A stretch of DNA of 64,000 nucleotides from Dysidea avara (lineage: Eukaryota > Porifera > Demospongiae > Dictyoceratida > Dysideidae). Each line of letters opens with the position of its first letter. Position 1 is the first letter of the stretch. A model generated the notes under the pieces. The model saw only the letters and a program-made list of their open reading frames with translations, was not told where the DNA came from and did no database searches. This document shows, piece after piece, positions 1 through 64,000 of the stretch. The stretch lies in the NCBI RefSeq assembly GCF_963678975.1, contig NC_089272.1, positions 63,562,574 through 63,626,573 on the forward strand. The letters are read 5' to 3'. A program made the position numbers and the translations under genes.

Positions 1-333
1 ATTTTCACAAAGCGTTTTCTCCGAAAATTATAAACACATGCACTTAACAACCCGACTTTACGGTATAGTAAATACTTTATAGTGTCACTTAAGCTTCATT
101 ACTAACTGTTCAGCTCGTATTTGAGCTTCCTGTGTTTAATTGCGTACCCACAATCGAAGCGATCCGCATGCTTGTGACGATTCACTTATGTTCGGCCTCT
201 CAGCAGTGTCTTGTCGTTGCTCTTGCGACGTTATCCACAATCAAAATTCACATGGTCCCATAAAAATACACTCACAAAGCATTCCTGCAGTTTCCATGTA
301 CACTTGCAGGTGAGTCACCCAAGTGGAATATAT
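1..333. other. No gene seen; dispersed repeat fragment at the left edge
   Basis: No coding sequence is supported here. Bases about 15-70 match, in reverse complement, bases about 40287-40345, and in direct orientation bases about 41310-41345, so this is a dispersed repeat rather than unique sequence. The similarity was read by eye and is imperfect. Confidence 0.4.
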
Positions 334-448
334 TAGTTGTAACATGGGCACTTGTGATTTGCCTGAAATATACACACTCGCACTTGGGCTGCGCCCTCGT
401 GCTTGTACGTATATTTCAGGCAAATCACTCATGACCATGTTACAACTA
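334..448. repeat. Foldback (MITE-like) palindrome
   Basis: The left arm begins TAGTTGTAAC and the right arm ends with its reverse complement GTTACAACTA. The arms (about 40 bp each) share the core GTGATTTGCCTGAAATATAC with a few mismatches and enclose a GC-rich loop. This is the shape of a small non-autonomous foldback element. A short (AC)n(AT)n microsatellite follows at 449-472. Confidence 0.7.
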
Positions 449-472
449 CTACACACACACATATATATATAT

Positions 473-1977
473 AACTAACATTGGTACCTGCCCCAGCCCT
501 ACGTGCAGTGTCATCTCCACATTAAACATTTTAATGCCAGACCAAGCATTAAGCACCAGCACTGCTCATGCAGCTGTGTAGAGTACATGGTAAACGAGGA
601 TCTAGATAAGTGGGGTCCAGATAACTGAGGTTCCATTGTAATAGCATTTTCATGCTGTATTAATACTTACCAACGAGTGAAAGTAGTGAGAATAGACAAA
701 TTTTCATAATAAGGAAAAAATTAACTGTTGCCCCTAGCAACCTAATTTTTACATTATTTGTAGATGTCAGTGTCTGAAGTAACCTCTCCAAGTTTTAAAA
801 GAATAGCACATATAAGTCAGATATGACATTTTAAAGTTGCAATTTTCCATACATTGTCTATGTGAGAGACACCAGTTGCCAAATCAAGGGATTCAAAGAA
901 TTTTATATCTTAAGATCTATATACACTATCTATTTAAAGCTTGGAGAGATTATTGTTGACATTCACACCTACAAATTATGTAAAATTGATATATGAATTG
1001 TTTGGAATTTTGGCTTCTCCATATGCTGAAATACCTAATTTATGTAATTACCCAGAAGGGGCAACTGTACCCCCCTTACATATAGATATACATGGAAAAT
1101 CACAAATTTCAAAATGTCATATCTTATGACATATGTATGCTATCATTTCAAAATTTGGAGAAGTTGCTTCAGATGTTGTTACCTAAAAATAATGGGAAAT
1201 TCAGGGTGCTATGGGCAACGGTTATTATTATACGCTTTACAAGTAATACAAAAGGTGAATTATTGCATGCATTAATGGATTTGATCTATGGGATATTTCA
1301 ACCACTAAACAGAACAGCTGATTCTAAAGATTAAGAAAAAGGGACTGTTTCTGACAAATATATATATATATATTTATATTTATAGAGGTACATAAACGAT
1401 GGTTTCAGTTCAAATACTCTAATAGAGCAGTCACTCTATGCCATGGACTGATTAGAGCAGTTTCTCCAATGAAATTGCTTTGGATACTCATTCTCTAAGA
1501 CACCAGGTGTTTGATCATGCACACAACCTGTTTAGTACTTATAGCAGTTTGGTCAGCTACTTGTTCACATACAAAAAGCATGCTTTGCATGCACGTCTCA
1601 TTATACCTAGTCACACACTTGGTGGCTCAATTAGTTTACAAAATTTGCTACACCTTTGTGCAGCAAATGTGCAATGTGTAGCAGTATATCTGGACTGACT
1701 ACTTCACTATTGTTTTGCTGTATGTCTAACATTAAATATATTAATGCGCAGACCCCCCAAAAAATTATTTCATACCTGCATGCATAGAAAAGAACATGTA
1801 GCCTCATTCCATTGAGTACCATGCTTTTTTTGTCCTATGTTTTAGCACAAAACTATGCAACAAGATGCTGAATAAGCCACACAACTACAAATAACACAAA
1901 AAGAAGCCACAAAAAGCAAAGTTCACTAAAATAAATTCTATTACAATACCAAATGTGAACAAAATACAACAGCTAAC
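473..1977. other. Gap without a recognisable gene; 3' flank of kinase gene A
   Basis: Only short random open frames are seen. If kinase gene A has further 3' exons they would lie here or left of the window, but none could be identified. A pogo/Tigger-like terminal motif (GGTCCAGATAACTGAGGTTCC, partly) occurs near 613-635, a (TA)n run near 1358-1375, and one copy of the dispersed motif ACTCTAATAGAGCAGTCAC near 1416-1435. Confidence 0.4.
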
Positions 1978-3474
1978 CTTTAGATGTTGAATTTCAAGTT
2001 GCAGTTGTGCATTCTTAGTTTTAACTCTACTTAGCTGGACATTTTCAGTCTTCAGAGACTCATTTTCTGCCTTCAGCTCATTATGAACTCTCTCTAACTC
2101 ATTTGTTATCTGCATACAACAAAGATATGCAGTACAGAAACAGAAAAAAACATTTTTTTGTGATATCCACTCATCCTAAATGAGTGACAATTGTCAAACA
2201 AGATTACAGTAGGATCCCAGTAATTGTACCAGGACCTGGGCCTGATAACTAAAAAAAAACAACAAAAAAAACAAATATCCCTGTAAAATAACAATTATAA
2301 TTTAAATTAAAGTCTAAATATAATAATAGTTACATTCTAGTGCATGATCTATAGTTGGAATAGTATTTGCATACCCATCTTGTATTTCAAACAGGCATAT
2401 TATATATAATAGATAACAAACCTCATCTTGTAGACTAGCCCACCACACAAGACGGCTCATCCCATCATGACCAGTTTTCTGACTATAAATCTGTTTTACT
2501 CTTCTAATTTCAAATGATACCTCCACCACTGTAGGACGTCTGTTGGGATTGTCATTCAAACAGGATGTTACCAATTCAGTCAGTTCTGCAGCACACCCAA
2601 TCAACTTGTCCATGTATGTTTGTCGTCTTGTCAACTCCGACACAACATCCCATTTATCAGTAAGAGTATTAAGCTGCTCTCGATCACTAGGCTCAGGCCA
2701 TACATGTGTAATAATGTAAAGAATCACTCCTCCATAAGAAAATATATCCAATGGGGTCCCATATGCTGACCCTCTAGTCACAGACTCTGGTGGCATGAAA
2801 GCTGGTGTTCCTGGGACTTTGGTCATTGATGTACCATCTTCAGTAGTTTCCATCACTTTAACAACACCCAGGTCAGTAATCTTGGCTTTCAGCTGACCTC
2901 CCAGTAGTATGTTATTAGGAGAGAGGTCACGGTGTACAATCGGAGGATTCCTGCTATGGAGATACCTTAGACCGAGGCACACATCATCTAAAATGGACAG
3001 CTTCACATTTAATGGTATGGTAGTGAATTTCGCCACCAGACCGCTCAAACTTTGTTCCATCTTCTCCATTACCATAACTGGAAACCTGTGCTGGTCTGAT
3101 GCTGGATAGTACACCCCTGTGGAGGCCGGATATGATATAAATAGGTCACTTTAAAGCACGTACAACCATAGATAATATAGATAATATATATTATCTATGG
3201 TACAACTCATACCAAGAAACTGTACGATGCAAGGATGACGAAGAGTGCTCCATGTTTGACACTCACTAAGAAAATCACTTTTAATCTTATAAAGTGCTTC
3301 GTCCTGTGACATCTCTAGTAGCAGTGTGTGTACTTCCTTAGCGGCACAAAGTGTTCCTCGATAGTCTACCGCGAACACCCTTCCATAAGCGCCCCGACCA
3401 ATTTCTTCACCAGTTGGATTTACATCATAAAGAATCAAATCATTGACAATGCGACCAGCCCTTGGAATTGCCAT
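1978..3474 (-). CDS. Protein kinase A (kinase domain plus coiled-coil tail), 3' end open
   Basis: Three exons on the minus strand: 3474-3213, 3116-2422 and 2109-1978. Splice sites are visible (donor G|GTATGAGT at 3212, acceptor CCACAG at 3117; donor GAG|GTTTGT at 2421, acceptor TGCAG at 2110; donor AAG|GTTAGC at 1977) and phases agree (1, 0, 0). The ATG at 3474 gives MAIPRAG. The 363 visible residues carry a complete kinase domain: glycine loop GRGAYGRV at 26-33, lysine in AAKE at 46, HRDLSPNN at 149-156, DLG at 169-171 replacing the usual DFG, and MPPE in place of APE. The last exon is a leucine/glutamate-rich coiled coil. The last exon ends at a donor, so the protein continues through at least one exon not found. 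The family resembles tyrosine-kinase-like kinases; substrate unknown. It is the head-to-head paralogue of kinase B at 5711. Confidence 0.8.
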
Positions 3475-3495
3475 AACCGCGACACAAATGAAAAA

Positions 3496-4102
3496 CGAAG
3501 TGGCTATATTTACGGGCCCGTAACGTAGGATTTTTTTGCTATATTTACGGCATTCCTAAGTGCGCATGTGCAAGCATCTCGTGACTTAGTCGGTCACGGT
3601 GCAAATACTTATTTAGCCGGTAGTTTGTTGTATAACTCGAGTGTCAACACACTAGTTATATGAAGGTAAGTTTTTGGGTGAGTTCGAGGCGAGCTAGGGT
3701 TGAAGCGAGCGTCTCGGCATACAGACAGTGAAAGTCATCATTGTGTTTAACAGGCAAACGTCAGGTTAACGTTAGGGTTAGGGTCGGGTTCAGCTTTGGT
3801 TTCTTCTTCACTGGTATGCGTTGGAATATATAGTATTTTACATTACAAAAACAAGAGGAGTAGCCAGCAAGTACCGGTGGTACAGTGGTAGATCATGGGT
3901 ACTCCAAACCTGGATGTGTGGGTTCGAGCTTCGTCACATCACACCTTTTTTCTTCGTTTCGAATACCTTTGTGTCACGATTTTTTCTAAGTCTTTTTATA
4001 ATAGTAAATGTAACAAAATAACTCACGAGATGCTTGCACATGCGCACATAGGAATGCCGTAAATATAGCCTACGTTATGGGCCCGTAAATATAGCCGCTT
4101 CG
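3496..4102. mobile_element. Non-autonomous transposon with about 75-bp terminal inverted repeats
   Basis: The ends 3496-3578 and 4022-4102 are inverted copies: both read inward CGAAG(T/C)GGCTATATTTACGGG, then TAACGTAGG, a second GCTATATTTACGG, then GTGCGCATGTGCAAGCATC. The left end stops 21 bp upstream of the ATG of kinase A, so the element occupies the place expected for that gene's promoter or 5' UTR. The interior contains a tRNA-like block (about 3868-3945). No transposase frame is present. Confidence 0.8.
3868..3945 (+). repeat. tRNA-like SINE head inside the transposon
   Basis: The block reads like a tRNA with an A-box-like GGTACAGTGGTAGATCATGG and, about 35 bases later, a B-box-like GGGTTCGAGCTTCG, followed by a T-rich tail. 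Spacing fits a pol III internal promoter. Acceptor-stem pairing was not convincing, so it is called a tRNA-derived SINE piece rather than a tRNA gene. Confidence 0.5.
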
Positions 4103-5710
4103 AATAAAGAAACAGGGTGATTCCCCAAAGGCACCCGATTCTCTATTTCCGGTTGGTTGACTAGCGTGCTTGAAAGTAGCCAATGAGATCAGCAGGGGTT
4201 ATGGTAAAACCAGGAATGGAGAAACAGGAAACGAGAAATGGAGAAATGGGTGGAAATGGAATTCCTTTGCTGCAGAACACTCTTCATTTGTAATTGAAGG
4301 GTTAGCAGACCACAGATTTCCTAATGATTTTCGTGGCGTAAGTATAGCAGTGACTGCTGTATTAGAGTGTTTTGCAACTCAATTGCTAAAAGCTCATAAG
4401 CATAGTAAATGTACTAACAGAACGGCAATTGTATAATGTCTTGGGTCAAATTTCTGATGGTGGATCATAGTAATGCAGATCATCCTGGAGGTATCAGTGG
4501 CTAGATTATAATTCAGTCAGCTACAAATGCACTACCACCATTATGACATTAAGGCTTAAACCAAGCTGGCATGTATTATTATAAAGCTCGTATAATGATA
4601 ATTAAACTTGCTTTTGCAAGCTGACTCGAGATACTCTAATACAGCAGTCACCCTAGTAGAACAGTCACACGTTTATAGCTAGCTGTATGCTTTAACAAAA
4701 AACTAAACAAAATAGTATATTAAAAATTATGATTTTAAAAATGAAGTAGGGACCCAAGCGATAAAAAGTAGTGAAACAAGAGATAAACAATGGTAGCGGT
4801 TATTAAAGCATAGCTTAGTGGGAAATCCCTACTTTGGCATGGTATAACAATTATTTTGTGTTCATTGCCAAAGTAGGGATTTCCCACTGAGCTATGCTGT
4901 AATAACTACCATTGTTCATCTCTTGTTTCACTACTTTTTATCGCTTGGATCTCTACTTCATTTTTAAAATCATAATTTTTAATGTTAATTTACTTCTATA
5001 AATATGTTTACACTAAAGTATCAGCATTAAAACACTACACTCAATGTTAGTATCAAGCATCTATGCACACTACATGCTTTCCAAAATCCATGTAAATGAC
5101 CTCTCAATGTTGAATTCTTGCTTTCACTTTCCACTTAGTAATACACACATTTTTCCACTACCATATATCAAATTATCCTTCTTCACACAATTCAGATCAC
5201 CATGCACCTACAAAATACCAAGACACATCAATATTATACAACTGGCTATAAAACCAGTAAATCACACACACACACACACACACGCACACACACACAAACA
5301 CACAAATTAAACTACCTCAAGCTTGCCCCATGATGTTAAACATCTGTCTATAGCTAGTAACTTATAAATGCTGTATGTTTATTAACCGTATAGCTGGTCA
5401 ACATTGCCAAAAGAGTTTTATAGGCTGCACTAACAGCCTGTTTTAAATGCTTTGGACTAAAAAGTTGGTGATATGCTCCAAATTGTGCATTCTTGTGAAC
5501 TCTGAGACATGTAAAACCTAAAATGGCTAGCTACTTCCTCCGCCACTGCAACCCAGTCTCTCTATACCCCGGCATAACCGTAAAATTAATCATATTCATA
5601 ATTACCTTTTATAACTCAGTTTCCGCAAGTTTTTACTTTTAAATCACGTGTCAAGACTGTTGCAGGCCACCGGCGAGACCAGTTACTATTGTTTATCACT
5701 GCGAAGAAAT
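4103..5710. other. Intergenic gap between kinase A and kinase B
   Basis: No coding sequence is supported. It holds the foldback at 4719-4983, a motif pair of the CTCTAATA..CAGTCAC type near 4632-4670, and a (CA)n tract near 5262-5307. The last few hundred bases must contain the kinase B promoter, but no specific element was recognised. Confidence 0.5.
4719..4983. repeat. Long near-perfect hairpin (foldback MITE)
   Basis: Arms of about 115 bp (4719-4840 and 4865-4983) are inverted copies beginning ATTAAAAATTATG and containing AGTAGGGACCCAAGCGATAA and GTAGTGAAACAAGAGAT, around a loop of about 25 bases. The AGTAGGGAC...AAAAAGTA.TGAAACAAG block recurs in the elements at 13424 and 16803, so this is a small family. 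Confidence 0.8.
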
Positions 5711-6905
5711 ATGGCTTTAGGTGTTGATTTTCTAGTTCTGAGGGGAGTGACGTCACTTAATCGTGACGAACTGGGACGCGGGGCTTACGGGAGAGTTTAC
5801 GCTGTCAGCTATCATGGAACAATCTGTGCGGCCAAAGAGATCCACTCCATTCTGGTGGAAGGAGTTGGACAAGAGCAAATTCGGCGAACCGTCGAGTCGT
5901 TTATGAGGGAGTGCCGTCAATGCAGTAATTTACGCCATCCAAACGTTATACAGTTCCTAGGTGTTTATTATCCCTCTGTGGCGGGGGCGGGCAGAGTACA
6001 GGGAAGGATGCGGCTACCAGTAATGGTTATGGAGATGATGGCGGATAGTTTGACCTCACTGGTGGATAAATATGAGAAGATTCCTGTCCATGTCAAATGG
6101 TCAATTGTCCATGATGTCTCCCTTGGCCTGTGCTACCTTCACAATCATGATCCTCCCATTGTTCACCGAGACCTCTCCCCTAACAACATCTTATTGACGG
6201 CACATCATGTGGCAAAGATCAGTGATCTTGGAGTGGCCAAGGTGATAAAGGCTGATAGTAGAAAGACAATGACCAAAGCTCCAGGAACCGTTGATTTTAT
6301 GCCACCTGAGAGTTTAGCCAACACTCCAGTGTACGGTCCTCCCATGGATGTGTTTTCTTTTGGTGGAATAATCCTCCACACATTTAACCAACAATGGCCT
6401 CGTCCAATAGAGCAAGTGCAGTTCGACCCCAAGACCAGAAAGATGGTGGCTTTTACTGAGGTAAAGCGTCGTCAGCAGTATGTGAATAAGCTGACAGGAG
6501 AGGCTGAAGAATTGAGGCCACTGGTTAAGGAGTGTCTGGATAATGATCCTATTGTGAGGCCAACCATAGCAGCTGTGTGTGAGAGGATCCAAGTCAACAA
6601 AGATGTTTACATGAAAGAATCCCCACAAGGTGTTATCACTCTATGCCAACAATTGGAGAAATTGAGGAATGAGAAGGATAGAATAATTGATGAAAAGGAT
6701 AGAGAAATCAAAGAGTTGAAATCTGAAGTTGGCCAGTTAAAGCAGCAGCTGGTAAGTGTTATTTGTCACTAATAATATCATTACCATATATGGTCTTATA
6801 TAGTCCTCCACAAGGAGTGTACCAACACAACAAGTAGCCAGTCAGCTTAACAGAGTAATTCCTAAAGGAAATGGACCAGCAGAAAAAACATCAAAATTGA
6901 GAGTA
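5711..6905 (+). CDS. Protein kinase B (kinase domain plus coiled-coil tail), 3' end open
   Basis: Exon 1 is 5711-6751 and exon 2 is 6804-6905, with donor CTG|GTAAGTG, acceptor TATATAG and a following donor GTA|GTGAGT, all phase 0. The ATG at 5711 (MALGVDF) is chosen by alignment with the start of kinase A; an upstream in-frame GTG is not used. The kinase domain lies in one exon: glycine loop GRGAYGRV at 22-29, lysine 42 in AAKE, HRDLSPNN at 152-159, DLG at 172-174, FMPPE, then a conserved YVNKLTGEAEELRPLVKECL-type C-lobe. Residues from about 315 are a charged coiled coil (EKLRNEKDRIIDEKDREIKE). Exon 2 adds a Ser/Gln/Lys-rich stretch and ends at a donor, so the 3' end is missing. All catalytic residues are present. 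It lacks the intron that kinase A has after its FLG motif. Confidence 0.8.
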
Positions 6906-7453
6906 GTGAGTCATGATGGTTATAATTAGTGGTAGAAAATGTTCAAATATAACTTCACAGTGCATGTGTGTTGCATGTATTTCCACACACATGAAGGCAA
7001 CGCGTACACATAGTTTGGTTTTGTGTACACATGGCTACATGTGTGAAGGCAGCACCACCACACATGTGAAGGTAGCACACGGGAGCATTACCACACATGT
7101 GATGCATTCTGTAGCACACGTCTAGTTTACTTTACAAGCATGACTGAACAAATACAGTAGATACAGTATGCATGTAGCTGGAGAACACATGCATGGCTTG
7201 TAATGTAGCTAGTAGCTGTAATATTAAAATACCCATAAACGACAACATGGACTATATTGTTGTACTACAGGTAACAGCTACATGTATAGCTACAGGTGCT
7301 CATAATTCACTGTGGATCACAAACAGTGCCTAGCTGGTTAGCCATCATTTTCTTCACTGACTGTTGAATTATGAAGCCATATGATTATGCTCTCTATTTT
7401 TTGCTTCCTTCTGTGGCTATTAACATATTACTACAATAATTGTTTTGTTCATA

Positions 7454-8393
7454 TGTGACCAGATCTGTGAAAACCTGACACAATCGCACAAGCCTAAATT
7501 TACAATATAAAGCATTGAATAAAATGAGTAAAGTATTTGCGTAGTATTGAAAAAATATAAATGTTTTGAACGCCTATTTCTTAGTAATGGAAGGGACTAA
7601 CAATAAAAACCTGAATATCCAGAGTTGGGGTCGTTACACTAAAAATGTAACTAGTTACATATTACTTGTTACTTTTACGCGATGTAGCGTGCTACAGTTA
7701 CATAATACCTATTGAAAAAAGTAACGAATTACATATTACTCGCTACTCTGAGGGCTGTAACTAGTAATAATATTACATATTACATTTGTTCGTTACAAAC
7801 TATAAAGTAAGTCCAACCTTCTAAATACAAGCTACCAGCCTACAACTACAAGTGACACGAGCGAGACACGTGTTTCTCTGGTGTGCACAAATACATACTT
7901 TGTTGTTGTATCTTGGCCTCAATCATCTTATTTGCCTACTCAAGAGGAGTTGGAACACTTTGTTTTGTTGCTGTAGACTCAAGGACACACACATTATGGG
8001 AATTTGGTTATGTCATGTCAAAGCAATCATACATCATCAATTTTTCTTCACAAATTTTGCAGTGAAGAAAGGTGATATAAGGACAACCTTGCCCAGTAAA
8101 TGATTTCCCTATTCATGGCAAACACGATGGTGCAAATTACAGCTCTGTGTATCAATTTGTTCATAAATTACAACCATTTTAATAAGCGTCTGTAATTTTT
8201 TTTTCCCTATACTTGCTGTACAAATTGATTTTTCTGTTGTTGCTACTTTGTAGGGCTGTAACTCCAAAAGTTATTGGCGTATGAAGCTGAAACTTAGCCA
8301 GAGGGTACACTTGGTTAAGTAGATTATAAATATTTAATAAACAGGAATTCAAAAAATGTGCGATCATGTCAGGTTTTTGCAGATCCGGTCACG
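7454..8393. mobile_element. Inverted-repeat transposon, non-autonomous
   Basis: The left end reads TGTGACCAGATCTGTGAAAA then CCTGACACAATCGCACAA. The reverse complement of the right end (8344-8393) reads CGTGACCGGATCTGCAAAAA then CCTGACATGATCGCACAT, giving terminal inverted repeats of about 37 bp at roughly 80% identity. No transposase frame is visible. A further repeat (7621-7822) is nested in it. Confidence 0.7.
7621..7822. repeat. TAACTAGTTACATATTAC-type repeat, nested
   Basis: The segment starts CAGAGTTGGGGTCGTTAC and is built of alternating GTAAC/GTTAC words such as TAACTAGTTACATATTAC. It ends near CGTTACAAACTATAAAGTAA followed by TCCAACCTT. This sequence style is known from hAT-type MITEs in many animals. 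The right boundary and target duplication could not be fixed. Confidence 0.5.
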
Positions 8394-8416
8394 TATTGAT
8401 AAACAATCGTATAAGT

Positions 8417-9020
8417 CAGACATGGGGCCAAGTACATGAGTACTTATACTTATGTACACTTAAGTACAGATTTGAAAGTACTTGTACTTTACTTAAATAC
8501 TTCCTTAATTTCCCAATGTACTTGTACTTATACTCAAGTACTTTGCTAAGTACTTGTATGTACTTGAGTACTTAAAGTACTTGTAAGTACTGCAAACATT
8601 GTACATAGTTTGTACACAGTGGGTGTACAATGAGAATATCAAAATTGTATGAAGGTGCAGTTTACAACTTCTTGCGATTCTTCTAGTGCCTTCCCCAACC
8701 TTACTGTGTATCATGTTGCCACGATTAACGATGTCGCCAATGCTGTTGTTCAAGTCAGTGCGTTTTAAGAGTTTAAGAGAGAATAGTTGACAAAAACCAA
8801 CCCCCCTAGGCACACTTACATACTACAATACACTGAATACAGCATATATTTTACTACAGCAAAATGTACTTGTACTTTACTTAAGTACTTCCAGCATGTA
8901 CTTGTACTTTACTTAAGTACTCTCTTGATTGCTGCTGGAGTACTTGTACTTGTACTTGGAAAATTCAAAAGTACTTGTACTTTACTTAAGTACTTTTAAA
9001 TGTACTTGGCCCCATGTCTG
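8417..9020. mobile_element. hAT-type MITE with 8-bp target-site duplication
   Basis: The 604-bp element has perfect 21-bp terminal inverted repeats (8417-8437 and 9000-9020; outer bases CAGACATGGGGCC). It is flanked by an exact 8-bp duplication GTATAAGT at 8409-8416 and 9021-9028. An 8-bp duplication plus CAG-type termini are hallmarks of the hAT superfamily. The subterminal regions consist of repeated AGTACTTGTACTT / AAGTAAAGTACAAGTACT words, which would be transposase-binding-like arrays. There is no transposase gene. Confidence 0.9.
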
Positions 9021-9609
9021 GTATAAGTGGTATCAGACTTTTTGGCAGATTTGTGAAGGTGACAATTCAAAATTCTATCAAACAATGTTTTAAAACAAAC
9101 CTAACTGGGCATGATCGGTATTGTCGTATTAACACACTGTAAAAAATTTCAAGACAATAATTATGACGATTTTGATGGTAAAAATTCTTCTCAACATGGA
9201 TACTCTAATAGAACAGGCAACCACACCAAACTACTCTAATAGAGCGGTCAACCACTGTAAGTAACAGTAGTTAACCCTCTAACTGTCAGGTTGCCAGCAG
9301 AGCATACCATGGGTCGAAAACAGGGCTGTACTAGCCAACCTGAAAAGATATTCACTTAGTAACTATATATCAAAATGCTCCCTATGAACTAAGGAACTCA
9401 ATTGAGGTATTTCTGTTTACACAGTGTAAACCACAAGATTGTTATTAAACAGTAAAATCACAAAAACAGTAAAATCAGCTGTAAACACAATCGTACTTCT
9501 ATCAAACTAGCTGAGATGCAATAGAGCAGCAGATGCCACACTGGAAAGTGTAGGAAAATGCTCTCCTCAAAAATTTGATCTGAAATATTATTGTAGACTA
9601 TTTTCATCA

Positions 9610-9790
9610 TTTATATGTAACTGTTGGAAATAGGGACCACAAAGGTGTGGGCATGTCCCATGAAAACATCACCCAAAATCCAGTATCACTTTTCCCTAAT
9701 GACAATGAGGCAGTATTGGTTAGGTAAAACTAAGCCCTAACAAGACTTCAGATTGACCCAAAACCATTTCAAGAAGGTGCTACGGAATAT
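9610..9790 (+). repeat. Dispersed repeat, two direct copies (second at 11090-11235)
   Basis: Both copies share GCAGTATTGGTTAGGTA(A/G)AA followed by diverged sequence containing CTTCAGA(T/G)TGAC and CACTTCAA/CATTTCAA. Identity is patchy and the unit borders are uncertain. Confidence 0.5.
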
Positions 9791-9929
9791 TAAAAAAATA
9801 TTATTTTCTAGTGAATGACTGAGTAACTGACTGATGCCTTCAGACAAGTGTAACTCAATAACGGCTAAGGCTACGGGTTTGATTTTTTCACTGTTCAACG
9901 TTGCTTCAGCCAGGAGGTATGTTACAAAC

Positions 9930-10385
9930 CAATTACGGCAACTTTAGACCTGCTCAGAAATTGCCAAAAATGGTAATTTCTGGCAACCAAAAATTGAACT
10001 GCTCACAATTTTTGAGCAGCAAAACAAAGTTTTAAACTGTTCATAATTGCCATATTTGGAAATTTCTGAGCAGGCCAAAAATTAACAAAACTGGAAAGTG
10101 TTTACAGTTTCCAAAATTGGCAACTTTTGTTTTTTGCTTTGAACAATCACAAGATGGTGTTCAAAGCTACCAATTCTGGTAATAAGTGTACTACTCCTTT
10201 TATAAAGGATGACGAACTAATCGATTGTGGGATGTAGTTTGCCAAAAATGGCAATTTCTGATACCCAAAAGTGCCAAAATTGGTAATTTATATAATTGCC
10301 ACATCTGGCAACAAAAAGTTGCCACTTTTGGCAACTTTTGAGGTGCTCACAATTTCCATTTTAGGCAATTTTTGCAATTGTTATA
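9930..10385. repeat. Degenerate CCAAAAATGGCAA-type internal repeats
   Basis: The words TTGCCAAAATTGGCAA, GGCAATTTCTGAGCAG and their reverse complements occur many times over about 450 bp, giving a partly self-complementary tract. The same vocabulary recurs at 12410-12870, so the two are likely copies of one repeat. Confidence 0.6.
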
Positions 10386-10429
10386 TAATTTTATTGAAAG
10401 TACATCGTACAATACAGTAGGACTGTATA

Positions 10430-11070
10430 TGTGACCCAGTCTGAGAAAACCGGGCTTATCGCCTCTTTAAAAGTATCGAGAAACGCTGGTTTTAAGTATT
10501 TAGTGTGTTGTACCTCGCCAATGGTTGAAGCTATGTGTAGCAAATTTTCACATGTTTTACACCAATTCCTTACCTTCCACAGCACCCACTGTGCAAGTAG
10601 CCAACAACTAAGTTTCCTGCCTTTTTAGATAGTTTTTAAACTGAGGTTGACTGTATCAGGCGAGCTGCAAAATGGGTGGAAGGCAGGGGGCCTGGAAGGT
10701 GAGAAAGATGGTGTTCAAAAATTGAAAAGGAAGGCGTAGGGATGAATTGGGCCAAGCTTTGGGCCATTGCGATCTCAAAATTGGCTAAAATGAAAGGAAA
10801 TTCACAGCAGAGGTACTTATTCAACACCACAGAGCTGTACAGCCACATACAGTCATCCCCAGGCTGACCAGAGCTCCATTAAGGCCCTGGACCGCATGTA
10901 CGGATTGTTAATGGGCTTGGGAAAAGCAGCCAGCAAAACCAGACCACTCAAGTCTAGCTGATATTGATTGTGGAATTAATAGTGTATTCATGTAGCTTTG
11001 TTGTGTCCTGGGTGAAGAATTGAATCTGCTGACATGGGCAATAAGACCAGTTTTCTCAGACTGGGTCACA
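10430..11070. mobile_element. Inverted-repeat element, TGTGACCC family, copy 1
   Basis: The left end 10430-10463 begins TGTGACCCAGTCTGAGAAAA. The reverse complement of the right end 11037-11070 is the same with two or three changes, so terminal inverted repeats are about 34 bp. Both ends are bounded by TA, but a target duplication cannot be separated from the palindromic flank. The interior is not coding. A second copy in opposite orientation lies at 46944-47888. Confidence 0.75.
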
Positions 11071-11830
11071 TACTAGGAATCATAAAAAGGTGCACACAAA
11101 AAATAAAATGACCAGAAACCAGTTTCACAATCCCATTATGGCACCTTGGCAGTATTGGTTAGGTAGAATCAAACCGAAAAGTGTCTTCAGAGTGACTAAA
11201 ATCACTTCAATTAAGAAGTTGATGCTTTAAGAAGATGCTTATTATACCACGTAAATAGTCTATTCACCTACACAGCTAGGTTGCAAATATTATATCTCTT
11301 CGGGCAATCAGTTTCAACTGCCCTCCAAATTTGAAGAAAATCAACTAAAGCATGCATGAGTTATAGTTATTTTTCTAAAGTGCGGCGAAAAGAAGAATAA
11401 CAAAAAATAAGTGAATTTTTATGCAGGTAAGAAGGTGTCTTTAAGTTTGTGTTGTAGGTGGCAAATTGCCAGTTTTGGCAAAAAAGATTACTTTTGAAAG
11501 TAAACATACTAGCCTGCCAAAAGTAATAAGGCATTGTGACTGCACTAGATTGCAACAACCTGACTGATATTAAAAAGAACAATATTATAGTTATCCCTTA
11601 AAATAAGTTCCGTGTTTATGTGGTTAAATGCCACAGTCTTCACTACCTTAGTTGTCAAATTGATCTGGCAATTATTCAAAATCTACGCTACTCATAAAAC
11701 GATGTTTAAGTTTTTAAAATTGATTATGGAACCACTCAAGTGCAGCTACTATCGAAGGTGAGGCATCTAACCAAGTAAATAAGATATGTACATTTCATCA
11801 GTAGCTTGTTAATCACACTCATATTTTAAG

Positions 11831-12130
11831 CAGTTAAAATCTACAAATAACTCAACAATAATATTTTTATTGCAACTCGATGGCAATGGCAATCGAATTG
11901 GTAGCTCCAATGGCAATTCTATGGAAGTGCTAAGTCACAATGAGGAGGAAGCTGAAGAAGAGTGGGAGAGAAGAGAACACATAGAGGCCTCTGTATCTCC
12001 TATGTCATCAGACAATGAAGAGGAGGTTGATGATGAAATTGTACAAGAAGAAAACAACAACCAACGACACAAGGAATTTACACCCTTGGCCAAGCGTAGG
12101 TGTAAAAGGATCATTAAGAAGCAGATGTGA
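11831..12130 (+). CDS. Possible terminal exon of an unrecognised acidic protein
   Basis: An open frame runs from an acceptor-like TTTTAAG or TTTTAAGCAG (near 11830-11833) to a TGA at 12128-12130. It encodes about 95 residues: a glycine/asparagine-rich start, a strongly acidic middle (SHNEEEAEEEWERREH, then SSDNEEEVDDEIVQEENNN) and a basic end (LAKRRCKRIIKKQ) that would suit a nuclear localisation signal. The bias is not what a random frame in AT-rich DNA gives, but no family is recognised. It could be the last exon of kinase B or of an unrelated gene; the upstream partner was not found. Confidence 0.4.
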   Translation, partial: QLKSTNNSTIIFLLQLDGNGNRIGSSNGNSMEVLSHNEEEAEEEWERREHIEASVSPMSSDNEEEVDDEIVQEENNNQRHKEFTPLAKRRCKRIIKKQM

Positions 12131-12409
12131 TATGGACAATCTTAACTTCAAATCTTCTACATTGTAGAAACTGATTAACTTGCATTTACTAAATCAACCC
12201 ATTTATTGCATATTATAATTAAAGTGGGATAACACTCAAGCACCATCTAGTTGTTGTTCAAAGCATCACAGACAATTCCAATTTCAGAACAGTTTTGGCA
12301 ATATTTATGCAGCTTGAAAAGTGTCTAATGGCTGTGATAATTCTGTGTAGTTAAGAACTTACCAATTTGGTCGCAAAAACTTCCAACTTTGCATTGCATA
12401 AAAAGTAAT

Positions 12410-12870
12410 ATGTTTAATTGCCAGAAATAACTAACTTGCCGTAATTTCTGGCAACCAAAAGTTGCCAAGTTTGGAAACTTTTGAATTGTTCACTAATTTC
12501 TCAGCATTAATAAATTTCCACTTCTGGTAACTTTTGGTAAACTAAATCCCACAATCAATCATCCTTTATAAGTAAAAATACAATTACTACCAGATTTGGT
12601 AGCTTTGGAGCACCTTTTGTTGTAGTTGCTCAAAGCAAAACAATAGTTGCCAATTTTGGACACTTTCAGTTTGGCAACTTTTGAATTGCTTATAAATGCC
12701 AAAGATGGCAATTATGAGCAACTAGAAACTTGCCAGAATTGGCATCTTTCCTCCACTGCCCAAACTTTTTGAGCCGTCAAAAGTTGCCGGAAAAGGCTAC
12801 TTTTGGTTACCTGAAATTGCCACTTTTGGTAATTTCTGAGCAGTCTATTAGTTTCCAAAATTGGATCTGT
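12410..12870. repeat. Second tract of CCAAAATTGGCAACTTTT-type repeats
   Basis: It has the same vocabulary as 9930-10385 (GCCAGAAATTACGGCAA, GGCAACTTTTGAATTG, GGTAATTTCTGAGCAG) on both strands. It reaches to within about 70 bp of the minus-strand exon at 12942-13115. Confidence 0.55.
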
Positions 12871-12941
12871 AACATACCTGGAGCCAGACACATGCCTTTT
12901 GGCATACCTCAGTACATACAACGTATTCTTTATGTACTTAC

Positions 12942-13115
12942 CAGAGTCCTTCTTTGAGTCCCATTCATCTTTGCTGACAGTGAAAGGTGTCGATTTGGTG
13001 GTAGTGCATGATGGCTTCCCTTCATAATAGAAATCGCCCGTATTTTTCATAGTGGATACTTTCATTGCAGAGGTCAGTTCTTGATTTGTACTGCTGTGTA
13101 ACGAGTTGAACATAG
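12942..13115 (-). CDS. Isolated internal exon of an unrecognised gene
   Basis: The exon is bounded by an acceptor TTTGTTGTCAG (13116) and a strong donor CTCTG|GTAAGTAC (12941). It encodes about 58 residues, including NQELTSAMKVSTMKNTG, DFYYEGKPSC and VSKDEWDSKKDSG. No flanking exons could be assigned and no family is recognised. The acceptor and first part of the exon are tandemly duplicated just upstream, and the second copy has lost the frame. It may be part of a decaying gene. Confidence 0.4.
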
Positions 13116-13375
13116 CTGACAACAAAGCATAGTGGTTACTTCACTTTTCAAACAATAATTAATATAACTGGGGTGCGTGGTGCCATTTCTTTCTTTTGAT
13201 GCGGTATGCTTGGATTGCAGTGGTGCTTTTTGAACAGTTTTTGATTTGTAATGCTGTGTAAGGGGTTGAACATAGCTGACAATGAAGCGTAATGGATACT
13301 TCACTTTTCAGACAATTGATAAAGCTGTGGCACAGTGCCATTTCTTTCTTTTGATGTGGTATGTGTGAATAATTA
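13072..13375. repeat. Two-copy tandem duplication, unit about 177 bp
   Basis: The block TTGATTTGTACTGCTGTGTA...GTTGAACATAGCTGACAA...TGGTGCCATTTCTTTCTTTT at about 13080-13190 is repeated at about 13240-13350 with substitutions. The duplication includes the splice acceptor and the 5' part of the exon at 12942-13115. Confidence 0.65.
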
Positions 13376-13423
13376 TTGTTGTTAACAAACAAGTACACAC
13401 AAAAAATTTGGAATTTTCAACTA

Positions 13424-13466
13424 GAGTAGGGACCATAGCACATGGTAAAAAGTACTGAAACAAGCC
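13424..13466 (+). repeat. Solo arm of the AGTAGGGACC foldback family
   Basis: The segment AGAGTAGGGACC followed by AAAAAGTACTGAAACAAG matches the arms of the hairpins at 4719-4983 and 16803-17053, without an inverted partner here. Confidence 0.5.
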
Positions 13467-13504
13467 CCTACAGTCTACTATATTCATGAACATGCATTAG
13501 ATAT

Positions 13505-14155
13505 CACGGATCAACATGACTACTTAGGTGTCAGATTCCACAGCTCCATGACATGGTCCCAATGAATAAAGCAGCCAAAGTCCTAAACTACCTTCACAAA
13601 TGCACCAAGGAAGTCAAAGAAACTGCCTACTTTACCCTTGTAAGACTAGTTCTTGAATATACCCTGACAATATTTGATTGATAAACTCAAGAAGATTCAA
13701 TGAAGAGCTGCTAGATAAGTTATGGGGGACTATTATTTGACAAGTAGTGTATCTGAAATGATATCCATACACTTCACTAGAACAACGCCGTCTACAAAAC
13801 AGATTAACTATGTTTTATAATCTTGTTAACAATGCCACATTCATTGACATGCCACAACACTACCACCCACTCCACTACAATGGTACCATGGTCATCAACA
13901 CCTACTATCAGAAGAGTATTTTTCCAAGACCATCCGTGATTGGAACAATTTACCCCATGAGATCATTGAATCTGATTCAAATAATACATTCTCTACCAGA
14001 TTTTTATGTCATTTTTGATTGTCATTACTGGACGACTAATTATTACTTTACACTATGGTATGTATGTACAATTTTTTTCAGAAGCTGTGATGCTTCATAA
14101 CGTCAGCCTAAGCTGACTATCCCAGTACACAATCAATCAATCAATCAACAAGAGA
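13505..14155 (+). mobile_element. LINE fragment, 3' end of a reverse-transcriptase ORF (dead)
   Basis: Translated in shifting frames it gives YLGVRFHSSMTWSQ, NKAAKVLNYLHKCT, LVRLVLEYTLT and TIRDWNNLPHEIIE. These are the typical C-terminal motifs of CR1/L2/jockey-like LINE polymerases. Frames are broken several times. The segment ends with (CAAT/TCAA)n repeats near 14130-14150, as LINE 3' tails of this type do. Confidence 0.65.
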
Positions 14156-14410
14156 AGTTGGTAGCAAGCAGTGGTGGCACTGGCATAGTGGAAAGGAACA
14201 GTACTCGAAATGTAGAGGTCAATGGAAGTTGCATTTGGGACTTTATTGATTGTCCATTATAAAGAGGCTGTCTGCCATTCAGGGGTGGGGGTTCCACTGT
14301 ATTAGTGTCTCAAAATTTATTTTTTAAATTTTGTGCTCCACACAAAGGACTGGATGAAACTTGCTACTTGGCCAGATGTTATCTAGAGCTGTTGTAGCTT
14401 AAAGCACACA

Positions 14411-14994
14411 CAGCAATAAGCAAATGATTGGCTGGATTTCTGGCACAGGGCTGCTTTCTTCAAAAACTCAGGAAATGAAACACGGATTTTTGAGTTAAAA
14501 CTGCTCTAGCTACCAGCCAAAACAAGGAAAGCCAACTCTTCCTCATAGTGATGTGATAAGGTTGGATGCATAGTCTGTTTATGCTGTTAGCCTGGAAAGG
14601 ATCTAAGACTGGGTGAAGAGCATCAAAATTTTGTGCTTCATTATATGAGGGTCTGTCAATGGCTCTAAAGTCCTTTCCAACACTTCTGATGCCACACTGT
14701 AATTGATGGCTATTGAGCCTACAAAATCACTGGAAATAGCTAGAAAGTACGATACAATCTGTAGAAAATTTTGACATTCATCACCCAGATGGTGAGAAGT
14801 CTCAGATTCTTTCCAGACTAAACAGCATAGGCAGACTATGAATTCAACTTTATTACATCGCTACAGGAAAGAGTTGGTTTTCTTGTCTTGGCTGGTGGGG
14901 CAGTTTGAATTCAAAAAATTTGTGCTTCGTTTCTTGAATTTTTAAAGGAAATAGCCTGTGCCGGGAATTCAGCCAATCATTTGCTTATTACTGT
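14411..14994. repeat. Foldback element with arms of about 280 bp
   Basis: The left arm starts CAATAAGCAAATGATTGGCT and the reverse complement of the right arm starts TAATAAGCAAATGATTGGCT. Similarity continues through CAGCCAA(A/G)ACAAG(G/A)AAA and TATGCTGTT(T)AG(C/T)CTGGAAAG to the centre near 14700 with many substitutions. No coding potential is seen. Confidence 0.65.
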
Positions 14995-15115
14995 ACATAC
15001 TTTTCATACTCTAGATAAGAAATTTTGAGATACTAAAAGTGATATTTCTGTGTTCATGCATGGTGGATCTAGCAGTGGGATGCTACGATGAACATCTCAC
15101 AATGGTAAGAGAGTA

Positions 15116-15325
15116 CAGCTACAAAAAAAGTCACCTGTAGAGAGTTCAGCTACAAACAAGTCACCCTATAAACAGTTCAGTTACAAAGAAAACACCTTGT
15201 AGAGAGATCTGCTAGAAACAAGTCACCCTGTAGAGAGTTCAACTACATTTTCAAGTCACCAGGTAGAGGGATCAGTTAGAAGCAAGTCACCCTGTGGAGA
15301 GATCAGCTACAAACAAGTCACCTTA
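15116..15325 (+). repeat. Tandem satellite, unit about 32 bp
   Basis: Six to seven imperfect units of CAGCTACAAACAAGTCACCC followed by TGTAGAGAGTT/ATC lie head to tail. Units differ at several positions, so the array is old. Confidence 0.8.
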
Positions 15326-15571
15326 TTGTCACCTATGTGATAATCATTTTATTTAGTATCGTATTTAATCAGAAACACAGCTATACATACAATAGATACT
15401 TACTCTTGTTCAACAATTCCTGTAGTAAAGAAACAAAAAACAAGATAAAAGTAAGCCCAAAGCCAGCTTATGGCTGGCTTTGTACAAAAAGATGTGATAT
15501 CTAAACCACAACAGCCAAGCTGTAAAAGAAGGGAGCAGCCGTCAAAAAGGCTATGGTGAAAAAAGTTGTAT

Positions 15572-15778
15572 AATCAAAGGTGGCAGCCAAGAAATGACTG
15601 TGATGGTAGGTTAATGGCAAAAATTTTAATAATGACATTCAAGTGAATTTTGTGCCAAATCCTAGTGAAACTTGGAGGAAACTTGGAGGAAGCAACACAA
15701 ATTCACCTGAATTGTTGTTATTAAAATTTTTGTCATCAACCTACCATCACAGCCATTTCTTGGCTGCCACCTTTGATT
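15572..15778. repeat. Foldback hairpin just upstream of the RAD23-like exons
   Basis: AATCAAAGGTGGCAGCCAAG at the left and its reverse complement at the right end bound arms of about 80 bp that also share GTGATGGTAGGTT and AAAATTTTAATAA. An outer partial arm (about 15485-15500 with 15776-15795) suggests a slightly larger original element. Confidence 0.75.
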
Positions 15779-15931
15779 TCACATCTTTTTTGCCCTGGAT
15801 TTTTTGAGAGCTCCGTCCTTTTTTACAACTTGGCTGTTTCAGTTTGGATATGCTTTTGTTACAGTGTTATCACCTTAGCAGCACTAGTAGACATCACACT
15901 GTTAGTTATCATTGCTGTATGTTACACACAG

Positions 15932-16464
15932 GGTATACCAGGAAGGATATACAAACAGCCAGAGGAACAAGGGGCTTCCCCTGCCCCAGCTGGGCAACAG
16001 CAACATCAAAGTCCTACTCCAATTCAAGGTCAACAAGAACCGCGGCAGCCACAACCACGGCAGTCACAACGACGTCGGCAGCTACAACCATGGCAGCTAC
16101 AACTGTGGCAGCCACAACCACAGCTGCCACAATCACAGCAGTCACAACCACAGCAGCCACAACCACAACAGCCACAACCACAGCAGTCACAACCACAGCA
16201 GCCACAACCATTGCAGCCACAGATTCCTACGGGGTTCGAAGAAAAACAGGAGTTAGAAGCAATTGAAAGGGTAAAAAAGTAATTATTTTAAATTTAATAC
16301 AACATGCAATATCGTACACTTTTCTTCCTTTCTAGCTAAAGATGCTCGGTTATCCTGAAGATCTAGTCATACAGACATACTTTGCATGTGATAAAAATGA
16401 GGAACTAGCTGCAGATTTACTTTTATCACAAGATAGTGGTGATGAAGAGGAATGGAGTGACTGA
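15932..16464 (+). CDS. RAD23: RAD23 homologue, 3' exons (UBA2; Q/P-rich linker)
   Basis: Two exons are seen: 15932-16270 (acceptor TTACACACAG, donor AGG|GTAAAA) and 16336-16464 (acceptor CCTTTCTAG, stop TGA). Joined in phase 0 they give 155 residues. The last 55 or so (EAIER then [20 protein letters not shown] and [10 protein letters not shown]) match the C-terminal UBA2 domain of RAD23 proteins closely. The first residues GIPG match the conserved sequence right after UBA1 in RAD23. Between them, where RAD23 normally has the XPC-binding (STI1-like) domain, there is only a Gln/Pro-rich tract of about 90 residues. RAD23 shuttles ubiquitylated proteins to the proteasome and supports XPC in nucleotide-excision repair. 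Exons for the ubiquitin-like domain and UBA1 were not found upstream, where transposons are dense, so this is either a partial view or a truncated gene. Confidence 0.7.
16036..16225 (+). repeat. Coding minisatellite (12-bp unit, Gln-Pro codons)
   Basis: The unit CAGCCACAACCA and variants (CAGTCACAACCA, CAGCTACAACCA) repeat about fifteen times inside the RAD23-like exon. They encode QPQP/QSQP. The other two frames are also open, which explains spurious Thr/Ala and His/Asn frames across the same bases. Confidence 0.8.
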
Positions 16465-16802
16465 CAGTTAACAACAACTAATTCTGTGGCTAGTAACATA
16501 GCGACAATTATAGTGTGCAATTTCCTTATACATATCGTGATATACACAAATACATTATTATATTTGTACAGCAAATAGTTTGTAAATTATTTCTAATAGG
16601 GTTCTCAATGAATATATCGCCTTTTACAGAATGCAGGGTGTTTATCGTACTACACTGATGTTCAAATCACTATAAAACCGGAGGCACAATTGTTTCAGTT
16701 TGAGACACAATTATTTTTTTGCATTTCACGGTAGCTAGTTGTGTTAAAATTGTGGTACTGTAGGACCTCCATTTTCCGAGCACGTGTGTGCCAGTTCAAT
16801 TA

Positions 16803-17053
16803 CAGATAGAGTAGGGACTGTGTAGTACCACCACAATAAGAGTACTGAAACAAGCTTGATTGGAGTAGTAAGTAATATCCAGATGCTTTAAAACAATAAG
16901 AAGTGAATATCCCTACTGTGCTACGAAGATTCTACAATCAAAATGCACAGTAGTAATATTCACTTCTTATTGTTTTACAGTATCTGGACATTATGTACTA
17001 CTCCGATCCAGTGCTTTTTATTGTAGCAGTGCTACAATGTCTCTACTCTAGTT
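16803..17053. repeat. Foldback hairpin of the AGTAGGGAC family
   Basis: Arms of about 110 bp are inverted. The left reads AGAGTAGGGACTGTG, AGTACTGAAACAAGC, AAAACAATAAGAAGTGAATA; the right arm carries the complements in mirrored order. It shares its outer block with the hairpin at 4719-4983. Confidence 0.75.
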
Positions 17054-17233
17054 TAAAATTCCTAATTTTTGTTTTTGAACTTTTTTCAATTCATGAACAC
17101 TATTAAAAAGCTACTACTGTCACATATGTAAATAGCTACAATTCTCATATTCATGAGGGAGATCATGATAATGATTATAGTCATAAAAGCACAAAGGCTG
17201 TCCACTTGCATTCCAACTGTGTCTATACTACTC

Positions 17234-17704
17234 AGGGGCGGATCCAGCAGCTGGCAAGGGGAGGGGCACAAACAAGCTAAGTTGTAAGTGGTTGGATTCT
17301 AGTATTAGTTGCTGTATTTTTGAAACAGCAAATGATCACCTTTTTGTAGTGTCTCACTACTGATTTAGCCATTTTGCCTTTGCAGATGGATGTGAAGTCT
17401 TTAAAGGCTATTAATCGTCTTGCAACACGATAATTATTTTTAGAGGCGTTTAGTACGCACAAAAGTACTAGGTGACAATTTCATAGTTAGACTGATTTGC
17501 TTTGGTTTTAGGTGAATTTGTAATATTAAATGCTATTAAAATGTGCATATTTTCATGAGTTATAAGGCCTGATGTAAGTTTAGTAGCTATTTTAACCAAA
17601 ACGAAGTAGCCTAGCTATATGGCTACTCCACAAGGTGAGGTGAGGGGGGGGGGGGGGGGGGGGGCATTTGCCCCAAATGCCCCATCCTGGATCCGCCATT
17701 GCTA
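17234..17704. mobile_element. Probable hAT-like remnant with GGCGGATCCAG ends
   Basis: The left end AGGGGCGGATCCAG and the right end CTGGATCCGCCATTG are inverted. Ends of this kind mark non-autonomous hAT elements in many genomes. No exact target duplication was found. A run of about 20 G lies at 17645-17664, and no coding frame is supported. Confidence 0.5.
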
Positions 17705-17929
17705 CTGATACTAATCTGATACGCACCAATGGATAAAGTTGCAAATCAATTAACGGCACAGTGCAATTCACTTAAGTTTGTTGCATCGTATAGTACTGTA
17801 CACTCGAGATACTCTAACAGAGCAGTTATTCACTTGACTGTGTAATAGAACACACACTTAATTGCTATAGTAAATGTCTAGTTCTCCAACCTAAAAATAG
17901 TTAGTCCTATCCTGTTTACAGAAGCTAAG

Positions 17930-19643
17930 GGGTCATTCTATGCCAAATCAACAAGAAACAATCCCGACCCCTTTGGATTTTCATGAAATTTGGCATAGAC
18001 ATGGACTCTGCTAAGAAACTTTCTCACACCAAAATTTGGCCCATTCTAGTGATCTCCCTTCAAGATATGACCACTCCAAGTTTATTACAAAATACTAGAC
18101 TGGTTTAATAAAATGGCCATAACTTTGTCAGTGATTGTCACAAAATCTTTCTGTTTAGATTTTTGGAATGCTTATTAAATTCTCTTTCAAGTAATATATA
18201 ATTCATTATAATTACTCGAAGGAAAAGGTTAAACCACAAAAATGTGACTTTTTCCTTTGATCTTACTTTTTTCAAAAAAGGATATTTCAATTACTTTCAT
18301 TTTTTGTTCAAATATTTATCTAATGACAGTAAGTGTGAAGTTGGGATGGCAAGTAGATCATGAGTTGTGGCTACATACATAATTTTACATGCTACCGAGG
18401 GTATATAAGTATGAACACTACTATAACAATACAAACTTTACAATTAAATTATAGTATGGAATCTCATCAGAATGTGGTCAAGTTTGTAGTACAGACATAG
18501 CTGGAGGCATAGTATAGAAGTATCATACGGTGATTAAACAGAAACATCAATACTCTCCATTGCTGAAGCCACACCAATATCCCCTATTGTTGTGTATATC
18601 AATGCAGTTACGATAACAACATGATTTTGGTGCAAACACCATCAAGAATTCATAATAGACCTGATGCCATATAGTGGGAGAGTTTGGTAGCAAATTGATA
18701 ATGTAACTTTTGTGAGAGAAAGTTTGACAAAATTGTGGAAACTTCACAATTAAAATTATGAAGTTGGAGGGTTTTAATTTGGTACAGTGACTCCAACTTC
18801 ATGATGTTAATGTAAAGTTCCACAATTTTGTCAAACCTTTCTTTCACCAAGCTTACAGTACCATAAGATAATTTGCTACCAAACCCTATTATGGCATCAG
18901 GAATGGACTCTTGATGGTGTTTGCACCAAAATCATGTTGTTATCATAACTGCATTGATATACATAACAATAGGGGATATTAGTGTGGCTTCAGCAATGGA
19001 GAGTATTGATGTTTCTGTTTAATCACCTTATGATACTTCTATACTACTGATGCCTCCAACTGTATGTGTATTACAACTTAACCACATTCTGATGAGATTC
19101 CATACTATAATTTAATTGTAAAGTTTATATTGTTATAATAGTGTTCATACTTATACCCCCGGTAGCATGTAAAATTATGTATGTAGCCACAACTCATGAT
19201 CTACTTGCCATCCCAACTTCACACTTACTGTCATGAAAGGAGGGCATTAGAAGAATATTTGAACAAAAAATGAAAGTAATTGAATTATCCTTTTTGAAAA
19301 AAGTAAGATCAAAAGAAAAGGTCACATTTTTGTGGTTTGGCCTTTTCCTTTGAGTAATTATAATGAATTATATATCACTTGAAAGAGAATTTAATAAGCA
19401 TTCCAAAAATCTAAATAGAAAGATTTTGTGACAATCACTGACAAAGTTATGACCATTTTATTAAATCAGTGTAGTATTTTGTAATAAGCTTGGAGTGGTC
19501 ATATCTTAAAGGGAGATCAATAGAATGGGCCAAATTTTGGTGTGAGAAAGTTTCTTAGCAGAATCCATGTCTATGCCAAATTTCATGAAAATCTAAAGGG
19601 GTCAGGATTTTTTGTTATTTTTTGATTTGGTATGGAATGACCC
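17930..19643. mobile_element. Giant foldback element (1.7 kb, arms about 840 bp)
   Basis: The segment reads GGGTCATTCTATGCCAAATC inward from the left and GGGTCATTCCATACCAAATC inward from the right. The two halves remain collinear inverted copies to a centre near 18780, where GAAGTTGGAG and CTCCAACTTC enclose a loop of about 20 bases. The right arm has a small insertion near 19225-19250. Flanking TAAG at 17926-17929 and 19644-19647 may be the target duplication. No protein is encoded. Confidence 0.85.
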
Positions 19644-20062
19644 TAAGCTCTGTGTGTGCAGCTTGTAAACTTGCACAGATTGATATACTCGAATAGAGCA
19701 GTTACTTAACTTAATTATATATGTTTTATTCTGTTGAACAGTATGGTAACTAGGGATGCGACTATTATGCCAGCATAATTTCGGGCATAATAGGTATGTG
19801 TGGGAATCAGGAATTATGCTAGCATTTTGAGGTGATTATAAAGCTTTAACAGTAGGAAAATCTGCAGATTGCACAATTCCGTTAAAAAGATCGAGGAGCA
19901 GTCAGAAACTCTAATAGAACAGTCACTGTATATTATTTACTCTAATAAAGCAGTCACATTGAAATTAAATACTCTAATACAGCAACCAGCTAAAGAATTG
20001 AAGACATTTTGAAGCTTAAACATCAATGAAAATGGCCTGATACAGCAATAAACTGGCATCAT

Positions 20063-21164
20063 CAAGGGCGTAGGCAGGGGGGTTCGGATGGTTCGGACAA
20101 ACCCCCCTTTCAGAGGCAGATTATTTTTTTTTAATTAAAAATCACGCTAAATCTTACAGCCCTGGAGCTCTCTACTTTCCCACTGGCGCTCCTCTGTACT
20201 GCTCTTGAGGGTCACATCACATTAATGCTGAACCATTACAAAGCATATCTATTGCATCACCTGATCAATTGCGCACGTGATGCATGGTTGAAATGGCGAA
20301 GGATATACTATTCATTGTCTGGCGCCGCCCGCCCCTTCGCAAAAGTAAGGGTCTGGTGAAATACAAATACCTAATCATTTCAAAAGGAATTCAATTAGAC
20401 AGCGTACGTAATGCTTGTTACGTCAGATGATTGCACTTCAATTCGAACAAAAGCATTGTGTTGCCAAGGCGATTTCTGTGTGAACGTCATTGGCATGCAC
20501 TAATTGGCTAGCGCCGAATCTGGGCGCTAGAAATGATTTAGTATCTGTATTTCACCAGACCCTTACTTTATGCGAAGGGGCGGGCGGCGCCAGACTAATA
20601 CTATTCACTGGTCGGTTGAGACATATTACAAGGTAGCAACTGCTAAACTTGAGTGGTCGTGTTATACATGTGTCAGGTTAGTGAATTGTTGATGTATATT
20701 TACCTGATGAATGGTTTGTTTATTTGTTACATGTTGTGGGCACGTGATGTCTCGAACATATTGGAGTACAAGCCCAGTGAAGTTATTGACCATCAACAGG
20801 AGGACCGGCTGAAAATAATGTATAGCTGGAAAGAAGTATTGCCAACTAAGGGGGCTCGAGTGTGGAGGGCTTCCGTATGCTAGGAAATAGAAGTTGGCTG
20901 TCAGCATGCTGTCTGGAAGTGAAGATTAGTTAGTTTTACAATAGGTTTAGCTATAGTTTCTATAAGCTGCATAAACAGCAGTGTGTAGGTTTTAGCTAGT
21001 TAGATGCACAAACAGCACCTTTTGCTGTTACTGCCTAAGGGCGCATTTTGTGTATGCATCATTTTCGTTCAAGCATGGTCTAGGAGAAGCACCCAGGTCT
21101 TCCCCTTGAGACCTTTCACTTTAAATCCGAACCTCCTTCAAAAAAAATCCTGGCTACGCCCCTG
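20063..21164. mobile_element. Element with GGGCGTAG(G/C)C ends inserted into the previous one
   Basis: The ends CAAGGGCGTAGGCAGG and CCTGGCTACGCCCCTG are inverted, a terminus style known from non-autonomous hAT-like elements. The flanks are ATCAT on both sides (20058-20062 and 21165-21169). Removing the insert with one ATCAT restores the sequence found in the uninterrupted copy near 38395-38405. No transposase frame is seen. Confidence 0.75.
20315..20597. mobile_element. 283-bp MITE with 10-bp target duplication, nested
   Basis: The terminal inverted repeats are about 50 bp, with outer bases TTGTCTGGCGCC and, inverted, TAGTCTGGCGCC. They continue through GCGGGGCGAAG-type sequence to AAGGGTCTGGTGAAATAC. 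An exact 10-bp direct repeat ATACTATTCA flanks it at 20305-20314 and 20598-20607. A 9-11-bp duplication with long termini fits Mutator-like elements. A related short palindrome lies at 40728-40793. Confidence 0.85.
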
Positions 21165-21589
21165 ATCATTAGCCAATTATAATGGCATAATTTTGGGAAT
21201 AATGGGCAATTCTCAAAAGCACAACAGGTGATTTTTGAGCACTGTTCAAAAGCATAATGCTCAATTTTTGGAGCATGATAGCCTAATGATAACTACGCAC
21301 TATGCTTGCCCTGGTGTTAGGCTGGTATATGTACTTGGTTGTATGTGATGCAGTCCTAGTAATAATGAGATGAATAAAATGGCAGATTTCAGTTCTTTAA
21401 AAAAAGTACTTTTATCAGGTCCTTTTGACTTCATCTTGGCTAATGAACCCAAACTCCTTCCAAATTAACTTCTAAGGCTTCTTCTGAGGTTGGAAGAGAC
21501 TTCTAAGGTGGTGTTTAGTTGAGTGTTCTATTAGAAAAAACATAGGCAACCTCTACTATGAACCACTACTGTGGCTCATGATACAGACC

Positions 21590-21745
21590 AGTGGAGCGAG
21601 AGTGGCTATTCCAAACTACTATTGAACTGACAGTAAAACTTAGACAAAAGAAGAAAAAACATCAAGGGCTCAAACCCTGGACTATCAGTGTGTAAGGTTG
21701 CTGTGCTACCACTGCTAGCTACTTTTCTATCTTGTAATCAAAAAA
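21590..21745 (-). repeat. tRNA-like SINE fragment
   Basis: On the minus strand AGCAGTGGTAGCACAGCAAC (A-box-like) is followed about 30 bases later by GGGTTTGAGCCCTTG (B-box-like) and a T-rich tail. It is similar in plan to the block at 3868-3945. Confidence 0.5.
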
Positions 21746-22134
21746 ACAAGTAACCTGTATATACTGCACTGTATTAGACCCTTTTGTGGTGGATTCTGGA
21801 GGTGTCAAGTTACTTAGACCCTTTTCATGTTTATTTCGTGCATCAACACTAGTAGCGCTGGCAATGCATCACCACCTGAAAGTTATTTTAAAACCGTAAC
21901 TGTTGTTATGGGTGGAATAATGGCTTGTTTCTACTAATGAACACTACATTTCTCTATTAGAAGCAGCTGTCAAGAGTGTTAAGGTACATATAATATAGAT
22001 TTCAAACCACAGGAGTCTAAGTAATGTAGTAACCCTCAGGCCCTGTAATATATAGCACCTTCATTTCACTCAGGCACCAACTATTACTTAAGATGAACCA
22101 TAAATAGTGTATATTCTTCATATGAAGAACTTAC

Positions 22135-22260
22135 ACCCAGGTGAAGAAGAAACCAAGGCTGAATCTAACTCTAATGCTAACTTGAGGTTTGCCTGTTAAT
22201 GATAATGTTGTCTTTCACTGTCTGTATGAAGGTAAGCTTTTGGTGAGTTCAAGGCGAGCT
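22135..22260 (-). repeat. Copy of the interior of the 3496-4102 transposon
   Basis: The reverse complement of about 22140-22228 matches 3717-3813 (CATACAGACAGTGAAAG, AACAGGCAAAC, GGTTTCTTCTTCAC). The adjoining TATGAAGGTAAG...GAGTTC.AGGCGAGCTAG at 22226-22262 matches 3659-3702 in direct orientation, so the piece is rearranged. Confidence 0.6.
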
Positions 22261-22326
22261 AGAGTTAACCTGGCTTTGCCAGGACACTTGCTTTGCTTGC
22301 AAACTCACCAAAAGCTAGAGCTTCCC

Positions 22327-22534
22327 AGCTCGCTTTATCACTATCTGCAGTGTCCAAGGAATAGGTAGTTTCAGCTAATGTCATCGTTGTATTAAAGTCT
22401 TGATACTATACTAGAGCTTGGTGTTACAAAACCGTCTTAGCACTGAAAACCTGCCCAGCTCGCTTTATCACTATCTGCAGTGTCCAAGGAATAGGTAGTT
22501 TCAGCTAATGTCATCATTGTATTAAAGTCTGGAT
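22327..22534 (+). repeat. Direct duplication, unit 82 bp
   Basis: CAGCTCGCTTTATCACTATC through AATGTCATC(G/A)TTGTATTAAA occurs at 22327-22408 and again at 22453-22534 with nearly no change, so the duplication is recent. Confidence 0.75.
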
Positions 22535-22552
22535 CTAGGGATGACCCTTCAC

Positions 22553-23530
22553 ATTTTTGACCAATTTCTGTTGTTCCTGTAATTACAAAGATATTGGAAA
22601 AACTGGTTGCATCTCAGCTTACCAATTACTTTGAACAGTCATAGCTGCTCAGTCTTTATCAGAGAGCCTACCGTACTGGACAATCCACTGAGTAAATCCT
22701 TTTATTTGCTGTTGACACTATTGTTCAGGCTCTGGATGCTCGTCAGGTTGTGTGTACTGCCTTCCTGGATCTTAGAAAAGCCTTTGATTCACTAGACCAT
22801 GTTAAAGATTAAGTGCCTTGGGTGTACACGGTACAAGTTTGGTTTACTAACTATTTGTCTCACCGTATGCAACGTGTTAAACTTAAAGACAAAGTCTCTT
22901 CATAGTCTCAAAGGTGGCATACCTCAGGGTAGTACCCTGGGCCCATTAATGTTTCTTGTGTATGTAAATGAGATGCCTTCTATTGTGGAGCACAGTATCC
23001 TTTTACAATTTGTTGATGACATGACGGTAGCATGCTCAAGTGAAAATTACAATGTGGTTAATAAGAAATCAAACTCTGATTTACAGATCTGGATTGCCAA
23101 GAATAGAATAAGACTCATTGTTCAGAAATCTAGTGTGATGTGGTTTTCTCCAAAAAGTATCAGCTAGTATTTCTCTTCCAATTCTGGTTGATGAAAATCC
23201 ACTTCAAGAAGTTGAAACACAGAAATATCTAGGAATTATTTTGACAATATGAGAGCTCAAGTCAATAACGTGTGTAAAAGACATCATAGTAGCTATCTCT
23301 ATATCCTTAGCATTCACAGAAAGTCATTAACATCTGAGGTCCTGAAGATGCTAACGGAGTCTTTGATTCTTTCCAGAATTGACTATGCACTACCTGTTTG
23401 GGGCCACCTCTAAATAAATCACAAGTGACACGACTTTATGCAACGCCTACAAAATAGAGTCGTTCATATCACAAAGTGTTTAAGGAAATATGATCATGTT
23501 TCTTCACATTTTGTTCAATTAAATTAGCTA
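22553..23530 (+). mobile_element. LINE reverse-transcriptase fragment (dead)
   Basis: In broken frames it shows AFLDLRKAFDSLDH, GIPQGSTLGPLMFLVYVNEM, QFVDDMTVACSS (the polymerase catalytic box in FVDD form), then SRIDYALPVWG and RLQNRVVHITKCLRKYDHVS. This is the order of motifs in a CR1/L2/jockey-like LINE. Stops and shifts between blocks make it non-functional. Confidence 0.75.
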
Positions 23531-24397
23531 CCAATTCCCATCGGATCATGTTGAGATCATGATGTGCCATGTATCATCACTACTATTATAGCAGCAAACC
23601 TTGTTTACTTTTTAATCCACTCATCATGTTTGGACCCCGCCATAACTACAACACATGATGTAAAGATAGTTTTGCTAATCTGTTGAATTATCGTCGACCA
23701 AATACCAAGAAGTACTTCCATTCGTCTGAATCTTCTTGGTGGAATTAATGTTCTGTTAGCATTGAAAGCATATGAATTGATGGACCATAGCTGAGTATAT
23801 AGGCTAGCTACTCTGTAACTTATCAACACTGAAAGTTAGCTAGTTACCCCTTGAGCCAAGAACATTTTATTTAAAGATTCAACTATAATATGAAGAGGTT
23901 TTCAGAGTACTCTAACTAACAGTGCCTATTACAAACTTTGTAAGCTGCTTCCAGGTAAGAAATTATATTATGGGATATTCAGTAGCTGCTTGTCAGGTTG
24001 AAGCACCTCCCCTGTACTTATACAATAGTCTTCTTATTGAAGTCACCTCAGTTTATACAAATACACTACAGTTATTACTGCCAAGTGCCAACTAGGTATT
24101 TGTAAAGGTATTGTGAGGATGGTTTGTGGTCAGTTCTTTCTTTTTTTAAAGCAAACTTTTATGATGCCTATAAAAGGACATGCAATTCACGATAGCACAT
24201 ATTATATTAATTTATTTTATTAAAAATTACAGTTAATGGTTCTATTGTACATGCAAAAATAGCAGCACGTTACAATAATAACCAAGTGATATATTACACC
24301 TGTACAGCTGTATAATAATAATGACAACAATAATAAGATAATAATAATAATAACAACAATAATAGTTACATATAATTTACACTTTACTGTTTAATAT

Positions 24398-26853
24398 GTT
24401 GACTGTGAATGTCTCTTTTTCTCCAGTTTACTTGTTATTAGTGTTTCAATGCCTTCAACAAGTTATGTCTCTTTCAGTTCTAATGTTGCAGTCTGTATTA
24501 GGGGCATGGCTGACTGCTTCCCCTTCCTCTTGCGGAGTCCCTCCTTAATTGTGTCCTTCAAGTGACTATGTAGCTGATAAATATATACATTCTTGTAGGT
24601 CTGAGTTCTGGTGATACACCAGTTCAATAATAATAATGATTGAGAAATTTTTCTTGTTATTGTGGACCTATAGTATAAGTTAGACATTTTTACAACAGCA
24701 TGCAACATGTGACTACAATACTGCTGGAAAAATAATGACCATAACAAGCTAAATAAAAAGAATTGCTTAAAGAATAAATCAAATATCATTGATCCCTAGT
24801 ATGATCAGGAAGTACTTCTACTCTATACACTTCGAACACTAAAGTAATTAATTAATTCTTTGTGCAATTAAAGTTAGCTGTGATAGATTAAAGCCAAACA
24901 ATTTGACCAACAAATGATACTAGATAGGAGAAGGTTTTAGGTTACTCACCTCAGGGGAGAAATCAAGGTTGGATGGTGCATGGACCTTGATGTTGACTTA
25001 GTCACTGAGAATGTTGATTTTTGCCAGTCAGTGTTGATGATGCTTGAATAGCTGACTCTATTGTTTGTGCCTCACCAGACAGTTGCGATAAGTTGAGGTG
25101 TGAACAAGCAAAGAACAAGTCTTGACAACAAGTTCTGATGGCCTATAGCAAACAAGTCACATGATATAAAGCATTACATGTACAGTATGGAGAACATGCT
25201 ATTGTAGACACCTCAAGTAGTGGTTAAATGAAAATCCTGGCACTGTGTGCTGGTATGATAGCCAAAACATCCAGGTATACACTTATGCTATGCTCTAAAC
25301 CACTGCTGGTACTACTACAAGGCTACCATGTAATATTCTCACCTTATAGAACTCCCTCAAGAAGTGAGGGTTGTAATCATCAGTTAGCTCATCCACTTTA
25401 ATATGTGCCATGCAATGCATCACTACCAACACAAACTCTCCAACTGTTTCCATACGCTCCTCATGGATAAACAATATCTTTGTCATGTGTTGATAATGGA
25501 ATGAGTTTCGGAAACAGTTTCTTGTGTAGTTGTTAGGAGGAAGATTGGATACTACAAGGATGGTCACCTCTAGCATTCCATTATGAGTTTGTAGTAGAAT
25601 TCTAACAAACACACCAACTGCAACCGATATACTACAAAATTAGTTGGTTGTAGTTTCCCAATGTCTACAGCAACCAGGCCACCAGTGCACACCCACTGAG
25701 CATCTTTCGAGTCAATGTATGGACCAACCTGTATGCCATCATGATCACCAGCTGCTGCTCCTTGTAGTTTAACTATTGTCTCAATCTCTGATATGATGAT
25801 ATCTGATTGAATAGTGGAGTAGACCTCAAATCATCTATATCTGGTGGAGGAGGATGGAGAATGGTAGTGGGTTGTTCACTCTCTGGAACATTTTCTGAAT
25901 GCGTAGAGGAAATCCTGGTGTGGTAGGACGAGCAGCGTCCTCAACATGTTTACGTAACTCATTTGCTTGTTGTTCGTTCATCTTCATCAGTTCCTGTTGT
26001 TCTTGCTCATCAACTTGTTGGCATTCACTCTCCTCTTTGGCAGCAGATGCTTCCAATTCTTTACGTTTCTTTTGTTGTTTCCTCTTGCGACACTCAGTAA
26101 TCTCATCTTTCAGTTTGGTTAGCTGATTACCTTTCTCATTCTCTAACTTGTCTTGTAAATGTTCCATATCTTTTTTTGTGGTCCTCTATCAGTTGTTATG
26201 GAAAACAAAAACATTACAGAAATATACATGCACTTATTGGAATATACATACATTATGTACATAGTACTGTTTTACCCATTCATACAACAACAGTACTTAC
26301 CCGTCTCTCTTGTTCAGTCCATTTTTTCCAACCTTAGCTTATGCTCCTGCTGTCTAGCAGCTATCTGATTTTGCTGGATCTTGTCGTAACCTTCCTTTAA
26401 TTCTTTCTGATGTAAAGTGTCTTTGTTGGGTTGTAGCTCTTCATCAAACTCTTGTTTCTTCTGTTCTAACTCTGCTTGTTTGAGGGGTACTGATTTTGGA
26501 ATGAGTTCAACTATTGCTGCATCTTTCTTTACTATTAGTTCTTCTCTTTCTTTTGTCCTTTTATGTTCCTTCTTCTGTTCAGCTATATAGTAGCCATTCT
26601 CTTTCAAGTTACTTCTTCTACCAGTTTATCAGCAGCTTGTTGCTTTCTCTTAACTATCTTCTTACAGTTCTTAGACAATACTGTCCTCTGTTCCTTGCTT
26701 CTGTTATTGTTGTTTTTGCAGTAGATAATCCTTATTATCATGTGATTTCATTTCTTCGTGATGTTGTTGTAACATCTTCTCTGACTGCTTGTTGATCATG
26801 CTGCTTTGCTTCTCAGCAAACTCTCTCTTGAAGGCTAACTCCTTTTGTAGCAT
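24398..26853 (-). pseudogene. Decayed tail copy of the giant receptor gene
   Basis: It is homologous to the exons at 44613-39889 of the giant minus-strand gene. The exon start (26853, after acceptor TTTTCTTAG) translates MLQKELAFKREFAEKQ but meets a TAA at codon 50 (26706-26704). About 550 bp of the coiled-coil exon is deleted. A +1 base in a run of A near 26172 shifts the next exon, and another insertion breaks the exon near 25040. The equivalent of the penultimate exon (41427-41596) was not found. Splice signals are partly intact. With no promoter or ectodomain exons on this copy, decay is expected. Confidence 0.8.
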
Positions 26854-27156
26854 CTAAGAAAACAAAAGAACATGTAGCTAGGTCATCCATTTATATGATC
26901 AACCAACTACAACCAAGGCTGTATTCTGTATTCTCGTAACATTTAGGTAAAGTGTAGAAACATTATTAACACAAATTAGAAACAAGGGTATTTCCGTGGG
27001 ACTATCCCATTACTAAAGCAACGATGACTAGCAGTTGATAGGATGCATAATAGTATATCAGGTGTCAAACAACCCATATATATGCACAGCACTTTATAGT
27101 ACATTCTCGTTTAAACTAGGAGTGAGTGTGCATGTATATAATTGTACGTAGCTATC

Positions 27157-30100
27157 ATGGCTTGTGGAAATTCTAGTGCTGAAATTGATATAGAAGTGGA
27201 TGACCCGATGAAATCGCCAAATTATAAGTAAGTCTAGCATAACTTTCAAGCATAAAATATGATACTACTGTAGCTTATAATTAGAAGCAGGGACTGTAGG
27301 GCCGGCCTTAAGGGTAGGCAGCTACCTAGGGCCCCGTGGGCTAAGGGGGCCCCAAAACTCTAAAACTAGGGCCCAGTTCTCAAAAATGCAAATTCAGTAG
27401 ATAAACTCTTACTTTTAAGAAGATAGAATCAAATATACAACGAGGTACGCATCGCCAATAAGTATGAATCACGTGATATTTTAGTGAATATTAAAGGAGA
27501 ATATGCATTGGTGCAACTAGGATACCGATACTAGGATGCAGTAGACACTGTACACGTGTGAGTTGAATCGTGCACGCACTGATTTTCTGAGGATGCACAG
27601 CCGCGCGCACTGAAATGAACACGGATACTTTTTTATTATTTTTATTTATAGCTAATACAGTTACAATACAAATTACTCTACAACTAAACTACAAACACAA
27701 TTAATTACAACAGGGGTTTGGGGAAAGGAAAATCAGAGTCCTTACACTGCAAAGCCCAGTACCGTAAAATCATACGGGCATTGTTCGTCCATAAAGAAAC
27801 TGAAAGTTGTTGTAACAAATGTTTACGAGCCTGTTTGGTTGATGCACCACTTCTGGCTGTGGTGCGTTCAGCGATGGTACGAAGGGTCTTCCAGTGCGAC
27901 GCTCGAATTCACTAGGCGTCAGCACCACAGAACAGAGAAGCACACAGCGGCTAGAACCATTGTACAAATCTTTCACACACAAACTAGCGCTTAACGAACC
28001 ACAGACGATGTCCAATACAGCTTTTATACAGCTTTTATACCAGGAGAGCAGGACGACATCATACCACCACAGGTTGAAAAAGTTAACACGGATACTTTGT
28101 ACTAGAGTGGGTCTATGGCGATAACGTTCAGTCAGTATGGCTTTGTGCTGAAACAGGGACGAAAAGATGACTATCTGCATATAATGTTGTAAGTCAAGGC
28201 TGCTGGACGGAGCGATCACGAGATGGCCCGGGCTACTCCGTGTCACAGGGTGGTTGTGTTTGAAGTAGTGGCACTCAGTGAAGACTGAGATTGAAGATGA
28301 TCATAATAGTACTGTAACGATATATTTGGAACTCCCTTAACTGTTGCATTCAGCAAACCACCCCAGTTTCTTTCATTATGGAAAAGTGAGAATCGTAAAG
28401 TGTCTCACTATAATATTTCTCTTCCGGCTGCCTCTGCCAACATTTTGTCAGTTTTCAACATCAATCCATGCAATGTGATACAAAGTGCATAATTTCACCT
28501 GCCTTACTAGCTACAGCAAATATTTTAAATGGTTGTCCCCTGTCTCTAAATTAAAGTCAGCAGAGATACACTTACCATCGCAATAAGGTGCTGTAACAGT
28601 ACAACGTGTTCAATCAATCAAGCATTATTCTAGAATGATCTCTTGCACGCATGCGCACATACATGTTACATCACCAACATCTCCCTCTTTTAAAAGTACA
28701 GTATAGGGAGTCCTAAGTACAATAAATCAACTGTAATTTACAAAAAAAAAATATAATGAGGCCTAAATCAACGCTATACATTAGAAAAAAAATATGTCTC
28801 AATCATTGTCACGATATCTAGCCGGTAGTTTGATGATACGACCAGAGCGGGTCATCTTTTGCTCAGACAGTACCTCATCTGTATACGTCCCCTCATTAGA
28901 CCCAACAGTGTCTGTAACTACTTGGTTTTCATTTGTGACTTGGTCCTGAGTAATCTTTGATGCTTCATCTGGCATTACTGCCCGTCCAGCTATAGGAACA
29001 ACTGGCTCAATTGTGACAGAAGTTGGAATGTCTGTGTCTTCTATAGTTGTTCTTAAGTATTTGCGGATTCTTCTGTACACTTTGCCATCAGCTGTTTGTG
29101 CCAAGTATGATCGTTCGCCCACTTTGTCTACAACCTTTGCTTTTTTCCACTGTCTGCCCTCAAGTGGCTGCATTCTCACTCCTTGTCCAATGATAAGTTC
29201 TGGCAAAGGCTAGGCACTCCTGTCATACCACTGTTTTGCTTGTTGACGTCTCAAGTGTATTTCTTTGTCTACATGTGTAGCAACCTCTGGTTTCAACAGT
29301 TCGTTAGTGGTTGGCATAGTAGTTCTGGTCCTTCTGGAGTGTAGTTTCTGAGAAGGACTGTAGTCACTAGCATCAGTTGGCGTATTTCTCCAGTTAAGAA
29401 TTGACAAGTGAATATCTGTGCGATCTCTCCGTGCCTTTTTGAGCAGTGACTTGGCTATTTTGACTGCCAACTCCGCCTTGCCATTGCTCTGACTGTGGTA
29501 TGGTGAGGTGGATATATGAGTGAAATCCCAGTCTTTTGCAAACTTTGTGTACTCTTGGGAACGAAACTGGGGCCCATTATCAGATATGACCTTCTCTGGT
29601 ATTCCATACCTTCCAAAATGCTGCTTTGTCTTAGTCACCACAGTAGAACTAAGTGTATCAGGCAGTTGATCAAGCTCCCAAAAGTCACTAAAGTAGTCAA
29701 CTGTAATTAGGAAGTTCTCTCAGTTCAGTATGAACAGGTCTTGTGCCACTACCTGCCATGGCCTAGTGGGGATCTCTGGTGTCATCATTGGCTCCTTCTG
29801 TTGTTTAACAAGATAATCATTACACACTGGGCATTGACTCACCATGTTGTATATCTCACTATTCATCCCTGGCCAGAATATAACATCTTTGGCTCTACGG
29901 ATGCTTGCCCCTGCACCCTGATGACTCTCATGGGCCTTCTTCAGCATTAATGGTCTCATTGCTTGAGGAATTATCACCCGTGAGCCTCTATATAGGACTC
30001 CATCTTGCACTGTGAGTTCATCACGGTAATTCCAGTAGCTGTGTGTAGCAATGGGTGCATCTCGTCTGTGTTCAGGCCAGCCATGTAACACTGTGCTCAT

Positions 30101-33100
30101 CAGCGTTTGAAGTGTCTGATCAGTATGTGATGCTGCCTTAATTTGTTGGTGTGTTGACTCTTTCATACGCACATGCTCAGCATGACAGATTGACTCTATT
30201 TCAAGCTGAAGTTGGGATACTGAAAGGTGCTCTGCTTCACTAACTTTCTCATGAAGGTATGCTCTACTCAGCATATCAGCAATGTAAATTTGCTTACCCG
30301 GACAATATTTAACACACAATGTGTATCGCTGTAATCTTAATAACATTCTCTGTAGTCGTTTTGGAGCACTTAGTAATTTTTTCTTGAAAATAGGAATTAG
30401 TGGCTTATGGTCTGTTTCCACATGGATAATGTTTCTACCATGAAGGTACTGGTCAAACTTTTCACACGCAAATACGATTGCCATGCATTCCTTCTCAATT
30501 TGTGCGTAGCTTTGTTCAGTTGGTGAAAGAACCCTTGAAGCATATGCCACTGGTTGTCCTGACTGTAAAAGAGCTGCACCCAGGCACTTATCTGACGCAT
30601 CGCATTGCACTGTCACTTCATCTTTGACATCATAAAATCTCAACACTGGACTTGATGTGACTAGGTTTCGTATGTTAGCAAATGCCTCTTCTTGAGATTG
30701 CTGCCACGTAAACACGACATCTATCTCTGTAAGTTGTCGTAATGGTTTTGCAACTTCTGAAAGCCGTGGGAGAAATCTTGATAAATACTGGACACTGCCT
30801 AAAAGCCTCTCTACCCCTCTCTTGTCTTGTGGTCTGGGCATTGCTGTTATAGCTTTGATCTTCGCTGGATCTGCACATAGTCCATTTCCAGCCATCGTGA
30901 TTGTGTTCTCTACGAGGTGAGGTATGTATATTAAAACGTTATAGAGGCTATAAACAATAACAAAATATTTAGAATGTGATTTTCGCTTATTCCGTTATTC
31001 TGCTATTCTGTATTCCGCGGAATACAGGCTCCCTTTTACATGTGAGCAAACAAAATGTTATAACTGTGACAGTTGACTCCTTACACTGATTAAGCTGCTG
31101 TTTGTATCTAAATATAGCCAGAATGGAAAATTTCATACAGGTATAGGAAATGATAAAAAGTTATGAAGCATCAAAGTTCAAAAAATAAGTCAAAATTTGT
31201 GCATGAAAAAAGGGGACCCCTGAAAAAAGCACCTTTTGCAATCTGGTCTTTACATGTTTTTGCAATTGAATTCGGTGACTTTGCAATTGAATTCGTCCCG
31301 TTTGCAATTGAGTTCGTCGCTTTTGCAGTTGAATTAGTCCCGTTTGCAATTGAATTCGTCGCTTTTGCAACTGAATTCGTCCCGTTTGCAATTGAATTCG
31401 TCGGTTTTGCAATAGAATGATTCGTCGCTTTTGCAGTTAAACGATTCGTCCGTAACAAGAATGGCAGCTGGAGCAAACACGAAAACATGATGTAGCAGCT
31501 GCTACAAGAACTTGTTCAAGTACAGCAGTAGTAAACAACTCTTTATAAAGCAATAATTCTTCTTCTACAGCCTATCCAGCAACATTCCAACTCTACTACG
31601 CCATTCGTGATGGGTGTGGTCACTCGCGAGCAAGCTAACTTTTAACTTGTCAGACAGTTATCAGCTTCGCGTACTACCAGCTTCAATTACCTCAAGTGTA
31701 ACTCTCCATGGCATAAATAATTTCGTCTCTTAATGAACGGTTGGTTTCTTGGAGCCGTTTTGTTTATGACGAATTGTAATGCAAACGCGACGAATTCTAT
31801 TGCAAAACCGACTAATTCAACTGCAAAACCGACGAATTCAATTGCATAACCGGCGAATTCAATTGCAAACGGGACGAATTCTATTGCAAAACCGACTAAT
31901 TCAACTGCAAAACCGATGAATTCAATTGCATAACCGACGAATTCAATTGCAAACGGGACGAATTCAATCGCAAAGGCGACAAATTCAATTGCAAAAACCT
32001 GTAATTTTGTCAATGATGGTTTCATCTCTTATATGTGCTGTGGGAGTGTGGGAAACAGATAATTTCTTTTGAAATGTTTTATTCCCCCCTTTTATTGACT
32101 ACAGGGAATTTCAGTTGAACTATTTAATCCTCTTTTAAGATAAGATTGTGCTGCAAGAGAGCAAATGGCTAGTTTAAATGAAATATTTATAGCTACCCTT
32201 CCAGTTTGCTAATCAGTCCACCACTTCTTTACTACTAGCTAGCTACAACGTACACACGATTGGGTAAAATACTTGACGTCTACGGCTTTCACTGTGTTTT
32301 CATTGACTATGTGAAAACATTTGATTCTGTTCCCCATGAAAGACTGTTGTTAAAACTGGAAGCTTATGGAATCCATGGATCATTGTTACGGTGGTTCTGT
32401 TCATTCCTCACTATCGGCAGACAAGTTGTCATCAATGGCCATTATTTTGACTTAGCTACCTGAAGTATAGTTAGACACTTAATACTGTATCATTTAGAGA
32501 CTGGGGTGGTTAGCTGAATGTAACAGGTACTAGGGCAAGGATAATATAGACAAGGGGAGGATCGATTATTTCAGTTGAAATATCTGGACCCACCTTTGAA
32601 TGAGTGTAAATGATGTTAATAATAAACTTTGTAGGGGTATAAAATATTTCAGAAAGGGTCCATATATTATTTCAAACATTTTGTTCTGGAGGTCCAGATA
32701 TTTTGATATATTTGTTCCGGAGGTCCAAATATTTCGATATATTTGGACCGGGGGGTCCAAATTTTTCATGACAGTACCACTTCCTCTGGGGGAGCCACCC
32801 AGTTTATATTGCCTAGGGCCCCAGAATCTCTAAGGCCAGCCCTGATTAGAAGACTATATTAGACTGGCTGTTATGCTCTGAAGCTATAAAAATATTGAAT
32901 CTGTCAACTTGGTATAGTACTAATGTAGTTATATGGAAATCAACAAATGGAACAATATAATTAACCACTAAAAATTACTCAAATCAGTGTTGATTTAATT
33001 TCTCACTTTATAACAAGAGCCTGTAAAGATACACAACCTTTATTAATACTTTCACACACTATACAGCTGTCCTGAATTCTTCTATCCTGGTGTCTTTGTC

Positions 33101-34102
33101 AAAATTAAAGAAGAGCAACCTACTAAACCACTCATTAGCAGTAACGTGTCTGCTATTTTCCATGGAACACACTTTGATAAGTTAATAGACATTTGTACAG
33201 GAGATTATGCTATTTTAAAAGGCAATCCAAAACAATGGCGTTTATTAGATTATAAAGATTTCCGTGAAGGTTATTGTAGCTACTATGTTGAACAAGGTGA
33301 ACCACCAGTGCCAATGACTGAAATACCAAGCAAATTTGACTTAGGACCTGTGTTATGGTTTAGCACAAAAACAGATGAAGCTGATTTATATGGTCCTTTT
33401 CAAGTTGAGATTAGCATCAACAGTACCATAGAAGCATACCAAAGAATGAGAGGTAAAAACCATAAAATTTGTTACAGAGCAGCAGGTACACTAGTGTACA
33501 AAGGAGAGGTTAATCATGTGGTGTTGATTTGTTGTGAGGAGGATGAGAATCTTCTGTCATTTCCACTGATAACAGGAAATAACACAAAGTATTTCAAACC
33601 TCCGGCTGAATTATGCAATGGCCTTAAAGATCCAACAGACACAATATTTCAAGTGGCAGTAAATGACTATCATAAAAAGCTTAAATATGCCCAGAGAAGA
33701 GATAACTATGACAGACATGAACATGTTAGTATTGCAATGTACATACCTCAAAAGCGAAAATTATTCTTTGACAAGAAGAATGCAACAGTGATGCTTACAT
33801 CTCACGAACACTACTGCATACAAAGCAGAAGAAAAGAATGTAAATTTAAGAATCATCTTTCTATCAGCCAACTAAAACAACATGTACCATGGATAACGAC
33901 TCCAGCTGAAACAGAAATCTTAAATAACAGTGATTGCCAGGCTAATCAGAGTTGCAGTTTTGCTAGCTCTGAAGAGCCTAATGGCCAACATGAGAAAACC
34001 TATGAAGACAATTTAGATCGTTCAAGTGACTTTCATGATACAGAATTCTATGTAGCTGATGATTCTGAAGCAGTGATAGTGAAGAAGAGACGTATTATGT
34101 AA
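27157..34102 (+). CDS. Two-exon gene, left paralogue; possibly ADP-ribosyltransferase-like
   Basis: Exon 1 is 27157-27227 (MACGNSSAEIDIEVDDPM; donor AA|GTAAGT) and exon 2 is 33067-34102 (acceptor CTATACAG; stop TAA), phase 2, giving 368 residues. It pairs along its length with the gene at 44896: shared blocks FFYPGVFVKIKE, FHGTHFDK, the pair GPV(L/V)WFST and YGP, HKICYR.AGTLVY, HVVLICC.ED and PLITG. The pattern HGT followed by an IC word, then a G..WFS....Y block, recalls the His and Tyr positions of PARP-type ADP-ribosyltransferases. This is only a resemblance; no Glu equivalent was identified. The C-terminus is acidic and ends in KKRRIM, a possible nuclear signal. There is no signal peptide or membrane segment. 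The frame is intact despite a 5.8-kb intron filled with mobile DNA. Confidence 0.75.
27600..28798. other. Left interior of the composite element, including a candidate gypsy LTR
   Basis: No convincing protein is seen. At about 28672-28690, read on the minus strand, a purine tract AAAAGAGGGAGA is followed directly by TGTTGGTGATG. That is how a polypurine tract abuts the 3' LTR of a gypsy element. The LTR would run toward lower coordinates, but its far end and the matching 5' LTR were not found. GCTTTTATACA is tandemly repeated near 28020-28040. Confidence 0.35.
28799..30920 (-). mobile_element. Ty3/gypsy polyprotein remnant (RT end, RNase H, integrase)
   Basis: On the minus strand from about 30920 it encodes the end of reverse transcriptase (CADPAKIKAI, RFLPRLSEVAKPLRQLT). 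RNase H follows (CDASDKCLGAALLQ, ETDHKPL), then the integrase zinc-binding HHCC region (HESHQG...CPVCNDY). The integrase core follows with its Asp (TVDYF), Asp (SDNGPQF) and Glu (NGKAE) positions, and a C-terminal part (VVDKVGERSYL). The frame is interrupted by a TGA at 29722-29720 and a TAG at 29212-29210. The gag, protease and front of the polymerase are missing. It is a dead, 5'-truncated copy inside the intron of the 27157 gene, on the opposite strand. Confidence 0.85.
31250..32012. repeat. Foldback with arrays of a 21-bp repeat at both ends
   Basis: About eight units of TTTTGCAATTGAATTCGTCG and variants (CCGTTTGCAATTGAATTCGT) lie at 31255-31440. About ten inverted units (GAATTCAATTGCAAAACCGA) lie at 31775-32000. 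Each unit contains CAATTG next to GAATTC. The middle is unique. Arrays of short subterminal repeats in opposite orientation are typical of DNA transposons. Apparent FAIEFV-repeat proteins in this region are by-products. Confidence 0.8.
32245..32463 (+). mobile_element. LINE reverse-transcriptase fragment
   Basis: The frame reads VFIDYVKTFDSVPHERLLLK, LEAYGIHGSLLRWFCSFL and RQVVINGH, matching the palm region of LINE polymerases (FxDxxKAFDxVpH). It is cut at both sides, without the catalytic box. Confidence 0.75.
32660..32770 (+). repeat. Tandem repeat, unit about 32 bp
   Basis: Three units of TCCGGAGGTCCAAATATTTC then GATATATTTG, with variants, are adjacent. A diverged unit, (A)TATCTGGACCC, lies near 32580. 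Confidence 0.65.
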
Positions 34103-35502
34103 TTGCTTAAAAGAAGCCTCCAATTACATGTACACTTGATTATTCTGTTATTATGGTATAGCCACATACAGTACCTACATATGTATATGACTAACTAACA
34201 TTGAACTGTAATAATATATAGAATACTGCAACCATTAAATGATGTACCGCAATAACATAATTATATACAACTGCATGGCTTGTGCTATTTGCTACATCAC
34301 AGTAATGCAAATTAATAGTGAGGTTTAAATTTTAGTATCAGCCTTATTAACTAAATTTTGTGTTGCTGTTCTTGAGATCTCAGACACTTAATGTTATAAC
34401 ACACTCTATATGGTATCTGTTATCAAATGCTAGTTTGTATATAGCTGTAATTACCATGCTTCAGATCACCCCAAGCCACTGAACTCTAGCTATACATACA
34501 TCAGGTTTCTTCTTGAATGACATATATAAGGTAGAAACTAAAAGAGGTTGGTAGCTGGGAGCCACGTAGCACAGCGGTTATGACCCTGGACTCACACACT
34601 GGAGGTCCTAAGTTTAATTCCCGGTCAGGGATGTTGGTGTTGTTTTTTTTTTTTTTTTTTTGTTTGAGGACCCTTCTTGTCTAAGTTTTTAAATTTTATT
34701 CACATGACTGCCAGACAGACACTGCATTTTTTTTAAAATTCTATATCCGACTATAGTGATCTGCAAAAAGGGGTCTGATAGCCTTTCCAAACTTCGGAGT
34801 TTTGTAACTCCTCTTGTTTTATCCTACCACCTTCTTCTATTACATCACATAATAGTGGTATCAAGTGTTAATAATAGTTATGGGAATAACATGACTAAAA
34901 TTCAAGCTCATACTATATACATAAATCAAGTTATAGGTTGCCAGGTGCATCAGTGCAGGTAACTCTATAGGCAGCTTTCTTGTTTCATTATACTTTTAGC
35001 TATTCCCTTGTTTAATTTACTTGTTTCTTTACATGGTCCCTAATTGAATTTAATACTCTTAAGTTTTCTTTATAATAATTATATAATTATGATGACTGCT
35101 AGTTTTTCACGTTGTATATTTCCTTTCATATTATTTTTATGTTGTATATGTATCAGCATGATTGCATGCTACTGGTGGTTTCTAAATTAATAATTCCTTT
35201 AAATAGCAAGGATTTTTCTGAAGGGTTCTGTAGTTTCCTTTCCCACATAAAAAAAAAGAATTACATCATAAAATTACTTGAATTCCAAACTGTTGGAACA
35301 GGCCAGGTCAATAGCTGGATCTTGTAAGTTACACCAGTGATGGTTTGATCTGGATCCTCTTATACACATCACTGTAGAACGTAATAAATAAGAAAGTTTA
35401 TACCTGATCCAAAACAGTGTCTGACTATAAGGATGACCACGTTTCTCAGAGAATGCCCAGACAAGTGCAGATTTCTTTAGATGACTCTTTTAAGACAGAT
35501 AT
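34103..35502. other. Gap downstream of the left paralogue
   Basis: No gene is seen. It contains the tRNA-like SINE at 34555-34645 with a T-run, and otherwise AT-rich unassigned sequence. Confidence 0.4.
34555..34645 (+). repeat. tRNA-derived SINE head with T-tract
   Basis: GGGAGCCACGTAGCACAGCG followed by GTTATGACC, and later CTAAGTTTAATTCCCGG, have the spacing of A and B boxes. A run of about 20 T follows at 34645-34662. Confidence 0.55.
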
Positions 35503-35739
35503 CACTGCTTGAAGTATCTTAGTTTACTACAGTGGTATATCCCCAGTATATGGAACAATTAATTGTTTGTTATTTTAGTAGTTTTTCAGTAAACCCGCAT
35601 TCACTGATGTTTTACTGAGAGTTTAAAACTTAGTAAAATAATTATGTTCCATATACTTAAGTTTACTGACACTTTACTACCGGTATAACTACAGTAAGGC
35701 ATCTTAACAAATTAGTAAACTAAGAACCTTCAAGCAGTG
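35503..35739. mobile_element. 237-bp MITE, 26-bp terminal inverted repeats
   Basis: The left end CACTGCTTGAAGTATCTTAG and the inverted right end CACTGCTTGAAGGTTCTTAG continue to TTTACT. The flanks read TAT on both sides, so a 3-bp target duplication (PIF/Harbinger style) is possible. A second inner inverted pair, GTATATGGAAC/GTTCCATATAC, is also present. Confidence 0.75.
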
Positions 35740-36053
35740 TATGTAACTACATAATTATGTGGCACTTTCTGAACAAGATTCAAAACTTTGTGCATATAGC
35801 AACACTTATCATCCTTTTGACCTCAGCAATCCAGTGATTCCCCTAAATTCTATCTGTGTCCATTGCTGAATCATTACAATAACTGCTTTGCTTTCAAAAT
35901 TATTATCAAAATTAAATACATATTTGGATGTGGCTTCATCCACATCCTTTGCTAACAATAGCTATAAACCACAGTGACACTGCTATATAGCCTGAGTATA
36001 GAGTTCATTCAGCAGATTAGCAGAAGCAGAGTACTGTTTTTGTTGAGGGTGCA

Positions 36054-37229
36054 ATGAGTTCTGCTGAGCTAACAACAACAGTAAGTGGTGAAAAAGTTCA
36101 ACATAAGTTTACATTGTATAACTATGTGAGGCATTCAAAAAATTTTATTCTTACAAAGTTGGTTTATTTGTTTATTATTTAGTCCATTTCCTATATCCAG
36201 TGATCAAGTTTGTAATAGAAGGACAACACCCTGCTTACAATATAGTGTGAAAAATGAAATTGATTTTGCTGTTTACGTAAAGAAAATATGTAAGGAGTTT
36301 GTGGTTGACTCACTTGGAAAATTTTTAATTTATCCATCCATAATTATGGATTTGTTAATGAGAAGCGTTGGCAGTTTTGACAGTGTAATTGTTGTGTTAG
36401 ATTTCCTCCCACTGTTTTACAGCCTTGTAATGGATGCCATTTACACTAAAATTAATTACATTTGGCTTCAGCAGAAATTAATCAGAATTTCTTGTAAAGC
36501 TTATGATGAACTTGAGTCCACACAAACTAGCATTTGGGTTAAATTTTTTCTCCTTAACAATACCATATGGAATCATGCTAGTACTGACACACTGGTTTAT
36601 GTTGGCCATCATCGGAGTTCGGATATACGCTGATAACTTCTCTAGGGAAATAGATATAGTAATGGAAACTCTACCAGTGAGCCTGAAACAGGAGATTACA
36701 AATCTGCACCTTACACACGTTTCATGATATTCTGTGGTGTTTATCTTCCATTAGCTTCAGTTGTTGTGTATATTTTACTCAACAAGTACTGGTTCCTTGA
36801 GATATTTTGGACAATAAAAGATGCATCGGCAGAAAGTAAAATTAAGGAAATACCAACTAAAGTGAAACTACTAGCCTGTCTTGTAGATCCACTACATACA
36901 TTGCTGTGATATTTCTGATGATGCCTTTTATATTTTTAGCGGTTGGAACATTCTTATCTGACTATCAAACTTCAGATTTTGTGTTAGTGTCAAGTGCAAA
37001 GAGTGCTGCTGATGCTTGTGGGAAAGGTTTTATTATACTGTTTGTCTTATCAAATATACAAGCTGTCACCTCTTTTTCTATTTTCATAATAATCTTATTG
37101 TGGTTAGGGTCAAACTGTCAGATTGTGATAAGGAAAGCACAAGAAAGCAAAATAAACAGAATACTTCCAACAGCTAATAACACTAACCATCAAGATTTAT
37201 TTTACATAGAACTGTCAAGAATGGAATGA
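36054..37229 (+). pseudogene. Multi-pass membrane protein gene with broken frame
   Basis: A short first exon (ATG 36054, donor ACA|GTAAGTG at 36081) may precede the main body near 36182-37229. The body must be read in three frames: 36247-about 36545 (frame 1), then about 36545-36665, then about 36665-36890, then about 36880-37229 to a TGA. Each piece contains hydrophobic helices (VIVVLDFLPLFYSLVMDAIY; IPYGIMLVLTHWFMLAIIG; GVYLPLASVVVYILL; IAVIFLMMPFIFLAVGTFLS; SFSIFIIILLWL), six or more in total. The first switch falls in a T-run. No intron signals explain the switches, so it is either a pseudogene or a sequence with assembly indels. A seven-helix chemoreceptor-like protein is possible but unproven. 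Confidence 0.5.
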
Positions 37230-38067
37230 ACTACTCCCCCCAGACTTTGCAATTAATGTGGTATACATTTTAACTAGCGTACATGCAATTACCTCCCTAA
37301 TTCTTTTTATCATTACATCAGTGTTGTGCTGTATTTTTTAACCATCATAATAATAATTATGATTATACAAGATAAACCACTGCAGCAAGTACAATATGGA
37401 AAGTATAGCATGAGGGTGTGGTCAAGAGAATAGCTATAATATTTTGCAAAATTATAATTACTTGGTGTTTTTAGTAAAGCACTATATAGCTTAAAATGCA
37501 TCACATCGTGCCTCCAAACATTATATCACAAATATACAGGCATTGAAATGAACACAATTAATGCATAGAGAGAAACCATCATTACTGGAATGCTGAAAAT
37601 GTTGTACAAATGTAAATTAACAAAATTGTGGGTGAGTCCTCGGACACATTCAACCACAAGCATGACTTTTTAAAAGACCTGTGTGGGTATGGCAAAGGTG
37701 TGGTTAGCTATACAAAAAATAAGTAGTATAAGCAACTAGATCCGGCCACTCTTTACTGTTCTTGGTAGAAATATACTCACTATAGGATATTCTGTGGGCA
37801 GCATCTAAGCACTTTCTGACAGATAAGTTGTTGAGTGTAATAGCAGGGTTAGAAAATGTAATAAAATTTCCAGTTGACTGCTGAAATTATGTATTTCAAT
37901 GGTCTCATAGCAACTTGAGAAGTTTAATCAATCAAATTCTGCCAATAATTGCATATACTCAACTGGGATTGTTCCCTATTGTGCTCTGATTGTAATAGAG
38001 TCTACTATAAAGGACATGTCAATTCCAACATAGCAATAGAAGCACAAGAAGTTGGTAGGAATTGTAG
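37230..38067. other. Gap, nothing recognised
   Basis: AT-rich sequence with no supported coding frame, inverted repeat or tandem repeat beyond short homopolymers. Confidence 0.4.
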
Positions 38068-38075
38068 CTTGAGGT

Positions 38076-38522
38076 TAGGGATGCGGCGATTATGCCGGCA
38101 TAATTTCGGGAATAATAGGTATGTGTGGAAATCAGGAATTATGCTAGCATTTTGAGGTGATTATGAAGCTTTAACAGTAGGAAAATCTGCAGATTGCATA
38201 GTTCCGTTAAAAAAGATCGAGATACTCTAATAGAGCAGTCAGAAACTCTAATAGAACAGTCACTGAATATTATTTACTTTAATAAAGCAGTCACATTGAA
38301 ATTAAATACTCTAATACAGCAACCAGTTAAAGAATTCAAGACTATTGAAGCTTAAACATCAATGAAAATAGCCTGATACAGCAATGAACTGGCATTATTA
38401 GCCAATTATGGTGGCATAATTTTGGGAATAATGGGCAATTCTCAAAAGCATAATAGGTGATTTTTTGAGCACTGCTCAAAAGCATAATGCTCAATTTTTG
38501 GAGCATAATAGCCTCATGCCTA
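38076..38522 (+). mobile_element. hAT-like MITE of the TAGGGATGCG family, copy 2, intact
   Basis: The element starts TAGGGATGCGGCGATTATGC; the inverted right end reads TAGGCATGAGGCTATTATGC. It is flanked by an exact 8-bp duplication CTTGAGGT (38068-38075 and 38523-38530), as for hAT. It is the uninterrupted counterpart of 19751-21290 and carries internal CTCTAATAGAGCAGTCA motifs. Confidence 0.85.
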
Positions 38523-39119
38523 CTTGAGGTGCTTCACAGGCCTGGTGGTTATCCAAGTCAGCAAACACACATGAACATATGGGCAATCATTGGAAACTTT
38601 GATGAGCATATAGTTGCCAGAATATAAAGAAAACTGGTTATGGTGATAAGTGTAATGCTGCTGAGTTAATGTAACATGCCTAGGGTAGCCATTTAAATTG
38701 CAGGTCAAGTGCAGAATCACATAATAAACATTATTTTCACATCACACTGAATGGACCACCTCCACAAATTGACAGCAGTGGATAGAGTATCAGAATTGAA
38801 GCAGCTTTAAGAGAAATGATAGATGACCAGAATGAAAACCTACCAGAAGTCTATTCCAAGTCATGCAGGAGCTTTCCAGTTCAGCAGAGTCACCGAACTT
38901 GGATTGGACAGACAGTGTCTACAAAATTAATGGTCTTCACATTGAGACTTAAGAGCTATATTATCAAGAACTCTGAAATATTCAAAATATATAATGCCAA
39001 AATTGCAAATTATTATTATGCATATTATGAGTCCAGTCTTGTCAATTTCTCTTTCACTAATTCCTCTATCATTTACAACAATTTAAGGAGTATGTATCAC
39101 CAAAATTAAATTTGTTCCA

Positions 39120-39190
39120 TCAACAATCACTCTCAATGAATCAACAGTCACTCTCAATGAATCAACAGTCACTCTCAATGAATCAACAAT
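39120..39190 (+). repeat. Tandem repeat, 21-bp unit, about three copies
   Basis: TCAACA(A/G)TCACTCTCAATGAA repeats head to tail. A 24-bp duplication, AGCTAGCAGCTGGGTATATA with GACC, lies further on at about 39505-39552. Confidence 0.8.
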
Positions 39191-39888
39191 GATACTCTAC
39201 TAACTCAAGCATATACATATTTTGTAGGTTACTAACAAAATTATAGTCACAGCCAGGGGCCATTGTCTAGGAAAACAGGAATGGAAAACGTAACGGGAGC
39301 GACCAACTAAAAATGTCTGATAAAGGTCACCACATCAAGTTAGATTTTGCAGCACAATGGCTTTGTTGGATCCTTCCACTAAAACATGTTTGAAGTACTC
39401 TAATAGAGCAATCACCTGCTTTAAAAACACTATAAAAGATCTGTCAAGAATGTTGCATTAGTTATTTCAACAGGAACCTGATAGGCTGTGAATTGATGGA
39501 CTATAGCTAGCAGCTGGGTATATAGACCAGCTAGCAGCTGGGTATATAGACCAGCTAATTATAAGTACGTATACATAGCTAACTCATCAACACTGAAAGT
39601 TAGTTAGCTACTCCTTGAGCCAAAACATTTTATTTAACTACTAACTTTGAACCCCACTAGGACCTGTGAGAAGGCTTTTAAAGCTTGTATAGTACATAAT
39701 TTATTTTATTAAAAAATTACAGTAAACAAATCTATTATACATGCAAAAATAGCAGCATGTTACAATAATAACCAAGTCACATAACACTATATGTACACCT
39801 GTACAGCTGTATAATGATAATAGTACTTAGAATAATATACTTTATAGGAATAATTTACACTTTATAGGAATAATTTACACTTTACTGT

Positions 39889-42800
39889 TTAATATGTTGA
39901 CTGTGAATGTCTCTTCTTCTCCAGTTCACTCGTTAGTGTTTCAATGTCTTTCAACAAGTTACGTCTCTTCAGTTCTAATGTTGCAGTCTGTATTAGGGGC
40001 GTGGCTGACTGCTCTTCCCCTTCATCTTGCTGGAGTCCCTCCTTAATTGTGTCCTTCAAGCGACTGTGTAGCTGATCAATACGTTCTTGTAGTTCTGAGA
40101 TCTGGTGATCCACCAGTTCCTTAGGGGACCTGAATAATGATCGAGAAATTTTTCTTGTCTTTGTGGGCCTGTAGTAAAAGTAGGAAATAGTTTTACAACA
40201 GCAACAAGTGACTAGAACATGTGAATATATTATACAACTAATGTTATTCTCTACAGCAAACCATAACACACATCCTACATAGCAAAACCGTAGTCGGGTT
40301 AAGAGCATGCGCTTATAAATTTCGGAGAAAACTTTTCTAAAAATAGTACTATCACACATATGTGCAATAAATAACTTAACACGGAATCACTACATAAAAG
40401 TTAGACACCAAGACCAAGGGAACTAAGCGATTTAGTAGCCCCGATGGCCTGAGGCTGTAGCGTCCGAGCACAGCGAGGGTGCTACTAAGGGCCTGAGGGG
40501 TTACTTAATCACTTAGTTCCTGTTGGTTGCGGTGTCTAACTTATTTAGACTATGGTTTAAAGTACGTACCTTATAGCCAGAGCATGAGTGTGGGGTGAAA
40601 GAGCAATGCAGAACAGTGAACGGTTTCTTCCTGAAGTCCTTATAGCGCCCACAAAAAAATATTATCCGACCGGTAACCAGAGTAACAGCTAGAGCTACAG
40701 ACCGACTATGCTATATGATGTTCACCAGACCCTTTTCTTTCCCGCCCCCACAAAAAAGAAAGAAAAGGGTCTGGCTACGCGAGACTAATGCCACTTAGTT
40801 TACTATTTGTCCAGAATTATTTGCAGAACACGGAGAAGAAGAGTATTACAGTATTATCAAGTACTGTAGTGTGCCTTTCGTGTAATAATTATTTATCATG
40901 TACAAAATTGCTTGAGGGCGGGTGACTAAGTGAACATGTGTAGGTGACTAAGTGAACATGTCAGGTGACTAATAAGTGATTTAGTAAACCTGTAAATGAG
41001 CCATATCATAGTCTAAGTTGTAATAGAGCAGTTAGTAGTTTGGCAGTTTGTGCCAGATATTTCTGGGTGAAATCCTTCGTGATGAAGAAGAATATTGCAA
41101 TCCAGAAGGTTGATTTGCTGTATACATAGTAAAGGGAGACCTCAAGGGAGACGTAAGTGCTCAAGGAGACATTAATTTTCCAGTACTTCAAGATTTTCTT
41201 CCCATGGGTAGCTGTCATGTGTTGAGCCTCGCAATTGGCCATGTGCGCTTATCAGCCATGGTTAATCATAAGAAATGAGTGATTAACAAATTAACAAATA
41301 ATGCGTGCTTAATAGACACATGCGCTTAACAACCCAACTCTACAGTACAGAAACAGTACATAGAGTTACCCTAGTGATATCTTGTAAATACAACCCTACT
41401 GATGTATGTACATTATGATTACTCACAGCACTTCTGGTGTGGGTGGAGAATCAACTCTGAGTTGTCTTAATCTTTGATTGCTGACATCATCATTGAGATC
41501 ATGTGATCCAGTAACATGGTGATCAATGCTGATCAACTGGTGTAGTTTACCTTCATCAAGTAGTGACTGATAAGTGGCCAGTCTCTCCTGTATGTGCTGC
41601 AAGGAGATTATATACTCTGATAACCGCAGTTAATTAACACTTTAGTTGATGACAATTCCTTTATATCATTCACACAAAATTTTAGCCTTTCAGCTCTATG
41701 AACACTAGGTGGTCCTGGGCTCAATCGTTTACTGCACAATAGGTCCAAGACTAAAGTAAGGCGTAAATTCTTGCAGTATAATACAGAATTCAAACAAACT
41801 GTACTTGTACTTTAGAAATTGAAAACAAAAAACACCAAATTATCATATTGACCAAGACGTGCATATTTCTGTGCCTCTTTCAGAATTATACAATGAAACA
41901 TCAGATATCAATATACTCTAATAGAGCAGTCACTATTAGTCCCACAAAGCCATAATGACACAGGTAAACTTGTGCTATGTTATTACATTCTAAGTAAAAT
42001 ATACAATACTGCTGGCAAAATAGTGAACATAACAGGCTAAATAAAAAGAATCACTTAAAAAGCAAAAATATCACTGATCTCAGGAAAACTTCAAGTACTT
42101 CTATTTTATATACCAAAATGTATGAAAGTTAGCTGTGACAGATAAAATCCAAACAATTTGACCATCAAATGATTCTAAATAAGAGCAGGCCTAAGGTTTA
42201 CTCACCTCAGGGGAGAAATCAAGGTTGGATGGTGCATGGACCTTGACATTGATCAAGTCACTGACAACGTTGATTTTGCCAGTCAGTGTTGATGATGCTT
42301 GAATAGCTGACTCCATTGTTTGTGCCCCACCAGACAGTTGCGATAAGTTGAGGTGTGAACGAGCAAAGAACAAATCTTGACAACAAGTTCTGATGGCCTA
42401 TAGCAAACAAGTCACATGATATAAAGCAGTACATGTACAGAATGGAGAAAATGCTATTCTAGGCAAATACAAGGGCTAGCATGTAATGTTCTCACCTTAT
42501 AGAACTCCCTCAAGAAGTGAGGGTTGTAATCATCAGTTAGCTCATCCACTTTAATATGTGCCATACAATGCATCACTACCAACACAAACTCTCCCACTGT
42601 TTCCATACGTTCCTCACGGATGAACAATATCTTTGTCGTGTGTTGATAATGGAATGAGTTTCTGAAGCAGTTTCTTGTGTAGTTGTTAGGAGGAAGATTG
42701 GATGCTACAAGGATGGTCACCTCTGGCATTCCATTACGAGTTTGTAGTAGATTACTAACAAACACACCAAACCGATATACTACAAAATTAGTTGGTCGTA

Positions 42801-45800
42801 GTTTCTCAATGTCTACAGCAACCAGGCCACCAGTACACACCCACTGAGCATCTTTCAAGTCAATGTATGGACCGACTTGTATGCCATCACCAGCTGCTGC
42901 TCCTTGTAGTTTAACTATCGCCTCAATCTCTGATAACTGATTGAACAGTGGAGTAGACATCAGTAGGTTAGACAAGTCTTGTTCTCCCATCTCAACATTG
43001 TATGCAGCTGGTTTGGGTTGTGGTTTGGCTATCTTGGGTGGTATAACCTCACTCAGATCATCTGGTATATCTGGTGGAGGAGGATGGAGAATGGTAGTGG
43101 GTTGTTTACTCTCTGGAACATTTTCTGACATGCGTAGAGGAAATCCTGGTGTGGTAGGACGAGCAGCATCCTCAACATGTTGACGTAACTCATTTGCTTG
43201 TTGTTCATTCATCTTTATCAGTTCTTGTTGTTCTTGCTCATCAGCTTGTTGACGTTCAGTCTCTTCTTTGGCAGCAGATGCTTCCAATTCTTTATGTTTC
43301 TTTTCTTGTTTCCTCTTACGACGTTTAGCAATCTCATCTTTCAGTTTGGTTAGCTGACTACCTTTCTCATTCTCTAATTTGTCTTGTAAATGTTCCATAT
43401 CTTTCTTATGGTCCTCTATCAGTTGCTATAGAAAACAGAAACATTACATAAATACACATTTAATGATACATACACACATTATGTATATACCACCATCTCA
43501 TACAATAGCAGTGCTTACTTGTCTTTCTTGTTCAGTTAGGTTTCCCATTTTCGCCAACCTTTGCTCATGCTCCTGCTGTCTAGCAGCTAACTGGTTTTGC
43601 TGGATCTTGTCATAACGTTCTTTTAGTTCTTTCTGACGTAAAGTGTCTTTATTCTTTTCTCGTTGAATTTCAGCCTCTAATTCTTTAATCTGTTGTTCTC
43701 TTGCTCGTTTCCTTTCTTCTTCTTTTTGTCTTCTTGCTGCCTTAATGTCTTCTAGTTTCTTTTTACGAGCCTCCATCACTTCAGTACGGAACCTCTCTGC
43801 CTCGGTAGCTGCTCTCTCGGCCTCTTCTTTGTAAGATTGTATGAGAGCTTTCTCTGGTGTCAACTCTTCCATAACATTCACCAAATCTCTTATCTGTTGT
43901 TCCCTTAACTCTAATACTTTGTGATTATAGGCCACCTCTAGTTCAGGGACCACCTCTTTGTGAATGTTGTCCAACTTTTCTTCAGTTTTCTGATCAAATT
44001 CTGCTAACTGTTGTTGTAGCTCTTCATCAAGCTCTTGTTTCTTCTGTTCTAACTCTGCTTGTTTGAGGGATGCTGATTTTGAGATGAGTTCAACCATCGC
44101 TGCATCTTTCTTTGCTATTAGTTCTTCTCTTTCTTTCATTCTAGCTTCTCTTACAGCTGTTTTACGTTCTTCTATCACTACTGCTTTCTGTCTCTCATGT
44201 TGTTCAGCTAACTGGACACCTTCTCTCAAGTGACGCTGCTGTAGGACACGATATATCAACTTCTCTTCTTGTCCATCTTTTTTCTCTGCCAGTGCTTTGT
44301 TGAGGGCTTCCATTTCTGCATCCTTCAACAACTTTGTTTCCAGCTCATCACGTTCCTTCTTCTGTTCAGCTAGTAATCGTTCTCTTTCAAGTTTCTTCTT
44401 TTGTGCTAGTTTTTCAGCAGCTTGTTGTTTTCTCTCAGCAATCTTCTTAGACAATGCTGTCTTCTGTTGCTGTTGTTCTTGTAGTAGATTATCTTCAAGT
44501 GATTTCATATCTTCATGATGTTGTTGTAACATTTTCTCTGATTGTTCCGTGGTCATGCTGCGTTGCTTCTCAGCAAACTCTCTCTTAAAAGACAACTCCT
44601 TCTTTTGTAGCATCTATGAAAGCAAATCAATCAGCATAGGTTTATGTACATTTTGTAACATTGTATAATTCATGTAAGTATAATGTAGTATAATTAGTCA
44701 AACAAGATAGTTAAACTAACAAGGGTACTTCCCTGGGATTTCCCCATTACTAAAGCATCAATAACTATTTTGGATGCAGTGTGGTTTGGTTGCTAGGATA
44801 CACAATATATCAGGTGACTAGCAGACTATATATATACATGAACAGCACATGACCACATAGTTTATTAGAGCTATAGTAGGAGTGTGTGTGCGTATATGGC
44901 TTGTGGAAACCCTAGTCCTGAAATTGATATAGAAGTAGATGACCCAATGAAATTCTTTAAAGAAAAAGAGTAAGTTGACAAGCTCTTATATGTTTGTAAC
45001 ACCAATATATAGTTATTATACACTCATCAAACTGTGATGTGGTACATCCTTAAACTGCCTTTTTTTATAAATCAACAGTAGGCCAGAGTTCTTCTATCCT
45101 GGTGTGTTTGTTAAGATCAAAGAAGACTGGCCTACCTTACGATCCATTACTAGTACTGTACATTCTGTGTTCCATGGGACACACTTTGATAAAATGACAA
45201 GCATATGTACAGAAGATTATGCTTTTTTAAAACCACATAAAAAGAAATGGCGAGTATTAGATCGCAAAGATTACAATAAAGAATATTGCAGTTACACTAT
45301 TTCTCCAGGTCAGTCACCTGAGCCATTCACTTCTAAAGGGGATCATGTATTTGGACCAGTTGTATGGTTTAGTACAAGACAACATGAGACCGATAACTAT
45401 GGTCCTTGTCAGTTTGAGTTTAACTTCAATAGTGTCTTAGAGGCATACCAAAGAAACAGAGGAAGAACACATAAGATATGTTACAGGACAGCAGGAACAC
45501 TAGTATATGATAAAGAAGTTAGTCACGTAGTTCTGATATGTTGTATGGAAGATAAGGAACATGAGGAATTACCACTGATAACAGGGGGGAACACAACTTA
45601 TTTCACACCACCTGTTGAATTGGATAGAGTAAACGGCAGTCCAAAGTTAAATAGAGCAGATTTTCAAGTGACGACAAACGAGTATTGCATCAGACATGAA
45701 CATGTTGCTTTTGCAATATACCAGCCTAGATATCAGAAACTTTGTATTAGCATAAATGATGGTTTGTTGAGGCTCACACCTCATCAATATTGCATACCGA

Positions 45801-48800
45801 GTAAGAAGATAAAATGTAAATTTGCATGCAAACAAACACTTACTGTTGACAAACTTTACACATATGCGGCATGGCTAACATCAGAAGCTAAATCAGTGAC
45901 ACTAAACATCAACTGCTATAAAGTTAACAAAAGTCATAGTAGCGTTGAGCAGCCAATAGTTAAGAGTTTTGCAGATGAAACAAACAAACAGGAAGCATCA
46001 TTGACAGCAAAACTTGAAAAGCTTGACAAAAGTCTTGAAGAAAGTTTCTATTGGCTAGGTGACATGGACGCTACAGAATGTTGTGATCAACTACAAACAC
46101 TTAGTGAAGACTATCACCAACATAACAATAGTTCTGAGCATCCTAACTTATCAGATGATGATGAGGGAGATAAAGTGATCAGCCAACTAGATAAAAGAAC
46201 TGAAAACGGTTTTGATTGGCTGAGTGATGTGAGTGATACAGAGTGCGATATGACCTGATAATTTACATACTGTTTTCATACAGTATAGTTTGCTAACGGT
46301 GTTTGTTGATTTTCAAATATAACAATTAGATTTTATACAATTTATTTTGCAAACATCATAATTAGCCATGTACAAGAAACCCAAGAAATGTGTTTATACA
46401 TTACTTCATTATTAATAATGCTACACATGTAAACTACAATGTAGTATTACATAATGCACACACATTGATGGGTTTTGCCAAGTTATTAAGGAAATGTAGA
46501 TACGTAACTATCAGCCTTGGTCCAAACACAATTGTCTAGTTCTGTACACCTTTACATACACAAGTGACACTACGTGAAACCCTATGGTGCCAATAGTACA
46601 GTATATTCGTGGCTATGACCAAAAAGAGAAAAGTTTTCTTGGACTGCTGGGCTACCACATTAACATTCACACAGTTTCACATTGGTTTACTACCATCACA
46701 TTTATATACACCATGGACTGTCATGTGTTAGTAGTGCAATCGCATACATAACAGTGTCCTTACAATTGATTTCAAGATTTGTAATAATAGAGGTACAAAT
46801 TGGTTTAGTTTTTAAAAATAATAACTTCTAACTATATATGTGCACATATTAGTATGTCTATTGTGGCTTTTTAAACATACAGATCAGCCACTTAGTACAT
46901 AAGCCGTTTTAATTGTCTTAACAACCCTTTCCAGTGCACAGGATGTGACTGGGTCTCATCGCCCATGACAGCAGATTTGATCTTTTTTCCCCAATAACAT
47001 AAAGCTACATGAACAAACTATCAAATTTCACAATCAAAATCAGCTAGACTTAAATGGTCTGCTTTTGCTGGCTGCTTTTCCCAAGCCCAGTGGTGAGTAG
47101 TCTGGGGCTCTGGCCAGCCTGTGGATGTCTACGTATATGTGGTAGGGTTGAGACAAATAGTTCAAAGTTTCATTTGGTTTCATAACTTTTGGATACTGCT
47201 TTACCCCCTTCGGAGGATGTATTTGTACATTCGTTCCAACCCTAGTATGTGGTTGTACACCTCCGTGGTGTTGAATAAAGACCTGTGCTGTAAATGTCCT
47301 TTAATTTTAGCTAGTTTTGATACCTGAATGGTCCATATCTTGGCCTAATTCATCCCTACGCCTTCCTCTTTAATTTTGTAAACAACCTCTTGCCCTCCTC
47401 CCACCCTTTTGGAGCTCACCTGGTACAGTCAACAACTATCTACAATGGCGCAAACTTAAGTAGACATTGGGTGGCCTGCAGTTCAAATCCTGGGGTAGGA
47501 GGGATTTTTTTTCCTTTCTCTGGCCTATAATAATAAATAATTAGATTTAAAGGAAGAAAATCCATCCCCCCTGGAGGAAACCGAGTGTGGCGCTCGACTA
47601 GACATTGGGTGGCCTGTGGTTCAAATCCTGGAGCAGGAGGGATTTTTTTCCTTTCTCTGGTCCATTTCTGTTTTACCTTATTGTTAAATCTCGAGCAAAA
47701 TTGTGTGTGCGAGCGAATGTGACGTCACGCCTGGGCAGTAAGCACCATGAGCAATTGGTTAAAACATGTGAAATTTGGTACACATAGCTTCAACCATTGG
47801 TGAACTGGAATACACTAAATACTAAAATCTGGAATTTCTCAATACATTTAAATAGGTGATAAGACCAGTTTTCCCAGACTAGGTTACAAATGGGCATCGT
47901 ATGGCTTATAAATACTTCAATGTCACCTTATTTAAACTTTAAGGTGTATATCAATGCAACTGTCATTCATGTTTGTTAACAATATTTATGCACACACCTT
48001 TTTCCTCTGTTGTTCAGCTTGTTTCTCTACCAATTTCTGATGTGCAGAGTTCTCATTTTCCAATTCTTGTTCCACCTTCAGTCTCTCCTGCTCAATCTCC
48101 ACCTCCAGGCTGGTCTGTTGTTGGACTTGTTGCTCTACTAGTGACTCTCTGGCCTGTTGAGCCTCAACTGACTGTGCCTCAACTTGTGGTAGTTGTCTTG
48201 TTGGGTCACCAAGTTGAGCTTGTGTAGCCGACGACACCTTCAACTGCTCGTTGACTACCAACTCCTTGTTGATCTCTTCTTGGACAATGTTTTGAGCTGT
48301 CATTAGAGCTACCGCCTGCACCTTCCTCCATTTGTTCTCCATATCAACTTGTTTGTCTACCTCTTCAGCATCTTCCTTGTACTGGTTGATCAAAGCATCT
48401 TTTGACTGTTCATCAATGTCTAACTTAGCTATGGCCTCCTGTTGTTTCTTGCGTTCTTCTTCCAGCAGGTTAGCAGCTACTGCCTGCATCACGATATCCT
48501 CCACCTTCTTAGCATTAATCAGATCTGTATCATCTTCTGAGGTACTGTCAGTAGGGGACCTGGGCTGTCGGCGGCGTCCCTTGATGCGTGATGCTAGTCG
48601 TGATTTTACTGAAGAATGGCGGCTAGTCATTGAAGTAGAAGTGTCATCATCATCTGATATGATTTGTTGTACTGATTGTCTCAGTGTGTCATTGAGCTCC
48701 CTCATTCTTGCCTCCATCTTCTGGTTCATTGCATTTCTCTTCCTTGTCGTCTCATCTTCATCATCGTCATTCTCTGCTGATAGTAAATCATTCAGTAATT

Positions 48801-51800
48801 TCTGTTGGTGTTTTGCCAACAGCTCAAGATCTTTCTGTAGCTTGTCTCGTGACATTATAGCACTGTCGACCAAAGTTGAGTCCTCTAGTCCTTTAGATCG
48901 AGCCTCCTGTTTGTGAGCTTCAGCTAGCTCTTGTTGTTTCTGCAGTCTTGTCTCCATTAGTACAACTTGCTGTTCTTTGAGTCTAGCAAACTTCTCTGTT
49001 TCCAATTGTTGCATTAACTGCTCTATATTCTCAGTGTGTTCTGTGAAATAACAAGAATACGTGCATCAACTAGTACTCATTACTTTGAAATGCAACATTA
49101 TAGTAAAACTTTTAATAGTAAAACTCTCACAGGAGTTCTTTGAATTACAGGGAACAGTGCATTCACCTACCAAGGTCCCAAATAAACGTCTATATATTAA
49201 ACAGATATGTCATTTTACGGAACACAAAAAAATGCATTCCCCAATTACCTTCTGCTTAAGGAATTACAACAAAAACATATTAGTCACTTACTGAGAATAA
49301 TTTGTTCTTTTTCTTCCTCATGCGCTGCAGACAATTCTTTCTTCATTTCTTCAACAGCTTCATCTATTGCTTGTTTGTTCTGACGTTCTGCCTCTTCAAG
49401 TAGTTCCTTAACGGAGGACACTTCTTGTTCATGCAATGAAGTCTCCAACTTGACATTTTCAATGGTGTGCTTTTCAATCATCTTCTTTGCTGCATCTTTC
49501 TTTTTCTGGCTACTGGTTGCCGGTGACAACAGATACCGTGATGACGACACCTTCAAACTGTCAGTTGATGAACTAGCATCGATGGAAGGTGCTTCAGTAA
49601 TAGCTACTGTGGGTATCGTCATGGCAGCAGCCGCTGGGTCGGCAGCACTTGTGGGCTTCACTTCAGCAGTTGCTACACCACCATGTGGGGGTGGACTAAT
49701 TAGATGAGCCCTTTCTAGTTTGAGTTTATCAAGAGATCTTAGTGACTGAGATTTTGTTAGTGAGTACGATGATCCTTGTTTGTGCTTCATTCCTTTACGA
49801 CTGAAGCTTCTCTGCAATGGCTGATCTTCAACATCACTTTCAGATTCTTCATGGAGTGTCTCCATCCCATCGTCTTTGAGAGTATCCAGTAGCTGGTTGA
49901 GTAGTGGCATTAGTTGTTCACTGCCAGGAAGTGATGTCACAGACAGTGGCATAGCCCCAGGGTGGGGAGCTGTCATCAGATGTATTGTAACATCGTGGCT
50001 ACCGACTTCAACTATTTCACCAGTCAGAATAGCCTAAAGCCAAAACAAACACATAGTATTTATATACACAAAGGCAACTATGGATTGCTCATCGCAAAAT
50101 TTAAATATTGGCTATACAACTAGTAAAATCTCTTACATCACTGCTAATAGTTCAAGTGTAATGAAAGTGTGGCTCAAGATAATCGCTACATCTCTACAGA
50201 CGTTACCTTAGCTTGATCACAGCACAAGCTGGCCTTGTCCCTGACATACTCCAGGACACTGTGTTCCTGATCTAGCAGTTGTATCCTAGAGCTGACCAGA
50301 CCATCCATTTCAGCTTGTAGTCTGCCAATGTCTTCTTTGTGCTTGTTCCTGTAGCTAGCCTCTGCCTCCGGATTATGAGCATCCTATAATACCATAGTGA
50401 AAGTTAAAATGTTGTACTGTAGCAAATACGTACATATTACATGTTGTACTGTAGCATATACGTACATATTACATGTTGTACTGTAGCATATACATTACCA
50501 TGCTTATAGATCCATCCAACTACATGCACTGTAATGACAGTGTACAATTTACAAACTGATCTTTTAATGGGTCCTGTAGTAGCATGTTTGCTCCTTTGCT
50601 TTGCTCGGGTACCACAACACAAGGCCTTCGGGTTACTAAATTCTGTAGAACCCTGTGTTGATGTTTACTATTATTTATAATATACAAGCAAAAATTAATA
50701 CGAACTAAAGCTGAGCTTAGATACAGTATATAAAGCCTTGGCCCACTATATTGTAATATAACACCTATGATAGCAACAATGATAGTCAGTCATACTTACT
50801 GCTAACTCATCCATCCTTTCCTTGTACTTGCTCAGTGCAGTCTCAAACTTGGCAAGGAATTTCTCTGCTAGTGTGACAAACCTTTGATGTGTGTCATCCC
50901 TTGCCTGCACCTGTGTGGCTTCCTGCTCATCCATAGTTGTCAGTATAGCTAGTATATCAGCTGGAAGGTGTTTAGTGAGATTTTGAGTGGCTTCAGCTCG
51001 TCTTGCGGTTTCTCTGGCAGCCATATCCCTAACTGCTTGTAGCATGTCAGCAAGACTCCTCAACTGCTCTGTAACCTAAATGAGAGGAAACTATTATAAT
51101 ATTCGACCTCTTACTTTACTGTAGATATTAGCTCTACTGAGATATAAGCCGATCTTAAATACAGGCCCTATGCTTTTATTGAGGTCATTGCTCTAGTAAA
51201 TATAATACCATTTGTAGGGAATATCCAGTACAACAAACCCCTGGGTTCACATAATTCCCTAATGTAGGTCATACCTCAGAGTGACTGATGGTATCAGGTG
51301 ATCCCATTAATCTAATAATGTTAGACTCATTGTTGATGATGTCATCTTCTTGTTGTTTCTGACGACGCCATGAACTCCTACGAGCTACTATTTCACCTTC
51401 CAGTGCATCAAGCTGTGTGTTGTAAACGTATATCAATAAACAAATAATAAATATAATACAATCTGAGAAACTTGCATACATTCAGAGTTAACAAAGCTAG
51501 CAGTGCTTTGTGGAAAACATATAGGTATTGTGTACTCTGTTGTATTCATGATACACACATACACACACACGCACGCATGCACACACGCACGCACGCAGGC
51601 ACACACACACACGCACACACACACTACAAGCTAACCATTTGCTTGTTGACTTTTCTCTTCTGGCTAACTGGTTGAGTGGATGGTACTATGACTCCAGTGT
51701 CTGGCCTTCGTCGGACACCATATATGGGCATAAGCTCATTAGAGACTTCGTCCAGGGTTTTCTGGCCAATCACAATGGGTACAGTGCCCCTACCCTGAGG

Positions 51801-54800
51801 GCATTCCATGGTGCCAGCCAGTGGAATCAAAATTCCAGTCTGTTGTGGGCTCTGTTCCCAGTTCAGGATTGGAACATGGACACCAGTACCTGCAGGATCT
51901 ACAATCTCCATTCCAAGCAGCACAGGAAGCAGCTGCCCAGTGGGCGTGTACTCCATAAATCCCGGACTTCCCCCAGTGTTGCTAAACTTCCTGGCCTCAT
52001 CAGTAAGAAGGTTAAGCCTGTGCAGCTCCTGTAAGTGTAGGGTCTGATTTCTGTTAATATTTCTACTAACATCTCTTAGAGCTTGCAACAGATTACTGAT
52101 GGCATGTTGAAATATAAATTCCTCCTTGATATCATGGCTGGTAGCTACTGCCTTTAGTTTCTGAGCAGCTAAAATAACTTCTTGGATGGAGAGAAGTTCA
52201 TTGGTATCAAGCAGACACTGAGCACCACCGTAGTTCTGTATTACAGTGGAAGCATCACTATCAATACTAGCTGAAGTGCAGAAGACGGTTAAGGAAGACA
52301 ATGGCTCGGAGAATTGATCATGAAGTAGTAATGGTTTACTGGCACCATTGACAACCACTTCACCTCCAACAGGTAGAACTCTACCAGATGAGTTAATCCT
52401 GACACCGACAATAATTGTGGGCATGTTATGTTGCCTGTTTAACATCATAGCTCCTATTTCTATTGGTCGGATTATACCAGTGATGGGGTCAACGTAAGTT
52501 CCGCCCACAGGCAGTCTTGCTCTAGTTTGAGGATGGATTGTTACAGCACAGACTGGCACATTGATTCCAGACATGGGATCAGCCATCGTTGCTCCAAGCT
52601 TCAACTCTGACAATTTCTTGAACATTTTCAATCCAGTGTTAACAGGCTGTCCTGTGTTAGGATTGGTTGGATATGGCACATACGGTAATAGTGAGTCTAG
52701 CAGTACATTAGAGCTAGTCAGTATATCAATAGTGTACACTAATTCATCTAGTACTGGGTTGAACATTACGTTGCCCTGGATTGGAACCAGTTTCCCGGAA
52801 TAAGGATTAATGCAGTATGTGTTTGGAGTTATGATGTACAGAGCTCCGTCATGTTGTTTCATTCTGGTTCCCATTCCAGCTGATATAATACCGGTAACTG
52901 GATCCTGGGTTGCTATGGATGGGCCCACACTTGACAACAATTTGCCATCAGAGTCAAGTAGTTTCTCTCTTGTTATTTCTTCACCAGTATCCATGGAAAC
53001 CAGGGTGGCACCAGAGAAGTGACCAATCAGAGCATGTAGTCCTCTGTGTCGACACTCGTCTGAGAATAGTTTGGTCATGTGATCCAGTAATACGTCCACC
53101 CTAGCACCAACCCTATGACAAAAATTACAACCAATGAAATAACAGTATTGTGAAGCTTGAACACTTAGACACTACAGACAAGTGTACTGATTTCAGGTCT
53201 GAAAGTGTTCACGCTAACACAAATAAAGCCTCTTCAAAGTGGCTACATTTCATGAGGGCCGTATAGCATAATTTACAAGCCATAAAAAGAGGTGTTGATG
53301 TGCTATGCTGAAGTTACTGACCTGTGTCTAAGCTGTTCATCAAATTGTGACAACAAGTCATCGTGATCTCTTGAGGTGTGGAACTGTTGTAGTGTCCGTC
53401 TGATCTCCCTGACAACTGCTGATATGGCAACACGATGTCTACCACGACCTTCTTCCCTCTTCAACACCAGTTGCTGCTGAGCAGCTAACAACTCAGTGTA
53501 AATTCTACCAAACAATTTCCGTCTCTCTATTTCTGCTTTCAGTAGTTCATTGGCTGCCTCGTACGCTTGTAACTCTTCTGGGGAGGCAATGTCTGATTTA
53601 CCCCTGAGATTAAGTTTAGCCACCCAGAACCCCTTCAGGTTATCTGCCTGTGATGTGACGTGTTGATAGAGAGACTTTGCCTGAGGGAAATTAACACAGA
53701 CAAGTATTAACTAAACCAAAATAGAAGCTTCTTTTCTTTGTATACATTCCAATTTCTAATTTCTAATGTACTGCACACAGTAATTTGACTATTCGATAAA
53801 TGACAAACAAATTCAAGCTTAAGCCATTGAATCAATACACCTGTGTTAATGCAGTACAGTGGATGCCTCACAGTTACTTTAACCCCTGGGTGAACACCCG
53901 GTGTTCAGATAACTAATCTGATGTTGGCTGCTAAATCATTTGTAACAATAATCGTATCAACGTATTTTGACTACACTAATAGAACATTCATCAATCTAAA
54001 ACCACATTAGATTTTTTATAACACATACATGTATAGTTCTATACCTGCTCTCTCTGTTTGGCTATTTCACTGGACAGTTTCTTAGTCTGTCCCCCAAGCT
54101 CCTTGTACACTTGAGGGGCAGAGAATGCCTCAAGGTCAGCTTGTTTGTCATAGTCCCAGTGCTCATCTTCCTTCAGGGTAGATCCTACTGGCAGTGGTTC
54201 TGTGAGATGAGGAGGTAATGACTTATTTTATGAACAAGAATGATGTCATGATCATGTGATGTATTTAGAGTTAAGACATTATTGTAAAGCAAACATCAAT
54301 TTTCGCATCCATGGATTTATTAGATTTTGTCATAAATATACACACACATACAATATACGGACATACTAACAGACAACCATACAACACACAGATATGGACA
54401 AACAAACAGACAAGCTACATACCCTCCTCTGCCCCACCCCCAGTCAGCTGCAGGGAAGCATGATGAATTTTCTTCTCTGGTCGGACAGTGGACCCTTTAG
54501 AAGAATAGTTATCCATGTTACTGTGCTTCTGTAATCGACGATAGTACGGGAAATAAAATGTCTCCTTGTTCCACCCATACTTCCTGAATAGCATCTATGA
54601 AATGATATGACAACATCTAATAGCAGTTTACGTAGTATAGATGTTATCTCAACTACATGACTGATAGTGACAGTATAGTTAGAGCACTGTGAATATAAGT
54701 GTACGAGTGGTTTATCAGAGCCTTGAACGGGTATAAAAAATAAAGTCTTTCAATGAATGACAAAATTCAATTATGCTATGTAACGGCACAAAACAAAGAC

Positions 54801-57156
54801 TCACAGTAGTTGTGTCAGATGACAAAGCTAGTACAATAATATTATATGCTGCAATGCCCGTTTAAAGAAACACACACAGACTAAACTATTTGTACAAACA
54901 CTAACACACACAAACTACATTCACCCATACACAGATGGATGGACGGAGATAGAATCCTTACCAGTGCTATTAATATCAACAACATTACCCCCACAGCTCC
55001 AGCAATTACACTACCAATCAATATCCAGTCTGGAGCCAATAAGATGTCATTATTACGTGTCATTCCCATTTGAACGGCTGTTCCTGAAGTGAATGGGAAA
55101 TATGGCCCAACTTCTGGACACTCTGTATTAGCTTCAGTCACTCTGATATACTAGATAATAAGAGCAACAACTAACATTTTGTATCACAAAGGACAACTTG
55201 ATCCAATTCACTATGTAATGACTGCATTAAAGCCTAGCCAAAAATCTCAAACAAAGTCCAGGAGACACCTAAACAAAGACTAGGGGGAAGGCCAGGTGAC
55301 TCCTTATTGTAAACAAGCAGTGTTACCTTAAAGTACAATACTATAATACTTCAAATTTTAGAACATGCAAGGACTAATGAAACTTGTGACAGTTTATCAA
55401 AATGATGACTGCTACAAGGAGAAATAGGAAGGTCAAACAGTTGATTATATTTTTAAAAATCACAAAACTTCCAATGGATAAACATTGTACAGAATTCATT
55501 AAATACAAATTATACAACTAACCATTTTTCTATTAGCATTGTTGCTCAGTTGGAACACATACACTCCTGATGTCATGAACCTATATGCAAACAGTGTAGC
55601 ACTTCCCGATGACGTCTGCTGATTCTCTAGCAACTGTCGGAATTGTCCATAATCAAATGCATCATTTGTGTTCAACAAGTTGTCAACATCATACACAGGG
55701 TAGGACTCGTTACTGATGGAGAACAGCATTGTGTCTCCTAGCTCCAGGCATGTTATTGGGTCATCAATGCCTTCAAATGTGGTGCCATTTAGTTGTAGTT
55801 GCTCAGTGGAATTTGTGTCAGTGGCGTCATCGGTTTGACGTCTTCTCCTTGCTGATGAAGAGTCATCAATGCCAAATAATGATAATAAGGAAGATGATGT
55901 GGCACCATAACTGCCCCTGAACCCTGATCCTGTGAGGTAGAATAGCCAGGGTTGAATTAGAAATTGAATTGTTTGGTGATTTTATAAATGCATTTACAAA
56001 ATTGAGCGTATTCTATGAAGGTTAACTTTAGTTAACCAAGGTTAATAAGAATGGAGGGGCGCGCGGCTTGCATGAGGGCATTTATTGGAATAACCAACCA
56101 AGATCTTATTGTGCGCACGTGCATATAGTTGTGGGAACCGCGTGAGAAGGTTGAATTCACCCACCCAGCCCACATTTCCCTCTATGTGTGACCAGATTTT
56201 GCTGTTATAATAAATTGTAAAGGTAAAGTCATTGTTTTTGTTTAATGTTTTTAGTTTCGGGTAGAACTATTTATACATTACATAACTGTGCCACTGAAAT
56301 TAAAGTTTTGTCAGCTATGGGATATACTCTCACAAATGGTAATGGACTGTACTACTGGTAACTATAGTCCTACGCAGGCAGTCTCGAATGAGTTGCTATA
56401 ATGAGTATGGTAGTACCTCAACAGAGATTCTTAATGAAGTAGCAGCTGTGGATGGGTCAAGTGTCAGGGAAGCTAATAAAGGTGCAACTACTAGTTTCTG
56501 CAATCCTTTGCTAACTGAGCTACACATTTGGTGAACAGTTGTCTGAATCATGCCTTTATTAATTCATTCCACTTATAGTGTTCTTGTTTGAAGCTAGCTT
56601 TGTAAAGTATTTCAGTACTGTTAGTGCTATGTAGCTATAATTATATTGTTATTATTTTCATTTTATTTCTCCGGTTAAGTGAGTCCCCCCTCACTTTTCC
56701 ATGAGGTGGCTGGATGTAGTGGAAGGGACCCTTCTCACTCATTCTCCCCCAAGCTGAAGGTGCTAAGCTTTGTCATAGAGATAAATACATCCTTGTACAC
56801 TTCTTTACCCAAGGCAAAGGGTAGAGAATAAGCATAACAGGAGAGGGGTCCTCAATTAAGAATCCTATCTTGAAGGGTTTACCTACACCCAGCTGCCAAA
56901 CCTCTATTGTAGAGTTTTGGTAGGAGTGATTGATGTTGGCTTGTATATTGTATATCACCGAAAGTACTTATCAAAGACTAGTATGCTAAATTGGTTAACT
57001 TACATGCATGTGCATGGGTGTATGCGTACACATACACACACTGCACACACATGCACGAACACATACACACACACACACACAAACAAACACACACACACAA
57101 CACATGCACGAATACATACACACACACACACACAAACACACAACACATGCACGAAT

Positions 57157-57196
<40 letters not shown>

Positions 57197-57215
57197 CACA
57201 TACATACACGAACAC

Positions 57216-57294
<79 letters not shown>

Positions 57295-57401
57295 CACACA
57301 CTACACACACATGCACGAACACACCACACACACATGCACAAACACATTACACATACACACACACACAAACACACACCACAAACACATACACAAACACATT
57401 A

Positions 57402-57470
<69 letters not shown>

Positions 57471-57614
57471 ACACACACACATGACACACACACACACACA
57501 CACACACCACACACACACACACACATCACACACACACACACAACACACACACACATCACACACACCCACCACACACTACACACACACACACACACACTAC
57601 ACACATCACACACA

Positions 57615-57650
<36 letters not shown>

Positions 57651-60600
57651 CACACTACACACATACTATGTAACACACCTCCAACTTCAGTCAGGTACAA
57701 TGGTACAGTCACACTGGTGTATGAGGTACATAGTGTTTGTGTGGTCTGTTCAAATGTTACCAATCCAGCAATACCACTAAGTGGGTACAACACCTGAGGG
57801 GATACGCAACACATAGTAAAACTGTGTACAAGATATAAAAGTAATGGCCAGTTATAGCAACACATTAACATGTACTGATAGTTTTGAAGTCTATGAAGTA
57901 AATTCTTGTAATTCTAGTGGTATTTCAAAAAACCCTACTGTAAGTACAAATTATGGTACAACAAGGAGAGCTGAGCACAGTGAAGCATGTTGGTAGCTCA
58001 CCTGAGCACCACTGTCATAGGTGATCATGATTTGGGTCTCTCCCTGACACACCAACTGCATTCTCTGCTGGACTCCCAGTCGACAAGAGATGTCACAAAC
58101 ACTATCAAGTGTTGGGCTCTGCAGGCAGGAAAATGACATTGTTAAGCGTGCCTCTAGGCTATAACATGTAATACTAACCATACAAACACACGTTCCAAGG
58201 TTCCTATCAAATCCAACATATTCCTCAGATGATCGGCACACCTTCAGAGGGAATACGACACAAAAATAATCATAAGAATAAACAAAAAAAAGACACAACA
58301 CAATTTTTTCCTCCAAAACTCTGTGAAGAGACACACCCCCTGTAGAGCAGTATTTACTGAATTTTACTCCAATTACAGAGGTTGTCCATTGATATTAATG
58401 TAGGTTTGTTTCCATTTTTCTTGCACAAAAGTGCAGTCTACTGAAACATATTTGAAATTAGGGTCTGGTCTATGCATTTACCATTAAGGATAACAGTTAT
58501 AACCAATAATGACATTATCTCTGAAGGGGTACAAGACCTCTATAGGAAGGGGTGAAAATTTTAAACAATTGAATATATTTCAGACCAGGTGGTCTCCAGA
58601 CAATTTGATAATAACATACAACACCAACATAATATCTTACTTGTGAAGAGCAGTAACTCTGCCAGTCAGAGGAGGATAGACAGTTTCCATCTTGAGATCG
58701 ATAACTACCCTCTGCACAGTTAGGGAAGATGTGTGGTACACAGTCATCTGTTCCACGTCCATAATCTTCATATCCTGCCTTACAGGGACAGGTTCCATCA
58801 CTGGGCTGTGAGAACATTTATACTTCACTAATACTACAAATGTTTTATATTATACTAAGTCAAGACTTTCAAATGATTGTGTGTGGTAAACAATTAAGAA
58901 ATACCAATAGAATTTTGCATAGCTTCAATAAAATATGCATACAGTAGTATAAATATATCTCATAAAGAAATGATACATTGTACAATCAAATCTGACTCTA
59001 AGGTAGAACACATTTCAACGCATACATGCTAATTATTAAGGTTTTGGTCACCTCTAAGCTTCAAAGGGAGGTAACACAACTAAACCGCTACTCACCTGGA
59101 ATTGTCTGTTCCTTCCAGCACATACACAGCTAGTAGATCCAACACTGCTAGTACTTGCTCCACTAGAGCAGTTGAGACAAGCAGATTGTGCAGGGACATA
59201 AGTGTAAGTGTGTAGTGGACATGGCAGACATGCTGTATCTGAATCCTGCTCCTCCAGACTGTTGTAACTGCCCTCAGGGCATGCCACAGGCTCTGAACTA
59301 CTAATAGGACAATAATGTCCTACAGGGCAGATGGATGAGTTGAACACCGGGACCTCCCCAATCACACTACCTCCAGTACAATAATGTCCTGGGGGACATG
59401 GTAAACATATTCTTGTCAGTTCTGAGTTGTTGCCATACGAGCCTGGAGGGCATGCTTCACATGTTGATGTCAGTGAGTCTCTTGTAAAGTTTTCTCCAAG
59501 GCCTAATGGCTCCCTGTAGCCTAGGGGACATATCAGAGGTCTGTCTGCTCCTCGTTCACCCTCAAGGCTACCAGTACAATTAGGTCCTTTGCAGTAATGA
59601 TCCTCAGGGCACAATGTGAAGTCAACAGAGCCCTCAGGGCAATAATAACCAGATGGACAAGATAGCCGGACGTCAGGTAAGGGACAATAATATCCTGCTG
59701 GACAGGTAAGGGGATATATTGACCCCTCAGGGCATGAAGAACTAGCATTACATGATATGGCATGAATGGTAGCATTGTTTGGACAATAGAATCCTGCAGG
59801 GCATGGAAAACAATCAGTGATATTTCCTCCAGTTGTTTCATTACGGTGGGTCCCCTCAGGGCACTCCACTGGTACAATAGTACCATAATCACAATAGTGC
59901 CCAAGGGGACATGGGTTGTGTTCATATACTACTAAACCTACACTGTCACAAAAATAACCTGCTTCGCAAGTCAAACAGGTTGTGATGTTTGAGGCACCAG
60001 TAGTGTTGGTGTAGGTGCCAATCGGACAAGCAATAGCTATACCATCTATACAATAATAGCCACCTGGGCATAACTCTGCTCTACTTGATGTTTGGTTACA
60101 CACCTTTCCTATGGGACAATCACCACAGTTGTCAACACTAGGAGCTCCATTACCATCAATAACCATGCCTGGAGGGCAGCTCTGTGGTTCATGTGTTCCA
60201 GCAGGACAGTAGTATCCTTCAGGACATGGCTCTCCTATTTCTGGCTGACTATCATCAGGGTTAGGTACACCATTACCAGAGTAGCAGATATAACCAGCTG
60301 TGCATACTCCAGCAATCTCACCAGCTACACAGAACTGACCTATTGGACAAGGTAGACATTCTCCAGCAGCTTGTAATCCAGTAGTGTTGTCTTCAGTGTA
60401 TGTACCATTAAGACAATAACTGGGATATGATGACCCCTCTATACAGAATGATCTTGATGGACACTCTATTGGAGTAATACTACCTGCAGGGCAATAGCTA
60501 CCTGGAGGGCATGTTAAGCACACATCCAGTCCTGTACTGTTAGAGTAGCTGCCTGGTTGACATGCCTGAGGGGTTGATGACCCTGGGGGGCAGTAGTGAC

Positions 60601-63600
60601 CAATTGTACATTCGTAACCAGCTGGAGTGGGCGTGTCTATGATGACATCATCAGGGCAATAATATCCAGGGCTACACACCCCTGTTGGTGCAGTCTGATT
60701 GGGTAACTGACAATAGTGACCGCCAACACATGGTCGACACTCATCAATTGCCCCCAGGCCACCAAATACAGTAACATTATCATCAACAATACACAGTGAT
60801 CCATTGAGTAATTCTCCTGATGATATATTGTATGGTGACATTGTGCCTGGAGGGCATGGTATGGGATAAGATGTTCCCTCAGGACAGTAGAAACCTGCAT
60901 CACAAGGTCCATTAATACCATCATTAGGGGCAGGACTGGTAGCCCCTGACAGACAGAGATATCCACTGGAACAATTACCAGTAGGAGCAGTGGCTGCTAA
61001 TACGTTACAGTATTGCCCTTCAGGGCACGGTTGACATTGTGTCATGTTGACAAGCCCAGTAACGACACTAAACGTACCCACAGGGCAGGGATCACCAGCA
61101 GACATACCTTCACTACTACAATAATATCCAGTGGGACAATTCTCAGTTGTGTTTAAACCTTCTTCTGGACATATTTCACCTACAGGACATGATAGACAGA
61201 ATTCTTGAGCTTCATCTGGTTGGTAAGTGCCAACAGGACAAGCTAGTTCAATTGTAGCTCCTGCCACACAGTAATGTCCCCGAGGGCAAGCATAACCTGT
61301 TACACCATCTATGGGAGATGACACATAGGCACCTGATAGACACACATATCCAGCACTACAGTAAGTATTAGTGATATTGGTGGAGTTCTCTCCTGTGCAG
61401 TATCTTCCTGGAGCACACAATGGACATGAGGAAGCATTGACAGTGTGGGTAGCTAAAGAGTATGTTCCTCCAGGGCATGGTGTTGGTTTATCACTGCCTG
61501 AGGGGCAGTAATGACCTACAGGACAAGCAAATTGCTCAGGATTAGGATCAGTGTTGCCTCCAGGGCAGTAGTAACCTTCGTAGCATTCACCCTCAGGTTG
61601 TGATAGACCAGCTTGACTACAATAATATCCAGCAAGACAGCTAGTACATTGGTCTTGTGAAGCCAGACCAGTGATGTTGTTATACATCCCCCTAGGACAA
61701 GGATATTGTGTAGCAAACTGTGTGCCATTAGGACAGACATATCCGGTGGGGCAGAGTAGATCAGTAATCAATGACACTACAGCAGTGAGGCTGTTGTCAC
61801 AATAATAAGATGATGGACATTGTTCACAATCTTCTTGGCCACTGTCTGGTTGGTAGAAACCAGAATCACATCTTGTTGGTTCATAAGCTCCAATACGACA
61901 GTAGTGTCCAGGTGGACACCTGAAATCATCTGGATCAGGAACAACTTGACCTCCAGGGCAGTAATAACCTGCATTACAACTTCCACTAGGCCTGGCTAGG
62001 CCAGAAGAGTTACAAAACATTCCTTCAGAACAGTTCAAACATTGAGAAATATTAGAAGCACCTTCAACAGGCAAGTAGTAGCCTACATCACATGGGGTGA
62101 GTGTAGCACTACCCTCAGGGCATACATATCCAGGAGGACACACCATATGTAATGGACTAGCTGCACCTGAGGTACAGTAATACCCTGGGGCACATATCAT
62201 GTCTGGTGACTCTAGACCACTAGTGGTACAAGCCCAACCAGCTGTGCAGTTTGTTGGAGAAGAGGAGCCTCTTGGGCAATAGTAAGAGATAGGACATATG
62301 TCACCATGAGGGGGAGATGGTGTGGCACTTGTAGCACCCTCTACACAATACCATCCTGGAGAACACAGCCTGTCATCAGTTAATACAGATAGTCCTAACA
62401 CGTCACAATAATATGTTGGAGGGCACAGTAGACAAGATGACTCGTTCACTCCTCTCTCTACACTAAGATAAGTACCCAATGGACATGGCTCCGGTGCCAT
62501 AGACCCCTCAACACAATAATGTCCTGGGGGACATGGGAACATGGTGTAGTCTGATGTAGCTTGTTCACAGTAGTACCCTTCAGGGCATGGATTACATATT
62601 GATTGTTGTTCAATATTAGTGAACTCCCCAGGAGGACATGGTATTGGTTGTGATGATCCCTGGGGGCAGTAACTTCCCTGAGGACACACTCCTCCAACTT
62701 GTAAAGGCATGTACAAACCATCATCTCCCATTCCTGATCCAGATGACACTTGTTGACAGTTAGTACTAGTTTGTGGATTAGGTACAGAGTTCCCAATAGT
62801 ACAATAGAATCCAGGATCACACTGTCCAGTTGGAGCTGTCAGGCCTACACGATCACAGTACATCTCAGTATCACACTCCACACACTGTTGTACACTATAC
62901 AGTCCTGTTGTATTACCATATGTGCCTATGGGGCATGGCCTGAGGTCATATCCCGTGCCCTCAGGGCAGTAGAAACCAGCTGTACACATGACATGACCTT
63001 CAGTTACATTATTCTCACTCACTGGTAAACAATAAAATCCTTCCTCACAAATGTCACATTCTCCCTGACCACTAGTAGCTGTATATGCACCTGGTAGACA
63101 TTGTCTGGGGTAGGAGCTCCCTAGAGGACAATGGAGGCCGGCTGGACATATTCCATCACTTGGGTTGGGTACAGTATTACCACCACTACAATAGTAGCCT
63201 GCTAAACATGGTCCCTGAGGTGTCTCTAATCCAGGTAGTGAACAAAACTGTCCTGAGGTACAAGGTAGACATTGTATCTCTTCTACTAAACCGTACATTG
63301 GTGAGTATGTCCCATTTGGGCAAGGTGTAGGGTGTGAACTGCCTGTGGGACAATAACTTCCTCGAGGGCATACAATGCCACTAGCATTAGATGAACCTTC
63401 AGGGCAATAGAATCCTTCTGTACATAATCCTGATGGAAGTATTAATCCATAATCATCACAATACATGCCTGAGGGGCATTGTGAACATTCACTGATCATT
63501 TGTAGTCCAGTTCTGTTGTTATAAGTTCCTGGAGGACACCTTGCTGGAGTGTCACTACCCTGCTCACAATAATTACCCTCAGGGCACACACCTCCCATAT

Positions 63601-64000
63601 CTGTGTCATCAGGTGTGGTAGTGTTGATCCCATAACGACAGTAGTATCCAGCGGAGCATTCAGTCGAGTCTTCAGTTAGTCCATATTCATCACAAGCCTT
63701 ACCACCGCCACATGGGGCACATCCTCCTGCACTACTGACACCTGTAAGGTTACTAAATGTGCCTAGAGGACAAGGGTGTTGTTGAGCATAGTAAGTGCCC
63801 TCAGGGCAGTAATAGCCAGAAGGACAAATATATGATGCATACGATACAACTGGGCTGGTCTCATTGTCACAGTAGAAGCCTGCAGGACATATTTTACACG
63901 TCAACTGCATCATCTCATCTTGATAGCTGCCTGCAGGGCAAGCACTTGGCTGGATACTGCCTAGAGGGCAGAAATGACCAAGTGGACATTGTAGATTGTC
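39889..64000 (-). CDS. Giant cysteine-rich transmembrane receptor-like protein with coiled-coil tail (5' partial)
   Basis: Twenty exons (minus strand): 64000-59096, 58805-58641, 58241-58179, 58118-58002, 57793-57679, 55929-55523, 55150-54962, 54594-54423, 54199-54045, 53680-53322, 53112-51636, 51412-51275, 51075-50800, 50383-50207, 50033-49292, 49040-47998, 44613-43519, 43425-42496, 42397-42206, 41596-41427, and the last, 40168-39889 with stop TAA (the 64000 exon is open, so it is counted as partial). Every junction has GT and AG, and codon phases match throughout. The visible product is 4388 residues, numbered here from the window edge. Residues 1-1690 are extracellular GCC2/GCC3 (ephrin-receptor-like) cysteine repeats; 1691-1965 are a less repetitive stalk with RRRR at 1816-1819. 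A helix spans 1966-1987. The remainder is cytoplasmic: DPxTG repeats (about 2217-2708), then charged coiled coils (2709-3990) and a conserved C-terminal globular part. A surface receptor or adhesion role is inferred. The link across the 3.4-kb intron at 44614-47997 rests on phase and composition; two genes remain possible. Confidence 0.75.
40404..40553. mobile_element. Small inverted-repeat element in the last intron of the giant gene
   Basis: The ends AAGTTAGACACC and GGTGTCTAACTT are inverted, followed inward by GGGAACTAAG(C)GATTTAGTA and its complement. The middle is GC-rich. A separate palindrome with ACCAGACCCTTTTCTTTC arms lies at 40728-40793 and shares its end TAGTCT(C/G)GCG with the MITE at 20315-20597. 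Three imperfect copies of GGTGACTAAGTGAACATGT lie near 40918-40975. Confidence 0.65.
44614..44895 (+). promoter_or_regulatory. Likely promoter interval of the nested plus-strand gene
   Basis: These 282 bp separate the splice acceptor of the giant gene's exon (44613) from the ATG at 44896 and are similar in the left copy (26854-27156). The region includes ATATATATACATGAACAGCA and a C/T-rich start region, but no defined box. The call rests on position and on conservation between the duplicates. Confidence 0.35.
44896..46258 (+). CDS. Two-exon gene, right paralogue, nested in a receptor intron
   Basis: Exon 1 is 44896-44969 (MACGNPSPEIDIEVDDPM; donor GA|GTAAGT) and exon 2 is 45079-46258 (acceptor ATCAACAG, with a NAGNAG alternative 3 bp later; stop TGA), phase 2, giving 417 residues. 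It is homologous to the gene at 27157 over about 300 residues, including FHGTHFDK, VFGPVVWFST with YGP, HKICYR and HVVLICC. The C-terminal extension carries two similar acidic words, FYWLGDMDATEC and FDWLSDVSDTEC, that the left paralogue lacks. No signal peptide or membrane helix is seen. A PARP-like ADP-ribosyltransferase fold is a weak suggestion from the HGT...IC and WFST...Y pattern; otherwise unknown. It lies on the opposite strand within the intron 44614-47997 of the giant gene. Confidence 0.8.
46259..46943. other. Intronic gap after the nested gene
   Basis: No coding frame or repeat is recognised. It is the right border region of the segmental duplication; similarity to the left copy stops near the stop codon of the nested gene. 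Confidence 0.4.
46944..47888. mobile_element. Inverted-repeat element, TGTGACCC family, copy 2
   Basis: The left end TGTGACTGGGTCTCATCGCC is diverged. The inverted right end TGTAACCTAGTCTGGGAAAA then CTGGTCTTATC matches copy 1 (10430-11070). The interior is shared in opposite orientation: TTGAATAA, AGCCTGTGG and CTTAATTCATCCCTACGCCTTCC. It carries two insertions: about 95 bp near 47150-47250 bounded by GGTAGGGTTG and CCAACCCTA, and SINE-like sequence at 47460-47670. Confidence 0.65.
47460..47670 (+). repeat. SINE-like tRNA block in two tandem copies
   Basis: TAGACATTGGGTGGCCTG(C/T)(A/G)GTTCAAATCCTGG occurs at about 47460-47492 and 47599-47632. It has a B-box-like GGTTCAAATCC and a following T-run, and the period is about 137 bp. 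Confidence 0.55.
51548..51625. repeat. (CA)n/(ACGC)n microsatellite in an intron
   Basis: An imperfect CACACACGCACGCA tract lies between the exons at 51412 and 51636. Confidence 0.8.
51636..53112 (-). other. DPxTGxxxP repeat exon of the cytoplasmic tail
   Basis: One exon of 492 codons contains about ten irregular units of 20 to 40 residues such as DPVTGIISAGMGTRM, NPYSGKLVPIQGNV, DPMSGINVPVCAVTI, DPITGIIRPIEIGAM and RPDTGVIVPS. The core is (D/N)P.(T/S)G...P(V/I)...G. It resembles a beta-hairpin repeat; I do not recognise a named family. Confidence 0.7.
54962..55150 (-). other. Transmembrane exon
   Basis: The exon ends with WILIGSVIAGAVGVMLLILI followed by AL, a single 22-residue helix (1966-1987), with NNDILLAPD before it. 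The next exon starts MLFRKYGWNKETFYF and then YYRRLQKH. The basic residues on the downstream side fit the positive-inside rule, so the tail is cytoplasmic. The splice acceptor is TTATCTAG at 55151. Confidence 0.85.
55523..55929 (-). other. Membrane-proximal stalk exon with RRRR processing-like site
   Basis: After a Ser-rich stretch the protein has SSSARRRRQTDDATD (codons near 55848-55833), a furin-type basic motif in the extracellular stalk about 150 residues before the membrane. Several N-glycosylation sequons (NST, NGT, NES) follow. Cleavage here would leave a cut but possibly attached ectodomain; this is inference from the motif only. Confidence 0.6.
57030..57660. repeat. Long (CA)n microsatellite in an intron of the giant gene
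   Basis: About 630 bp of CA repeats are interspersed with CATGCACGAACA and ACACATTACA words, inside the intron 55930-57678. All His-Thr and Cys-Val frames across it are artefacts. The rest of this intron (55930-57029) shows no gene. Confidence 0.9.
59096..64000 (-). other. Single giant exon of GCC2/GCC3 cysteine repeats
   Basis: At least 4905 bp without an intron encode 1635 residues of about thirty cysteine-rich modules. The modules follow the plan CPxGTYxNxTG, CxxCPxGxYC, CxxGYYCxxG, CPxGHYCPxGS. Asn-x-Ser/Thr sites are frequent (NITD, NTTG, NASS). Such repeats form disulfide-bonded extracellular rods. The frame is open at the right edge, so more modules and the signal peptide lie beyond it. 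The exon ends at donor CAG|GTGAGT. Confidence 0.9.

Follow-up and report, generated by a model that had tools for sequence, protein, structure and literature searches.

Several described proteins resemble, in one respect or another, the giant protein encoded on the 64,000-nucleotide stretch of Dysidea avara DNA analysed here (the window). Eph receptors, ELAPOR1 and the Ig-plus-GCC genes of this same genome share its cysteine-module type (PF07699), but they carry few modules, unlike the giant protein, and the tail of Eph receptors is a kinase. Notch is a cleaved, force-sensing receptor with a furin-type site near the membrane, and the Notch-type cleaved heterodimers are comparable in having such a site outside the membrane, here about 150 aa from the transmembrane (TM) helix. 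The nearest solved structure, by both fold and profile, is that of Mst1/MST3 of the Chlamydomonas mastigonemes (PDB 8tx1, 8wa2, 9b4h), which likewise have a long array of growth-factor-receptor-type cysteine modules. Mst1 is described as a secreted filament subunit whose cysteine-rich domain of 678 residues is 26 nm long, and MST3, of 8,572 residues, as a proposed length ruler with an intracellular end of ~1,600 residues (PMC11015965).

Choanoflagellates and sponges also build filamentous structures of their own. In the flagellar vane and the collar glycocalyx mesh, thin filaments from the flagellar membrane are described as joining into a noded mesh (PMC9671500, PMC7755389, PMC3236749), and vanes are distinguished from mastigonemes (PMC7755389). 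The composition of vane and mesh is described as unknown, and proteinase K does not remove the filaments, which the authors took as a sign of carbohydrate or glycoprotein. The collar mesh is reported to cause more than half of the head loss in one glass sponge that was measured (PMC3236749).

The locus compares with these systems as follows. On the minus strand, 21 coding pieces separated by 20 GT-AG introns, with agreeing phases and no internal stop, lead from the window edge at 64000 to the stop codon, whose last base is 39889 (Table 1); the matching phases of the initial annotation are confirmed. In leave-one-out scoring all donors lie between percentiles 83 and 100 and the acceptors at 85 or above, save 55151 (57.6), 51413 (78.9) and 50384 (84.9), and AATAAA words follow the stop at 39710 and 39634. 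Outside the window the ectodomain continues through the rest of a coding exon of 26,387 bp and then through 12 further exons, provisional in the model, to a signal peptide and a modelled start ATG at extended coordinate 96167. The full model, for which the stricter, still provisional, version of the 5′ end was used, amounts to ~12,842 aa and contains one segment of TM-type hydrophobicity. Chance origin of the 8,795-codon frame is excluded by its alignment with a paralogue (8,905 columns, 38.6% identity). This paralogue, ~2.7 Mb away, follows the same plan: it likewise has a signal peptide, a giant exon, a single TM helix and a tail, and the model of its 3′ end beyond the C-terminal domain is provisional. 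The exon borders are not identical in the two genes, since 389 aa precede the first anchor in the giant exon of the window gene versus 10 in the paralogue. Taken together, the proposal that ectodomain, TM helix and tail belong to one gene with a single membrane pass holds up at the level of gene models, on account of phases, TM count and paralogue plan. The start lies beyond the window, however, and the gene is larger than the window shows: because the window cuts it, the protein size first proposed was about threefold too small.

Table 1. Features of the giant gene and its surroundings, in window positions unless stated otherwise
Feature	Position	Strand	Remark
3′ part of giant ectodomain exon, GCC2/GCC3-type modules in ~692-aa super-repeats	59096..64000	-	whole exon 85482-59096 (extended coordinates), 26,387 bp, 8,795 aa
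Window exons 2-5: ectodomain end, last cysteine-rich segments	57679..58805	-	paralogue match
Exon 6: RRRRQTD (furin-type site), larger part of conserved juxtamembrane domain	55523..55929	-	
Exon 7: end of juxtamembrane domain and TM helix	54962..55150	-	weak acceptor score
Exon 8: start of cytoplasmic tail	54423..54594	-	
Exons 9-10: tail, with stretch kept in paralogue (tail aa 77-125)	53322..54199	-	
Exon 11: DPxTG block, not found in paralogue	51636..53112	-	
Exons 12-15: helical and low-complexity tail	49292..51412	-	
Exon 16: tail, charged helical	47998..49040	-	
3,384-bp intron; nested small + strand gene, ATG 44896, main open frame to 46258	44614..47997	-	splice sites: donor 99.5, acceptor 95.8 percentile
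Exon 17: tail, charged helical; ATG directly after acceptor	43519..44613	-	
Exon 18: end of helical part and most of conserved C-terminal domain	42496..43425	-	
Exons 19-21: remainder of C-terminal domain, tail end, stop 39889	39889..42397	-	
Decayed partial copy of 3′ end: exons 17-19 and 21 present with deletions, no exon 20 found	24208..27214	-	no open frame above 116 codons on that strand

The GCC2/GCC3 character of the ectodomain is borne out by PF07699, which scores 49.2 bits on the window part of the giant exon, in 10 stretches, against a cut-off of 23.1; on single units one reaches 29.3 bits and another, at 16.9, stays under the cut-off. NCBIfam gave no match for three pieces tested. 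Inside the window the ectodomain comprises 1,635 aa, 174 Cys and 53 CxxGxxC knots, in keeping with the about 30 modules counted in the initial annotation. That figure does not extend to the whole modelled ectodomain (10,418 aa, 1,096 Cys), whose 358 knots would correspond roughly to 180 modules, provided that two knots make one module. These knots form a two-level repeat, being spaced at ~27 aa and nested in super-repeats of ~692 aa. Specifically, the super-repeat period is 692 aa in the window gene (9.1-fold over expectation) and 703 aa in the paralogue (6.4-fold), compared with 1.5-fold in a shuffled-module control. Each gene holds ten full super-repeat units, and those of equal index are not clearly nearest to each other (1 of 10; mean 0.433 vs 0.415).

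An AlphaFold2 model of the super-repeat has a pLDDT of 87.5. When it was used in Foldseek, all seven PDB matches at E ≤ 0.001 were mastigoneme (Mst1) chains, the best at 7e-24, with low TM-scores of 0.13-0.23. A profile search gave a mastigoneme match at 3.5e-16, and phmmer with a single super-repeat gave no Mst1 match. In a control, the ordinary GCC modules of another gene likewise matched Mst1 best, so that the match tells the kind of rod and not its cellular place; as support for a flagellar role it thus loses most of its weight. In addition, the sponge proteins depart from the mastigoneme plan in several ways. The poly(hydroxy)proline helix is a trait of Mst1/MST3, whereas proline runs of at least 4 are absent from the ectodomains of both paralogues; the anchor of MST3 is a PKD-like multi-helix channel domain, whereas each sponge paralogue has one TM helix; and the sponge protein puts rod and anchor in one chain.

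Next to the membrane, the motif R-x-[KR]-R occurs once in the ectodomain of each paralogue, as RRRRQTD, 149 and 145 aa from the TM segment, respectively. The juxtamembrane and TM region has genome matches only at the two paralogous loci. A cupredoxin-like fold for the juxtamembrane domain is a guess by eye; Pfam gave nothing above cut-off. Nor did Pfam report the EGF, LNR or ankyrin domains of Notch-type proteins in the scanned pieces of the giant protein. Other GCC genes examined (L033, L034, L035) have few modules, and the long remainder of their ectodomains appears Ig-like by eye. Searches for relatives in viral contigs and prokaryote genomes returned none, and the architecture was not turned up in the literature searched. 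Separately, a silicatein probe showed CGSCW in 7 of 8 loci, like ordinary cathepsin L, and CGSSW in L028.

The cytoplasmic tail measures 2,399 aa, in agreement with the ~2400 of the initial annotation. The profile search suggested there, run with Pfam on the joined tail, returned no family at E ≤ 0.01, which agrees with the absence of a kinase or other known enzymatic domain; in particular, no Eph-like kinase domain was found. A sub-threshold Tweety match in the last-exon frame (E=0.0016, 17.6 vs 31.8 bits) was gone from the joined tail at this limit. Two descriptions of the tail had to be narrowed. DPxTG motifs do occur (5 strict, 8 loose), but they are confined to the single exon 51636-53112; the first 301 aa of this exon match only themselves in the genome, and the exon has no match among PDB sequences. 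Charged helix makes up a large share of the remaining tail. Most sequence windows there show weak hydrophobic periodicity, with peaks mostly at 3.6-3.7 residues, so the label of coiled coil is only partly supported. As for the C-terminal domain, its genome matches are confined to the two paralogous loci, the decayed copy in the window and a weak hit interrupted by stops (E=0.95), and among PDB sequences it has a single chance-level match (E=0.5). The zinc-peptidase motif HExxH is not in this domain, where HTLAH and HCMAH stand in the two paralogues. The structure model is poor (pLDDT 44.5), its matches to minigluzincin and LTA4H all have E ≥ 1.1, and a degenerate metallopeptidase is a lead only.

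On balance, the locus probably encodes a giant single-pass membrane glycoprotein forming a membrane-anchored extracellular filament. The modules would stack into a disulfide-stiffened rod and, if sized as the Mst1 domain (PMC11015965), would give the ectodomain a length of ~0.4 micrometre, similar surfaces recurring every ~27 nm. A proprotein convertase may cut between RRRR and QTD, the membrane stub keeping hold of the rod through contacts and the tail anchoring this stub at the cell cortex or an axoneme. The job of such a protein would be mechanical: to keep a mesh, hair or spacer with a fixed arrangement in place on the cell surface. That both paralogues have the same number of super-repeats seems to agree better with a structural filament than with an ordinary signal receptor. 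Against the filament weigh the non-specific Mst1 match, the weak coiled-coil periodicity of the tail and the differing borders of the two giant exons, and the cut at RRRRQTD could instead release the rod.

The initial annotation had proposed an adhesion or mechanical receptor; on such a reading, the ectodomain would bind to adjacent cells or to the matrix, and force would be relayed inward by the tail. A single pass, a long extracellular part, a long structural-looking tail and a furin-type site near the membrane, resembling that of Notch, would all suit such a receptor. We regard it as possible but rather unlikely, as neither a ligand nor a signalling domain turned up, Pfam giving no known domain for binding or signalling, and a regular rod of this length would exceed the needs of adhesion. 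It is also conceivable, with a clearly lower probability, that the protein gives rise to a matrix or mucus filament that is released: the rod would be cut at RRRRQTD and assemble outside, and the stub would serve only for delivery. The single furin-type site kept in both paralogues and the secreted nature of Mst1 itself (PMC11015965) speak for release, whereas a conserved juxtamembrane domain and a long conserved tail would be costly for delivery alone.

Similarity to the paralogue's tail is seen on both sides of the intron at 47997-44614. Ahead of it, two stretches of the window gene's tail have counterparts in the paralogue, aa 77-125 at tail residues 64-112 (E=2.7e-6) and aa 1107-1215 at residues 217-326 (E=3.8e-4). 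Behind it, the remainder of the tail matches paralogue residues 657-1424 (E=2e-85); within the window gene, the likeness between the two sides of the gap is weak (E=0.032). The paralogue, whose tail model holds both sides in order, speaks against the break between 47998 and 44613 considered in the initial annotation. Two genes, one for ectodomain and TM helix ending before 47998 and one for a coiled-coil protein beginning at ATG 44613, are suggested by that ATG opening exon 17 and by an intron carrying another gene and five AATAAA/ATTAAA words on the minus strand, but in-phase, good splice sites and the paralogue's tail make this division very improbable, and it is largely rejected.

As regards the membrane-anchored filament, a protein modelled at ~12,800 aa, with two-level repeats, mostly encoded in one 26-kb exon and with equal numbers of full super-repeats in two old paralogues, would naturally be considered as an extracellular filament that sets length. 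A more specific and distinctly doubtful proposal is that both paralogues are filament proteins of the vane on the sponge choanocyte flagellum and/or of the collar mesh; they would then be the animal counterpart of a mastigoneme, combining ruler, rod and anchor in one polypeptide. The ten full super-repeats would set the layout and contact spacing of the filament, and the helical tail would be tied to the axoneme or the microvillar core. S. rosetta vane edges are described as often exceeding fields of 1.2 micrometre, compared with which one predicted sponge rod is shorter. If the proposal were true, this would be a first gene for structures of unknown composition. Even without a flagellar or collar location, the locus represents a membrane-protein architecture beyond Pfam's description, save its modules; if the protein lies on the choanocyte flagellum or collar, the molecular make-up of vane or mesh would become directly testable.

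The window (G000:C1:63562574-63626573, in a genome of 550.8 Mb and 108 contigs) cuts the gene, whose ectodomain exon is part of a single open frame of 8,819 codons when four 10-kb stretches are read rightward. Within the window, a minus-strand model of 21 coding pieces was built by hand. The exon chain with matching phases proposed in the initial annotation is borne out by this model, which starts at the window's right edge, ends at 39889 and has zero internal stops, its phases agreeing at 20/20 introns. In leave-one-out scoring, donors fall at percentiles 83-100 and acceptors at 57.6-99.6, with 55151 as the lowest-scoring acceptor. The intron that separates exon 5 from exon 6 contains an AC-rich dinucleotide tract of 636 bp (57028-57663). 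The borders of the giant exon, set by trimming the open frame to the best acceptor, enclose 930 Cys, 320 CxxGxxC knots and 207 N-glycosylation motifs. Twelve smaller exons lie upstream and, with the 5′ exons provisional, the full model comprises 33 exons and 12,842 aa (1.36 MDa), including a modelled ectodomain of 10,418 aa with 1,096 Cys and 238 NxS/T motifs. The original observation stands, for a gene larger than the window showed. The longest known human coding exons are those of MUC16 (~22 kb) and titin (~17 kb). The next gene upstream is DEAD-box helicase-like by eye.

Features of the giant gene, its paralogue and the surrounding region (extended coordinates carry the window numbering rightward past 64000)
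Feature	Position	Strand	Remarks
Giant ectodomain exon	85482-59096 (extended coordinates)	-	26,387 bp, 8,795 aa
Start ATG	96167 (extended coordinates)	-	followed by signal-peptide-like stretch MVKIPRSTFNPYVIVICILFLPSG
Paralogue	L024, L019-L023, C1:60890001-60950000	+	complete; 26-kb coding exon, ten full super-repeats
Nested small gene in the 3.4-kb intron	44896-46258, ATG 44896, main open frame to 46258	+	family member
Decayed partial tandem copy of giant-gene 3′ exons	24208-27214	-	deletions; DNA identity 67-94% by piece

Both the C-terminal domain and the juxtamembrane/TM region have a further match elsewhere on this contig (60.93-60.94 Mb, plus strand), where a paralogue lies ~2.7 Mb from the window gene. 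Its giant exon measures 25,959 bp up to the donor used, its signal-peptide exon MEVLRIVVILFTASLLHSVTSQ matches in phase, and a single exon carries the membrane-side ectodomain, the one TM segment and the start of a modelled tail of 1,463 aa. The two giant exons are 38.6% identical over 8,905 aligned columns. Searched against the genome, a 248-aa array query gave at least 133 matches, a lower bound as 137 candidates were scored, with 132 of these in the two giant genes and the strong ones spaced ~2.09 kb. An all-windows comparison puts the repeat period at 692 aa for the window gene (9.1-fold enrichment) and at 703 aa for the paralogue (6.4-fold), against at most 1.5-fold in the shuffled-module control. 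Anchor spacings run 481, ten at 668-714 and a last of 543 aa in the former, and 494, ten at 680-736 and a last of 554 aa in the latter; the exon starts differ, since 389 and 10 aa, respectively, precede the first anchor. Super-repeats of the window gene (10 units) share a mean identity of 45.5%, those of the paralogue (12 pieces, 2 partial) one of 41.4%, and comparisons between the two genes average 41.6%; units of equal index show no clear closest pairing (1/10). The simplest reading would be that expansion of the array came first, that the gene was then duplicated, and that unit number stayed constant.

Elsewhere in the genome, PF07699 (GCC2/GCC3) matches occur at no fewer than 61 places (150/234 candidates scored). 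Among four other GCC loci examined, L033, L034 and L035 encode membrane proteins that are built differently: their modules are few and, by eye, they have Ig-like parts. L036 has zero frames over 150 aa. L033 and L034 also have basic furin-like sites in the ectodomain (RSKRQT and RRRRAL, respectively). Of eight loci fetched with a silicatein probe, L028 (C1:58505718-58505963, minus strand) is cathepsin-L-like with Ser replacing the catalytic Cys (CGSSWAF), a silicatein feature; the other seven carry CGSCW.

Within the tail, the exon chain of the initial annotation crosses a doubtful 3.4-kb intron, between 47998 and 44613. Upstream of it the window tail matches the paralogue tail twice, at residues 64-112 (E=2.7e-6) and at residues 217-326 (E=3.8e-4), and downstream it matches residues 657-1424 (E=2e-85). 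Because both sides match in order, the comparison supports one continuous tail. The small gene nested in this intron is one of a family for which the genome yields 14 matches, the most similar of them (58%) around 33071-33766, and reaches no Pfam family above the cut-off (best TBCC_N, E=0.077). Interspersed repeat pieces inside the intron (46952-47891) and towards the window's left side (10427-11048) are inverted and 74-83% identical.

Past the TM helix the tail measures 2,399 aa, in line with the roughly 2400 inner residues noted initially, and the joined tail, described earlier as having no known domain, matched zero Pfam families at E<=0.01. Of its supposed coiled-coil and DPxTG character, the tail shows a DPxTG block and charged helical stretches of weak periodicity. 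The block has five strict motifs, against zero in the paralogue tail, and a search of the whole genome with its first 301 aa found that stretch alone. The C-terminal domain is conserved (38%), with HxxxH in both paralogues; its predicted structure is poor (pLDDT 44.5). Matches of this domain to minigluzincins did not reach significance.

On the outer side of the membrane, the ectodomain and its counterpart of 11,632 aa in the paralogue each contain a single R-x-[KR]-R site, which reads RRRRQTD in the two proteins and precedes the TM segment by 149 and 145 aa, respectively. The segment that follows is conserved in both (YPVY, LLNTN, FDYG, two invariant Cys). Given this single site near the membrane and the conserved segment after it, cleavage there by a furin-type convertase is likely.

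For structure prediction, 17/20 full units were given to AlphaFold2, three that straddle fetched stretches being left out; the super-repeat model has a mean pLDDT of 87.5 and a pTM of 0.43. Foldseek against the PDB returned 212 matches at E<=10, the best 50 of which were examined. Among the matches listed, 7/7 at E<=0.001 are Chlamydomonas mastigoneme chains (lowest E 7e-24), although their TM-scores are low (0.13-0.23) and their rmsd is large. ELAPOR1 (2.1e-3), TNF-receptor chains (from 0.14) and an Eph chain (0.63) come next. A profile search of PDB sequences gave Mst1 as sole result (3.5e-16; composition bias of 58 bits in the best stretch). This match gives no flagellar placement for the protein, because a 171-aa piece of L035, another gene of the same genome, that consists of ordinary GCC modules also had Mst1 as best match (2.2e-10), and a single super-repeat did not reach Mst1 by phmmer. 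As Mst1 shows, arrays of this kind are able to form filament rods. The MST1 cysteine-rich domain is described as having 678 residues, 26 nm and 26 disulfides (PMC11015965); by this measure, the giant exon would span ~0.34 and the ectodomain ~0.40 micrometre.

A signal peptide, a module array in a conserved super-repeat layout, one membrane pass and a long tail domainless by Pfam are read from the sequence. The array would form an extracellular rod, cut by a convertase and anchored at the membrane, and the whole protein may have a mechanical role. Among the papers that searches of the open PubMed Central library listed (subscription papers and preprints lie outside its coverage), none describes such a protein in its title or the opening of its abstract. 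Sponge collar cells carry three extracellular structures, namely the collar mesh, the flagellar vane and the gasket (PMC7755389). In one choanoflagellate, vane filaments are reported to originate from the flagellar membrane, to be joined as a mesh with nodes and to resist removal by proteinase K, their composition being unknown (PMC9671500). The predicted rod length would be of the same order as the 0.7-micrometre vane width used for one calcareous sponge (PMC7755389); this agreement is consistent with a vane role but does not test it. Speaking against such a role, vanes are kept distinct from mastigonemes (PMC7755389), and the authors of PMC9671500 favour a carbohydrate or glycoprotein vane and describe filaments that frequently extend beyond 1.2-micrometre fields. 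The receptor function named in the initial annotation is putative, and a role in the vane or collar mesh is a testable possibility; the reading with the best support is a giant filament anchored in the membrane.
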